Source: Prauserella aidingensis (lineage in GTDB: Bacteria; Actinomycetota; Actinomycetes; Mycobacteriales; Pseudonocardiaceae). From it: 40,430 nt of DNA. Below are positions 1 through 40,430 of this stretch, one piece after another (positions within the stretch are counted from its first letter, which is position 1; every line of letters starts with the position of its first letter). The stretch covers positions 1 through 40,430 of the forward strand of contig NZ_JAMTCN010000035.1 of NCBI RefSeq assembly GCF_024171865.1. The letters run 5' to 3'. The notes beneath the pieces were generated by a model that was not told where the DNA came from, searched no databases, and worked only from the letters and a program-made list of their open reading frames with translations. Made by a program: the position numbers and the translations under genes.

Positions 1-2
1 CC

Positions 3-89
3 CCCGGATCATGCGTTCGACTGGGGGCATCAGTCATGCCGGACCTGGAGACCAGGAGCCCCTCGACCAAGGAGCCACGAAAAAGGTAA
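3..89 (+). CDS. possible C-terminal end of a plus-strand gene entering from the left edge
   Basis: The third forward frame is open from the window edge to a TAA at 87-89 and would end a protein in a basic tail (…ETRSPSTKEPRKR). It would be convergent with the glycosyltransferase ending at 208, as at three other minus-sense repeat arrays here that have a plus-strand gene end to their left. Third-position GC is lower than in the neighbours and no domain is recognisable, so this may be non-coding. Sequence left of the window would decide it. Confidence 0.22.
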   Translation, partial: PGSCVRLGASVMPDLETRSPSTKEPRKR

Positions 90-104
90 CGGGGGACGGG
101 CGTG

Positions 105-206
105 CACAGAACACGCGCCCGGAACCCGCAACACGGTGCCCGGAACCTGCAACACGCGCCCCGAGAAACACAACACGCGCCCCGAGAAGCGCAACACGGC
201 GTCCGG
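105..206 (-). repeat. 21-bp tandem array A1 (5 units)
   Basis: Five units in minus orientation; the AACAC cores start at 110, 130, 151, 172 and 193 (spacing 20, 21, 21, 21). Read on the minus strand each unit is GTGTTGCG-like followed by TTC and a G run. The array begins 2 bp after the stop codon of the minus-strand glycosyltransferase (208) and is in its sense direction. The outermost unit (near 110) is diverged to GTGTTCTG. Confidence 0.9.
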
Positions 207-207
207 G

Positions 208-1308
208 TCAGGGGGTGCCGGTGGCCGTGCGGTAGGCGGTGAGGGTGGTTTCGGCGCAGCGGAGCCACGTGAAGTTGCCCGCGTGGGCGCGGCGCGTGGC
301 GGCGGTCGACGCGGCGTTGGGCTCGTCGACGGCGGCGCGCAGCTCGGCGGCGAGCGTGTCGACGTCACCGTACGGCGCGAGGTGCGCCAGACCGGCCGAC
401 ACCTCGCGGAGTGCGGGCACGTCGGAGCACACCACGGGGGTGTCGCACGCCATGGCCTCGAGTACCGGAAGTCCGAACCCTTCGTCCCGTGACGGCAGCA
501 CCAGCGCCGAGGCGCCCGCCACCACCCGCTGCAGGTCCACATCGGACAGGTAGCCGACGTGGTGGCGCCGTTTGCCGGGCGGGAACCGGCCCGGGCCCGC
601 GAACACCAGCTGAGGCAGCGACGGGTCGGCGGCGTGTGCCTCGAGCAGCCAGTCGAGGCCCTTGCGCGGCCCCGGTGCGCCTGCGAACAACAGGTACCGC
701 GACGGCAGGCCGAGCCGCTGGCGGGTGCGCACGCTCGGCGGACGTCCGGTGAACCAGCCCGCGTCGACGCCGAGCGGTGTGACGACGATCTTGTCGCGGT
801 CGACGTCGAGTCGTTCCGCGACGGCGTCGGCGACGGCGGCGGTCGGGGTGCAGATCACGTGTGCCCGCCGGGCGCCGCGGCGCACCAGTTCGGGCAGCTC
901 CGCGTCGCTGGGCGGCAGTTCCTCGGGGGCGTCGAGGAACGCCAGGTCGTGGATCGTCAACACGCCCGCGCCGCGCACGCTGGCAGGCAGCACGAAGTTC
1001 GTGCCGTGCACGACGTCGTAGCGCCCGGCGAACAGGCCCACGGGCGGCAGCGACGAACGCACCCACAGTTTCCGCAGGATCCGCGCGGGGACGGGCATGC
1101 CGCGCGCGGCGACGTCGTGCGGCAGGACCGTGCGCAGTGTGCGCCAGCCCCGCAGTGTGAACGCGACGGCGCGCAGGTCGACGTCGTCGGTGAGGGAGGC
1201 GAGTTCCTCGGACAGCGACGCGGTGTACCGTCCGATGCCCGTCCGGTCACCCAGCAGCGGGGTGCCGTCGAGCAGCACCCGCACGGGTCCGCCGCCGCGT
1301 TCAGTCAC
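208..1308 (-). CDS. GT4-family glycosyltransferase
   Basis: A 366-aa GT-B fold, retaining glycosyltransferase of family GT4. The N-terminal half begins with a glycine-rich acceptor-side loop (GTPLLGDRTGIGRYT) and contains the usual VVHGTNFVLP strand. The C-terminal half carries the sugar-nucleotide site: the GAPGPRKG loop and the EGFGLPVLEAMA E-x7-E motif. Donor and acceptor cannot be read from sequence; a mannose- or rhamnose-containing envelope glycan is likely from context. The GTG start (1306-1308) overlaps the 3' end of the upstream GT2-GT4 gene by 8 nt, so the two are probably translationally coupled. It is the last gene of a three-gene minus-strand operon and is followed at once by repeat array A1. 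Confidence 0.88.
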   Translation of the reverse strand: MTERGGGPVRVLLDGTPLLGDRTGIGRYTASLSEELASLTDDVDLRAVAFTLRGWRTLRTVLPHDVAARGMPVPARILRKLWVRSSLPPVGLFAGRYDVVHGTNFVLPASVRGAGVLTIHDLAFLDAPEELPPSDAELPELVRRGARRAHVICTPTAAVADAVAERLDVDRDKIVVTPLGVDAGWFTGRPPSVRTRQRLGLPSRYLLFAGAPGPRKGLDWLLEAHAADPSLPQLVFAGPGRFPPGKRRHHVGYLSDVDLQRVVAGASALVLPSRDEGFGLPVLEAMACDTPVVCSDVPALREVSAGLAHLAPYGDVDTLAAELRAAVDEPNAASTAATRRAHAGNFTWLRCAETTLTAYRTATGTP

Positions 1309-3814
1309 GACCCAGCCTCGTCCGCACGACCTTGCGTACGCGTCCCGCCGCCCTGCGGGCCAGTTCCGTCGGCCCGCCGTCGCCGAGGTATTCCTTGACC
1401 AACGCCGCGTCGCGCCGGAGCTTCTGGGCCCGGTTCAGCGGCGGTTCCGCCGTGAGGTCGGCCGCGCCTGCCAGCCGGTCGGCAGCGGGACGCGGGTCAC
1501 GGACGAACCGCACGAGCGGGTCGAGCACGTTCGGCCACGTGTACCGCTCGACGACCGCGGCGATGCGCTCGCGGCAGCCGTCGGCGAACTCCGTGTCGTA
1601 CAGGCACCGCTCCAGCGCGTCGGCGAGTGCGTCGGTGTCCTCGGCCGGGACGACGACGCCGAGTCGTTCGCGCCGCACGAGGTCGGCGAACGAGTCCCCG
1701 TCGGTCGTGATGATCGGCAGGCCGGCCCAGAGGTAGTCCAGTACGCGGGTGCGGAACGCGAACGTCGTCTCGATGTGCTCGAAGTGTGTCGTGACCCCGC
1801 AGTCGGCGTCGAGGAGCCAGTTCTGGCGGTCGTCGTAGGGCACCCACTGTTCGTTGAAGAACACGTGCTTGCCGGTGAGGCCGAGGGAGTCGGACAGGCG
1901 CATGGTCTGCGCGCCGATGTCCATCTCGGTCACCTCGGGGTTCGGGTGCTTCATGCCGAGGAAGACGAGCCGCGCGTCGTCGTGGCGGGTGCTGAGCCGT
2001 TCCACGGCGCGCACGAGCGTCAGCGGGTCGAACCAGCTGTACACGCCGCCCGCCCACAGCACGACACGGTCGCTTTCGGACAGTCCGAGCGACGATCGCA
2101 GGCCGTCGCCGGTGCGCTGCGGCGGCCGGGCCGACAGTCCGAACGGGACGACCGAGAGCAGTGACTGCGTCGTCGGGTCGGCGTCGTAGAGCCGCGGGGT
2201 GAGCCTGCCGGTGGCGGCGAGATGGCCGAGCCACAGGTGCCGTTGGCGCTCCGAGGCGCACAGGAAGAAGTCGCCGCGCTGCAACTGGGCGTCCAGCACG
2301 CGCGTGACGCCTTCCAGATCGGCGGCGCGGCGGTCGTCGGGCACATCCTTGGTCTGTTCGAGCAGTTCGAGGTGCATCGGGTCGTACAGGTCGCACACCA
2401 CGATCTTGTGCGCGTACTCGGACTGCAGCGCAGGTGCCATTTCGAGTACGTGGCCCTGGAGGATGACGACGTCGGCCCAGCCGATCGGCTCGCGGAGGTC
2501 ACGCCTGCGCGCGGCGCTCACCGGGAACGGGGCGGGCGGCGGCTCGGCGAGGGGGTTGACCGTGACGAGCCGGACGTCGTGCTCGCCGGAGAGGACCTCG
2601 GCGATGTTCCACGCGCGGATCGCCGGGCCCGCCATGCGCTCGGTGATCGCGTCGCCGGTGAGCACCAGCACCTTCCGGCGGGTGCCGAACGCGCGCTCGA
2701 TGCCGAACGCCTCGACGAGGATGTCGTGGGCGGCGAGGTAGTCGGGGAGCGGGTAGGCGGGTTCGAGCGCGTTGCGCAGCAACGGCAGCAGGTCGGCGTC
2801 GGTGCGGACGCGCGCGGCCTGTTCGGCGGCCCGCGACTCGGCCAGCGACGGCAGCTGCTCGACGAACCGGTCGATCGCCAGGACACCGGCGAGGGTGCTG
2901 CGCGGCACCGGCACGGCCGCCGTCTCGGCGGGTCCGGTGCCGTGTTCGAGGTCCAGCTTCGTCGGGTCCAGCTCGCCCCGCGCGGTGGCCCTGCGCACGG
3001 TCAGCGCCAGTGCCGCGGGCAGCGCGCGGGCGAGGGTCTCGTCCGAGGCGTTCTTGTACAGCGCGGCCAGGGCGTTGCGCTCCAGCAGGAACGTCTCCCT
3101 GCCGCTGTCCGGCGAGTCCACTGCGGACATCGTGGCGTGGTGCCGGTGGTAGGTCAGCGACTCCGGCACGTACCGCACGCGCCAGCCACGCAGGTTCAGT
3201 CGCCAGCCGAGGTCGACGTCCTCGTAGAACATGAAGAAGCGCTCGTCGAATCCGCCGAGCTCGGCGAACACCGACGAGCGCACGAACATCGCCGACCCGG
3301 TCGCGAACAGCACGTCCTTGGCGACCTCGTGGTCGCCGCGCGGTACGTCGGCGATCGGCCCGCCCGCGTGGCGCTTGTAGCCCATGCCGAACCAGGTGAG
3401 CCCCGCGTCGACGTAGTCGGTTCCCGTGCCCTCCCAGTCGAGCACCTTGCTCGCGACTGCGCCCACGGTCGGCTCGGCGCGCAGCGTCGCCACGGCGGCG
3501 CCGACCCAGCCGGGCGCGGGCCGGGCGTCGTTGTTGAGCAGGGCCAGCACGGTGCCGTTCGCCTCGCGGGCGCCGAGGTTGCAGCCGCCCGCGAAGCCGC
3601 GGTTCGTGTCCGAGGTGACGAGCCGGACGTCCGGTGCAGCCTCGCGGATGCGCGCCACGTCGTCGCCGCCGGAGGCGTTGTCGACGCAGACGACCTCGAG
3701 GTTCGGATAGTCGTGCTCGGCGAGTGCACGCAGGCACGCGATCGTGTCGTCGGCGCCGCGGTAGTTCACGACGACGACCGAGACCAGCGGTGATGCCGGG
3801 TCCTGCTGCGGCAC
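1301..3814 (-). CDS. bifunctional GT2-GT4 glycosyltransferase fusion
   Basis: An 837-aa protein with two complete catalytic modules. Residues 1 to about 300 are a GT2 (GT-A) rhamnosyltransferase-like domain: VVNYRG strand, DNASGG, LLNNDA metal/nucleotide motif near residue 95 and FYEDVDLGWR catalytic-base motif near residue 200. After a helical linker, residues about 380-760 form a GT-B domain (KVLVLTGDAITERMAGPAIR, the VLWAGGVYSWFDP donor loop, DYLWAGLPIITTDGD). The C-terminal 70 residues are basic and may contact the membrane. The GTG start is preceded by a strong GGAAGGAG ribosome-binding site. The fusion may add two successive sugars to one lipid-linked acceptor (inference). It lies 29 nt after the upstream GT2 gene. 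Confidence 0.88.
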   Translation of the reverse strand: MPQQDPASPLVSVVVVNYRGADDTIACLRALAEHDYPNLEVVCVDNASGGDDVARIREAAPDVRLVTSDTNRGFAGGCNLGAREANGTVLALLNNDARPAPGWVGAAVATLRAEPTVGAVASKVLDWEGTGTDYVDAGLTWFGMGYKRHAGGPIADVPRGDHEVAKDVLFATGSAMFVRSSVFAELGGFDERFFMFYEDVDLGWRLNLRGWRVRYVPESLTYHRHHATMSAVDSPDSGRETFLLERNALAALYKNASDETLARALPAALALTVRRATARGELDPTKLDLEHGTGPAETAAVPVPRSTLAGVLAIDRFVEQLPSLAESRAAEQAARVRTDADLLPLLRNALEPAYPLPDYLAAHDILVEAFGIERAFGTRRKVLVLTGDAITERMAGPAIRAWNIAEVLSGEHDVRLVTVNPLAEPPPAPFPVSAARRRDLREPIGWADVVILQGHVLEMAPALQSEYAHKIVVCDLYDPMHLELLEQTKDVPDDRRAADLEGVTRVLDAQLQRGDFFLCASERQRHLWLGHLAATGRLTPRLYDADPTTQSLLSVVPFGLSARPPQRTGDGLRSSLGLSESDRVVLWAGGVYSWFDPLTLVRAVERLSTRHDDARLVFLGMKHPNPEVTEMDIGAQTMRLSDSLGLTGKHVFFNEQWVPYDDRQNWLLDADCGVTTHFEHIETTFAFRTRVLDYLWAGLPIITTDGDSFADLVRRERLGVVVPAEDTDALADALERCLYDTEFADGCRERIAAVVERYTWPNVLDPLVRFVRDPRPAADRLAGAADLTAEPPLNRAQKLRRDAALVKEYLGDGGPTELARRAAGRVRKVVRTRLGRD

Positions 3815-3843
3815 GGGCGCTCCTTCCCCTCAGCCGCCCCAGC

Positions 3844-4767
3844 TTATCCGCCTGCCCAGCGCCGCCAGACGGAGCCTCGGCCGACCGACGAACGGCGGGT
3901 GACGTCCCGCCGCGTCCGCCACACCCAGCGTGTCCGGCGGGCGATGTCGCCCAGCACGCGCAGGCGCAGGCGCGGGTCGAAGTTGGCGGTCTCGGGGTCG
4001 ACGCGGCCGCGGAGTCTGCGCAGCGGCAGGACCGCGGTGAGCGCGGTGAACCGGGCGAGTTCGCGCGCCGCGACGCCCGCGGGGGCGCAGCGCAGCAGGG
4101 TCAGCAGGCGGTTGCGCTCGTTCCACCGGTGGAAGGCGGCGGAGCCGGGCCGGGTGCTGGCGCCGTGCCGGTGGTGGACGTCGGTCGGGACGGCCGCGAC
4201 GTCCCAGCCCGCCAGGCGCAGCCGCCACGAGGTGTCGGTGTCCTCGTAGTAGCAGAAGAACTCGGCGGGGACGCCGCCGACGTCGCGGAGGGCGCGGGTG
4301 CGCACGAGGGCGGCGCCGCCGCAGAACCCGAACGGCGCGGGCGCGGGGGTCGCGGCGAGGTCGTGGCCGTGGCCGTCGGCGGTGAGGCCGACGCCGGTGG
4401 ACTGCACCGTGCCGTCGGGGCGGACGAGCCTCGCGGTGACGGCGCCGATGGTCGGGCCCGCGGCGGCTTCGACGGCGGCGAGCCAGTCGGGGGAGGGCAC
4501 CGCGTCGTCGTTCAGCCACGCCACGAACTCGGTGTCGACGTCGTCGAGTGCGGCCGCGATGCCGCCCGCGTAGCCGGTGTTGGTGTCGAGCCGGAGCACC
4601 TCGGGGGTGCTCGGGTGGTCGGCGAGGACCCGCCGGGTCGCGTCGTCGGCTGCGTTGTCCACCACGAGTGTCCGATGTGGACGTGTCTGCTCGGCGAGCC
4701 CGTCGAGGCAGTCGCCGAGGTGGGCAGCACCGCGCCACGTCACGACGACGACGGTGGTGGCGGGCAT
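3844..4767 (-). CDS. GT2-family glycosyltransferase (WbbL/rhamnosyltransferase-like)
   Basis: A 307-aa GT-A glycosyltransferase. Motifs in order: VVVVTWRG near residue 8, VVDNAADD near 37, WLNDDAVPSP (DxD-like) near 85, and FCYYEDTDTSWRLRLAGW near 180, holding the general base. The tail is Arg/Trp-rich and probably peripheral to the membrane. The open frame extends far upstream, but the ATG at 4765-4767 fits the family length and has a TACGGT box 6 nt before it, so the transcript is probably leaderless. It is the first gene of the minus-strand operon with the GT2-GT4 fusion and the GT4 enzyme. Rhamnose is the likely sugar given WbbL nearby, but this is unproven. Confidence 0.87.
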   Translation of the reverse strand: MPATTVVVVTWRGAAHLGDCLDGLAEQTRPHRTLVVDNAADDATRRVLADHPSTPEVLRLDTNTGYAGGIAAALDDVDTEFVAWLNDDAVPSPDWLAAVEAAAGPTIGAVTARLVRPDGTVQSTGVGLTADGHGHDLAATPAPAPFGFCGGAALVRTRALRDVGGVPAEFFCYYEDTDTSWRLRLAGWDVAAVPTDVHHRHGASTRPGSAAFHRWNERNRLLTLLRCAPAGVAARELARFTALTAVLPLRRLRGRVDPETANFDPRLRLRVLGDIARRTRWVWRTRRDVTRRSSVGRGSVWRRWAGG

Positions 4768-4773
4768 GACAGC

Positions 4774-4779
4774 ACCGTA
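4774..4779 (-). promoter_or_regulatory. -10 box of a leaderless transcript for the minus-strand GT operon
   Basis: TACGGT on the minus strand, 6 nt before the ATG at 4767. It matches the actinobacterial TAnnnT pattern at the spacing expected when transcription starts at the start codon. Confidence 0.5.
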
Positions 4780-4845
4780 GCGAGCGCGGCGGCCGGGTGG
4801 TGAGCGGGAGGCACGCCGCGGCGGTGGTGGGTCGGGTCGGTGGTG

Positions 4846-4906
4846 GCAGTGGTGGAGGTGCGCGGCGGTGGTGGTTCGCGGTGGTGGAGGTTCGCGGTGG
4901 TCGAGG
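4846..4906 (+). repeat. imperfect GTGGTGG tandem micro-array
   Basis: Degenerate units resembling GTGGTGGAGGTTCGCG, about 16 bp, three to four copies with irregular junctions. It lies 5' of the first composite-repeat module, the same relation that micro-arrays have to the other copies. Confidence 0.6.
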
Positions 4907-4933
4907 CCGGGGCGGGTGCCGACCATGATCGGG

Positions 4934-5030
4934 GGAAGGATAGGCGCTCCCACCCGCCGGCGCGGCCACCGCCCCTCACGGACACGCAGACGCGTGGCTG
5001 TGTTGACGCCACCAAGGTGCCCTTGGGGGC
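4934..5030 (+). repeat. composite intergenic repeat B, copy 1
   Basis: A module of about 97 bp aligning over its whole length with 7605-7704. Shared blocks are GCTCCC-x-CCCGCCGG, CGCCnCTCA, GACGCGTGGCTGTGT and a terminal hairpin, here CCAAGG (5012-5017), TGC, CCTTGG (5021-5026), followed by a G run. It ends where the -10 region of the following GT4 gene begins. Confidence 0.8.
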
Positions 5031-5035
5031 AGAAT
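5030..5035 (+). promoter_or_regulatory. possible -10 box before the GT4 gene at 5043
   Basis: CAGAAT, 7 nt before GTG 5043. The same CAGAATGnCCGC context precedes wbbL, which supports GTG 5043 and a leaderless mRNA over the ATG at 5034. Confidence 0.4.
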
Positions 5036-5042
5036 GGCCGCC

Positions 5043-6134
5043 GTGCGGGAGTTGACGGTCGTCGCCGAGCAGGTGCTGGCGCCGGTGCCGGGCGGGACGG
5101 GCCGGTACACGGCGGAGCTGCTGCGCGCGCTGGTGGAGACCGCGCCGGACGGCTGGCGGGTGGGCGGTGTCGTCGCGCGGCACGCGGACGTCGGGGCCGT
5201 GCGGTTCCCCGGTGTCGCGGGACCGCGGGTACTGCCGGTGCCGCGGCGGGTGCTCGCCGAACTGTGGCGGCGGGGCCTGCCCTGGTGGCCCGGCGGCGAC
5301 GCCGTCCACGCGCCGACACCCCTCGCACCGCCGCGTGCACCCCGTGGCCGCACGGTGTCGGTCACCGTGCACGACACCGTTCCGTGGACCCACCCGGACA
5401 CGCTCACCCCGCGCGGCGTCGCCTGGCACCGCGCCGCGATCACGACGGCGTTGCGCCGCGCGGACGCCGTCGTCGTCCCCACCCGTGCGGTCGCCGACGA
5501 CCTCGCGCGCCACGTCACCGGCCCCGCCCCGGTGCGGGTCGTCGGCCACGGCACGACGACCTGGCCCGAACCGGATCCGTCCGCCGCACGGCCGGAGCTG
5601 CCGGAGCGGTACGTGCTCGCCGTCGGCACGGTCGAACCGCGCAAGGGCATCGACACACTGATCCGGGCGACGGCCGCCGTCGACGGTGCGACGCTCGTGC
5701 TGGCGGGACAGTCCGGGTGGGGTGGCCTGGACCCGCGGCGCATCGCCGCCGACGCGGGCCTGCCGCCCGAGCGACTCCGCGTCCTCGGCGCGCTTCCCGA
5801 CGCCGACCTGGTCGTGGTGCTGCGCGGCGCGAGCGTGCTGGCCGTGCCGAGTCTCGCCGAGGGCTTCGGCCTGCCCGTGCTGGAGGCGATGGCTGAGGGC
5901 GTGCCCGTCGTGCACTCGGATGCGCCCGCGCTCGTCGAGGTCGCCGGTGGTGCGGGCCGGTGCGTGCCGCGCGGTGACGACGACGCGCTCGCGACGGCGT
6001 TGCGGGAGGTCCTGGCCTGCGGCGACCTCGCGGACACTCTCGTACGTGCCGGGCGCAGGCGTGCGCGGGCGTTCACGTGGCGGAAGGCCGCTGAGGCGAT
6101 CTGGCGGCTGCACACGGCGTCCCGGACCGAGTGA
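5043..6134 (+). CDS. GT4-family glycosyltransferase
   Basis: A GT4 retaining glycosyltransferase of 363 aa from GTG 5043 (366 aa from ATG 5034). The N-terminal domain opens with a VPGGTGRYTAELL acceptor loop and has HDTVPWTHP. The C-terminal domain has VGTVEPRKGIDTLI, the donor phosphate site, and EGFGLPVLEAMA (E-x7-E). I prefer GTG 5043 because CAGAAT lies 7 nt upstream, as in wbbL; ATG 5034 has a G-rich stretch 4 nt before it and remains possible. It is divergent from the minus-strand GT operon and starts a run of three co-oriented glycosyltransferase genes. The specific sugar is unknown. Confidence 0.87.
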   Translation: MRELTVVAEQVLAPVPGGTGRYTAELLRALVETAPDGWRVGGVVARHADVGAVRFPGVAGPRVLPVPRRVLAELWRRGLPWWPGGDAVHAPTPLAPPRAPRGRTVSVTVHDTVPWTHPDTLTPRGVAWHRAAITTALRRADAVVVPTRAVADDLARHVTGPAPVRVVGHGTTTWPEPDPSAARPELPERYVLAVGTVEPRKGIDTLIRATAAVDGATLVLAGQSGWGGLDPRRIAADAGLPPERLRVLGALPDADLVVVLRGASVLAVPSLAEGFGLPVLEAMAEGVPVVHSDAPALVEVAGGAGRCVPRGDDDALATALREVLACGDLADTLVRAGRRRARAFTWRKAAEAIWRLHTASRTE

Positions 6135-6200
6135 ACCCGCGGGAGCCGGCAGGACCCACGGGTGGAGTGGCAGTGGAGTGGTCCACAGCCCGCTGACCGG

Positions 6201-6228
6201 CCGTGATGCCACCGTGACCTCGCCGTGA
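6201..6228 (+). promoter_or_regulatory. three CCGTGA direct repeats at 11-bp spacing
   Basis: CCGTGA starts at 6201, 6212 and 6223, giving GTGAT-n6-GTGAC-n6-GTGAT. Eleven-bp direct repeats on one helical face are typical of OmpR/PhoB-type response-regulator sites in actinobacteria. They lie 39-66 bp upstream of the -10 box of the next gene. Confidence 0.45.
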
Positions 6229-6266
6229 TTTTGGCGAACACCCGACAACCGGGACGCCGGGAGTCG

Positions 6267-6272
6267 TACCCT
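6267..6272 (+). promoter_or_regulatory. -10 box of a leaderless transcript for the GT4 gene at 6279
   Basis: TACCCT, 6 nt before GTG 6279. It fits the TAnnnT pattern and decides the start, since no ribosome-binding site is present. Confidence 0.5.
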
Positions 6273-6278
6273 GCTCGG

Positions 6279-7424
6279 GTGGCCGATCCCAGAGTGTTGA
6301 TCGACGCCACCGCTGTGCCTGCCGACCGCGGTGGCGTCGGCAGATATGTCGACTCCCTGGTCGCCGCCCTCGACACCGATGGGGCGGCGATCTCCGTGGT
6401 GTGCCAGCCGCGCGACACCGAGCTGTACGCCGGCCTCGCCCCGCACGCGGAGATCGTGCCCGCCGCCGAGTCGACCGCGACCCGCACGGCCCGCCTGACC
6501 TGGGAACAGACCACCCTGCCACGGCTCGTGGGGCGGCTCGGCGTAGACGTCGTCCACTCGCCGCACTACACGATGCCGCTCGCCAGCCGCGCCGCTTCGG
6601 TGGTGACGCTGCACGACGCGACGTTCTTCACCGACCCGGTGCTCCACTCGTCGGTCAAGGCGCGCTTCTTCCGCGCGTGGACCTCGACCGCGCTGCGGCG
6701 CGCGGACGTGTGCGTCGTACCGAGCGACGCCACCGCCGACGAACTCGCGCGGGTCACCCCGGCGTCCGGCGCGCGCGTCGAGGTCGTCCACCACGGCGTC
6801 GACGAGGAGCGGTTCCACGTGCCTTCGCCCGAGGAATGCCGCGCCGCGCGCGACGCCATCGGCCTCGGCGCCACGCCGTACGTCGCGTTCCTCGGCGCGC
6901 TCGAACCGCGCAAGAACGTGCCCGCCCTGGTTCGCGGGTTCGCCCACGCCGTCGAGGACATGGCGCAGCCGCCCGCGCTCGTGCTGGCCGGCCAGCCCGG
7001 CTGGGACCGGCAGGTCGAGTCCGCGCTCGACTCGGTGCCGCACCGGCTGCGCGTGATCCGCGCCGGTTATCTGCCGTTCGACACCCTGGCGGGTTTCCTG
7101 GGCGGCAGCGAGCTCGTCGCGTATCCGAGTCTCGGTGAGGGCTTCGGGTTGCCGGTGCTCGAGGCGATGGCGTCGGGCGCCTGTGTGCTGACGACGCGGC
7201 GGCTGGCGTTGCCGGAGGTGGGCGGTGACGCGGTGGCCTACTGCGGGGTCGGTGCGGGCGACGTCGCGGCCGCGTTGCGGGACCTGCTCGACGACCCGGC
7301 GCGCCGCTCCCGGCTGGCCTCGGCCGCGCAGCGCAGGGCGAAGGACTTCTCGTGGTGCTCCACCGCCGAACGCCACCGCGAGGCCTACGACAGGGCCGTC
7401 CACGCCGCCCGCCTGCCGCACTGA
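6279..7424 (+). CDS. GT4-family glycosyltransferase (mannosyltransferase-like)
   Basis: A 381-aa GT-B glycosyltransferase. It opens with VLIDATAVPADRGGVGRYV, the acceptor loop of GT4 mannosyl- and rhamnosyltransferases, continues with VVHSPHYTMPLASR and HDATFFTDP, then the donor domain with FLGALEPRKNVPALV and EGFGLPVLEAMASG (E-x7-E). An upstream in-frame ATG (6225) would add 18 residues unlike the family; GTG 6279 follows a TACCCT box by 6 nt and is preferred. A triple 11-bp direct repeat upstream suggests response-regulator control of this gene in particular. It is followed by repeat array A2 and then wbbL. Envelope glycan assembly is the likely role. Confidence 0.88.
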   Translation: MADPRVLIDATAVPADRGGVGRYVDSLVAALDTDGAAISVVCQPRDTELYAGLAPHAEIVPAAESTATRTARLTWEQTTLPRLVGRLGVDVVHSPHYTMPLASRAASVVTLHDATFFTDPVLHSSVKARFFRAWTSTALRRADVCVVPSDATADELARVTPASGARVEVVHHGVDEERFHVPSPEECRAARDAIGLGATPYVAFLGALEPRKNVPALVRGFAHAVEDMAQPPALVLAGQPGWDRQVESALDSVPHRLRVIRAGYLPFDTLAGFLGGSELVAYPSLGEGFGLPVLEAMASGACVLTTRRLALPEVGGDAVAYCGVGAGDVAAALRDLLDDPARRSRLASAAQRRAKDFSWCSTAERHREAYDRAVHAARLPH

Positions 7425-7442
7425 CACGGGCTACCCACCCGC

Positions 7443-7552
7443 CGCGTGTCCTGGCGCCCAAGAGACCGTGTTGCGCCCCCAGGGGACCGTGTTGCGGATT
7501 CAGGGGACCGTCTTGCGCCCGCAGGGGAGCGTGTTGCGGACTCGGGGCCGGT
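7443..7552 (+). repeat. 21-bp tandem array A2 (4 units plus 1 degenerate)
   Basis: GTGTT cores start at 7468, 7489, 7510 (as GTCTT) and 7531, exactly 21 bp apart, with a degenerate GTGTCCTGG unit at 7446. The array starts 19 bp after the stop codon of the plus-strand GT4 gene, in its sense direction. Confidence 0.9.
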
Positions 7553-7566
7553 GATGCTCGTCCGCT

Positions 7567-7602
7567 CCCCGTGGCTGTGGCCGCTCCCGTGGCTGTGGCC
7601 GC
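7567..7602 (+). repeat. 18-bp direct repeat, two copies
   Basis: Two adjacent copies of an 18-bp unit containing CCGTGGCTGTGGCCGC. It lies directly 5' of composite repeat B copy 2, the place occupied by the other micro-arrays at copies 1 and 3. Confidence 0.75.
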
Positions 7603-7604
7603 GA

Positions 7605-7704
7605 GGGGAGGGAGTCGTGGCTCCCGCCCGCCGGCCCGGCCCCGCCTCTCATCGGCACGCCGACGCGTGGCTGTGTCGAACGCACCGAAGGTGCCCTCGG
7701 GGGT
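7605..7704 (+). repeat. composite intergenic repeat B, copy 2
   Basis: A module of about 100 bp homologous to 4934-5030. The terminal hairpin is CCGAAGG-TGC-CCTCGG. Relative to copy 1 one A:T stem pair has become G:C with a bulged A added, so pairing is kept despite changed bases. It lies 28 bp upstream of the wbbL -10 box. Confidence 0.8.
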
Positions 7705-7731
7705 ATCCGGGGCGGGCCCGTGCGGCGGGTG

Positions 7732-7737
7732 CAGAAT
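7732..7737 (+). promoter_or_regulatory. possible -10 box before wbbL
   Basis: CAGAAT, 6 nt before GTG 7744, in the same context as the box at 5030. It supports GTG 7744 rather than GTG 7720. Confidence 0.4.
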
Positions 7738-7743
7738 GTCCGC

Positions 7744-8607
7744 GTGACCGAGCCGAAGACCTACGGTGACGGCGTCGCGGTGGTGACCGTGACGTACTCC
7801 CCGGGCGCGACCCTCGAACGGTTCCTCGACACCCTCGCCTCGGCGACCGGCCGCGACGTGCAGGTCGTGCTCGCCGACAACGGGTCCGTGGACGGTGCGC
7901 CCGAGAAAGCGGCCGAGCGGGCGAACGTGCGCCTGGTGCCGATGGGCGAGAACCTCGGCTACGGCGCCGCCGCCAACCGCGGGGTTGCCGAACTCGGTGA
8001 CGACGTGGGCTGGGTCGTCGTCGCCAACCCCGACCTCGAATGGGACGCCGGTTCGCTCGACGCGCTGCTCGCCGTCACCGAGCGGTGGCCCCGCGGCGGT
8101 GCGTTCGGGCCGTTGATCCGCGAACCGGACGGGTCGGTGTACCCGTCGGCGCGGCTGCTGCCGTCGCCGGGCCGCGGCATCGGTCACGCCGTGTTCGGCA
8201 AGATCTGGCCGTCGAACCCGTGGACCCGCGCCTACCGGCAGGAGAGCGGCGAGCCCACGGAACGCACCGCGGGGTGGCTGTCCGGGTCGTGCCAGCTGAT
8301 CCGCAGGGAGGCGTTCGACTCGGTCGACGGGTTCGACCCGCGCTACTTCATGTACTTCGAGGACGTCGACCTCGGAGACCGCATCGCCAGGGCCGGCTGG
8401 CTCAACGTCTACGCGCCATCGGCGGCCGTGATGCACATCGGCGGCGAGTCGACGTCGAAGGCGTCGGCGACGATGCTCGCCGTGCACCACGACAGCGCCT
8501 ACCGCTACCTGGCCGACCGGCACCGCGGGTTCCGGTGGAAGCCGTTCCTCGCAGCCGTGAAGCTCGGCCTGCGGCTGCGGTTGAAGCTCGAGACCCGTCG
8601 GGCCTGA
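7744..8607 (+). CDS. wbbL: N-acetylglucosaminyl-diphospho-decaprenol L-rhamnosyltransferase WbbL
   Basis: A 287-aa GT2 enzyme resembling mycobacterial WbbL, which transfers L-rhamnose from dTDP-rhamnose to GlcNAc-PP-decaprenol and so makes the arabinogalactan-peptidoglycan linker at the inner membrane face. Recognisable blocks are VTVTYSPGATLERFL, ADNGSVDG, NLGYGAAANRG, ANPDLEWDAGS (metal site), GPLIREPDGSVYPSAR, TAGWLSGSCQLIRREAF and YFMYFEDVDLGDR (catalytic base). The tail is basic. GTG 7744 gives the N-terminus closest to the family; GTG 7720 would add eight residues. The gene is essential in mycobacteria and marks an arabinogalactan-type wall here. It converges on the ABC permease gene with a 14-nt gap. 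Confidence 0.93.
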   Translation: MTEPKTYGDGVAVVTVTYSPGATLERFLDTLASATGRDVQVVLADNGSVDGAPEKAAERANVRLVPMGENLGYGAAANRGVAELGDDVGWVVVANPDLEWDAGSLDALLAVTERWPRGGAFGPLIREPDGSVYPSARLLPSPGRGIGHAVFGKIWPSNPWTRAYRQESGEPTERTAGWLSGSCQLIRREAFDSVDGFDPRYFMYFEDVDLGDRIARAGWLNVYAPSAAVMHIGGESTSKASATMLAVHHDSAYRYLADRHRGFRWKPFLAAVKLGLRLRLKLETRRA

Positions 8608-8621
8608 TCACTTCCAGCGGC

Positions 8622-9395
8622 TCATTCCCACCGGAACAACCGGGCCGACACCGCCGCGGCGACGACGGTGACGCCGGCGAGCACACCGAGCTGGGCGATG
8701 TCGAGCGGCCCGCCGGTCCACGCGGCCCTGAGGGCGTCGAGTCCGGCGCCGAACGGCAGGTGTGCACCGACGGTCGCGACGCCGTCCGGCAGGTTGCCGC
8801 GGGGACCGAACCCGCCGCCCAGCGCCATCAGGACGAAGAACGACACGAGCCCGATGGCCAGCGCGGCGTTCGGCGTCGGGGACACCGCCGCGACCAGCAT
8901 GCCCAGGGCGAACATCGCCGTCGTCGTCAGCACGAGTGCGACCGCGAGGCCGAGCGGGTCCGCGGGTGGCGACAGGTCGAACAGCACGGCCGCGGCCACG
9001 ACGACGAGCACGATCCCGGCCGCCGCCTGCGCCAGCCCGACCACGGCCTGCGCCACCAGCACCATCGACGGCCGCGCCGGTGTGACCGCGAGCCGCCGGA
9101 GGATCTTGTAGCGGCGGTAGGTCGCCAGGAACGACGGCATGTTGATCACGCCGACGGTCGCGATGGTCAGCACGATCACCATCGGCAGCACGTAGGCGAG
9201 CTGGTACGTCATGCCGCCCAGGCCGGGCACGGGCGGGGAGTCGCCGCTGCCGTTCATGACCAGGAGCAGCATCGGCAGGCCCAGCGGGATGACCAGCCCC
9301 GCGGTGTCCCGGCGGACCATGCGGCCCTCGTGCGCGACGAGCGCCCGCCACGCCCGCAGCCCCGGACCGCGCGGCGGCGTCACGGCGGCGGTCAT
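8622..9395 (-). CDS. ABC-2 type transporter permease
   Basis: A 257-aa integral membrane protein of the ABC-2 permease family with about six hydrophobic segments: PLGLPMLLLVM, a pair around LAYVLPMVIVLTIATVGVINM, then VLVAQAVVGLAQAAAGIVLVVV, LGLAVALVLTTTAMFALGMLV, ALAIGLVSFFVLMALGGG and a C-terminal helix. The YRRYKILRRLAVTP motif between early helices is typical of this family's cytoplasmic coupling region. The ATG start at 9393-9395 overlaps the stop of the ATPase gene by 4 nt, so both subunits form one exporter. Substrate unknown; drug or lipid export is usual when the neighbour is a NarL-type two-component system. Confidence 0.88.
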   Translation of the reverse strand: MTAAVTPPRGPGLRAWRALVAHEGRMVRRDTAGLVIPLGLPMLLLVMNGSGDSPPVPGLGGMTYQLAYVLPMVIVLTIATVGVINMPSFLATYRRYKILRRLAVTPARPSMVLVAQAVVGLAQAAAGIVLVVVAAAVLFDLSPPADPLGLAVALVLTTTAMFALGMLVAAVSPTPNAALAIGLVSFFVLMALGGGFGPRGNLPDGVATVGAHLPFGAGLDALRAAWTGGPLDIAQLGVLAGVTVVAAAVSARLFRWE

Positions 9396-10285
9396 GACCG
9401 CACCTGCCCGTCCGCACCGTCGCTCGGGGCGCCGTCGCGACGCGGCCCACCGGATGCCGCACCGTCGCGGACGGCACGATGGCCACCGGATGCCGCACCG
9501 TCGCGGGCGCGGCCGTCCTCGTCGAGCGCGGCACCGCCGAGAACGTCGTCGAGTCCGTCGCCCTCGTCGTCGGTGCCGGTCATCGCGAGGAACGCCTCGT
9601 CGAGGGACGCGCCGCGGCGGCCGTGGGTGCGCGCGACGAGCCCGCCGGGCGTGTCCAGCGCGGCGATCCGCCCCCGGTCGAACACGGCGATGCGGTCGCA
9701 CAGCCGTTGCGCCTCGTCCATGAAGTGCGTGACCAGCAGGATCGTCACGCCCGCGCGCCGTACCTGCTCGATCAACTCCCACGTGTCGCGGCGCGCCCGC
9801 GGGTCGAGGCCGGTGGTGAGCTCGTCCAGCACCGCGACGCGCGGCTTGCCGACGAGCGCCAACGCGATCGACAGCCGCTGCAGCTGCCCGCCGGAGAGCT
9901 CGTCGACCACCGTGTCCCGCTTGTCGTCGAGTCCGAGTTCGCCGAGCAGGCGGTCCGGGTCGGCGCCGTCGGCGTAGAACGACCGGTACAACCGCACCAT
10001 CTCGCCCGCCGTCGCCTTGTCCGGCAGCGTCCCCTCCTGCAGCTGCACGCCGAGCACCGCGCGCAGCGCCCTGCGGTCCCGCGTCGGGTCGAGCCCGAGC
10101 ACCCGCACCCGGCCGGTGTCGGGCGCGCGCAGTCCTTCGATGATCTCGACGGTGGTCGTCTTGCCCGCCCCGTTCCTGCCGAGCACGCCGAAGATCTCGC
10201 CCGCGTCGACGTCGAAGGAGACGCCGTCGACCGCGACCGTTTCGCCGTAGCGTTTGTGGATGTCTCTGACCTCGATGACGGCCAT
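9392..10285 (-). CDS. ABC transporter ATP-binding protein (DrrA-like)
   Basis: A 297-aa ATPase of the DrrA/CcmA exporter family. Walker A is GRNGAGKTT near residue 38, the Q-loop follows at VQLQEG, the signature is LSGGQLQRL, Walker B is VAVLDE followed by the D-loop TTGLDP, and the switch histidine lies in LVTHFMDEA. The last 60 residues are an Asp/Gly/Ala/Arg-rich extension outside the fold, encoded by a 36-nt near-tandem duplication (24-bp copies at 9447 and 9483). The open frame runs further upstream, but ATG 10285 has GAAAGGCGGG at good spacing and starts right before the first beta strand. It pairs with the overlapping permease and is divergent from the kinase gene. Confidence 0.92.
   Translation of the reverse strand: MAVIEVRDIHKRYGETVAVDGVSFDVDAGEIFGVLGRNGAGKTTTVEIIEGLRAPDTGRVRVLGLDPTRDRRALRAVLGVQLQEGTLPDKATAGEMVRLYRSFYADGADPDRLLGELGLDDKRDTVVDELSGGQLQRLSIALALVGKPRVAVLDELTTGLDPRARRDTWELIEQVRRAGVTILLVTHFMDEAQRLCDRIAVFDRGRIAALDTPGGLVARTHGRRGASLDEAFLAMTGTDDEGDGLDDVLGGAALDEDGRARDGAASGGHRAVRDGAASGGPRRDGAPSDGADGQVRS
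9447..9506. repeat. 24-bp direct repeat, two copies, 36-nt spacing, inside the ABC ATPase gene
   Basis: Identical 24-bp copies at 9447-9470 and 9483-9506. The 36-nt spacing keeps frame and encodes a repeated RDGAASGG motif in the disordered C-terminal tail. Confidence 0.85.
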
Positions 10286-10328
10286 GTCGCCCGCCTTTCG
10301 TGTGCCGGGTCCGCCCGGTCGGCCTGCT

Positions 10329-10344
10329 GTCACCGGTGACGCTA
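10329..10344 (-). promoter_or_regulatory. palindrome overlapping the -10 of the ABC exporter operon
   Basis: GTCACCGGTGAC (10329-10340) is a perfect 12-bp palindrome. On the minus strand TAGCGT (10339-10344) is a plausible -10 for the ATPase-permease operon. The overlap suggests an operator, the adjacent LuxR-type response regulator being the obvious candidate. Confidence 0.45.
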
Positions 10345-10400
10345 GGCAGGCGGCGGGCGCGGTGTCGGCTGCCGAAGGTCACGTCTCGCGGGCATGACTT

Positions 10401-10418
10401 CCGGCAGGTGCCTGCCGG
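10401..10418 (+). promoter_or_regulatory. inverted repeat at the -35 region of the sensor kinase promoter
   Basis: CCGGCAGG-TG-CCTGCCGG is a perfect 8-bp inverted repeat with a 2-bp spacer, 12 bp upstream of the TAGACT box. It is a candidate autoregulatory operator. Confidence 0.45.
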
Positions 10419-10430
10419 CGGGTGCACTCC

Positions 10431-10436
10431 TAGACT
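10431..10436 (+). promoter_or_regulatory. -10 box of a leaderless transcript for the sensor kinase
   Basis: TAGACT, 6 nt before ATG 10443, with no ribosome-binding site between. Confidence 0.55.
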
Positions 10437-10442
10437 CGGCGG

Positions 10443-11597
10443 ATGGGCAAGGAACGCCTCGAAGTGGCAGCGGCGACGGCGGGGCTGGTGATCTACCTCG
10501 TCGTCGGGACGCCGATCGTCCTCGTCGAACTCTCCGGCGGCGCCACGGAACCGGTCACGGGCGGCCCGTTCTGGCTGTGGCTGGTCTGCTACGCCGGATT
10601 TCTCGTCGCATTCGTGGCGACGGTGGTCTCGGGGACGTGGGGACACCGCGCCGGCGTGGTGGGCTGCGCGCTGCTGACGACGGCCTGCGGGGCCGGGATC
10701 GTGCTGCTGTCCGGCAACCGTGGGGTGACGCCGATCCTGCTGGTGTTCGCGGTCGCGATCGCGGCGCAGTACGCGCCGGCGCGACTGGCCGTGGGGATCG
10801 TCGCCGGCAACACCGTGGTCGTGGCCGCGGCGGGGCTGTGGCACGGGGTCGGCCTGCTCGACCTGCTGCTGAGCACGTCCCTGTACGCCGTGCTGCAGGT
10901 GCTGTGCCTGTTCACCACCTGGGCGGGCAGGCGTGAGCAGGAAGCCAACGAACGCCTCGCCGTCGCCCACACCGAACTGCGCAGCGCCACGGCGTTGCTC
11001 GCCGAGTCGAGTCAGTCCCAGGAACGCCTCCGCATCGCCCGGGAACTGCACGACGTGCTGGGACACAAGCTGTCCGCGCTGGCGCTGCAGCTGGAGACGG
11101 CGTCGCACCGGGTGAGCGGCGCCGCGGGCGACGACGTCGAACGGGCGCGGCTGCTCGCGAAGGAACTGCTCACCGACGTCCGGTCGACCGTGGGGGAACT
11201 GCGGTCCCGCCCGCCGGAACTGCGCGCCGCACTGGAGACCGTGGTGCGCGACCTGCCGCGCCCGCGGGGCCACCTGACGGTCGCCGACGACGTCGAGGTC
11301 GACGAACAGCGGATCACCGTGCTCGTCCGCTGCGCGCAGGAGATCGTCACCAACGCGATCCGCCACGCCGACGCGGACAACCTCTGGCTCGACGTGCGTG
11401 CCCGGTCCGACGGCGGTGTCGTGCTGCGGGCCCGCGACGACGGCCGCGGCACGTCGGCGTTGCGGCTCGGCCACGGGCTCACCGGGCTGACCGAACGCGC
11501 CGAACAGGTCGGCGGGTCGGTCACGTTCGACGGCCACGAGGGATTCGCCGTCGACCTGGAACTGCCGCCCGCCGCGATGCCGGTGGCCGCACCGTGA
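10443..11597 (+). CDS. two-component sensor histidine kinase, NarL/DesK type (HisKA_3)
   Basis: A 384-aa membrane kinase. The first 160 residues hold five to six hydrophobic helices with short loops and no large extracellular domain, as in intramembrane-sensing DesK-like kinases. A coiled segment follows, then the HisKA_3 dimerisation box ARELHDVLGHKLSALALQLE with phospho-acceptor His203. The HATPase domain contains the N box (EIVTNAIRHADA), the G1 box (RDDGRG) and the G2-like LGHGLTGLTERAEQVGG. It overlaps the response regulator by 4 nt and is divergent from the ABC exporter it probably controls; such pairs commonly answer membrane-active compounds. A TAGACT box 6 nt before the ATG suggests leaderless expression. 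Confidence 0.92.
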   Translation: MGKERLEVAAATAGLVIYLVVGTPIVLVELSGGATEPVTGGPFWLWLVCYAGFLVAFVATVVSGTWGHRAGVVGCALLTTACGAGIVLLSGNRGVTPILLVFAVAIAAQYAPARLAVGIVAGNTVVVAAAGLWHGVGLLDLLLSTSLYAVLQVLCLFTTWAGRREQEANERLAVAHTELRSATALLAESSQSQERLRIARELHDVLGHKLSALALQLETASHRVSGAAGDDVERARLLAKELLTDVRSTVGELRSRPPELRAALETVVRDLPRPRGHLTVADDVEVDEQRITVLVRCAQEIVTNAIRHADADNLWLDVRARSDGGVVLRARDDGRGTSALRLGHGLTGLTERAEQVGGSVTFDGHEGFAVDLELPPAAMPVAAP

Positions 11598-12256
11598 TCC
11601 GCGTCGGTGTCGTCGACGACCAGACGCTCGTCCGGCAGGGCATCCTGAGTCTGCTCGGCCTCGCCGACGACGTCGCGGTGGTGGCCGAGGCCTCCGACGG
11701 GGAGGAGGCCCTCGACGTGCTCACCTGCGACCCTCCCGACGTGCTGCTGCTCGACCTGCGCATGCCGCGGCGCGACGGGATCGCCACGCTCGAGGCGATG
11801 CGTGACCGCGGGTTCGACGTGCCCGCGCTGGTGCTGACGACCTTCGACGACGACGAGCTCGTGTTGAAGGCGCTGCGCGCCGGGGCGCGCGGCTACCTGC
11901 TCAAGGACGTCACGCTCGACCGCCTCGTGCACGCCATCCGCACGCTGGCCCGGGGCGGTTCGCTGGTGCAGCCCGCGCTCACCGAGCGGCTCGTCCGTGC
12001 CGCGGAGGCGTCCGGCGAGCGTCGCGAGTTCACCGACCTGCCCGCGCCGGAACCGCTGACCGACCGGGAACTGGACATCCTGCGACTGCTGGCCGGTGGT
12101 TTCAACAACCGTGAGATCGCCGACGCCGCCGGACTCGCCGAGGGGACCGTGAAGAACCACGTGTCGAACGTGCTGATGAAGCTCTACGTCCGCGACCGCA
12201 CCCGTGCCGTGCTCCGTGCGCTCGAGCTGGGGATGCTCACCGACGGCGACGGCTGA
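11594..12256 (+). CDS. two-component response regulator, NarL/LuxR type
   Basis: A 220-aa regulator. The receiver domain (1-120) has the acidic pocket D8-D9, phospho-acceptor D54 in LLLDLRMPRRDG, the conserved Thr in VLTTFDDDE and Lys in YLLKDV. The C-terminal LuxR helix-turn-helix (about 150-215) has LTDRELDILRLLAGGFNNREIA and GTVKNHVSNVLMKL. The GTG start lies within the kinase stop region (GTGA overlap), so the two are coupled. Likely DNA targets are the palindromes at 10329-10340 and 10401-10418 between the kinase and the exporter genes (inference). Confidence 0.93.
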   Translation: MIRVGVVDDQTLVRQGILSLLGLADDVAVVAEASDGEEALDVLTCDPPDVLLLDLRMPRRDGIATLEAMRDRGFDVPALVLTTFDDDELVLKALRAGARGYLLKDVTLDRLVHAIRTLARGGSLVQPALTERLVRAAEASGERREFTDLPAPEPLTDRELDILRLLAGGFNNREIADAAGLAEGTVKNHVSNVLMKLYVRDRTRAVLRALELGMLTDGDG

Positions 12257-12262
12257 TCGGCG

Positions 12263-12922
12263 TCACAGGCCTTCGAGACGGCGGGCCAGTTCGGAGGTGC
12301 CGCTGCCGGGCTCGACCTTCGTGGTCGGTACGAATCCGCCGGCCGAGGCCTCGTCGGACCGGCCGTCGTCGCCGGTGGCGGGCTGCGGCGCGGTGTTCTG
12401 CGGTGCGGTGTTCGCGGGCGCGCTGTTCTGGGAGGCGCTGGTCGGTGCAGCGGCGTTCTGGGCAGCGGCGTTCTGGGCAGCGGGATTCCGGGCGCCGGGC
12501 GTGACCGGCACGCCGGTGAACGTCATGTCCGGAGGTGCGTTCGCCGTGTCCACGGGCTGAGCGCCCTGGGGCGCCAACGGCTGGGTGCGCGCGTTCTCCG
12601 CGAGCGCAGGAGCGGTCTGCTGGGGAGCGGTGTCCTGCGAGGACGCGGCGGGGTCGGCTGCGGCGCGGGCGGCGGCCTCACGCTGGTTCAGCGGCACGGT
12701 CGGCGACGGCTGCGAGAGGTGACTCTCGTCGTTGCGCTCGATCACCGACGCGGGCACCTTGGCGGTGGCGTCGGGGTCCTGGTCGGCGCTGCGCACGACC
12801 GAGGAGGGGATGACCTGGGTGTCGTCCGAGTCCATCGGTGACCGCATGTTGTCCGGCGTCACCACGCCCGAGCGCCGCTGCGCCCGAGCCAGTACGGCGT
12901 CCGCTCGATCGCGGGGGTCCAT
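12263..12922 (-). CDS. hypothetical low-complexity protein
   Basis: A 219-aa soluble, probably disordered protein; I recognise no family. It starts MDPRDRADAVLARAQRRSG. Residues 25-90 are rich in Asp, Ser, Thr and Pro and contain two similar blocks (VIPSSVV, VPASVIERND). The C-terminal half is Ala/Gln/Asn/Pro-rich with short repeats (AAQN, NTAPQ) and ends ELARRLEGL, a possible short helix. The frame stays open upstream, but ATG 12922 with GGGGAGGCGAGG before it is the natural start. Stop codons of this gene and the response regulator are 6 nt apart (convergent). It is divergent from manB. Short TP/SP-type motifs could be phosphorylation sites, but nothing proves this. Confidence 0.7.
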   Translation of the reverse strand: MDPRDRADAVLARAQRRSGVVTPDNMRSPMDSDDTQVIPSSVVRSADQDPDATAKVPASVIERNDESHLSQPSPTVPLNQREAAARAAADPAASSQDTAPQQTAPALAENARTQPLAPQGAQPVDTANAPPDMTFTGVPVTPGARNPAAQNAAAQNAAAPTSASQNSAPANTAPQNTAPQPATGDDGRSDEASAGGFVPTTKVEPGSGTSELARRLEGL

Positions 12923-13070
12923 GCCCTCGCCTCCCCGATGCTCGACCAGGCCCTCTCGGTGGAAGGGCCGCCGGATTCTGCCACTAGGGTAGGCCCTCCG
13001 GTTCGGTACCGTCAGCGTTTCCCCCGGTTTGTCGCCGGAGGGCCACGAGAAAGGGTAGGTGCAGGCTCGA

Positions 13071-14159
13071 ATGGGGTCCTCGTCCGGAGGCGGTGCGGTC
13101 GACGCCGTGGTGCTCGTCGGCGGTAAAGGCACCAGGTTGCGCCCGCTGACCCTCTCCGCGCCGAAGCCGATGTTGCCGACGGCGGGCGTGCCGTTCCTGT
13201 CGCACCTGCTGTCGCGGATCCGCGCGGCGGGGATCACACATGTGGTGCTCGGCACGTCGTACCAGGCCGAGGTGTTCGAGGAGCACTTCGGCGACGGCAG
13301 CGCGCTCGGTCTCGAACTCGAGTACGTCGTCGAGGACGAGCCGCTCGACACCGGCGGGGCGATCCGCAACGTGTACGACCGGCTCCGCGGCGACGACGTC
13401 GTGATCTTCAACGGCGACATCCTGTCCGGAACGGACATCGGCTCGCTCGTCGGCACGCACCGCTCGTCGGGCGCCGACGTCACCCTGCACCTGCAGCGTG
13501 TGGCCGATCCGAGCCGGTTCGGCTCCGTGCCCACCGACGCCGACGGCCGCGTGACGGCGTTCCTCGAGAAGACGCAGAATCCGCCGACCGACCAGGTCAA
13601 CGCCGGGTGCTACGTGTTCCGCCGCGAGGTCGTCGGCGGGATCCCGGCGGGCAGGCGCGTGTCGGTCGAGCGGGAGACGTTCCCCGGACTGCTCGAGGCG
13701 GGCGCCCACGTGCACGGGTTCGTCGACGACTCCTACTGGCTCGACGTCGGCACGCCCGAGACGTTCGTGCAGGGGAGCACCGACCTGGTGCGGGGCGTGG
13801 CGCCGACGTCGGCGCTGTCCGGGCCGACGGGCGAGGCGCTGCAGCTGGCCGGTGCGGCCGTGGCGGACGACGCCGAGGTCACGGGCGGGTCGACGCTCGG
13901 GGCGGGTTCCGTCGTCGGCACCGGCGCGCGGGTCGCGTCGTCGGTGCTGTTCGACGGTGCCGTGGTCGAGGCCGGGGCCGTGGTGGAGCGTTCCGTGCTG
14001 GGCGCCGGTTCCCGCGTGGGCGAGGGTGCGGTGCTGCGCGGTGTCGCACTCGGCGACGGCGTGAGCGTCGGCGAGGGCTGCGAACTCCTTGACGGGGCGC
14101 GCGTGTGGCCGAAGGTGGAGCTGCCGCCCGGCGCGATCCGGTTCTCCAGCGATGCGTGA
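13071..14159 (+). CDS. manB: mannose-1-phosphate guanylyltransferase (GDP-mannose pyrophosphorylase)
   Basis: A 362-aa nucleotidyltransferase making GDP-mannose from mannose-1-phosphate and GTP, the donor for mannosylated lipids and glycans. The N-terminal Rossmann-like domain begins VVLVGGKGTRLRPLTLS with the pyrophosphorylase signature and has KPMLP, LDTGGAIRN and the metal site FNGDILSG. Residues from about 255 form a left-handed beta-helix of hexapeptide repeats ending GARVWPKVELPPGAIRFSSDA. It closely resembles mycobacterial ManB (Rv3264c), which also lies near wbbL; manC is an equivalent name. ATG 13071 is chosen over GTG 13059 because it fits the family's N-terminus. Its last 8 nt overlap the next gene. 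Confidence 0.92.
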   Translation: MGSSSGGGAVDAVVLVGGKGTRLRPLTLSAPKPMLPTAGVPFLSHLLSRIRAAGITHVVLGTSYQAEVFEEHFGDGSALGLELEYVVEDEPLDTGGAIRNVYDRLRGDDVVIFNGDILSGTDIGSLVGTHRSSGADVTLHLQRVADPSRFGSVPTDADGRVTAFLEKTQNPPTDQVNAGCYVFRREVVGGIPAGRRVSVERETFPGLLEAGAHVHGFVDDSYWLDVGTPETFVQGSTDLVRGVAPTSALSGPTGEALQLAGAAVADDAEVTGGSTLGAGSVVGTGARVASSVLFDGAVVEAGAVVERSVLGAGSRVGEGAVLRGVALGDGVSVGEGCELLDGARVWPKVELPPGAIRFSSDA

Positions 14160-15048
14160 ACGGCGGTGGCGACCCGGTTTCGACGTCGATCCCGACGCCG
14201 TGCTGGCACCGTTGCGGCGTGGCCATGCCGACCCGTGTTTCCGGCGTGACGGCGGCATCTGGCTGACGGCGAACACCTCGTGCGGGCCCGCCACGCTGCG
14301 GGTGTCACGGTCCGATGTGGACGTCATCGGCACCGCGTGGGGCGACGGTGCCGACGCGATCCTCGAGGGCCTGCCCGCGCTGCTGGGCGCCGCCGACGAC
14401 GATTCCGGGTTCGTGGCGCACCACGACGCGGTCGCGCGGGCACGGCGGACGCTGCCGGCGTTACGGCTGGGCGCGACCGGGCGGGTGTGGGATGTGCTCG
14501 TGCCCGCGGTGCTCGAGCAGAAGGTCACGGGCTACGAGGCGCGCCGGTCGTGGCGGGAGCTGTGCCGGCGATTCGGCGAGCCCGCACCGGGTCCCGCGCC
14601 GGACGGGATGCACGTCCCGCCGACCCCCGACGCCGTGTTGTCCATTGTGGATTGGAACTGGCACAGGGCCGGGGTGGACCTCGCGCGCAGGCGGGCGTTG
14701 CGGGCCGCGGCGACGGTGGCGGGCAGGTTGGAACGTGCCGCGTCCCTGGGCGGAGCCGAGGGCAGGAGGTTGCTGCGGACCGTGCCGGGTATCGGCGTGT
14801 GGACCGCCGCCGAGGTGGCCCAGCGCGCGTGGGGCGATGCGGACGCGGTCAGCTTCGGCGACTTCCACATCCCCGCGGTCGTCGGCCACGCCCTGCTCGG
14901 CCGCGAACTCGACGACGCCGGAATGCACGAGGTCCTCGCCCCGTACGCGCCGCAGCGCCACCGCGTCGTGCGCTACCTCGAGGCCGCGGGCCACACCCGC
15001 CCCCGCTACGGCTCGCGCCACCCGGTCCGCGACTACCGCGCCATCTGA
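14152..15048 (+). CDS. HhH-GPD superfamily DNA glycosylase (AlkA-like)
   Basis: A 298-aa protein of the HhH-GPD base-excision repair family, probably removing alkylated bases such as 3-methyladenine. The core has WDVLVPAVLEQKVTGYEARRSW (helical barrel), the helix-hairpin-helix VPGIGVWTAAEVAQRA near residues 205-220, and SFGDFHIPAVVG, whose Asp corresponds to the catalytic aspartate of AlkA. An N-terminal extension of about 90 residues (CFRRDGGIWLTANTSCGPATLRV) resembles the AlkA beta domain. It starts inside manB (8-nt overlap), so it is translationally coupled to an unrelated sugar-nucleotide enzyme. The exact base specificity cannot be read. Confidence 0.85.
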   Translation: MRERRWRPGFDVDPDAVLAPLRRGHADPCFRRDGGIWLTANTSCGPATLRVSRSDVDVIGTAWGDGADAILEGLPALLGAADDDSGFVAHHDAVARARRTLPALRLGATGRVWDVLVPAVLEQKVTGYEARRSWRELCRRFGEPAPGPAPDGMHVPPTPDAVLSIVDWNWHRAGVDLARRRALRAAATVAGRLERAASLGGAEGRRLLRTVPGIGVWTAAEVAQRAWGDADAVSFGDFHIPAVVGHALLGRELDDAGMHEVLAPYAPQRHRVVRYLEAAGHTRPRYGSRHPVRDYRAI

Positions 15049-15059
15049 CCGCCCAGGCC

Positions 15060-15200
15060 GCCGTGTTGCGGATCCCGGGAATCGTGTTGCGGTTTCAGGG
15101 GCGCGTGTTGCGGATTGGCGGGCTCGTGTTGCGGTTTCCGGGGGCCGTGTTGCGGTTTCGCGGGATCGTGTTGCGGTTTCGTGGGCTCGTATTGTTCCCG
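15060..15200 (+). repeat. 21-bp tandem array A3 (7 units)
   Basis: GTGTT cores at 15063, 15084, 15105, 15126, 15147, 15168 and 15189 (the last as GTATT), with an invariant 21-bp period. It starts 12 bp after the DNA glycosylase stop, in its sense direction. It fills the first part of the gap 15049-15409. The rest holds only a weak bulged stem-loop near 15277-15299 and no recognisable gene. Confidence 0.93.
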
Positions 15201-15409
15201 CACGTCGCCTGGTGCCGCCTGTCCGGATGCGAGCCCGTGCTTCTCGCCCCACGGCATCGGATCCACCCTGGTCATCGACGCGCTGACGTGTGCAGCGTCA
15301 CCGTCGTCCGTCGGCGGGGATCCCGCACGCGGCCTGTGCCGTCGTAGTGGCGAGCCGGTGGCAACCGGACGCACGAGCCCGACCACGGGCGGACAGGGAG
15401 ACACCCACG

Positions 15410-15952
15410 ATGGGCAAGGCGACGGTGACCGACGAGGACCTGCGCGCGGCGTTGGCGAAGCTGGCGTCGTTCGGTTTCGAACCCCGGGAAGCGGTGACCG
15501 CCGAGGACGTCGCGTACCAGCAGGGTTCCGCCGGGCTGTTGGAGACACTGCTGGTCATGGACCGGCCGTCCCAGGTCGACGGCGATGATCCGGAGCCGCT
15601 CTTCCCGCGCGTGTTCGTGGTCGACTACGAGTTCGTCGACCACGACGAGGCGTACGAGGATTTCCTGCACTGGGCCTCGACGGCGGCGGGCACCGCGGAC
15701 CGCGTGTCCGACGTCGTCAACGACATCGGACTCGAGGACGGCGCGGACGGTGGACGGTTCGCGTACCGGGTCGACGGCCGGCATCGCGAGTACGAAGTGG
15801 ACAACAACGGTGACTGGGGCGACGGCGACGTCGTCGAGGAGATCCTCGAGGACGTGAGTCCGCCCGGGCACCGGCCGGTGCGCTTCGGCGACTCCGTGGC
15901 GTGGGTTCCGGAGCAGCACGAGGTCGCGTTCTCCCGAGCACTCACCCCGTGA
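15410..15952 (+). CDS. hypothetical acidic protein
   Basis: A 180-aa soluble, strongly acidic protein with no family I can name. It has no signal peptide or membrane segment. The N-terminus (KATVTDEDLRAALAKLASFGFEPREAV) looks helical. The middle, FPRVFVVDYEFVDHDEAYEDFL, alternates hydrophobic and acidic residues, and a second half around RFAYRVDGRHREYEVDNNGDWGDGDVVEE is predicted beta. Sequence character suggests a small alpha/beta fold. ATG 15410 has GGGAG about 10 nt upstream; the frame is open earlier but without a better start. It stands alone between arrays A3 and A4, convergent with the GntR gene. Consistent codon use supports it being real. Confidence 0.72.
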   Translation: MGKATVTDEDLRAALAKLASFGFEPREAVTAEDVAYQQGSAGLLETLLVMDRPSQVDGDDPEPLFPRVFVVDYEFVDHDEAYEDFLHWASTAAGTADRVSDVVNDIGLEDGADGGRFAYRVDGRHREYEVDNNGDWGDGDVVEEILEDVSPPGHRPVRFGDSVAWVPEQHEVAFSRALTP

Positions 15953-16004
15953 GCCGCGGACGCGGCATCCACACGCGCGTTCGGACGCACCCGATGGGAG
16001 TCCG

Positions 16005-16192
16005 AACGCCGAACACGCGGCCCTGAGCGCAGAACACGCGCCCCTGGAACCGCAACACGGCCCCTCGAAACCGCAACACGCGCCCCCGGAACTGCAACAC
16101 GCGCCCCCGAATCCGCAACACGCGCCCCCGGGACTGCAACGCGCGCCCCCCGAATCCGCAACACGCGCCCCTGGGGACGCAACACGGCGGGC
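16005..16192 (-). repeat. 21-bp tandem array A4 (9 units)
   Basis: The longest array: AACAC cores at 16012, 16033, 16054, 16075, 16096, 16117, 16138 (AACGC), 16160 and 16181, with 21-bp spacing except one step of 22. It is in minus orientation, ending 2 bp from the stop codon of the minus-strand GntR gene. The two units farthest from that gene are diverged (GTGTTCTG, GTGTTCGG on the sense strand). Confidence 0.93.
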
Positions 16193-16194
16193 GG

Positions 16195-16908
16195 TCAGGC
16201 GAAGGCGTCGAGGAGTTGGCGCTGTGCCGTGGTGAGGTACTCGTCGAGGGCGCGGGCCGCGGCGCCGAACTCGCCGTCGCCCAGCAGGCGGGCGATGCCG
16301 CGGTTGAGCTCGATGTACGGCTCGTGGAAGCGGCGCAGGGCCGACGTCGCGTGGAACGCCAGTCGCAGTTCCGCCGTGAGCTGCTGCATGATCTCGTCGG
16401 CCCGCGGGCTGCCTGCGAGTGCCGTGATCGCCTGATGGAACCGCATGTTCGCGGTGCCGACGTCCAGCCAGTGCTCTTCGACGGCGGCGTCCTCTGCGGC
16501 GGTGATCGCCGCGTCGATCGCCGACAGTCGCTCCGCCAGCACGTCCGGGGGCACGTCGGACGCCGCCCGGATCGCGCCGGTCTCCAGCAGGCGCCGCGTG
16601 CGGTACAAATCGGTCACGTCGTCGGCGGCCAGCACTCGGACGAACACGCCGCGATGGAACTCGTGCACGAGCAGTCGTTCGTGGACCAGGAGACGGAACG
16701 CCTCGCGCAGCGTGTTGCGTGACACCCCGAGCGCCTTGCCCGCGCTGTGCTCCGACAGCTGCGTGCCCGGCCGGAGGCGGCCGTCGATGATCCACTGTCG
16801 CAGCGCGTCGGCGACCCGTTCCGCGGTGCTGGTTCGGTCGAGCAGTGCGCGGTCACCCGCGAGCAGGTCGGACCAGTCGGCCTGGTCGCGGGCGGTGGGA
16901 CTGGCCAT
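16195..16908 (-). CDS. GntR-family transcriptional regulator, FadR subfamily
   Basis: A 237-aa regulator. The winged helix-turn-helix (about residues 25-95) reads ERVADALRQWIIDGRLRPGTQLSE then ALGVSRNTLREAFRLLVHERLL, and VFVRVL forms the wing. Residues 105-230 are an all-helical FCD ligand-binding domain; FCD domains often bind small carboxylates through a metal held by Asp and His residues such as those in MRFHQAI and FHATSALRRFHEP. It is divergent from the NRAMP-like/PxpB/PxpC operon, which it most likely controls through the TTGTTGAACAA palindrome at 16976-16986. ATG 16908 is chosen because upstream in-frame sequence has no regulator character. Confidence 0.9.
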   Translation of the reverse strand: MASPTARDQADWSDLLAGDRALLDRTSTAERVADALRQWIIDGRLRPGTQLSEHSAGKALGVSRNTLREAFRLLVHERLLVHEFHRGVFVRVLAADDVTDLYRTRRLLETGAIRAASDVPPDVLAERLSAIDAAITAAEDAAVEEHWLDVGTANMRFHQAITALAGSPRADEIMQQLTAELRLAFHATSALRRFHEPYIELNRGIARLLGDGEFGAAARALDEYLTTAQRQLLDAFA

Positions 16909-16967
16909 CGGCGGGTGTCGACCTCCGTGTCGTCGGGTCCGGGAATGGTAACAAGAACATTGCCCCC

Positions 16968-16997
16968 TTGTCGGATTGTTGAACAACTGGCTACCGT
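16968..16997 (+). promoter_or_regulatory. promoter with internal palindromic operator for the 5-oxoproline operon
   Basis: A -35-like TTGTCG (16968-16973) and a -10 TACCGT (16992-16997) are 18 bp apart. The perfect palindrome TTGTTGAACAA (16976-16986) lies between them, where a bound repressor would block RNA polymerase. The divergent GntR/FadR-type regulator is the obvious ligand-responsive binder. Confidence 0.6.
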
Positions 16998-17028
16998 CTG
17001 GCGAAACCATCGACCCCGGGAGACCGAC

Positions 17029-18441
17029 ATGGCCGACCACGTGGGCAGCGGCGACGACGGACACGCCGGCGACGGACACGGCACCGCAGGAAACGGCACC
17101 GCAGGAAACCGCGACAGCGGAAACGGCACCGCACGCAGCGGAGCCGCAGGCCGACCCGACAACGACGGCGGCAGCGACAGCGGCACCGGCGGCGGAGGCG
17201 GCACCGGCGGCGGACACGCCGGCGACGGTAAGACCGCCACGGGCGCACTCGCGGGCGCCACCAAACGCGGCGCACTCGCCGGTGCGATCTTCCTGATGGC
17301 CACGAGCGCCATCGGTCCCGGCTTCATCACGCAGACCACCGAGTTCACCGCGCAGCTCGGTGCGGCGTTCGCGTTCGCGATCGTCCTCTCGATCGTGGTC
17401 GACATCGCGGTGCAGCTGAACGTCTGGCGTGTCATCGGCGTCTCCGGGCTGCGTGCGCAGGAGCTCGGCAACCGCGTGCTGCCGGGCGTCGGCTACCTCA
17501 TGGCGGCGCTCGTCGTGCTCGGCGGGCTCGTGTTCAACGTCGGCAACGTCGCGGGCACCTCGCTCGGCCTGGACGCGCTGTTCGGCCTCGACGTGAAGAT
17601 CGGCGGCACGATCTCCGCGGCCGTCGCCATCGCGATCTTCGTCAGCAAACGCGCCGGTGTCGCGATGGACCGGCTCGTCGTCGTGCTCGGGTTCGTGATG
17701 ATCGCACTGACGACATACGTCGCGGTCTCGTCGTCCCCGCCGGTGGGCGAGGCCATGAGACAGGCGGTCGTGCCCGACACGATCGACGTGCTCGTGATCA
17801 CCACGCTGATCGGCGGGACCGTCGGCGGCTACATCACCTACGCGGGCGCGCACCGACTCGTCGACTCCGGGGTCAGCGGCCCCGACGAGGTCGCGCGCGT
17901 GTCCCGCAGCTCGGTGACGGCACTGCTGGTGACGGGTGTCATGCGGGTCGTGCTGTTCCTGGCGATCCTCGGTGTCGTCGCGGGCGGAGCGGCGTTGACC
18001 GGCGGAAACCCGACCGCGGAGGCGTTCGGCCACGCGGCGGGCGAGGTCGGCATGCGGCTGTTCGGCATGGTGCTGTGGGCCGCGGGCATCACGTCGGTGA
18101 TCGGCGCGTCCTACACGTCGGTGTCGTTCCTCGTGTCGTTCTCGCCCGCGCTGAAACGGCGACAGAACCTGCTCGTCGCCGGGTTCATCGTGGTCTCCGC
18201 GGTGGGTTTCGTGCTGCTCGACCAGGCGCCGACGACGCTGCTGATCCTCGCGGGTGCGCTCAACGGGCTGATCCTGCCCGTCGGGTTCGGCGTGCTGATG
18301 TGGGTCGCGGCGCGGCGCAGCGACCTGCTCGGCGGCTACCGCTATCCGCGCTGGCTGCTGGTGATCGGCGTGGCGGCCTGGCTGTTGACGCTCTATCTCG
18401 GGTGGAATTCCCTCAGCGGCATCGCGGACCTGTGGAGCTGA
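17029..18441 (+). CDS. NRAMP-superfamily transporter lacking the metal-binding motifs (YcsG-like)
   Basis: A 470-aa protein with about 65 low-complexity Gly/Asp/Thr/His-rich N-terminal residues followed by about 11 membrane helices of the NRAMP (LeuT) fold. Helix 1 reads SAIGPGFITQTTEF where true metal transporters have DPGN, and the helix 6 region reads YITYAGAHRLVDSG instead of MPHN. The known metal ligands are therefore absent. This matches the YcsG-like branch encoded beside kipI-kipA in Bacillus subtilis. I infer an organic-acid or 5-oxoproline/glutamate-derived substrate rather than Mn or Fe. ATG 17029 is preceded by GGGAG and by an operator-containing promoter. It is first in an operon with pxpB, pxpC and the D-glutamate cyclase-family gene. 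Confidence 0.82.
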   Translation: MADHVGSGDDGHAGDGHGTAGNGTAGNRDSGNGTARSGAAGRPDNDGGSDSGTGGGGGTGGGHAGDGKTATGALAGATKRGALAGAIFLMATSAIGPGFITQTTEFTAQLGAAFAFAIVLSIVVDIAVQLNVWRVIGVSGLRAQELGNRVLPGVGYLMAALVVLGGLVFNVGNVAGTSLGLDALFGLDVKIGGTISAAVAIAIFVSKRAGVAMDRLVVVLGFVMIALTTYVAVSSSPPVGEAMRQAVVPDTIDVLVITTLIGGTVGGYITYAGAHRLVDSGVSGPDEVARVSRSSVTALLVTGVMRVVLFLAILGVVAGGAALTGGNPTAEAFGHAAGEVGMRLFGMVLWAAGITSVIGASYTSVSFLVSFSPALKRRQNLLVAGFIVVSAVGFVLLDQAPTTLLILAGALNGLILPVGFGVLMWVAARRSDLLGGYRYPRWLLVIGVAAWLLTLYLGWNSLSGIADLWS

Positions 18442-18467
18442 CGGCGCGAGGTGGCGGGAGGAGCCCG

Positions 18468-19139
18468 ATGGAGACGATCACGCTGCGGGTGCTGCCGTGC
18501 GGTGACACGGCGCTGCTCGTCGAGTCGTCGGGTCTCGACGACGTCCTGGCGCTGCACGCGGCGCTCGACGTCGACCGGCCGGACGGCGTCGTCGACCTCG
18601 TCCCCGCCGCCCGCACGCTGCTGCTGCGGTTCGACCCCGACCGCACCGATGCTGCCGCCGTGGAACGGGCCGTCCGCGAGACCCGCCCCAGTGAGGTCAC
18701 GCGGTCCGGTGGGGAGTTGGTGGAGATACCGGTCGTCTACGACGGGCCGGATCTCGCCGACGTCGCCCACCACACCGGACTGTCCGAACGCGACGTGATC
18801 ACCGAGCACACCGGGTACGAGTGGACGGTCGCGTTCGGCGGATTCGCCCCCGGCTTCGGATACCTGGCGGGTGGGTCGCCGCGACTGGAGGTGCCGCGGC
18901 GCGCCGAGTCGCGGACACGCGTGCCGACCGGATCGGTCGCGCTGGCAGGCACGTTCAGCGGCGTCTATCCCCGTTCGTCGCCGGGTGGTTGGCAGCTCAT
19001 CGGCCGCACCGACCTCGTGACCTGGGACGTCGACCGTGACCCGCCCGCGTTGTTGCGCCCGGGGGTGCGTGTGCGTTTCGTCGAGGCCACGACGTCGGCG
19101 GACTCCGACGGGCCGGCGTCCACCGGAGGTGCCGCGTGA
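18468..19139 (+). CDS. pxpB: 5-oxoprolinase subunit PxpB (KipI family)
   Basis: A 223-aa protein of the PxpB/KipI family (allophanate hydrolase subunit 1 fold). With PxpC and PxpA it forms the ATP-dependent prokaryotic 5-oxoprolinase that opens 5-oxoproline to glutamate. Family blocks are RVLPCGDTALLVE at the start, VEIPVVYDGPDLADVA, and FAPGFGYLAG…LEVPRRAESRTRVPTGSVALAG with GGWQLIGRT near the C-terminus. ATG 18468 has GGGAGGAG at 8 nt. Its end overlaps pxpC by 4 nt. The B. subtilis homologue also inhibits the KinA kinase, but no kinase target is implied here. No PxpA (YcsF) gene lies in this window. Confidence 0.92.
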   Translation: METITLRVLPCGDTALLVESSGLDDVLALHAALDVDRPDGVVDLVPAARTLLLRFDPDRTDAAAVERAVRETRPSEVTRSGGELVEIPVVYDGPDLADVAHHTGLSERDVITEHTGYEWTVAFGGFAPGFGYLAGGSPRLEVPRRAESRTRVPTGSVALAGTFSGVYPRSSPGGWQLIGRTDLVTWDVDRDPPALLRPGVRVRFVEATTSADSDGPASTGGAA

Positions 19140-20038
19140 CGGGACTCGAGGTGCTCGCCCCCGGTCCGCTGGCGACGGTGCAGGACCTGGGCAGGCCGGG
19201 CCACGCGGGTATCGGCGTGGGCGTCTCGGGCGCGGCGGACCGCGGATCCCTATGGCTGGCGAACCGGCTCGTCGGCAACGACGAGGACGCGGCGGGGGTC
19301 GAGGTGACCTTCGGCGGGTTCGCCGCCCGCGCGCGGTCGCCGGTGACGATCGCCGTGACCGGGGCGCCGTGCCCGGTCACCGTGGCGGGCCGTGGCGCGG
19401 CGCCGGACAGCGTGCTGCGGGTTCCCGCAGGCGCCGACCTCCGCCTCGGCGCGCCCTCCCGTGGCCTGCGCAGTTACGTCGCCGTGCGGGGTGGGCTGAC
19501 CGTGCCCGCCGTGCTCGGTTCCCGGTCGGCTGACCTGCTGTCCGGCCTCGGCCCGCAGCTGCTGCGGGAGGGCGACGTCCTGCCCGTCGGGCCGGCCCCC
19601 GCACGGTTCCCCGTCGTCGACGGTGCGCCGGGACGGCCGATCGCGGGCGACGAGGTCACCCTGCGGGTCGTCCCCGGCCCGCGTGACGACTGGTTCACCG
19701 CCCGCGCACTGGAGACGTTGCTGAGCGAGCCCTACGCCGTGACGTCGGAATGCGACCGGGTGGGCGCGCGGCTCGACGGTCCGGAACTGTCCCGCGCGGG
19801 CGTGGGCGAGCTGCCGAGCGAGGGCATGGTGTCGGGTGCGCTGCAGGTGCCGCCGTCGGGGAAACCGACCCTGTTCCTCGCCGACCATCCCGTCACCGGC
19901 GGTTATCCCGTGATCGCCGTGGTGGTCGCCGCCGACGTGGACGACGCGGCCCAGCTGCGGCCCGGCGCGCGCGTGCAATTCGCCCCGGCTCGCGCGTCGG
20001 CACGGCCGGGGGCGACGAGTTCCGGGAGGTCGTCATGA
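19136..20038 (+). CDS. pxpC: 5-oxoprolinase subunit PxpC (KipA family, biotin-dependent carboxyltransferase fold)
   Basis: A 300-aa PxpC/KipA protein (allophanate hydrolase subunit 2 fold). It begins [45 protein letters not shown], the family hallmark, continues with [29 protein letters not shown], and the C-terminal [34 protein letters not shown]. Together with PxpB it makes the catalytic complex of 5-oxoprolinase. The GTG start sits in a GTGA overlap with pxpB, and its stop overlaps the next gene by 4 nt, so the three genes are tightly coupled. Its last residues ([17 protein letters not shown]) are disordered. Confidence 0.93.
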
Positions 20039-20826
20039 CCGCATCGCACACGCCGTTCGCCGAGCCCGCTGAGGCCAGGGCCGCCTACCGGGCCGGTCTG
20101 CGCACACCCACCGCGGGGCACTGCCCGGGGTGGACGCAGGCCAACCTGATCTCGCTGCCCGCCGACGTCGCCGAGGACTTCCTCCGCTTCGCCCAGCGCA
20201 ATCCGCAGGCGTGCCCGGTGCTCGGCGTCACCGAACCCGGCGCCGTGTCACTGCCGATCTTCGACGGCGACCTGCGCAGCGATCTGCCCGCCTACCGCGT
20301 CTACGAGCGCGGTGAGCTCACCGCGGAGCGCACCGACGTCGGCGATCTCTGGCGCGCCGACCTCGTCACGTTCCTCATCGGCTGCAGCTTCACGTTCGAG
20401 ACGGCGTTGCTGGCTGCCGACGTACCGGTGCGGCACATCGAGGACGGCGGCAACGTGCCGATGTACACCACGTCGGTCGCGTGCCGCCCGGCAGGCCGCA
20501 TGGCGGGACCGCTCGTGGTGTCGATGCGCCCGATCCCGGCCGACCGGGTGGAGGACGCGATCCGGGTGACGGCCCGTTACCCGCGGGTGCACGGCGCGCC
20601 GGTCCACATCGGACAACCCGCGCTCATCGGCATCGACGACCTCGATGCGCCCGATTTCGGCGACCCGGTGCGGATCGAGCCCGGCGAGGTACCCGTGTTC
20701 TGGGCATGTGGGGTGACGCCGCAGGCCGCCGTGATGAGGTCGAAGCCGGCGTTGGCGATCGGTCACGCACCCGGCCACATGGCGATCACCGACGCGCGTG
20801 ACACCGACTACCGCCTCGACGGCTGA
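20035..20826 (+). CDS. putative hydro-lyase / D-glutamate cyclase family protein (DUF1445, YcsI)
   Basis: A 263-aa soluble protein of the DUF1445/YcsI family. Typical blocks are [99 protein letters not shown] and [12 protein letters not shown] near the end. The mammalian D-glutamate cyclase, which makes 5-oxo-D-proline from D-glutamate, contains a related region. Being 4-nt coupled to PxpC, the gene probably feeds or accompanies 5-oxoproline hydrolysis; that link is inference. B. subtilis ycsI sits in the same cluster. It converges on a GntR gene with array A5 between. Confidence 0.9.
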
Positions 20827-20877
20827 CACGCCGAATCCGTGTCGTGGGGCGCGGCCGCACCCTGCTGCCGGCCCCGG

Positions 20878-21020
20878 GGTCCGCACCACGAACCCCGGGA
20901 TCTGTAACACGGGCTCCGGAAACCGCAACACGGCCCCGGGAATCCACAACACGAACCCCGGAACCTGCAACACGGCCCCCGGGATCCGCAACACGGCTCC
21001 GGGAATCCGCGACACGGTGG
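20878..21020 (-). repeat. 21-bp tandem array A5 (7 units)
   Basis: Cores at 20885 (ACCAC), 20906, 20927, 20948, 20969, 20990 (AACAC) and 21011 (GACAC), exactly 21 bp apart. It is in minus orientation, 12 bp from the stop of the minus-strand YtrA-type GntR gene. The outermost unit is diverged to GTGGTGCG on the sense strand. Confidence 0.93.
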
Positions 21021-21031
21021 GGCGGGGCGCG

Positions 21032-21391
21032 TCAGGAGGTGCGGATGGCGGCGGTGACGATGGCGATGGCCTCGTCCTCGCTCAGGCCGAGCTTGTGGGC
21101 CGTGTCGGCATAACGGCGGGCCGCGTCGCGGGCCCTGATCCTCGTGCGGTCGCCGGTGGCCGCGACGAACGTGCCCGAACGGCCCTTCGTCTCGAGCAGC
21201 CCGGCTTCCTCGAGCTCGCGGTAGGCGCGGGCGATCGTGTTGGGCGCGATGCCGAGGTCGGCGGCGAGTTTGCGCACGGTGGGCAGTTTCGTGCCGACGG
21301 CCAGTGCGCCGTCGTTGATCTGCTCGGCCAGCCCGGAGCGGATCTGTTCGTACGGCGGCACCTTCGAGGTGGCGTCCACGGTGACGATCAT
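21032..21391 (-). CDS. GntR-family regulator, YtrA subfamily
   Basis: A short 119-aa repressor. The winged helix-turn-helix spans residues 10-75: VPPYEQIRSGLAEQINDGALAVGTKLPTVRKLAADLGIAPNTIARAYRELEEAGLL, with TKGRSGTFVA as the wing. The C-terminal 40 residues form only two helices for dimerisation (DAARRYADTAHKLGLSEDEAIAIV), as usual for YtrA regulators. Its ATG overlaps the stop of the upstream membrane-protein gene by 4 nt (ATGA). YtrA regulators usually repress their own operon with an adjacent transport or membrane gene; the 13-bp inverted repeat at 22202-22247 in front of that operon is the probable operator. Confidence 0.92.
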   Translation of the reverse strand: MIVTVDATSKVPPYEQIRSGLAEQINDGALAVGTKLPTVRKLAADLGIAPNTIARAYRELEEAGLLETKGRSGTFVAATGDRTRIRARDAARRYADTAHKLGLSEDEAIAIVTAAIRTS

Positions 21392-22191
21392 GCGGTGACC
21401 GCTCCGTCCGGTGTGACCAGCTTCCTCCTGGTGTCCTGCACGTACACCGCCGCCCACAGCAGGATCGTCACCACGGCGAACCCGCCGAACGTCGCGATCG
21501 TGGCGGTGTCGGTGACGTTGACCGCGTAGATGGCCGCGAGGACCGCGGGGAAGGGCGGCACCCGGTGGGCGTCCTCGACGCGCAGCAGGTCGTCGGCCGC
21601 GAGGGACTCCTCGTCCTCGGCGAGCGCGCCCCTGCGCACCTCCTCGGCTGCGACGACGGCGGTGATCACCGCGAAGATCGCCGTTCCGCAGGCGAAGATG
21701 GCAGCGATGAGCCGGTCGGTCACCGTGTCCGCGCCGAATGCGAGCACGGCCCCGATCGCCACGCCGCCGACGTAGGTCGCGGCGGAGGCGACCACGAACG
21801 GCACGCCGAGCACGCGCACCGCGCCCGTGCCGGTGCCGTGGGCGGCACGTTGCGGCAGCGACGCGGCGATGCGCCGTTCCGCGCGGCGTTGCGAGCGGGA
21901 TCCCCACCAGGTCAGAGCCGCCATCAGGAGGTAGAAGGCGCCCATCACCACGACGTTGAGCACGTCCTGGCCGTTGATCACGAGCGACAGCGAGGCGAAC
22001 TCCGTCACGAGCACGAACGCTATGAGCGCGACGCAGAGCAGTCCGAGATGCAGCATTTCCCGTTCGGTGCGCCGTTTCCGCACGGCGATGCGGGCGGTGA
22101 GTACGCGGCTCGGCTCGCGTCCGCTCGCACCGTGGCGCTCGAGCCAGGTGCGGGCGTGCGGACGTGCGAGTGCCAGGTCGGCGTCGTCCAT
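21388..22191 (-). CDS. multi-pass membrane protein in a YtrA-type operon
   Basis: A 267-aa protein of no named family. After a cytoplasmic N-terminal region of about 60 residues rich in Arg come hydrophobic helices around LGLLCVALIAFVLVTEFASL, VLNVVVMGAFYLLMAALTWW, VLGVPFVVASAATYVGGVAIGAVLAFG, LIAAIFACGTAIFAVITAVVAAEE, FPAVLAAIYAVNVTDTATIA and FGGFAVVTILLWAAVYV, so about six spans. ATG 22191 is preceded by AAAAGGGGGAC. It is first in the operon with the GntR gene and lies just downstream of the long inverted repeat. Membrane-stress or envelope function is a guess from YtrA context only. Confidence 0.82.
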   Translation of the reverse strand: MDDADLALARPHARTWLERHGASGREPSRVLTARIAVRKRRTEREMLHLGLLCVALIAFVLVTEFASLSLVINGQDVLNVVVMGAFYLLMAALTWWGSRSQRRAERRIAASLPQRAAHGTGTGAVRVLGVPFVVASAATYVGGVAIGAVLAFGADTVTDRLIAAIFACGTAIFAVITAVVAAEEVRRGALAEDEESLAADDLLRVEDAHRVPPFPAVLAAIYAVNVTDTATIATFGGFAVVTILLWAAVYVQDTRRKLVTPDGAVTA

Positions 22192-22201
22192 CTGTCCCCC
22201 T

Positions 22202-22247
22202 TTTGTCGCATGGTCTGTATCAATGTTGGGACAAACCATGCGACAAA
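22202..22247. promoter_or_regulatory. 13-bp perfect inverted repeat, probable GntR (YtrA) operator
   Basis: TTTGTCGCATGGT (22202-22214) and its exact complement ACCATGCGACAAA (22235-22247) are separated by 20 bp, starting 11 bp upstream of the membrane-protein ATG. Long-spaced palindromes in front of self-regulated operons fit YtrA-type repressors. On the minus strand TTGTCG followed 18 bp later by TGATAC could be the -35/-10 pair inside the element. Confidence 0.72.
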
Positions 22248-22283
22248 GTCAACCGGTGGTTCCCGTGCCGACGGGAACCCGGG

Positions 22284-22823
22284 TCACGTCCTGTCGAGCG
22301 CGGCCGCGACCAGTTCGGTGAGGTCCTCGGTGTCGGGCGGCAGTGCGCGGACCGGCCACCAGCGCAGGTCGTCGGACTCGTCGCCGGCCACCGGCTCGGC
22401 GCCCGCGGGCGCGCGCACGAGGAACTGGACGTCGAAGTGCCGCGTGGGCACGCCGAGCGAGCAGGTGATCGGGTGGACGTCGAGCCGCAGCGGCTCCTCC
22501 TCGATCGTCAGCCCGGAGATGCCCGACTCCTCGGTGGCCTCGCGCAGTGCCGCCGCGGTGAGCGAGGTGTCCTCCGGTTCGCAGTGCCCGCCGAGCTGCA
22601 GCCACCGGCCGACCCGCGGGTGCAACGTCAGCAGCACGTGCTCGCCCGTGGCGTCCAGCACGATCGCCGACGCCGTGAGGTGGCCGGCCTCGCACGACCG
22701 CGCGCAGGCGTCCTCGCGTGCCGCGAGGAATCCGAGGTAGGCCTGCCGGAGCGATTCCTGCGCGGCCGTGTCCGGTTTCCAGCCGTCCAGAGTGGACGTG
22801 GCGGCGGGGTGCAGCGCGGTCAT
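22284..22823 (-). CDS. NUDIX hydrolase
   Basis: A 179-aa NUDIX-fold hydrolase acting on a nucleoside diphosphate linked to another moiety. The Nudix box is GHCEPEDTSLTAAALREATEESGI, canonical in its REATEESGI half and one residue longer than the classic 23-residue motif. Flanking strands are SAIVLDATGEHVLLTLHP before it and RHFDVQFLVRAP after it, and the C-terminus DLRWWPVRALP is common in the family. ATG 22823 begins immediately after the TAG of fbiB with no gap, so it is the third gene of the F420 run. A role in F420 precursor sanitation or GTP/GDP-lactate chemistry is speculative. Confidence 0.9.
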   Translation of the reverse strand: MTALHPAATSTLDGWKPDTAAQESLRQAYLGFLAAREDACARSCEAGHLTASAIVLDATGEHVLLTLHPRVGRWLQLGGHCEPEDTSLTAAALREATEESGISGLTIEEEPLRLDVHPITCSLGVPTRHFDVQFLVRAPAGAEPVAGDESDDLRWWPVRALPPDTEDLTELVAAALDRT

Positions 22824-24161
22824 CTACAGCTCCAGGAATCCGTCGTCGAGATCACGGGGAGGGCGCGGTGCGAGCGGTTCGGCCGGGTGGCCGACGGCGA
22901 CGGCGCCGAGCGGCCGCCACGAGGGGTCGATGCCGAGGCTCGAATGCACGACGTCGGCGGCGAAGATCGTCGACCCGATCCAGCACGAGCCCAGCCCCTC
23001 GGCGGCCAGCGCGACGAGCAGCGCCTGCACGGCCGCACCGCCCGCGACGGTGAACATTGTGTTCTCGCAGGCGTTGCGCCGATCGTCGGGGTAGGTGTGG
23101 GCGCCGTCGGGCACCAGGAACGGGACGATCACCTCGGGCGCGTCGAACAGGATGTCACCGCGGCGCAGGCGTTTCTCGATCTGCTCGTCGGTGAACCCGT
23201 CGGCCGTCAGATCACCCCGCCACGCCTCACGCATCGCCTCGAGCAGTTTCGTCCGCGTGCCGGGTTCGCGCAGCCGGACGAACCGGACCGGGCGGGTGTG
23301 GTGCGGTGCGGGCGCCGTCAGCGCCGCGCCCACGGCCCGGCGCAGCGCCTCGGGGTCCACGGCGTCGGCGGTGAACTCGCGCACCGACCGCCGCGTCAGG
23401 ACGGCCTCCCGCCTGCCCTGGGCGAGGGCCTCGTTGGTGCCCAGCCGGAACAGGTCGTAGTCGGCGGGACGCACCAGGTCCCGCGCCGTCGACCGCTCGT
23501 CGCCGATCTCCAGGCCGCGCACCACCGCGACCGGCAGTCCGCCGAGCTTGCCCTTGACCAGATCGGCGGCCGAGGCGATCTCGTCGGCCACGGCGATCTC
23601 GGTGACCGCCAGCTCGTTGCCGTGGTCGTCGACCTCGCCCTCGTAGGCGTGCAGGACACGCAGACCGGATGCGCCGATCGTCTCGTCGGTCTGGCCGTTG
23701 CGCCACGCGCGTCCCATCGTGTCGGTGATCAGTACCGCGACCTCGACGCCGAGCCGTTCGCGCAGACCGTTCCGCAGCGCCAGCGCCGACGCGTCGGGGT
23801 CGTAGGGGAGCAGCGCGATCTCGTCGAGGTTCACGTTGGACGCGTCGACGCCCGCGGCGGCCTGCACGATCCCGTTGCGATTCCGGGTGATGAGGGTCCG
23901 CCCGATGCGCGCCAGGACACGTTCGGACTCCTCGTCGATCAGCTGCCGCCGGGCGGCGTCCCGCTCCTCCGGGTCCGACGGCACGCGGATCAGCCTGCCC
24001 TCGGCCTTCGACACGATCTTGCTCGTGACCACCACGACGTCGCCCGAGCGCAGCCACGGCGCGGCCGAGGCGATGGCGCCGGTGAGGTCGTCGCCCGGCC
24101 GGAACTCCGGCAATCCTCCCACCGGCAGGATCTCGACGCGGTCGCCCGAGTGGTCAGTCAA
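22824..24161 (-). CDS. fbiB: coenzyme F420:L-glutamate ligase with C-terminal nitroreductase-like domain (FbiB)
   Basis: A 445-aa bifunctional F420 enzyme. The N-terminal half (about 1-245; [64 protein letters not shown]) is the CofE GTP-dependent gamma-glutamyl ligase that adds the glutamate tail. The C-terminal half ([13 protein letters not shown]…[11 protein letters not shown]…[29 protein letters not shown]) is the FMN-binding domain that reduces dehydro-F420-0 in mycobacteria. The family's usual N-terminus fits a TTG start at 24159-24161, overlapping fbiA by 8 nt; the frame is open further but has no homologous sequence. Length matches mycobacterial FbiB (448 aa). Confidence 0.93.
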
Positions 24162-25155
24162 CGTGCACCCCGGCCAGGTCGAGGGCGTCCCGCGCCATCT
24201 GCGCCGTGGTGTCCACATCGGACATCATGATCGGCACCGCGCGCACCGCGACGCCCGGCACGTCGACGCGCTCGCCCGAGTGCACCAGCCAGCCGTCGAG
24301 GAGTCCCTCGTCGGAGGTCTGCCGCGAGCCGTAGTACGCGCCCACCGCCTCGGCGGACGTCTCGACGCCGATCGCCGACAGGCACGCGTCGCCCATGCCG
24401 CGCAGCACCTTGCCGCCGATGATCGGGGACACGCCGACCACGCCGGCCTCGGTCTTGCGCAGCGCCTCCCGGAAACCGGGCACCGCCAGCACCGACCCGA
24501 TCGACACCACCGGGTTGGACGGCGCGAACAGCACCGTGTCCGCCTCGGCGATCGCCTCCAGAGTGCCCGGCGCCGGAGTCGCCTCCTCCGCGCCGACTGG
24601 CACGATCGAATGCGCCTGCGGCTCGGCCCGGTGCCGCACCCACCACTCCTGGAAGTGGATCGCCTTCCGCTTCGTCGCGTCCTCCGGGTCGTCGATGACG
24701 ACGTGCGTCTCGACCCGGTCGTCCGACATCGGCAACAGCCGCACGCCGGGCTGCCACCGGTTGCACAGCGCCTCGGTGACCGCCGACAGCGGATAGCCCG
24801 CGCGGATCATCCGCGAGCGCACCAGGTGCGTGGCGATGTCCTTGTCGCCGAGCGAGAACCACGTCGGGTCCGCGTTGTAGGCCTCCAGCTCGGCCTTCAC
24901 CGACCACGTCTCGTCGGCGTGGCCCCAGCCGCGCTCCGGATCGACGCCGCCACCGAGCGTGTACATGCAGGTGTCGAGGTCGGGGCAGACGCGCAGACCG
25001 TGCATCCACACGTCGTCGCCGGTGTTGACCAGCGCCGTGACCTCGTGTTCCGACCCGCCGTCCGGTGCTCCCGTCGGCGGCAGCCCCAGCGCGGCTTTGA
25101 CCCCCAGCAGGAAGCGGGCACCTCCCACTCCGCCGACCACGACCACGACCTTCAC
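24154..25155 (-). CDS. fbiA: 2-phospho-L-lactate/phosphoenolpyruvate transferase FbiA (CofD)
   Basis: A 333-aa CofD-family enzyme that moves the activated three-carbon phospho unit from the guanosine-linked donor to the deazaflavin Fo, giving (dehydro-)F420-0. It begins [21 protein letters not shown], the nucleotide-binding loop, followed by [65 protein letters not shown] and [16 protein letters not shown]. The GTG start has GAAAGAGGCAGG upstream. It heads the minus-strand run fbiA-fbiB-Nudix. The whiB2 gene that neighbours fbiA in mycobacteria is not present here, nor are fbiC or fbiD. Confidence 0.94.
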
Positions 25156-25188
25156 GACCCTGCCTCTTTCGTCGTTCTCACCCCGTCC

Positions 25189-25965
25189 TTACAGCGTTCG
25201 ATCCTCGCACGGAGCCCAGTAGCGATACCGGTGGTGTTCGCGGAAACCGAGCCGCTCGTAAAGGGCGAGCGCGGCGGCGTTGTCGGCGGCGACCTGGAGC
25301 ACGCACGCCTCGGCGCCGTGGCGCCTGCCCCAGGCGCCGATCGCGGCCATCGACGCCCGCGCCAGGCCCTTCCTGCGGTGCTCGGGATGCACGGCGAGGC
25401 GCGCGACGAGCAGCAGGCCGTCGGCGACGGCTCCTCGCACCGCGGCCCGCGCTCCGTCGGGGCCGGTCGCGACCCCGTAGCCGACCGGTCCGCCACCGGT
25501 GAGGACCGCCCGCTCGGCGTCGGTGGGCCGGGGCCTGCCGACGGTCAGTTCCCACCAGCCTGCCGTCGGCTCGGTGAGCACGTCGACGCGGTGATCCGCG
25601 GCCCCGGTGGCCGGCCTGGCCGCGGTGGCCGGTGGGGCGGTGGCATCCGGCGGGACGGTCGGGCCGAGCAGCACCGCGACGTCGTTGCCCGCGGCGTGGT
25701 CGTCGCACGGCCGCCACCCGAACCGCGGCAGCTCGCGCTCCACGGGCGAGTTCTGCACGGCCTGCAGCATCGGAGGGATGGCATGCTGGTGAGCGAAGTC
25801 ACAGACCGCGGCCAGTGCGTCGGGCAGGGGCAGGCCGGGATCGTCGAGGGCGAGGGCGCTGTTGGCACGGCCGGTGAAACCGTCGGCTGCCCGCAGCCTC
25901 CACCCGCCGAGCGGCTCGTTGACCTGGGCGGGCCACGCGTCGGCGCAGGCCCGTTCGATGCGCAT
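25189..25965 (-). CDS. GNAT-family N-acetyltransferase
   Basis: A 258-aa acetyltransferase. The C-terminal domain carries [22 protein letters not shown], the acetyl-CoA pyrophosphate-binding motif A, and [19 protein letters not shown], motif B. The N-terminal half ([27 protein letters not shown]) resembles a second, degenerate GNAT repeat, as in MshD-like tandem proteins, joined by a Pro/Ala-rich linker. The substrate is unknown. ATG 25965 follows a GGTG-containing stretch; GTG 25977 would add four residues and is equally possible. It is divergent from the small gene at 26015, with about 50 bp between, and ends 33 bp before fbiA begins. Confidence 0.85.
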
Positions 25966-26014
25966 CGCACTGATCACACCGACATGGGTACCGCGTACGG
26001 GCGAGAGGAGAGGC

Positions 26015-26236
26015 ATGAACATCTCGCGCAGGGACGACCGTCACAACGCCGACCTCGCGAAGGAGATCTCCGACAGCTTCAACCGCGCCATCGGGCAGCG
26101 GAAGACCGACGACCCCGGCACCGGTGATGACCCGGACGGCACGGAGGGTGACGGCGCCGACGCCACGGAGCAGGCGTCACCACACTTCGTGATCACCGGC
26201 GACCGCCGTAATACCGGACGTCGGCGACGCCCGTGA
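26015..26236 (+). CDS. small hypothetical protein
   Basis: A 73-aa hydrophilic protein without signal peptide. It begins MNISRRDDRHNADLAKEISDSFNRAIG, an amphipathic helix, followed by an acidic Asp/Gly/Thr stretch and a basic end (DRRNTGRRRRP). The very good ribosome-binding site GAGAGGAGAG before the ATG and normal codon use support it. It lies between the GNAT gene (divergent) and the fdxA-dapC operon. I recognise no domain and assign no function. Confidence 0.65.
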   Translation: MNISRRDDRHNADLAKEISDSFNRAIGQRKTDDPGTGDDPDGTEGDGADATEQASPHFVITGDRRNTGRRRRP

Positions 26237-26286
26237 GCGTTGTTCGTCACGTCGGCGTTGTCGCCCGGATAAGGGTGGCCTGGGCT

Positions 26287-26292
26287 TAGGAT
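26287..26292 (+). promoter_or_regulatory. possible -10 box of the fdxA-dapC operon
   Basis: TAGGAT, about 94 nt upstream of the fdxA GTG. A leader of that length would carry the AGGAGA ribosome-binding site near 26376. No good -35 at standard spacing, so an alternative sigma factor is possible. Confidence 0.4.
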
Positions 26293-26385
26293 GCCTGCCG
26301 GCACCACGTAATGTCCGAAGGTGTCCGCCATGGATGCGGACCGGCCGAGGCTGCTAGAGGAACACAGCAACAGCAGGAGAACGCA

Positions 26386-26709
26386 GTGACCTACGTTATC
26401 GCCGAGCCGTGCGTCGACTTGCTCGACAAGGCATGCATCGACGAGTGCCCCGTCGACTGCATCTACGAGGGCGACCGGATGCTCTACATCCACCCCGACG
26501 AATGCGTCGATTGCGGTGCCTGCGAGCCGGTGTGCCCCGTGGAAGCGATCTACTACGAGGACGACGTCCCGGAAGAGTGGGCCAGCTACACCAAGGCGAA
26601 CGTGGACTTCTTCGACGAGCTCGGCTCGCCGGGCGGAGCGTCCAAGGTCGGCAAGACCGCGCACGACCCGCAGTGGATCAAGGACCTGCCCCCGCAGTCG
26701 CACGAATGA
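26386..26709 (+). CDS. fdxA: 7Fe ferredoxin FdxA
   Basis: A 107-aa ferredoxin carrying one [3Fe-4S] and one [4Fe-4S] cluster, a soluble electron carrier. Cysteines are at 9, 17, 21, 25, 40, 43, 46 and 50: C-x7-C-x3-CPVDC then C-x2-C-x2-C-x3-CP, the actinobacterial FdxA pattern. The C-terminal extension ([21 protein letters not shown]) wraps the core in known structures. GTG 26386 has AGGAGA 10 nt upstream. Its end overlaps dapC by 4 nt, the same fdxA-dapC arrangement as in mycobacteria. Confidence 0.95.
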
Positions 26710-27797
26710 CCCGGCTCCAGCTGCCCGGCTTCCCCTGGGACTCGCTGGCCGAACACACCGCACGGGCGAAGGCGCACCCGGACGGGATCGTCGACCTGTC
26801 GGTCGGCACACCGGTCGACCCGGTGCCCGAGGCCGTCCGGGACGCGCTGGCGTCCGTGTCGGACATCCCCGGCTATCCGACCACGCACGGCACGGCGGAA
26901 CTGCGGGAGGCCGCCGTCGAGGCGCTGAGCCGCAGGCACGGCGTCACCGGCGTCGACCCGGACGCCGTGCTGCCCACGATCGGTTCGAAGGAACTGGTCG
27001 CGTGGTTGCCGATGCTGCTGGGAGCGGGCGCGGGTGACGTCGTCGTCATCCCGGAACTGGCGTACCCGACGTACGAGGTCGGGGCGCTGATCGCGGGCGC
27101 GACGCCCCGCCGCGCCGACAGTCTGACCGCGCTCGGGCCCGAGACGCCCGCGATGGTCTGGCTCAACTCCCCGTCGAACCCGACCGGTCGCGTGCTGGGC
27201 GTCGACCACCTGCGCAAGGTCGTCGACTGGGCCCGCGAGCGCGGCGTCACGGTCGTGTCCGACGAGTGTTACCTCGCGCTCGGCTGGGACGCCGACCCGG
27301 TCTCGATCCTGCACCCCGACGTGTGCGGCGGCAGCCACGAGGGCCTGCTCGCCGTGCACTCGCTGTCGAAGTCGGCCAACCTCGCCGGCTACCGCGCCGG
27401 CTTCGTCACCGGCGACCCCGCGTTGGTCGCCGACCTGCTGGCCGTCCGCAAACACGCGGGCATGATCGTGCCGAGGCCCGTGCAGGAGGCCATGCGCGTG
27501 GCACTCGCCGACGACGCGCTGCTCGACCGGCAGCGCGAGCTGTACCTCTCCCGCCGTGAACTGCTGCGCGAGGCGTTCACCGGCGCGGGCTTCCGCATCG
27601 ACCACTCCGAAGCGGGCCTGTACCTCTGGGCCACGCGCGACGAGCCGACCGACGACACGGTGGCGTGGCTCGCCGAACGCGGGATCCTCGTCGCCCCCGG
27701 TACGTTCTACGGCCCCGGTGGCGGCTCGCACGTGCGCGTCGCCCTGACCGCCACCGACGAACGCGTCGCGACCGCCGCGAAACGCCTCTCGGAGTAA
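26706..27797 (+). CDS. dapC: N-succinyldiaminopimelate aminotransferase DapC
   Basis: A 363-aa class I/II PLP aminotransferase of lysine and meso-diaminopimelate synthesis, converting N-succinyl-2-amino-6-ketopimelate to N-succinyl-LL-diaminopimelate with glutamate. Motifs: [10 protein letters not shown] at the N-terminus, [10 protein letters not shown] (phosphate site), [12 protein letters not shown] (Asn for the PLP ring), VVSDECYL (Asp/Tyr), and [16 protein letters not shown] with the Schiff-base lysine. The C-terminal domain ends with the substrate-binding Arg in [10 protein letters not shown]. The ATG overlaps the fdxA stop. dapD and dapE lie 0.7-3.4 kb downstream, so most succinylase-branch genes are grouped here. 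Confidence 0.94.
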
Positions 27798-27804
27798 CCG
27801 GCAA

Positions 27805-27975
27805 CGGCCGTCTTGCGCTTTCCGGGGCCCGTGTTGCGCTTTCCGGAGTTCGTGTTGCGGATCCAGGGGCCCGTGTTGCGGATTCCGGGGTTCGTGTGGC
27901 GCTTTCCGGGACCGCGTTGTGGACCCGGGGCACGCGTGTCCTGCGTTCGGTACCGCGTGTTCTGCATTCGCTCGG
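27805..27975 (+). repeat. 21-bp tandem array A6 (8 units)
   Basis: Cores at 27810 (GTCTT), 27831, 27852, 27873, 27894 (GTGTG), 27914 (GCGTT), 27936 (GTGTC) and 27957. Spacing is 21 bp except one pair of 20 and 22. It starts 8 bp after the dapC stop in the sense direction. The two units farthest from dapC are diverged (GTGTCCTGCG, GTGTTCTGC). Confidence 0.9.
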
Positions 27976-27990
27976 AGGGGCGCTGCTGAC

Positions 27991-27996
27991 TACAGT
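27991..27996 (+). promoter_or_regulatory. possible -10 box for hicBA
   Basis: TACAGT with TTCGCT 18 bp upstream as a poor -35. Transcription would start near 28003, leaving a short leader with AGAAGGGG before ATG 28025. Confidence 0.45.
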
Positions 27997-28024
27997 GGTG
28001 TCCGTCCACAGAAGGGGTGTCGCC

Positions 28025-28234
28025 ATGAGCCGCGTAGTCCATGTGCCGTACGTCGTCGAGCAGGACGAGGACGGCGTCTGGTGTGCCCACGCGCAGTTGC
28101 GCCCGTACGTAGGGGCGCACGGCGAAGGCGATACCCGGGACGCCGCCGTCTCGGACCTGCGCGATGCCCTCCTGGGACTGATCGAGGAATTCGGTGCTCC
28201 CGACGAACTGGCCGTCACCTTGGACGTCGCCTGA
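28025..28234 (+). CDS. hicB: HicB-family antitoxin
   Basis: A 69-aa HicB antitoxin. The partial RNase H-like fold is visible in VHVPYVVEQDEDGVWCAHAQLRPYVGAHGEGDTRDAAVSDLRDALLGLIEEFG, the typical pattern of a short acidic beta-sheet then helix. There is no room for a C-terminal DNA-binding domain, so autoregulation, if any, uses another protein or surface. AGAAGGGG lies 9 nt before the ATG. It overlaps hicA by one base (TGATG), and the antitoxin gene comes first, opposite to the E. coli hicA-hicB order. Confidence 0.85.
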   Translation: MSRVVHVPYVVEQDEDGVWCAHAQLRPYVGAHGEGDTRDAAVSDLRDALLGLIEEFGAPDELAVTLDVA

Positions 28235-28458
28235 TGCCGCCTGTGCCTTCCGTACGGGGTGACAGGCTGGTCAAGGCGTTGCAGAAGGCAGGTTTCGACG
28301 TCGCCCGGGTGGCGGGCAGCCACCACATCCTGCGCCACCCGGACGGGCGCGGGACGACTGTTCCCGTTCATCGTGGACGCGATCTCGCCAAAGGCACTCT
28401 CCGAGGCATCGTGAACGACGTCGACATGACGATCGACGAGTTGCAGAAGCTGCTGTAG
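28234..28458 (+). CDS. hicA: HicA-family mRNA interferase toxin
   Basis: A 74-aa HicA toxin with the double-stranded-RNA-binding-like fold. The sequence GDRLVKALQKAGFDVARVAGSHHILRHPDGRGTTVPVHRGRDLAKGTLRGIVNDVDM contains the family core, with the catalytic histidine in GSHH and the LAKGTLRGI helix. It would cleave mRNA when released from HicB. It is directly coupled to hicB and followed by a 20-bp perfect hairpin terminator shared with dapD. All recognisable catalytic residues are intact. Confidence 0.9.
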   Translation: MPPVPSVRGDRLVKALQKAGFDVARVAGSHHILRHPDGRGTTVPVHRGRDLAKGTLRGIVNDVDMTIDELQKLL

Positions 28459-28466
28459 GACACGCG

Positions 28467-28512
28467 CACGAGAAACGCCGCCGGGCCCGCGAGCCCGGCG
28501 GCGTTTCTCGTG
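28467..28512. terminator. perfect 20-bp stem hairpin between convergent hicA and dapD
   Basis: Arms 28467-28486 and 28493-28512 are exact complements with a 6-nt loop CCGCGA; the stem contains GAAACGCCGCCGGGC. The AAAC/GTTT near the outside of the stem works poorly as a U tract, but the length and the position between two gene ends fit a bidirectional terminator. Confidence 0.82.
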
Positions 28513-28523
28513 GCAGGTATCGG

Positions 28524-29510
28524 TCAGTCGTTGGCGTGCAGGGCCTCGTTGAGCTCGATACCCGTGCCCTTCCGCGGGACGACCTCGACGGTGCCGGTGG
28601 CGGAGTTGCGGCGGAACAGCGCGTTCGAGATGCCCGACAGCTCGCCCGCCTTCACGGCCTTGCCGTCGACCAGCACCTTCGTGCCCGCCGTGACGTACAG
28701 GCCCGCCTCCACGACGGAGTCGTCGCCCAGCGAGATGCCCACGCCGCCGTTGGCGCCCAGCAGGCAGCGCTCGCCGATGGAGATGACCTCCTTGCCGCCG
28801 CCCGACAGCGTGCCCATGATCGACGCGCCGCCGCCGACGTCGGAGCCGTCGCCCACGACGACACCCGCCGAGATACGTCCCTCGACCATCGACGCACCGA
28901 GCGTGCCCGCGTTGAAGTTCACGAAGCCCTCGTGCATCACGGTCGTGCCGCTCGCCAGGTGCGCACCGAGGCGTACGCGGTCGGCGTCGCCGATGCGCAC
29001 ACCGCTCGGGACGACGTAGTCGACCATGCGCGGGAACTTGTCGACGCTGTACACGGTCACCGGGCCACGGGCGCGCAGGCGCATCCGCGTCGCCTCGAAA
29101 CCCTCCACGGGGCACGGCCCGTGGTTGGTCCACACGACGTTGGACAGGAAGCCGAACTGCCCGTCCAGGCTCACCCCGTGCGGCCGCACGAGCCGGTGGG
29201 AGAGCAGGTGCAGGCGCAGGTAGACGTCGTGTCCGTCGGCGGGGGCCGTCGCGAGGGTCGCCGCGGTGGTGCGCACGGCCACGACCTCGACGCCCCGGGC
29301 GTCGTCCGTGCCCAGCAGCGAGGTGACCTCGGAGCCGAGCGACTCCGCGGCCTCCTCCGCCGACAGCCGCACCGTGCCGGATTCGGCGGCGGGCTCGGTC
29401 AGCCGCGGGTGCGGGAACCACGTGTCCAGCACCGTGCCGGACGCCGTGACGGTGGCCAGGCCGACGCCGCTCGCGCCGGTCGTTTCGGGATCAGGGGTCT
29501 GCTCACTCAC
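28524..29510 (-). CDS. dapD: 2,3,4,5-tetrahydropyridine-2,6-dicarboxylate N-succinyltransferase DapD
   Basis: A 328-aa acyltransferase that uses succinyl-CoA to open and succinylate tetrahydrodipicolinate in the DAP/lysine pathway. The actinobacterial-type N-terminal domain ([17 protein letters not shown]…[18 protein letters not shown]) precedes a left-handed parallel beta-helix with [70 protein letters not shown]. Catalytic Glu/His candidates lie in the HEGF segment. Length is close to mycobacterial DapD (about 317 aa). GTG 29510 lies 6 nt after TACCGT, a probable leaderless promoter. It is convergent with hicA. Confidence 0.95.
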
Positions 29511-29516
29511 GCCGTA

Positions 29517-29522
29517 ACGGTA
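29517..29522 (-). promoter_or_regulatory. -10 box of a leaderless transcript for dapD
   Basis: TACCGT on the minus strand, 6 nt before GTG 29510. No ribosome-binding site is present. Confidence 0.5.
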
Positions 29523-29531
29523 ACCCGCACG

Positions 29532-30005
29532 TCAGCCGTTCTGCCCGGACACCTGCGGCAGCTGCTGCACCCCGGACTGCACGTCGTCGAGCGCGTCCGC
29601 GACGTCCTGCAGCGTCTGCGTGCACGCCTCGTCGTCGCGGCTGCCGCCCGCGCTGCGCCCGCACTGGGCGTTGTTGTAGGTCTTCAGGCTCTCGCCGAGG
29701 GTGTTCGCCGCCTCGATCAGCCCGGGATGATCGCCGCGCCCGTACTCGCCCCGGGCGAAGTCGCGTGCCGAACCGGGGATGCTCCCCAGCTGGGTGACGT
29801 ACTTCTCGCACGCGGGCGGGTCGATGTCGGCGGGCGAGCGGTAGCAGACGTCCTGGGTGAGCGCGCGCAGTTTCGTCGCCAGGGCCGCGGGCCCGGGATC
29901 CTCGCCGCCGCCCCCGGTCGGCATCGGACCGGCCTCGCGCGAACACGCCGACGTCAGCACCACGAGCACGCCTGCCACGGCCACGAGCAATGTCCGGATA
30001 CGCAC
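29532..30005 (-). CDS. putative lipoprotein
   Basis: A 157-aa secreted protein with a basic n-region (MRIRT), a hydrophobic core ([12 protein letters not shown]) and a lipobox-like TSAC, so Cys21 is probably lipidated on the outer membrane face. The mature part has three further cysteines (DVCYRSP, PPACEKY, NAQCGRS) plus one in EACTQT, giving possible disulfides, and is otherwise helical ([45 protein letters not shown]). No domain is recognised. GTG 30005 follows TAGGGT by 6 nt. It lies just upstream of dapD on the same strand and is divergent from dapE. Confidence 0.78.
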
Positions 30006-30011
30006 GCGTTC

Positions 30012-30017
30012 ACCCTA
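30012..30017 (-). promoter_or_regulatory. -10 box of a leaderless transcript for the lipoprotein gene
   Basis: TAGGGT on the minus strand, 6 nt before GTG 30005. Confidence 0.5.
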
Positions 30018-30062
30018 CGCATCGCCCGGCTCGCCGTGCCGCCACCCGTGCCGCCTGCCACC

Positions 30063-30148
30063 CGGCCCGTGTTGCGGATTCCGGGGCCCGTGTTGCGGGT
30101 TCGGGGGAGCGTGTTGCGGATTCCGGGGTGCGTGGTGCGTCCGCCCGC
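30063..30148 (+). repeat. 21-bp tandem array A7 (4 units)
   Basis: Cores at 30069, 30090, 30111 and 30132 (GTGGT), exactly 21 bp apart. Unlike all other arrays it lies between divergent genes, upstream of the dapE promoter, with its sense strand reading towards dapE. The last unit is diverged to GTGGTGCG. Confidence 0.92.
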
Positions 30149-30188
30149 AGCACCGCCACCGGACCCCGGTTCGCCGGCGGCGCACGAC

Positions 30189-30194
30189 TACTGT
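30189..30194 (+). promoter_or_regulatory. -10 box of a leaderless transcript for dapE
   Basis: TACTGT, 7 nt before ATG 30202. Confidence 0.5.
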
Positions 30195-30201
30195 GCTCCC
30201 C

Positions 30202-31275
30202 ATGCCCACGCTCGATCTGCACGCCGACCCCGTCGACCTGACCGCCGCGCTGGTGGACATCCCGTCCGAATCGACCCACGAGCGGCCGATCGCCGACGCG
30301 GTCGAGGCCGCGCTGCGCAGTCAGGCGCCGCACCTCGAGGTCGTCCGCAGCGGCGACGCCGTGCTGGCCAGGACGAACCTCGGCAGGCCGTCGCGGATCG
30401 TGCTCGCCGGGCACCTCGACACGGTGCCGGAGAACGCGAACATGCCCAGCAGCCGCAGCGCTGACGGCGCGACCATGTACGGCCTCGGCACGGTCGACAT
30501 GAAGGGCGGCGACGCGGTGTTCCTGCACCTGGCTGCGACGCTCACCGAACCCGAGCGCGACATCACGTTCGTCTTCTACGACTGCGAGGAGATCGACGCC
30601 AGCCGCAACGGCCTCGGCCGCATCGAACGGGAGGCGCCCGAGTGGCTGCGGGGCGACCTGGCGATCGTGGGGGAGCCGTCGAACGCGTCGATCGAGGCGG
30701 GCTGCCAGGGCACGATGCGCATCGACGTGACGACCTCGGGCGCGCGGGCGCACACCGCACGTGCGTGGATGGGCGTCAACGCCGTCCACGCACTGAGCGA
30801 ACCACTGCGCAGGCTCGAGGCGTACGAACCGCGCGTGGTCGACATCGACGGGCTGACCTACCGCGAGGGGTTGCAGGCCGTGCGGATCGGCGGTGGCGTG
30901 GCGGGCAACGTGGTGCCGGACTCCGCGGTGCTGGGCGTCAACCACCGGTTCGCCCCCGACCGCACCACCGAGGAGGCCGAGGCGCACCTGCGCGCGGTGT
31001 TCGACGGCTACGAGGTGACGGTCGTCGATGTCTCGCCGAGCGCGCGGCCCGGCCTGTCGGAGCCGGCGGCGGCCGAGCTCGTCGCGGCCGCGGGCGGCAC
31101 GGCGACCGCGAAGCTCGGCTGGACCGACGTCGCGCGGTTCTCGGCGTTCGGCATGCCCGCGGTCAACTTCGGCCCTGGCGACCCGACGTTCGCGCACACG
31201 CAGGCCGAACAGGTCGCGGTCGCCGACATCACGCGGCACGCCGACGTGCTGCGGCGGTTCCTCGCCGGCGGCTGA
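30202..31275 (+). CDS. dapE: succinyl-diaminopimelate desuccinylase DapE
   Basis: A 357-aa M20 zinc peptidase-family enzyme that releases succinate from N-succinyl-LL-DAP. Zinc and catalytic motifs are present in order: [13 protein letters not shown] (His ligand and Asp), [14 protein letters not shown] (bridging Asp), FYDCEEIDA (general base Glu and ligand), [15 protein letters not shown] and the C-terminal [13 protein letters not shown] (His ligand). The dimerisation domain inserts at about residues 180-290. A TACTGT box lies 7 nt before the ATG, and array A7 lies just upstream. It is divergent from the lipoprotein gene. Confidence 0.94.
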
Positions 31276-31349
31276 CGTGCGGCTGACGGGGGACTGAAGG
31301 GTGGCTGAAGGGCGGCTCGCCCGGACAGTGACGCACGCACGGTGCCTCG

Positions 31350-31355
31350 TAGGCT
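31350..31355 (+). promoter_or_regulatory. -10 box of a leaderless transcript for the LOG-family gene
   Basis: TAGGCT, 7 nt before GTG 31363. Upstream, 31276-31320 contains imperfect repeats of GGCTGAAGGG. Confidence 0.5.
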
Positions 31356-31362
31356 GTGACGC

Positions 31363-32154
31363 GTGAGCGACGTGGTGAACACCCCCGGTGACCCGGACGA
31401 GAACGAACATCCATCCGAAGCGTTCCGCGGGCCCATCGTGCTGCGGCGCGAGCAGAAGACCGGCCCCGGCTCGACCACCGATCAGCGCCTGCTCGACTCG
31501 CGCGGGCCGAGCGACTGGGTGCACACCGACCCGTGGCGGGTGCTGCGGATCCAGGCGGAGTTCGTCGAGGGCTTCGGCGCGCTCGCCGAGGTGCCGCGCG
31601 CCGTGACGGTGTTCGGCTCCGCGCGCACGGACCGCGAGTCGCCGGAGTACGCCGCGGGCGTGGAGATCGGTGCGCAACTGGCGCGGGCCGGGTTCGCCGC
31701 GATCACCGGCGGTGGCCCCGGCGCGATGGAGGCCGTCAACCGCGGCGCGTCGGAGGCCGGTGGCCTGTCGATCGGCCTGGGTATCGAGCTGCCGTTCGAG
31801 CAGGGCCTGAACCCGTGGGTCGACCTCGGTGTCAACTTCCGGTACTTCTTCGCCCGGAAGACGATGTTCATCAAGTATTCGCAGGCGTTCATCTGTCTGC
31901 CCGGCGGGTTCGGCACCCTGGACGAACTGTTCGAGGCGCTGACGCTGGTGCAGACGAAGAAGGTCACGAAGTTCCCCGTGGTGCTGTTCGGCAGCGACTA
32001 CTGGGGCGGGCTGTACAACTGGATCCGCGACACCGTGCTCGGCAGTGGCAAGATCGGCGACCACGACGCCGATCTGCTCTACCTCACCGACGACGTCGAC
32101 GACGCCGTGAAGGTCGTGCAGGACTCGTACCAGGCTTGGGAGGACACGCACTAG
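31363..32154 (+). CDS. LOG-family (TIGR00730) Rossmann-fold protein, longer type
   Basis: A 263-aa protein of the LOG/lysine-decarboxylase-like family. A polar N-terminal extension of about 50 residues (GDPDENEHPSEAFRGPIVLRR) precedes VTVFGSARTDRESPEY, the nucleotide loop ITGGGPGAMEAVNRGASEAGG and the family signature PGGFGTLDELFEALT. Members hydrolyse nucleoside 5'-monophosphates to base and ribose 5-phosphate; substrate choice of this long form is not known. GTG 31363 has TAGGCT 7 nt upstream. Its stop overlaps the start of a second, shorter LOG gene by one base. Confidence 0.9.
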   Translation: MSDVVNTPGDPDENEHPSEAFRGPIVLRREQKTGPGSTTDQRLLDSRGPSDWVHTDPWRVLRIQAEFVEGFGALAEVPRAVTVFGSARTDRESPEYAAGVEIGAQLARAGFAAITGGGPGAMEAVNRGASEAGGLSIGLGIELPFEQGLNPWVDLGVNFRYFFARKTMFIKYSQAFICLPGGFGTLDELFEALTLVQTKKVTKFPVVLFGSDYWGGLYNWIRDTVLGSGKIGDHDADLLYLTDDVDDAVKVVQDSYQAWEDTH

Positions 32155-32726
32155 TGCTGCGGCGGATCTGTGTTTTCTGCGGCTCGTCGGCAGGCGACGA
32201 CCCGGTGTACACCGAGGTCGCGTCGGCGGTCGGCAAGTTGCTGGCCTGCCGGGGGATCGGGCTCGTCTACGGCGGCGGTGACGTCGGGCTGATGGGCACG
32301 GTGGCCGACGCCGCCCTCGCGGCGGGCGGCGAGGTGATCGGCGTGATCCCCGAGCACCTCGTGCGCGCCGAGGTGGCGCACCACGGCGTCACCGAGCTGC
32401 GGATCGTCGAGGACATGCACGAGCGGAAGGCCACGATGGCCTCGCTGTCGGACGCGTTCCTCGCGTTGCCGGGCGGTATCGGCACGTTGGAGGAGCTGTT
32501 CGAGATCTGGACGTGGGCCCAGCTCGGGCTGCACGCGAAACCGGTCGGCATCGTCGACGTCGCCGGTTTCTACGTCAAACTCGGCGAATTCCTCGACCAC
32601 ATGGTGGATTCCGGCTTCCTCAACACCCCGAGTCGCGAACTGGTGCGGCTCGACGCCGACCCGGAGAAACTCCTCGACTCCTTCTCCCGGCACTCCGGGG
32701 TCGCCGTCGACAAGTGGGACGTCTGA
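32154..32726 (+). CDS. LOG-family cytokinin riboside 5'-monophosphate phosphoribohydrolase
   Basis: A 190-aa compact LOG protein resembling Rv1205. It begins RRICVFCGSSAGDDPVYTE, has VYGGGDVGLMGTVADAAL, GVIPEHLV, HERKATMASLSDAFLALPGGIGTLEELFEIWTWAQLG (PGGxGTxxE active-site signature with the catalytic Arg/Glu) and ends VAVDKWDV. It would release a free cytokinin-type base from the nucleotide. GTG 32154 shares one base with the upstream stop, so the two LOG genes are coupled. It converges on the PlsC-like gene. Confidence 0.92.
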   Translation: MLRRICVFCGSSAGDDPVYTEVASAVGKLLACRGIGLVYGGGDVGLMGTVADAALAAGGEVIGVIPEHLVRAEVAHHGVTELRIVEDMHERKATMASLSDAFLALPGGIGTLEELFEIWTWAQLGLHAKPVGIVDVAGFYVKLGEFLDHMVDSGFLNTPSRELVRLDADPEKLLDSFSRHSGVAVDKWDV

Positions 32727-32800
32727 CCGGCTTTCGCCCGTGACGGCGCGTCGGCGAGGCCGGTCGCCCGGCGATGTACGCGTGCGGGCCACGCGGTGGG

Positions 32801-33475
32801 TCAGGCGGCGTCGCCCTCCGGGCGCTTGTGATAGGCGTCGACGTACTCCTGGCCGGACAGCTCGAGGATCGAGTACATGACCTCGTCGGTGACGGCGCGG
32901 CGGATCGGCGGCGAGGCGGCGAGCCCGTCGTAGCGGGAGAAGTCGAGCGGTTCGCCGAACCGGACCGTGACCTGCGCGGGCCGCGGGAGCTTCTTCCCGA
33001 CGGGGAGCAGGTTCTCGGTGCCGGACACGGCGACCGGTACGACCGGTGCGCGGGTGGCGAGCGCCAATGCGGCGACGCCGGTGTGCCCGCGGTGCAGCTT
33101 GCCGTCGAGGGAACGGGTTCCCTCCGGGTAGATGCCGAACGCGCCGCCGGAGTCGAGCACCTTCTGCGCGGCACCGAGCGCGGCGAGACCGGCTGCGGCG
33201 TTGCCACGCTCCACCGGTACGTACCCCAGCGCCGACAGGAACGCCGAGCGCAGCCGGTCCTTCGGGCTGGTGCCCTCGAAGTACTCGGCCTTGCCCAGGA
33301 AGGCCACGGGACGCGGCGCGACGAACGGGATCACGGCCGTGTCGATGGCCGAGCGGTGGTTCGACGCGAAGATCACCGGGCCGTCGGGCGGCACGTTCTC
33401 GGTGCCGCGGACGTCCGGCCGCCACAACATCCTGGCAAGAGGGGCGACTCCGCGGCGGATCAACAGGTGCAGCAC
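32801..33475 (-). CDS. 1-acyl-sn-glycerol-3-phosphate acyltransferase (PlsC-like)
   Basis: A 224-aa membrane-associated acyltransferase for phospholipid synthesis or lipid remodelling. The catalytic H-x4-D is NHRSAID (His40, Asp45), followed by FLGKAEYFE, the substrate-phosphate motif YPEGTRS and the VPVAVSGTENLLP block. The first 18 residues are hydrophobic and basic (MLHLLIRRGVAPLARML) and would dock at the membrane. Start is GTG 33475. It is divergent from the small membrane-anchored gene at 33553. Confidence 0.9.
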   Translation of the reverse strand: MLHLLIRRGVAPLARMLWRPDVRGTENVPPDGPVIFASNHRSAIDTAVIPFVAPRPVAFLGKAEYFEGTSPKDRLRSAFLSALGYVPVERGNAAAGLAALGAAQKVLDSGGAFGIYPEGTRSLDGKLHRGHTGVAALALATRAPVVPVAVSGTENLLPVGKKLPRPAQVTVRFGEPLDFSRYDGLAASPPIRRAVTDEVMYSILELSGQEYVDAYHKRPEGDAA

Positions 33476-33552
33476 GCGTCCAGCATCTCACGGCGCGGCA
33501 AACCGGTGTGACGTCCGCGCGAGCGATGGGGGGCCTGTGCCACGATCGGGGT

Positions 33553-34107
33553 GTGACCACCGCGCTCATCTACCTGCTCGTCATGCTGCTCGTGGCGGCG
33601 GTCGTGTTCCTGCTCGCCGCGCTCGTGTTCGGCCGTGGTGAGCAGCTCGCGCCGCTCGCGCAGGGTGCGTCGCCGACGCGACTGCCCGCCGAGGACATCA
33701 CCGGTGACGACGTGGCGGCGGTGAAGTTCCAGCTCACCGCCCGCGGCTATAAGATGTCCGAGGTGGACTGGGTGATCGCCCGCCTCGGTGGTGAGATCGA
33801 CAGCCTGCGCGGGCGGATCGCCGAGCTGGAGACCGAGCTCGACGCGCGCGCGGCCCGTGCCGAGCGGGGCGGCGAACACCCCGGCGAGGGGGACGGCGAC
33901 GTGGAACGGGGCGGCGCGGTGGAAGGCCTCGGCGTGTCGGGCGACACCGGCACGGCGGGCAGGAACGGGGCACACGGCGTGACCAGGGCACACGGCGCGG
34001 AGAGCGCACCGGGTGTGGAGAGCGCACCGGGTGTGGACGGGGTGCAGGACGTGGGCAGGGCGCAGGGCATGGGCCGGGTGCAGGGCATGGGCAGGGTGCA
34101 GCGGTGA
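33553..34107 (+). CDS. membrane-anchored DivIVA-domain-like protein
   Basis: A 184-aa protein. Residues 2-28 are one transmembrane helix (TALIYLLVMLLVAAVVFLLAALVF). Residues 45-100 read LPAEDITGDDVAAVKFQLTARGYKMSEVDWVIARLGGEIDSLRGRIAELETELDA, which resembles the short DivIVA-like motif followed by a coiled coil. The rest is a disordered Gly/Glu/Ala-rich tail made by near-exact DNA repeats. A role at the cell pole or septum is only suggested by the motif. The GTG start has a CACGAT box 6 nt upstream. It overlaps tag by 4 nt (GTGA), the same pairing as Rv1209-tagA in mycobacteria. Confidence 0.8.
   Translation: MTTALIYLLVMLLVAAVVFLLAALVFGRGEQLAPLAQGASPTRLPAEDITGDDVAAVKFQLTARGYKMSEVDWVIARLGGEIDSLRGRIAELETELDARAARAERGGEHPGEGDGDVERGGAVEGLGVSGDTGTAGRNGAHGVTRAHGAESAPGVESAPGVDGVQDVGRAQGMGRVQGMGRVQR
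34000..34104. repeat. in-frame 18-bp repeats in the tail of the DivIVA-like gene
   Basis: Two exact 18-bp copies begin near 34001 and 34019 (encoding ESAPGV twice). A second set with GGGCAGGGTGCAGGGC-like units follows (encoding GRAQGM, GRVQGM, GRVQR). Confidence 0.7.
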
Positions 34108-34712
34108 CGACGGGCGAGGGCGAACGGGTCGTGACCGGCACGGACGAGCTGACCGGCGCCGACGGCGTGGCCCGTTGTTCGTGGGGCAACAGTGCGCCCG
34201 ACTACGCGGAGTACCACGACACCGAGTGGGGCGTCCCGTTGCGCGGGGAGACGGCGCTGTTCGAACGGCTGTCGCTCGAGGCGTTCCAGTCCGGTCTGTC
34301 GTGGCTGACGATCCTGCGCAAGCGGGAGGCGTTCCGTGACGCGTTCGCCGGTTTCGACCCGCGCGCCGTCGCGGCGTTCACCGACGACGACGTCGCCCGG
34401 TTGCTCGCCGACGCGCGGATCGTCCGCAACCGTGCGAAGGTCCACGCCACGATCGGCAACGCGCGCGCGATCGCCGAGCTGGACACCCCGCTGGACGACC
34501 TGCTGTGGTCGTTCGCCCCGGAGCCTCGCGACTCCCGCGGCCGTCCCGCGACGATGGCCGACGTGCCCGCGGTGACCCCCGAGTCGACCGCGATGGCGAA
34601 GGCGTTGAAGAAGCGCGGGTTCACGTTCGTCGGGCCGACGACCTGCTACGCGATGATGCAGGCCACGGGCATGGTCGACGATCACGTCGCCGGCTGCCAC
34701 CGCGCGGTGTGA
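34104..34712 (+). CDS. tag: DNA-3-methyladenine glycosylase I
   Basis: A 202-aa Tag enzyme that excises 3-methyladenine from DNA. The zinc-binding residues fit E. coli Tag spacing: Cys25-x12-His38 and His194-x3-Cys198. The signature YHDTEWGVPL contains the active-site Glu41; SLEAFQSGLSWLTILRKREAFRDAF and the C-terminal KKRGFTFVGPTTCYAMMQATGMVDDH follow. The first 20 residues are extra relative to E. coli. GTG 34104 overlaps the upstream gene by 4 nt. With the HhH-GPD enzyme at 14152 the window has two alkylation-repair glycosylases. Confidence 0.95.
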   Translation: MTTGEGERVVTGTDELTGADGVARCSWGNSAPDYAEYHDTEWGVPLRGETALFERLSLEAFQSGLSWLTILRKREAFRDAFAGFDPRAVAAFTDDDVARLLADARIVRNRAKVHATIGNARAIAELDTPLDDLLWSFAPEPRDSRGRPATMADVPAVTPESTAMAKALKKRGFTFVGPTTCYAMMQATGMVDDHVAGCHRAV

Positions 34713-34796
34713 CCGGGGGCCGACCGGTCGCGCGCCCGTAGGCGGCACGGTCACGACTCCGCACGGTCACGCGCCGGGCCCGACGAGATGGCCGCC

Positions 34797-34940
34797 TCCC
34801 CGGAATTCGCAACACGATCCCCGGGATCCGCAACACGAGCCCCGGGATCCGCAACACGGGCGCCGGAACCCGCAACACGGTCCCGTCGATCTGCAACACG
34901 GGCGCTGCAACCCGCGACGCGGCCCTGCCTGCGACGCGGG
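34797..34940 (-). repeat. 21-bp tandem array A8 (6 units plus degenerate)
   Basis: AACAC cores at 34811, 34832, 34853, 34874 and 34895, then GACGC at 34916, all 21 bp apart, and a diverged GACGC at 34933. It is in minus orientation, in the 3' flank of the minus-strand enoyl-CoA hydratase gene (stop 34979) and convergent with tag. Here the gene-proximal units are the more diverged ones. Confidence 0.9.
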
Positions 34941-34978
34941 GTCGGGGTGTCCGGCCCCGCGTCGCGGGTGGGGAGGCG

Positions 34979-35782
34979 CTACTTGCCGGTGAAGACGGGC
35001 TTGCGCTTGTTGACGAACGCGTCGACGGCCTCGGCGTGGTCGGCGGTGCCGCCGAGCACGGTCTGCGCCGAGCCCTCGGCGGCGAGCGCGTCCGAGAGGG
35101 TGCTCTCGGCGGCCGTCGCGAGGGTCGACTTGATCTTCGCGTAGGCGACTGTCGGGCCCGCGGCCAGCTTGAGGGCGACCTCGTGGACCCGGCTCGCCAG
35201 TTCGTCGTCGGCGACGACCTCGCCGACCAGCCCGATGCGCAACGCCTCCGTGGAGTCGACCGTGCGGGCCAGCATCATCAGCTCCTGCGCTCGGCCGTAG
35301 CCGACCAGGCGCTGCAACGTCCACGACGCGCCGCTGTCCGGTCCGAGCCCGACGTTCGCGAACGCCATGAGGAAGTTCGCCGACCCGGCCGCGATCCGCA
35401 GATCGGAGGCGTACGCCAGCGCCGCGCCCGCGCCCGCCGCCGGTCCGTTCACGCCTGCGATCACGGGCTTGGCCATGCCGGTGATCGTCTCGATGATCGG
35501 GTTGTAGTGCTCGGCGACCGTGCGCAACGGGGCGTCGTCGCCGGACTGCAGCAGGCCGACGTGTTCCTTCAGGTCCTGGCCCGCACAGAACGCCTTGCCC
35601 GCCCCGGTGAGCACCACCGCGCGCACCCCGTCGTCGTCGGCCGCCTCACGCAGCGCGGTCAGCAGGCGCTCCTTCAGCTCGACCGTCAGAGCGTTGTACG
35701 CCTGCGGACGGTTGAGTGTCAGCGTCCGCACGCCGGCGTCCTCGCCACTGTCGGTCACCTGCAGAACGTCGTCTGTCGTCAC
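34979..35782 (-). CDS. enoyl-CoA hydratase/isomerase family protein
   Basis: A 267-aa crotonase-fold enzyme. The oxyanion-hole segments are AFCAGQDLKEH and GVNGPAAGAGAALAYASDLRIAA. At the usual catalytic region it has FANVGLGPDSGASWTLQRLVG, with Asp in GPDSG, as in PaaG-type isomerases, rather than the two glutamates of a classic hydratase. It then shows AQELMMLARTVDSTEALRIGLVGEVV. It may act as a delta-isomerase or in phenylacetate-type degradation. GTG 35782 is preceded by GGAGGG. It stands alone; array A8 follows it. Confidence 0.88.
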   Translation of the reverse strand: MTTDDVLQVTDSGEDAGVRTLTLNRPQAYNALTVELKERLLTALREAADDDGVRAVVLTGAGKAFCAGQDLKEHVGLLQSGDDAPLRTVAEHYNPIIETITGMAKPVIAGVNGPAAGAGAALAYASDLRIAAGSANFLMAFANVGLGPDSGASWTLQRLVGYGRAQELMMLARTVDSTEALRIGLVGEVVADDELASRVHEVALKLAAGPTVAYAKIKSTLATAAESTLSDALAAEGSAQTVLGGTADHAEAVDAFVNKRKPVFTGK

Positions 35783-35862
35783 GGGAAAGCCCTCCGAATC
35801 GTCGTGTCGGCCGCGAGTCTGTCAGTCCTGTGAAGCGCATACCAGCGCCTATGCTCCGGCGC

Positions 35863-35868
35863 TAAGAT
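35863..35868 (+). promoter_or_regulatory. possible -10 box for the DUF3117 gene
   Basis: TAAGAT about 115 nt upstream of ATG 35983. The long leader would contain the possible 29-codon open frame 35906-35995. Confidence 0.35.
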
Positions 35869-35982
35869 CGGTCCGCCGTTCGCCGCAAACTGTCTATGGG
35901 GGACAATGGTGGGTGAGGTGCTTGACCCGGAGCATGACGCGAACGCGAGCCGGGTGCTGGCTGAAGATGGAGGGAGCACGCT

Positions 35983-36150
35983 ATGGCGGCCATGAAGCCC
36001 CGGACCGGAGATGGTCCCCTCGAGGTTGCTAAGGAGGGACGGGGCCTCGTGATGCGTGTACCGCTGGAAGGCGGCGGGCGCCTCGTCGTCGAGCTGACGG
36101 CCGAGGAGGCCAAGGACCTCGGCGCGGCCCTTCAGGAGGCCACGAGCTAG
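35983..36150 (+). CDS. DUF3117 small protein (Rv1211-like)
   Basis: A 55-aa protein, strongly conserved in actinobacteria and of unknown function. It begins MAAMKPRTGDGPLEVAKEG and continues RGLVMRVPLEGGGRLVVELTAEEAKDLG, a small beta-hairpin pair then helix. GGAGGGAG precedes the ATG at good spacing. It lies downstream of tag, as Rv1211 does in M. tuberculosis, which supports the call. It is too short for most length cut-offs. A 29-codon open frame overlaps its start. Confidence 0.9.
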   Translation: MAAMKPRTGDGPLEVAKEGRGLVMRVPLEGGGRLVVELTAEEAKDLGAALQEATS

Positions 36151-36235
36151 TCCGCCGTTTCCCGTTGTCCCCACCGCCGGTCGGGCGGTTGCCCGAGCCC
36201 GACCGGCTGATCTTCTTGTGCCTGGAGGGTCTCAC

Positions 36236-37753
36236 ATGGCGCGTGCCGTCCTGCCGCCCGTACCGAGTCCGATCGTCGAGGTGGAGGCAGGCGGTGCCGC
36301 CCGGCGGGGTGAGCGCCTCGCCGTCGTCCACGCCGGCCCCGACGCGCTGGCCGAGGCCGGGTCGCCGCACGCCGAAACGGCCGCGGACATGCAGGTCACG
36401 GGGAAGTCGGGCGAGGTCGTCGACGTCCCGGTGAAGGCCCTCGGCGGTACGCCGGGCGCGGAGACCGGCGACGGCGCGGTGCCGACGTGGTTCGTCGGCA
36501 TCGGTGACGGCGAACCCGCGCAGTACCGGTCTGCCGGCGCGGGGCTGGTGAGGGCCGCCTGCGCCCTGGCCGAGGCCGAGGCCGACGCGGGCAGGCGCGT
36601 GCCGACCCAGGTGGCGGTGCGGTTGCCCGCCGGGGTCGACGCCGAGCAGGCCGCCGCGTTCACGACGGGGGTCGTGCTGGGCGCCTACCGCTTCCGCGTG
36701 ACGGGGGAGAAACCGAAGCCGGCCGTCACCGCGGTGCGCTTCGACGGCGAGCCCGACGACGAGGTGGCCGCCGCCGTCGCCCGCGCCCGTGAGGTGGCCG
36801 CGGCGTCCGCGCTGGCGCGCGACCTGGCCAACGCCCCGTCCAACGTCAAGAACCCGGCCTGGCTGGCGGACGTGGCCGCCCGCGTCGCCGAACAGACCCG
36901 CGGCCTGACCGCGACCGTCCGCGAGGAGACGTGGCTCGCGGAGCAGAACTTCGGCGGGATGCTCGCCGTGGGCGGAGGTTCGGCCAGCCCGCCGCGGCTC
37001 ATCGAGCTCGCCTACCGGCCGCGTGGTGCGACGGCGCACCTGTTGCTGGTGGGCAAGGGCATCACCTTCGACACCGGTGGCATCTCGATCAAACCGGCCG
37101 CGGGCATGCACCTGATGCGCACCGACATGGCGGCGGGCGGGGCGGTCATCGCCGCCATGCGCGCCATCGCCGCGCTGCGTCTGCCGGTGAAGGTCACCGC
37201 GCTCGTGCCGTCGGCCGAGAACCACGTGTCCGGCTCGGCCTACCGGCCCGGTGACATCGTGCGCCACTACGGCGGCCGCACCAGCGAGGTCGGCAACACC
37301 GACGCCGAGGGTCGCATGGTGCTCGCCGACGCGCTCGGTTACGGCATCCAGCGCTTCCGCCCCGACGCGGTCGTCGACGTCGCGACGCTCACCGGCGCCA
37401 TGAAGGTCGCGTTGGGCCTGCGTACCGGCGGCGTGTTCGCCACCGACGACGCGCTGGCCGAGAGCGTGTGCGCGGCCGGCGACCGGGCGGGGGAGCAGTG
37501 GTGGCGGATGCCGTTGCTCGAGGACCACATGGGCGACGTGCGCAGCGAGATCGCCGACGTCAAGCAGGCCGCCCCCGGTCCGGGCGGGGTCACGGCGGCG
37601 CTGTTCCTGCGTGAGTTCGCGGGCGGGCTGCCGTGGGCGCACCTGGACATCGCGGGGCCTGCGCGGGCGGAGAAGACCTACGACGAGGTCGTGCCCGGCG
37701 GTACCGGGTTCGGCGCCCGGACGCTCGTCGAGCTCGCCGCGTCCTACTCGTGA
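36236..37753 (+). CDS. pepA: leucyl aminopeptidase (M17 family)
   Basis: A 505-aa cytosolic cytosol-aminopeptidase that removes N-terminal residues, usually as a hexamer with two metal ions per subunit. The N-terminal third is a variable macro-like domain. The catalytic domain contains LANAPSNVKNPAWLADV, VGKGITFDTGGISIKPAAGMHLMRTDMAAGG (Lys and Asp ligands), AENHVSGSAYRPGDIV and the M17 signature NTDAEGRMVLADAL with the Asp/Glu ligands and Arg. ATG 36236 has GGAGGG 8 nt upstream. The stop codon at 37751-37753 lies inside the first partial unit of a 16-bp repeat. Confidence 0.95.
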   Translation: MARAVLPPVPSPIVEVEAGGAARRGERLAVVHAGPDALAEAGSPHAETAADMQVTGKSGEVVDVPVKALGGTPGAETGDGAVPTWFVGIGDGEPAQYRSAGAGLVRAACALAEAEADAGRRVPTQVAVRLPAGVDAEQAAAFTTGVVLGAYRFRVTGEKPKPAVTAVRFDGEPDDEVAAAVARAREVAAASALARDLANAPSNVKNPAWLADVAARVAEQTRGLTATVREETWLAEQNFGGMLAVGGGSASPPRLIELAYRPRGATAHLLLVGKGITFDTGGISIKPAAGMHLMRTDMAAGGAVIAAMRAIAALRLPVKVTALVPSAENHVSGSAYRPGDIVRHYGGRTSEVGNTDAEGRMVLADALGYGIQRFRPDAVVDVATLTGAMKVALGLRTGGVFATDDALAESVCAAGDRAGEQWWRMPLLEDHMGDVRSEIADVKQAAPGPGGVTAALFLREFAGGLPWAHLDIAGPARAEKTYDEVVPGGTGFGARTLVELAASYS

Positions 37754-37808
37754 GCCGTCGTACTCGTGAGCCGTCGTACTCCTGAGCCGTCGTACTGCTG
37801 AGTCGTCC
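37742..37808. repeat. 16-bp tandem repeat with a stop codon per unit
   Basis: Three units of GCCGTCGTACTCGTGA (with TCCTGA and TGCTGA variants) start at 37754, 37770 and 37786, preceded by a partial unit that supplies the pepA stop and followed by a degenerate GTCGTCCTA. Each unit contains TGA. As 16 is not a multiple of 3, the repeats put stops in all three frames. Confidence 0.8.
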
Positions 37809-38752
37809 TAGCCGGGAACGTGCCCGCCGTGGGCGGCGGGAGGCAGGGGCGCGCGGCCGCGGACGTGGTCCCGGAAGGCCGCCACGACGGGTGGCAGCGG
37901 GCGGTCGCCGTGCCACGACAGGCCGACGGTCCTGGTCACCCGGGGCCGTAACGGCACCTCGGCGACACCTGCCGGGCTGCCCGGCTCGAACTTCGGCAGC
38001 AGGGTGACGCCGAGTCCCGACGCGACGAGCCCGCGCACGGTCTCCGACTCCTGGCCTTCGAACGCCACGACCGGAGCGAACCCCTCCCGCGCGCACAGGT
38101 CGTCGGTGATCTGGCGCAGGCCGTAACCGTGCTCGAGCATCACGAACACCTCGTGTTCGAGCTCGGCCAGGGAGACGTGCGACCTGCCCGCGAGGCGGTG
38201 TCCCTGCGGCACGGCGACGAACAGCTCCTGCTCGGTCAGCGGCAGCGAGTCGAGGCCGGGGCCGTCGGCGGGCGGTGCGACCAGCGCGAGGTCCAGCTCA
38301 CCGGAGGCGAGCCTGCCGACGATGTCCTGCCGGGACCCCTGGACCAGCGTGAACCGGGTGTGCGGGCGCAGCCTGCGGAATTCGCTCACCAGGCCCGGCA
38401 CCAGGGAACGGCCGAGCAGGTGCAGGAAGCCGAGCGTGATGTGGCCGCGCTGCGGGTCGACCTCCTCGCGCAGTCTGCGGACGCCGTGGGTCAGCTCGTC
38501 CTGGGCGCGTTCGGCGGCGTCGGCGAGCAGCGTGCCCGCCCGGGTGAGCCGGATACCGCGGCCGTCCGGTTCGGTCACGGGGGTGCCCAGCAGGTCGCTC
38601 AGCGCCGCCAGCCGCCTGCTCGCCGTGGGCTGCGGCACGCCCAGCTCGGCGGCCGCACGGGTGAGGTTCCCGGTGACCTTCAGCACCCGCAGCAGCGCCA
38701 CCTGGGGTGCCAGTTCGGCCGTGACCCGCGCATCCTCGGACTCATGCATCAC
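37808..38752 (-). CDS. LysR-family transcriptional regulator
   Basis: A 314-aa LysR regulator. The N-terminal winged helix-turn-helix reads VALLRVLKVTGNLTRAAAELGVPQPTASRRLAALSDLLGTPV. The C-terminal periplasmic-binding-like effector domain begins near residue 100 (RGHITLGFLHLLGRSLVPGLVSEFRR) and has LDLALVAPPADG, FVAVPQGHRLAG and GLGVTLLPKFEPG. GTG 38752 or the next ATG codon can start it. It is divergent from an MFS gene with about 64 bp between, the usual LysR/YnfM-type efflux pair, so it probably activates that transporter upon binding a small ligand. Confidence 0.93.
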   Translation of the reverse strand: MMHESEDARVTAELAPQVALLRVLKVTGNLTRAAAELGVPQPTASRRLAALSDLLGTPVTEPDGRGIRLTRAGTLLADAAERAQDELTHGVRRLREEVDPQRGHITLGFLHLLGRSLVPGLVSEFRRLRPHTRFTLVQGSRQDIVGRLASGELDLALVAPPADGPGLDSLPLTEQELFVAVPQGHRLAGRSHVSLAELEHEVFVMLEHGYGLRQITDDLCAREGFAPVVAFEGQESETVRGLVASGLGVTLLPKFEPGSPAGVAEVPLRPRVTRTVGLSWHGDRPLPPVVAAFRDHVRGRAPLPPAAHGGHVPG

Positions 38753-38778
38753 AGCATTGATTGTCCGTCATGTGTGCA

Positions 38779-38808
38779 TTAGACGTATCGGTCAGGGGTA
38801 CTTAGCGT
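38779..38808 (+). promoter_or_regulatory. promoter of the MFS gene in the LysR-MFS intergenic region
   Basis: TTAGAC (38779-38784) and TAGCGT (38803-38808) are 18 bp apart; the -10 ends 8 nt before ATG 38817. A LysR-type T-n11-A site is expected upstream, but I could not pick one with certainty. Confidence 0.45.
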
Positions 38809-38816
38809 CGGAAACC

Positions 38817-40082
38817 ATGTCCGTTCGTTCGTCGGCACCGGCCGGCTCCCGCTCCGGCGCCGCGGGTTCCGACGCACCGTCCGCAACTCCGTCCGCGGCC
38901 TCGGGCGCAGCCTCGCCCGTGGCCTCGGGCGCGGTTCCGACGCGCCGGGTGACGTTGGCGGTGACCGCGGCGGGACTGTGCTCGTTCGCGCTGCTCTACG
39001 CGCCACAGCCGCTGCTGCCGCAGCTCGCCGAGCAGTTCGCGCTCGACCCCGGCCGCGCCTCGTTGGCGATCAGTGTGGCCACCGGGTCGTTGGCCGTCGC
39101 CGTGCTGCCGCTCGCGGTGTTGTCGGAGATCGTCGGCCGCAAACCCGTCATCGTCGCCTCGGTGCTGATCTCGGCTCTACTGGGCCTACTGCTGCCGCTC
39201 GCGCCGACGTTCGACGCGCTGCTCGTGATGCGGGTGCTGCAGGGCGTGGCCATCGCCGGATTCCCCGGGGTGGCGGCCGCGTACCTGGCCGAACGCCTCG
39301 GCGCCGCGGGGGTGGCGGGCGCCGTCGGGGCGATGGTCGCGGGCAACACGCTCGGCGGGCTGTCCGGACGGCTCAGCGCGGGATTCACCACCGACGCGTT
39401 CGGCTGGCACGGCGCACTCGCCGTCGTCGGCGGGATCGGCCTGGTGTGCGCCCTGATCACCACGGCGTTCCTGCCCGGCCTGCCGAAACGCGCCACGAGA
39501 CCGAAGCTCCGCGACGTCGGGCGCGGACTCCTCGCCGCCGCGTCGGACCGCGTCCTGCTGGCGCAGTACGTCGTGGCGATGGTCGCGATGGGCTCGTTCG
39601 TCGCGCTGTACAACGTTGCCGGGTTCCGCCTCACCGGTGACCTCGGCCTGTACCCGGCGACCGCCTCGCTGGTGTTCGTCGCCTACGCGGGAGGCGCGGC
39701 CGCCTCGAGCAGGGCCGGACGGCTGGTCGCGCGGTTCGGGCGGGTGCGGACGGCGTGCACCGGTCTCGCGCTGACGATCGCCGGTGCGGTGCTGACATTG
39801 CCGGACTCGGTCCCGCTCGTCGCGGCGGGCTTCCTCGTCCTCACGCTGGGGTTCTTCACCGCACACTCGGTGGCCAGCGGCTGGGCCGCCGCCGAGGCCC
39901 CGCCCGCGGGGCGCGGACAGGCGGGCGGGCTCTACAACGCCTGCTACTACCTCGGCAGCAGCGTGGGAGGAGCGGCGGGCGCGGTGCTGTACGGCCACGC
40001 GGGCTGGGCCTGGCTCGTGGCCGCTGTCGCGGGCGCGCTCACGGTCGGCATCCTGGCGATCCTGTCGGCCCGCCGCGCCTGA
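38817..40082 (+). CDS. MFS transporter (YnfM/arabinose-efflux-like)
   Basis: A 421-aa major facilitator with about 12 helices after a Ser/Ala-rich N-terminal tail of 42 residues. The first helix segment is FALLYAPQPLLPQLAEQFAL, characteristic of YnfM-type efflux proteins, and the loop 2-3 motif is VLSEIVGRKPVIV (G-x-x-x-D/G-R-x-G/K). Helix 5 region reads AMVAGNTLGGLSGRL. The C-terminal half shows LVFVAYAGGAAASSRAGRL, FFTAHSVASGWAAAEAP and YNACYYLGSSVGGAAGAVLY. It probably exports a small hydrophobic compound under control of the divergent LysR protein. The gene ends beside a composite repeat of the B family. Confidence 0.92.
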   Translation: MSVRSSAPAGSRSGAAGSDAPSATPSAASGAASPVASGAVPTRRVTLAVTAAGLCSFALLYAPQPLLPQLAEQFALDPGRASLAISVATGSLAVAVLPLAVLSEIVGRKPVIVASVLISALLGLLLPLAPTFDALLVMRVLQGVAIAGFPGVAAAYLAERLGAAGVAGAVGAMVAGNTLGGLSGRLSAGFTTDAFGWHGALAVVGGIGLVCALITTAFLPGLPKRATRPKLRDVGRGLLAAASDRVLLAQYVVAMVAMGSFVALYNVAGFRLTGDLGLYPATASLVFVAYAGGAAASSRAGRLVARFGRVRTACTGLALTIAGAVLTLPDSVPLVAAGFLVLTLGFFTAHSVASGWAAAEAPPAGRGQAGGLYNACYYLGSSVGGAAGAVLYGHAGWAWLVAAVAGALTVGILAILSARRA

Positions 40083-40087
40083 ACCTC

Positions 40088-40122
40088 GCCCCCAAGGGCA
40101 CCTTGGTGGCGTTGAACGCCAC
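40088..40122 (-). repeat. composite intergenic repeat B, copy 4 (inverted, 3' part only)
   Basis: Minus-strand copy of the 3' part of the module: a palindromic TGGCGTTCAACGCCA followed by the CCAAGG-TGC-CCTTGG hairpin and a G run. It starts 6 bp after the MFS stop and faces copy 3 in inverted orientation. Confidence 0.8.
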
Positions 40123-40126
40123 AAAA

Positions 40127-40218
40127 GTTCCCCTCGCACAACGGTTCCCCTCGCACAACGGTTCCCCTCGCACAACGGTTCCCCTCGCACAACGGTTCCC
40201 CTCGCACAACGGTTCCCC
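40127..40218 (+). repeat. 17-bp tandem repeat, six starts, identical units
   Basis: GTTCCCCTCGCACAACG recurs at 40127, 40144, 40161, 40178 and 40195, with the beginning of a sixth at 40212; the period is exactly 17 bp with no substitutions. The lack of divergence indicates recent expansion or ongoing copy-number change. Confidence 0.95.
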
Positions 40219-40278
40219 ACCGCCCCTCACGGCCCCTGACGCGTGCCTGTGTTCGATGCCCCCACAGTGCCCTTGGCA
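40213..40278 (+). repeat. composite intergenic repeat B, copy 3
   Basis: Homologous to the copies at 4934 and 7605: CCACCGCCCCTCACGG, then GACGCGTGCCTGTGTT and a decayed hairpin (CACAG-TGC-CCTTGG). It directly follows the 17-bp array. The stem pairing is weaker than in the other copies. Confidence 0.75.
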
Positions 40279-40307
40279 GCTCGGGGCACGTGACGGAGCG
40301 GCCGAGG

Positions 40308-40430
40308 TCAGGTCGTGGGGCCGACGACGGCGGCCGCCAGCAGACCACCGCCGAGGGGCAGTACGGCGGGGCGGAGCCGGTCGTCGTCGCGCATCGTCCT
40401 GGCGACGTCGCGGAGCGCGAGCAGCTCCGG
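40308..40430 (-). CDS. C-terminal end of an O-methyltransferase-like protein (partial)
   Basis: The minus strand is open from the window edge to a TGA at 40308-40310, giving 40 residues. They read PELLALRDVARTMRDDDRLR followed by PAVLPLGGGLLAAAVVGPTT. The pattern RDVAR…DDDRLRPAVLPLGGGLL matches the end of actinobacterial class I SAM-dependent O-methyltransferases, in which the last strands close the Rossmann-like core. In M. tuberculosis the corresponding gene Rv1220c lies after the Tag/DUF3117 region and is divergent from sigE, so sigE may lie just outside the window (inference). Confidence 0.7.
   Translation of the reverse strand, partial: PELLALRDVARTMRDDDRLRPAVLPLGGGLLAAAVVGPTT

Follow-up and report, generated by a model that had tools for sequence, protein, structure and literature searches.

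What is a short unit for that is repeated in tandem at an almost exact period and recurs in eight separate arrays between the genes of 40,430 nucleotides of Prauserella aidingensis DNA (the window, that is, the whole stretch analysed here)? The eight arrays described by a first-pass annotation are present (Table 1) and, as it had claimed, all are intergenic, eight of eight lying outside the genes predicted by our script.

A 21-bp unit in the window and across the genome

Cut at the GTGTTGCG anchor, the window arrays resolve into 21-bp units arranged head to tail; isolated steps of 20 or 22 bp occur, and the ends are degenerate. A weight matrix counts 42 units at a score of at least 9, and the degenerate units at the edges bring the total nearer to the about 50 first estimated, while the range of four to nine units per array has to be replaced by three to eight clear ones. 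With up to three mismatches, an 18-mer of the unit matches the window 64 times against 24.0 ± 4.6 times in dinucleotide shuffles, a number which was reached by none of 100 shuffles.

Table 1. Arrays A1 to A8 and other features of the window. Distances are counted from the stop codon of the gene named.
Feature	Position	Strand	Units at score ≥ 9	Description	Neighbouring gene
A1	115..198	-	4	4 clear units	9 bp past stop of glycosyltransferase gene 208-1308 (-)
A2	7467..7550	+	3	4 units, 3 above threshold	42 bp past stop of glycosyltransferase gene 6294-7424 (+)
A3	15062..15187	+	6	6 units	13 bp past stop of gene 14152-15048 (+), without Pfam match
A4	16018..16186	-	8	8 units, one 22-bp step	8 bp past stop of GntR/FCD regulator gene 16195-16908 (-)
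A5	20870..21016	-	7	7 units	15 bp past stop of GntR gene 21032-21391 (-)
A6	27809..27933	+	6	6 units and degenerate ones to about 27975	11 bp past stop of aminotransferase gene 26706-27797 (+)
Small ORF	28043-28234	+		63 aa, without Pfam match	upstream of HicA gene
HicA toxin family protein	28234-28458	+		Pfam PF07927, E 5e-19	adjoins A6
A7	30068..30130	+	3	3 units; no other window array is in a divergent region	upstream of M20 peptidase-like gene 30202-31275 (+)
A8	34796..34900	-	5	5 clear units	78 bp past stop of enoyl-CoA hydratase gene 34979-35782 (-); convergent with 34104-34712 (+)
16-bp tandem repeat	37740-37807			4.2 copies, 92% matches	converging ends of genes 36236-37753 (+) and 37808-38752 (-)
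17-bp tandem repeat	40127-40218			perfect, 5.4 copies	directly after hairpin with core GCGTTGAACGC

The sense consensus of the unit is CGTGTTGCGGATTCCGGGGNC, in which positions 1-9, 12-14 and 16-19 are constrained and positions 11, 15 and 20 are the loosest. Adjacent units agree in 96-100% of pairs at positions 2-7 and in 42-55% at positions 11, 15 and 20. Their overall identity of 0.78 barely exceeds the 0.74 between units of different arrays, so that most arrays are not fresh duplications. Mutual information within the unit is highest between near neighbours (10-11, 11-12, 10-12, 11-13 and 20-21) and does not follow base pairing.

Two further tandem repeats of the window have other periods, the perfect 17-bp repeat being unrelated to the arrays in unit as well as in period. 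The small open reading frame upstream of the hicA gene may encode a HicB partner, judged by resemblance; the hicA-bearing stretch is found in G000, the genome to which the window belongs, and in the congener G006, and is absent from G003, G004 and G005 in an alignment of these genomes made without G002.

Scans of the genome and its relatives for the unit, along the lines proposed by the first-pass annotation, revealed dispersed arrays in G000, the window's pair of units in six genomes and a looser form across the family. G000 (5.65 Mb in 80 contigs) contains 530 matches to the 18-mer with up to one mismatch, where the reversed pattern yields 11. Within 400 kb of contig C3, 118 units reach a weight-matrix score of 13 and none does so in the reversed sequence; 21 is the top intergenic repeat period there (29 arrays, with 11 at 42), and 6 arrays of period 21 lie inside genes. 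A sample of 840 kb, composed of C3 (400 of 456 kb), the window and parts of C4, C6 and C9 that were picked because of known matches, holds 66 arrays with 303 units, two to eight per array; A1, which has no left gene at the window edge, is excluded from the 66. The near-exact period is borne out, with 232 of 240 steps in this sample at 21 bp. Only four of the 66 arrays overlap by more than half with genes, as predicted solely by our own codon-model script, and the motif is thus dispersed, neither confined to the window nor as common inside genes at random spacing. Extrapolation from the pattern counts gives about 160 arrays and about 730 units genome-wide.

Placement at gene ends and retention at orthologous places

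Most arrays of G000 are intergenic and start near a stop codon, the latter feature being absent from the first-pass annotation. By region type, 31 arrays lie in 116 convergent, 26 in 281 co-directional and 9 in 136 divergent regions, which places 31 of 66 arrays on the 17% of intergenic bases that are convergent (chi-square p 4e-10 over region types). The nearest stop codon is at most 22 bp away for 20 of the 30 non-divergent arrays of C3 and the window, and for the 26 co-directional arrays the stop lies a median of about 34 bp before the array and the next start about 137 bp after it. Relative to the gene with the nearest stop, 41 of 57 non-divergent arrays (72%; p 0.001) run in sense and 16 in antisense orientation; the sense share is 21 of 30 in the subset of C3 and the window, and 17 of 26 (p 0.17) in co-directional arrays alone. 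Inspection by eye of the flanks of the nine divergent arrays made no shared regulator evident.

The window is syntenic in six congeners, which allows the same gene ends to be compared between species. At array-bearing ends an array is present at 25 of 36 orthologous places in G002-G006, against only 4 of 138 orthologues of array-free ends of G000 (Fisher p 1e-17), a count in which A7 was taken at the start of its downstream gene and edge or missing cases were excluded. All 25 orthologous arrays keep their orientation, and the distance is often similar. The gene end of A5 carries an array in all five of these congeners; at the A1 locus, G002 has an additional array in opposite orientation. No one-to-one correspondence of units exists between species at the same locus, and at the A4 locus the units are locally alike in G004 and G002 and diverse in G000. 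The replacement of units between species at places that are kept indicates that address and consensus persist as the units themselves turn over.

A separate observation concerns the locus 34712-34979, where G000 and G003-G006 have a 21-bp array and G002 and G001 have hairpin-like inverted repeats of the GCGTTGAACGC kind instead, which suggests, as far as the alignment of sequences goes, that one 3'-end element may have been exchanged for another. In the regions of G000 that were counted, a TTGA-loop stem of this kind was not found.

Related units in the family and the spacing of facing arrays

The window's pair of units, with up to one mismatch, occurs in six of 390 genomes of the family, all of one genus, and pattern counts in these six carrying congeners range from 35 to 278. 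The seventh member of the genus, G001, has 21-bp arrays of its own, built from a different unit (CGTGTCAGCACCCCACGTCGC or variants of it); the 40 kb examined hold two such places, each where converging genes end. When the pattern is relaxed to three CGTGT at steps of 21 bp, matches appear in 113 of the 390 genomes and 20 of the 46 genera of the family: each of the seven genus members has 143 to 365, parts of the genera g44, g53, g4, g16, g10, g52 and g40 have tens to hundreds, and many other genomes have one or two, near the control level. Inside g44 and g16, a species may have tens of matches and its sister species none. In a class-wide sample, 20 of 295 genomes (G000 excluded) have one to five matches. 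Several genera of the family are rich in the looser form, which combines the 21-bp period with CGTGT and a remainder peculiar to each lineage, and genomes outside the family hardly have it. The remaining 16 bases of the unit differ by lineage, and the steps measure 21 bp in 327 of 341 cases in the genus sample, G000 included, and in 184 of 190 in g44.

Matches to the reversed control pattern were inspected in three genomes. They fall on one place in G389 and on two in G160, and those of G361 are, at most places, members that carry CGTGT within the unit. In G160, which belongs to g16 and lacks CGTGT matches, 21-bp tandem arrays starting TGTGCCAA occur at two places (L275, L278, L281) and are possibly a further branch of the array family. 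In G152 two distinct 21-bp unit types (L267-L272) are found in one genome and could correspond to two binders.

Placement differs between genera. All 15 arrays found in 560 kb of G221 are intergenic and 14 of them stand in inverted pairs, the prevailing arrangement in g44. None of the 58 arrays in 40 stretches selected by matches, from G209 and four g16 genomes, overlaps predicted genes by more than 0.4. A stop codon lies within 30 bp of 17 of 26 arrays in g16, where two of 26 are divergent, and of only 6 of 32 arrays in G209 and 5 of 15 in G221, gene calls in all of these being based on little training sequence.

Where a minus-strand array faces a plus-strand array in g44 and g16, the gap between their CGTGT ends is quantised, near 2, 11 or 20 bp. 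Among the 62 distinct junctions listed for G209, G221 and G203 (from 50 of 59, 21 of 35 and 4 of 4 plus-strand matches, respectively), 13 have gaps of 2-3 bp, 44 of 9-13 bp, four of 21-24 bp and one of 29 bp, with none at 4-8 or 14-20 bp. A second survey covered 22 genomes, eight of them with listed matches (11 of 18 in G166), nine more with matches and five without; 65 of the 75 plus-strand matches listed were kept, and ten that were palindromic or ambiguous were dropped (two in G083, four in G149, one in G152 and three in G166). The 65 unambiguous junctions listed from seven g16 genomes comprise 14 gaps of 9-12 bp, 46 of 19-21 bp and five of 24-30 bp. Those dropped amount to nine junctions with gaps of 0, 4, 17, 19, 20, 21, 21, 22 and 23 bp. 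Bins of 2-3, 9-13, 19-24 and 29-30 bp, which occupy 15 of 31 possible lengths and were chosen after inspection of the data, capture 126 of the 127 kept junctions listed and, as three of the dropped ones fall outside, 132 of 136 when these are added. Rayleigh p values for the phasing of 1e-15 to 1e-20 assume an independence that is breached by related genomes and by look-alike loci in G209; many of the gap sequences differ, most of all those of g16. The gap step that fits best is 9.4 bp overall, closer to 9.5 than to 10.5 bp, and 10.0 bp for g44, at or slightly below a helical turn. In the sample from the window's genus no head-to-head pair occurs. A repeat of two turns together with gap steps of one turn suits a protein on one face of the DNA.

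Candidate readings and known systems

The arrays may be same-facing sites for an oligomerising, sequence-specific DNA-binding protein and may mark transcription boundaries, a reading based on the DNA itself to which we lean tentatively, at somewhat below even confidence. Each array would be a row of same-facing putative binding sites, one per 21 bp or two helical turns, and the candidate protein a sequence-specific binder forming oligomers on a single face of the helix. Lying 3' of genes and most densely between converging genes, the array would most likely be a transcription boundary, at which the bound filament could block or release the RNA polymerase leaving the gene. Protein binding, filament formation and termination or insulation as the outcome are the steps that we infer; the binding geometry is supported by sequence, and the boundary role is favoured on account of placement, orientation bias and orthologous retention. 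The incomplete sense bias, the greater distance from stop codons and the inverted pairs in g44, the nine divergent arrays and the lack of a difference in hairpin terminators (below) count against this reading. That a whole boundary system exists, with phased gene-end arrays at least of the order of a hundred and a filament protein whose recognition sequence varies by lineage under fixed 21-bp geometry and CGTGT, is possible but doubtful; in such a system binder and all arrays would co-evolve. Among the three readings offered by the first-pass annotation, helically phased protein binding is now best supported, owing to the exact 21-bp period, the quantised gaps in two other genera and the lack of hairpin covariation in the genus, and the RNA 3' element and the selfish repeat have lost ground.

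The closest rival, which we regard as rather unlikely, keeps the same phased array of protein on DNA and assigns to it a role in nucleoid organisation, be it anchoring, looping or segregation, with arrays at gene ends because these are places that tolerate a bound filament without disturbance of promoters. All evidence at the DNA level fits it equally, orientation and stop distance do vary between genera, and Subirana and Messeguer propose such a role for repeats of constant size in the available part of their text (PMC8161180). What it does not predict is that arrays of the window's genus start within about 20 bp of a stop codon, that sense orientation prevails as it does, and that orientation and often distance are kept at orthologous ends. 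Closeness to the stop and sense bias would equally be expected from an RNA element of the 3' untranslated region that acts in stability, processing or protein binding to the transcript, and sense array RNA folds slightly better than shuffles (mean z -1.9, against -0.5 for antisense; 25 arrays). The genus consensus also permits a 13-bp hairpin between neighbouring units in a favoured register (10.12 pairs, against 3.4-7.6 when slid by 1-3), but actual neighbours in the genus have no pairing advantage over units matched at random (10.12 versus 10.16, z -0.9), so that covariation is absent there. In G221 neighbours exceed random partners in total (5.99 versus 5.57 pairs, z 4.3) and at two of the 13 pairs (15/16), and yet the pairing improves to 7.62 when the hairpin register is shifted by -1. 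The hairpin between neighbouring units is unsupported in the genus by pairing and covariation, with a local excess in G221; the quantised gaps, none of those kept among the junctions listed being of 4-8 bp, would be odd for RNA loops, and with the antisense arrays counted above they make an RNA element improbable.

The same data bear on a minisatellite, selfish or neutral, that would spread and be kept uniform by slippage or gene conversion, a reading which would account for unit turnover and local rehomogenisation of some arrays, for the spread of pattern counts among the carrying congeners and for head-to-head loci of G209 that resemble mutual copies. Neutral drift should, however, affect all 21 positions, whereas six of them hardly vary and three vary almost freely. 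Orthologous arrays of different species also share address and orientation, searches of the plasmid and phage collections with A3 and of viral contigs with the exact unit pair gave no match, and we hold this reading to be quite improbable. That the arrays are a coding repeat of seven codons, translated by read-through, is hardly credible: 21 is a multiple of three and only 28 of 396 array frames contain a stop, but few stops are expected anyway at 73% G+C, the bases are conserved without codon rhythm, all window arrays except A7 follow predicted stop codons, and the g16 unit, from its sequence, has a stop in one antisense frame.

Other RNA-level candidates were considered apart from these. The idea that arrays replace hairpin terminators was rejected as evidence, since hairpins do not differ significantly between regions with and without an array. 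When regions filled by the array are set aside, residual hairpins with z < -2 occur in 7 of 20 convergent regions with an array and 35 of 72 without one (p 0.22), and in 6 of 18 and 39 of 204 co-directional ones, respectively (p 0.43). Perfect stems of at least 10 show no difference either (4 of 28 array-bearing versus 13 of 72 array-free convergent regions), fewer than 40 nt remaining outside the array in 8 of the 28. Rfam has no match in the window at gathering score. G-quadruplex and Rho-site readings were discarded on reading the sequence, as the g16 unit has neither the G runs nor the base bias seen in the window unit.

The arrays can be compared with several known systems by layout. Plasmid iterons are helically phased direct repeats near 21-22 bp, but the 66 arrays dispersed in 840 kb at gene ends are not tied to one replication origin. 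CRISPR arrays are dismissed because the units are contiguous at 21-bp steps without unique spacers, and REP/BIME elements because the unit is one-directional and non-palindromic, the permitted neighbour hairpin having no covariation in the genus. Mycobacterial MIRU/VNTR loci have longer units, and the 21-bp unit is set apart from them by its length. The eukaryotic rDNA terminators bound by TTF-I and Reb1 are tandem protein sites just 3' of a gene, where polymerase is blocked; the likeness is again one of layout, the present arrays being bacterial and scattered over some 160 places by extrapolation. Should the arrays terminate transcription, they would do so by a device that differs from the hairpin and Rho types, and if the reading as a boundary system is true, they would be a bacterial counterpart of protein-array terminators. 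The Pseudonocardiaceae include antibiotic producers that can be grown, which makes the function of the arrays testable.

Among actinobacterial proteins, BldC of Streptomyces is described, in the available part of the source, as binding direct repeats as head-to-tail multimers on sites that vary in length (PMC5859096). This small protein, which oligomerises head to tail, demonstrates that such a binding mode exists, and the likeness is drawn on repeat layout; BldC controls a regulon of developmental genes (PMC5859096), whereas the present arrays lie at gene ends.

The first-pass annotation knew of no named actinobacterial class with this unit, which needs correcting, since the accessible portion of the text of Subirana and Messeguer already describes bacterial tandem repeats of constant size, 20-21 nt and 52 nt, with a sequence that varies and is specific to the species and with a short motif kept in the repeats, in Actinobacteria too (PMC8161180). 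The size of these repeats is conserved and their role is called an open puzzle, with protein polymerisation on DNA or small RNAs as suggestions (PMC8161180). At least four repeats per array, found by SATFIND, are demanded there (PMC8161180), and by our own count 49 of the 66 arrays in the 840 kb have four or more units. As far as that portion goes, the present arrays resemble these repeats in being non-coding, of constant 20-21 nt and lineage-specific in sequence with a short kept part, and differ in that the unit is specific to a genus rather than to a species, with CGTGT retained. Several repeat families per genome are reported there (PMC8161180), and two unit types were seen here in G152. 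The same portion of text does not place the repeats relative to genes and finds their sequence conserved only among close relatives (PMC8161180), whereas the arrays described here have a CGTGT that crosses genera, sites at stop codons, persistence at orthologous ends and quantised gaps. The shared anchor, the conserved gene-end address and the phasing are apparently new, although priority is not certain; together with orthologous retention, they offer handles on the puzzle of these repeats.
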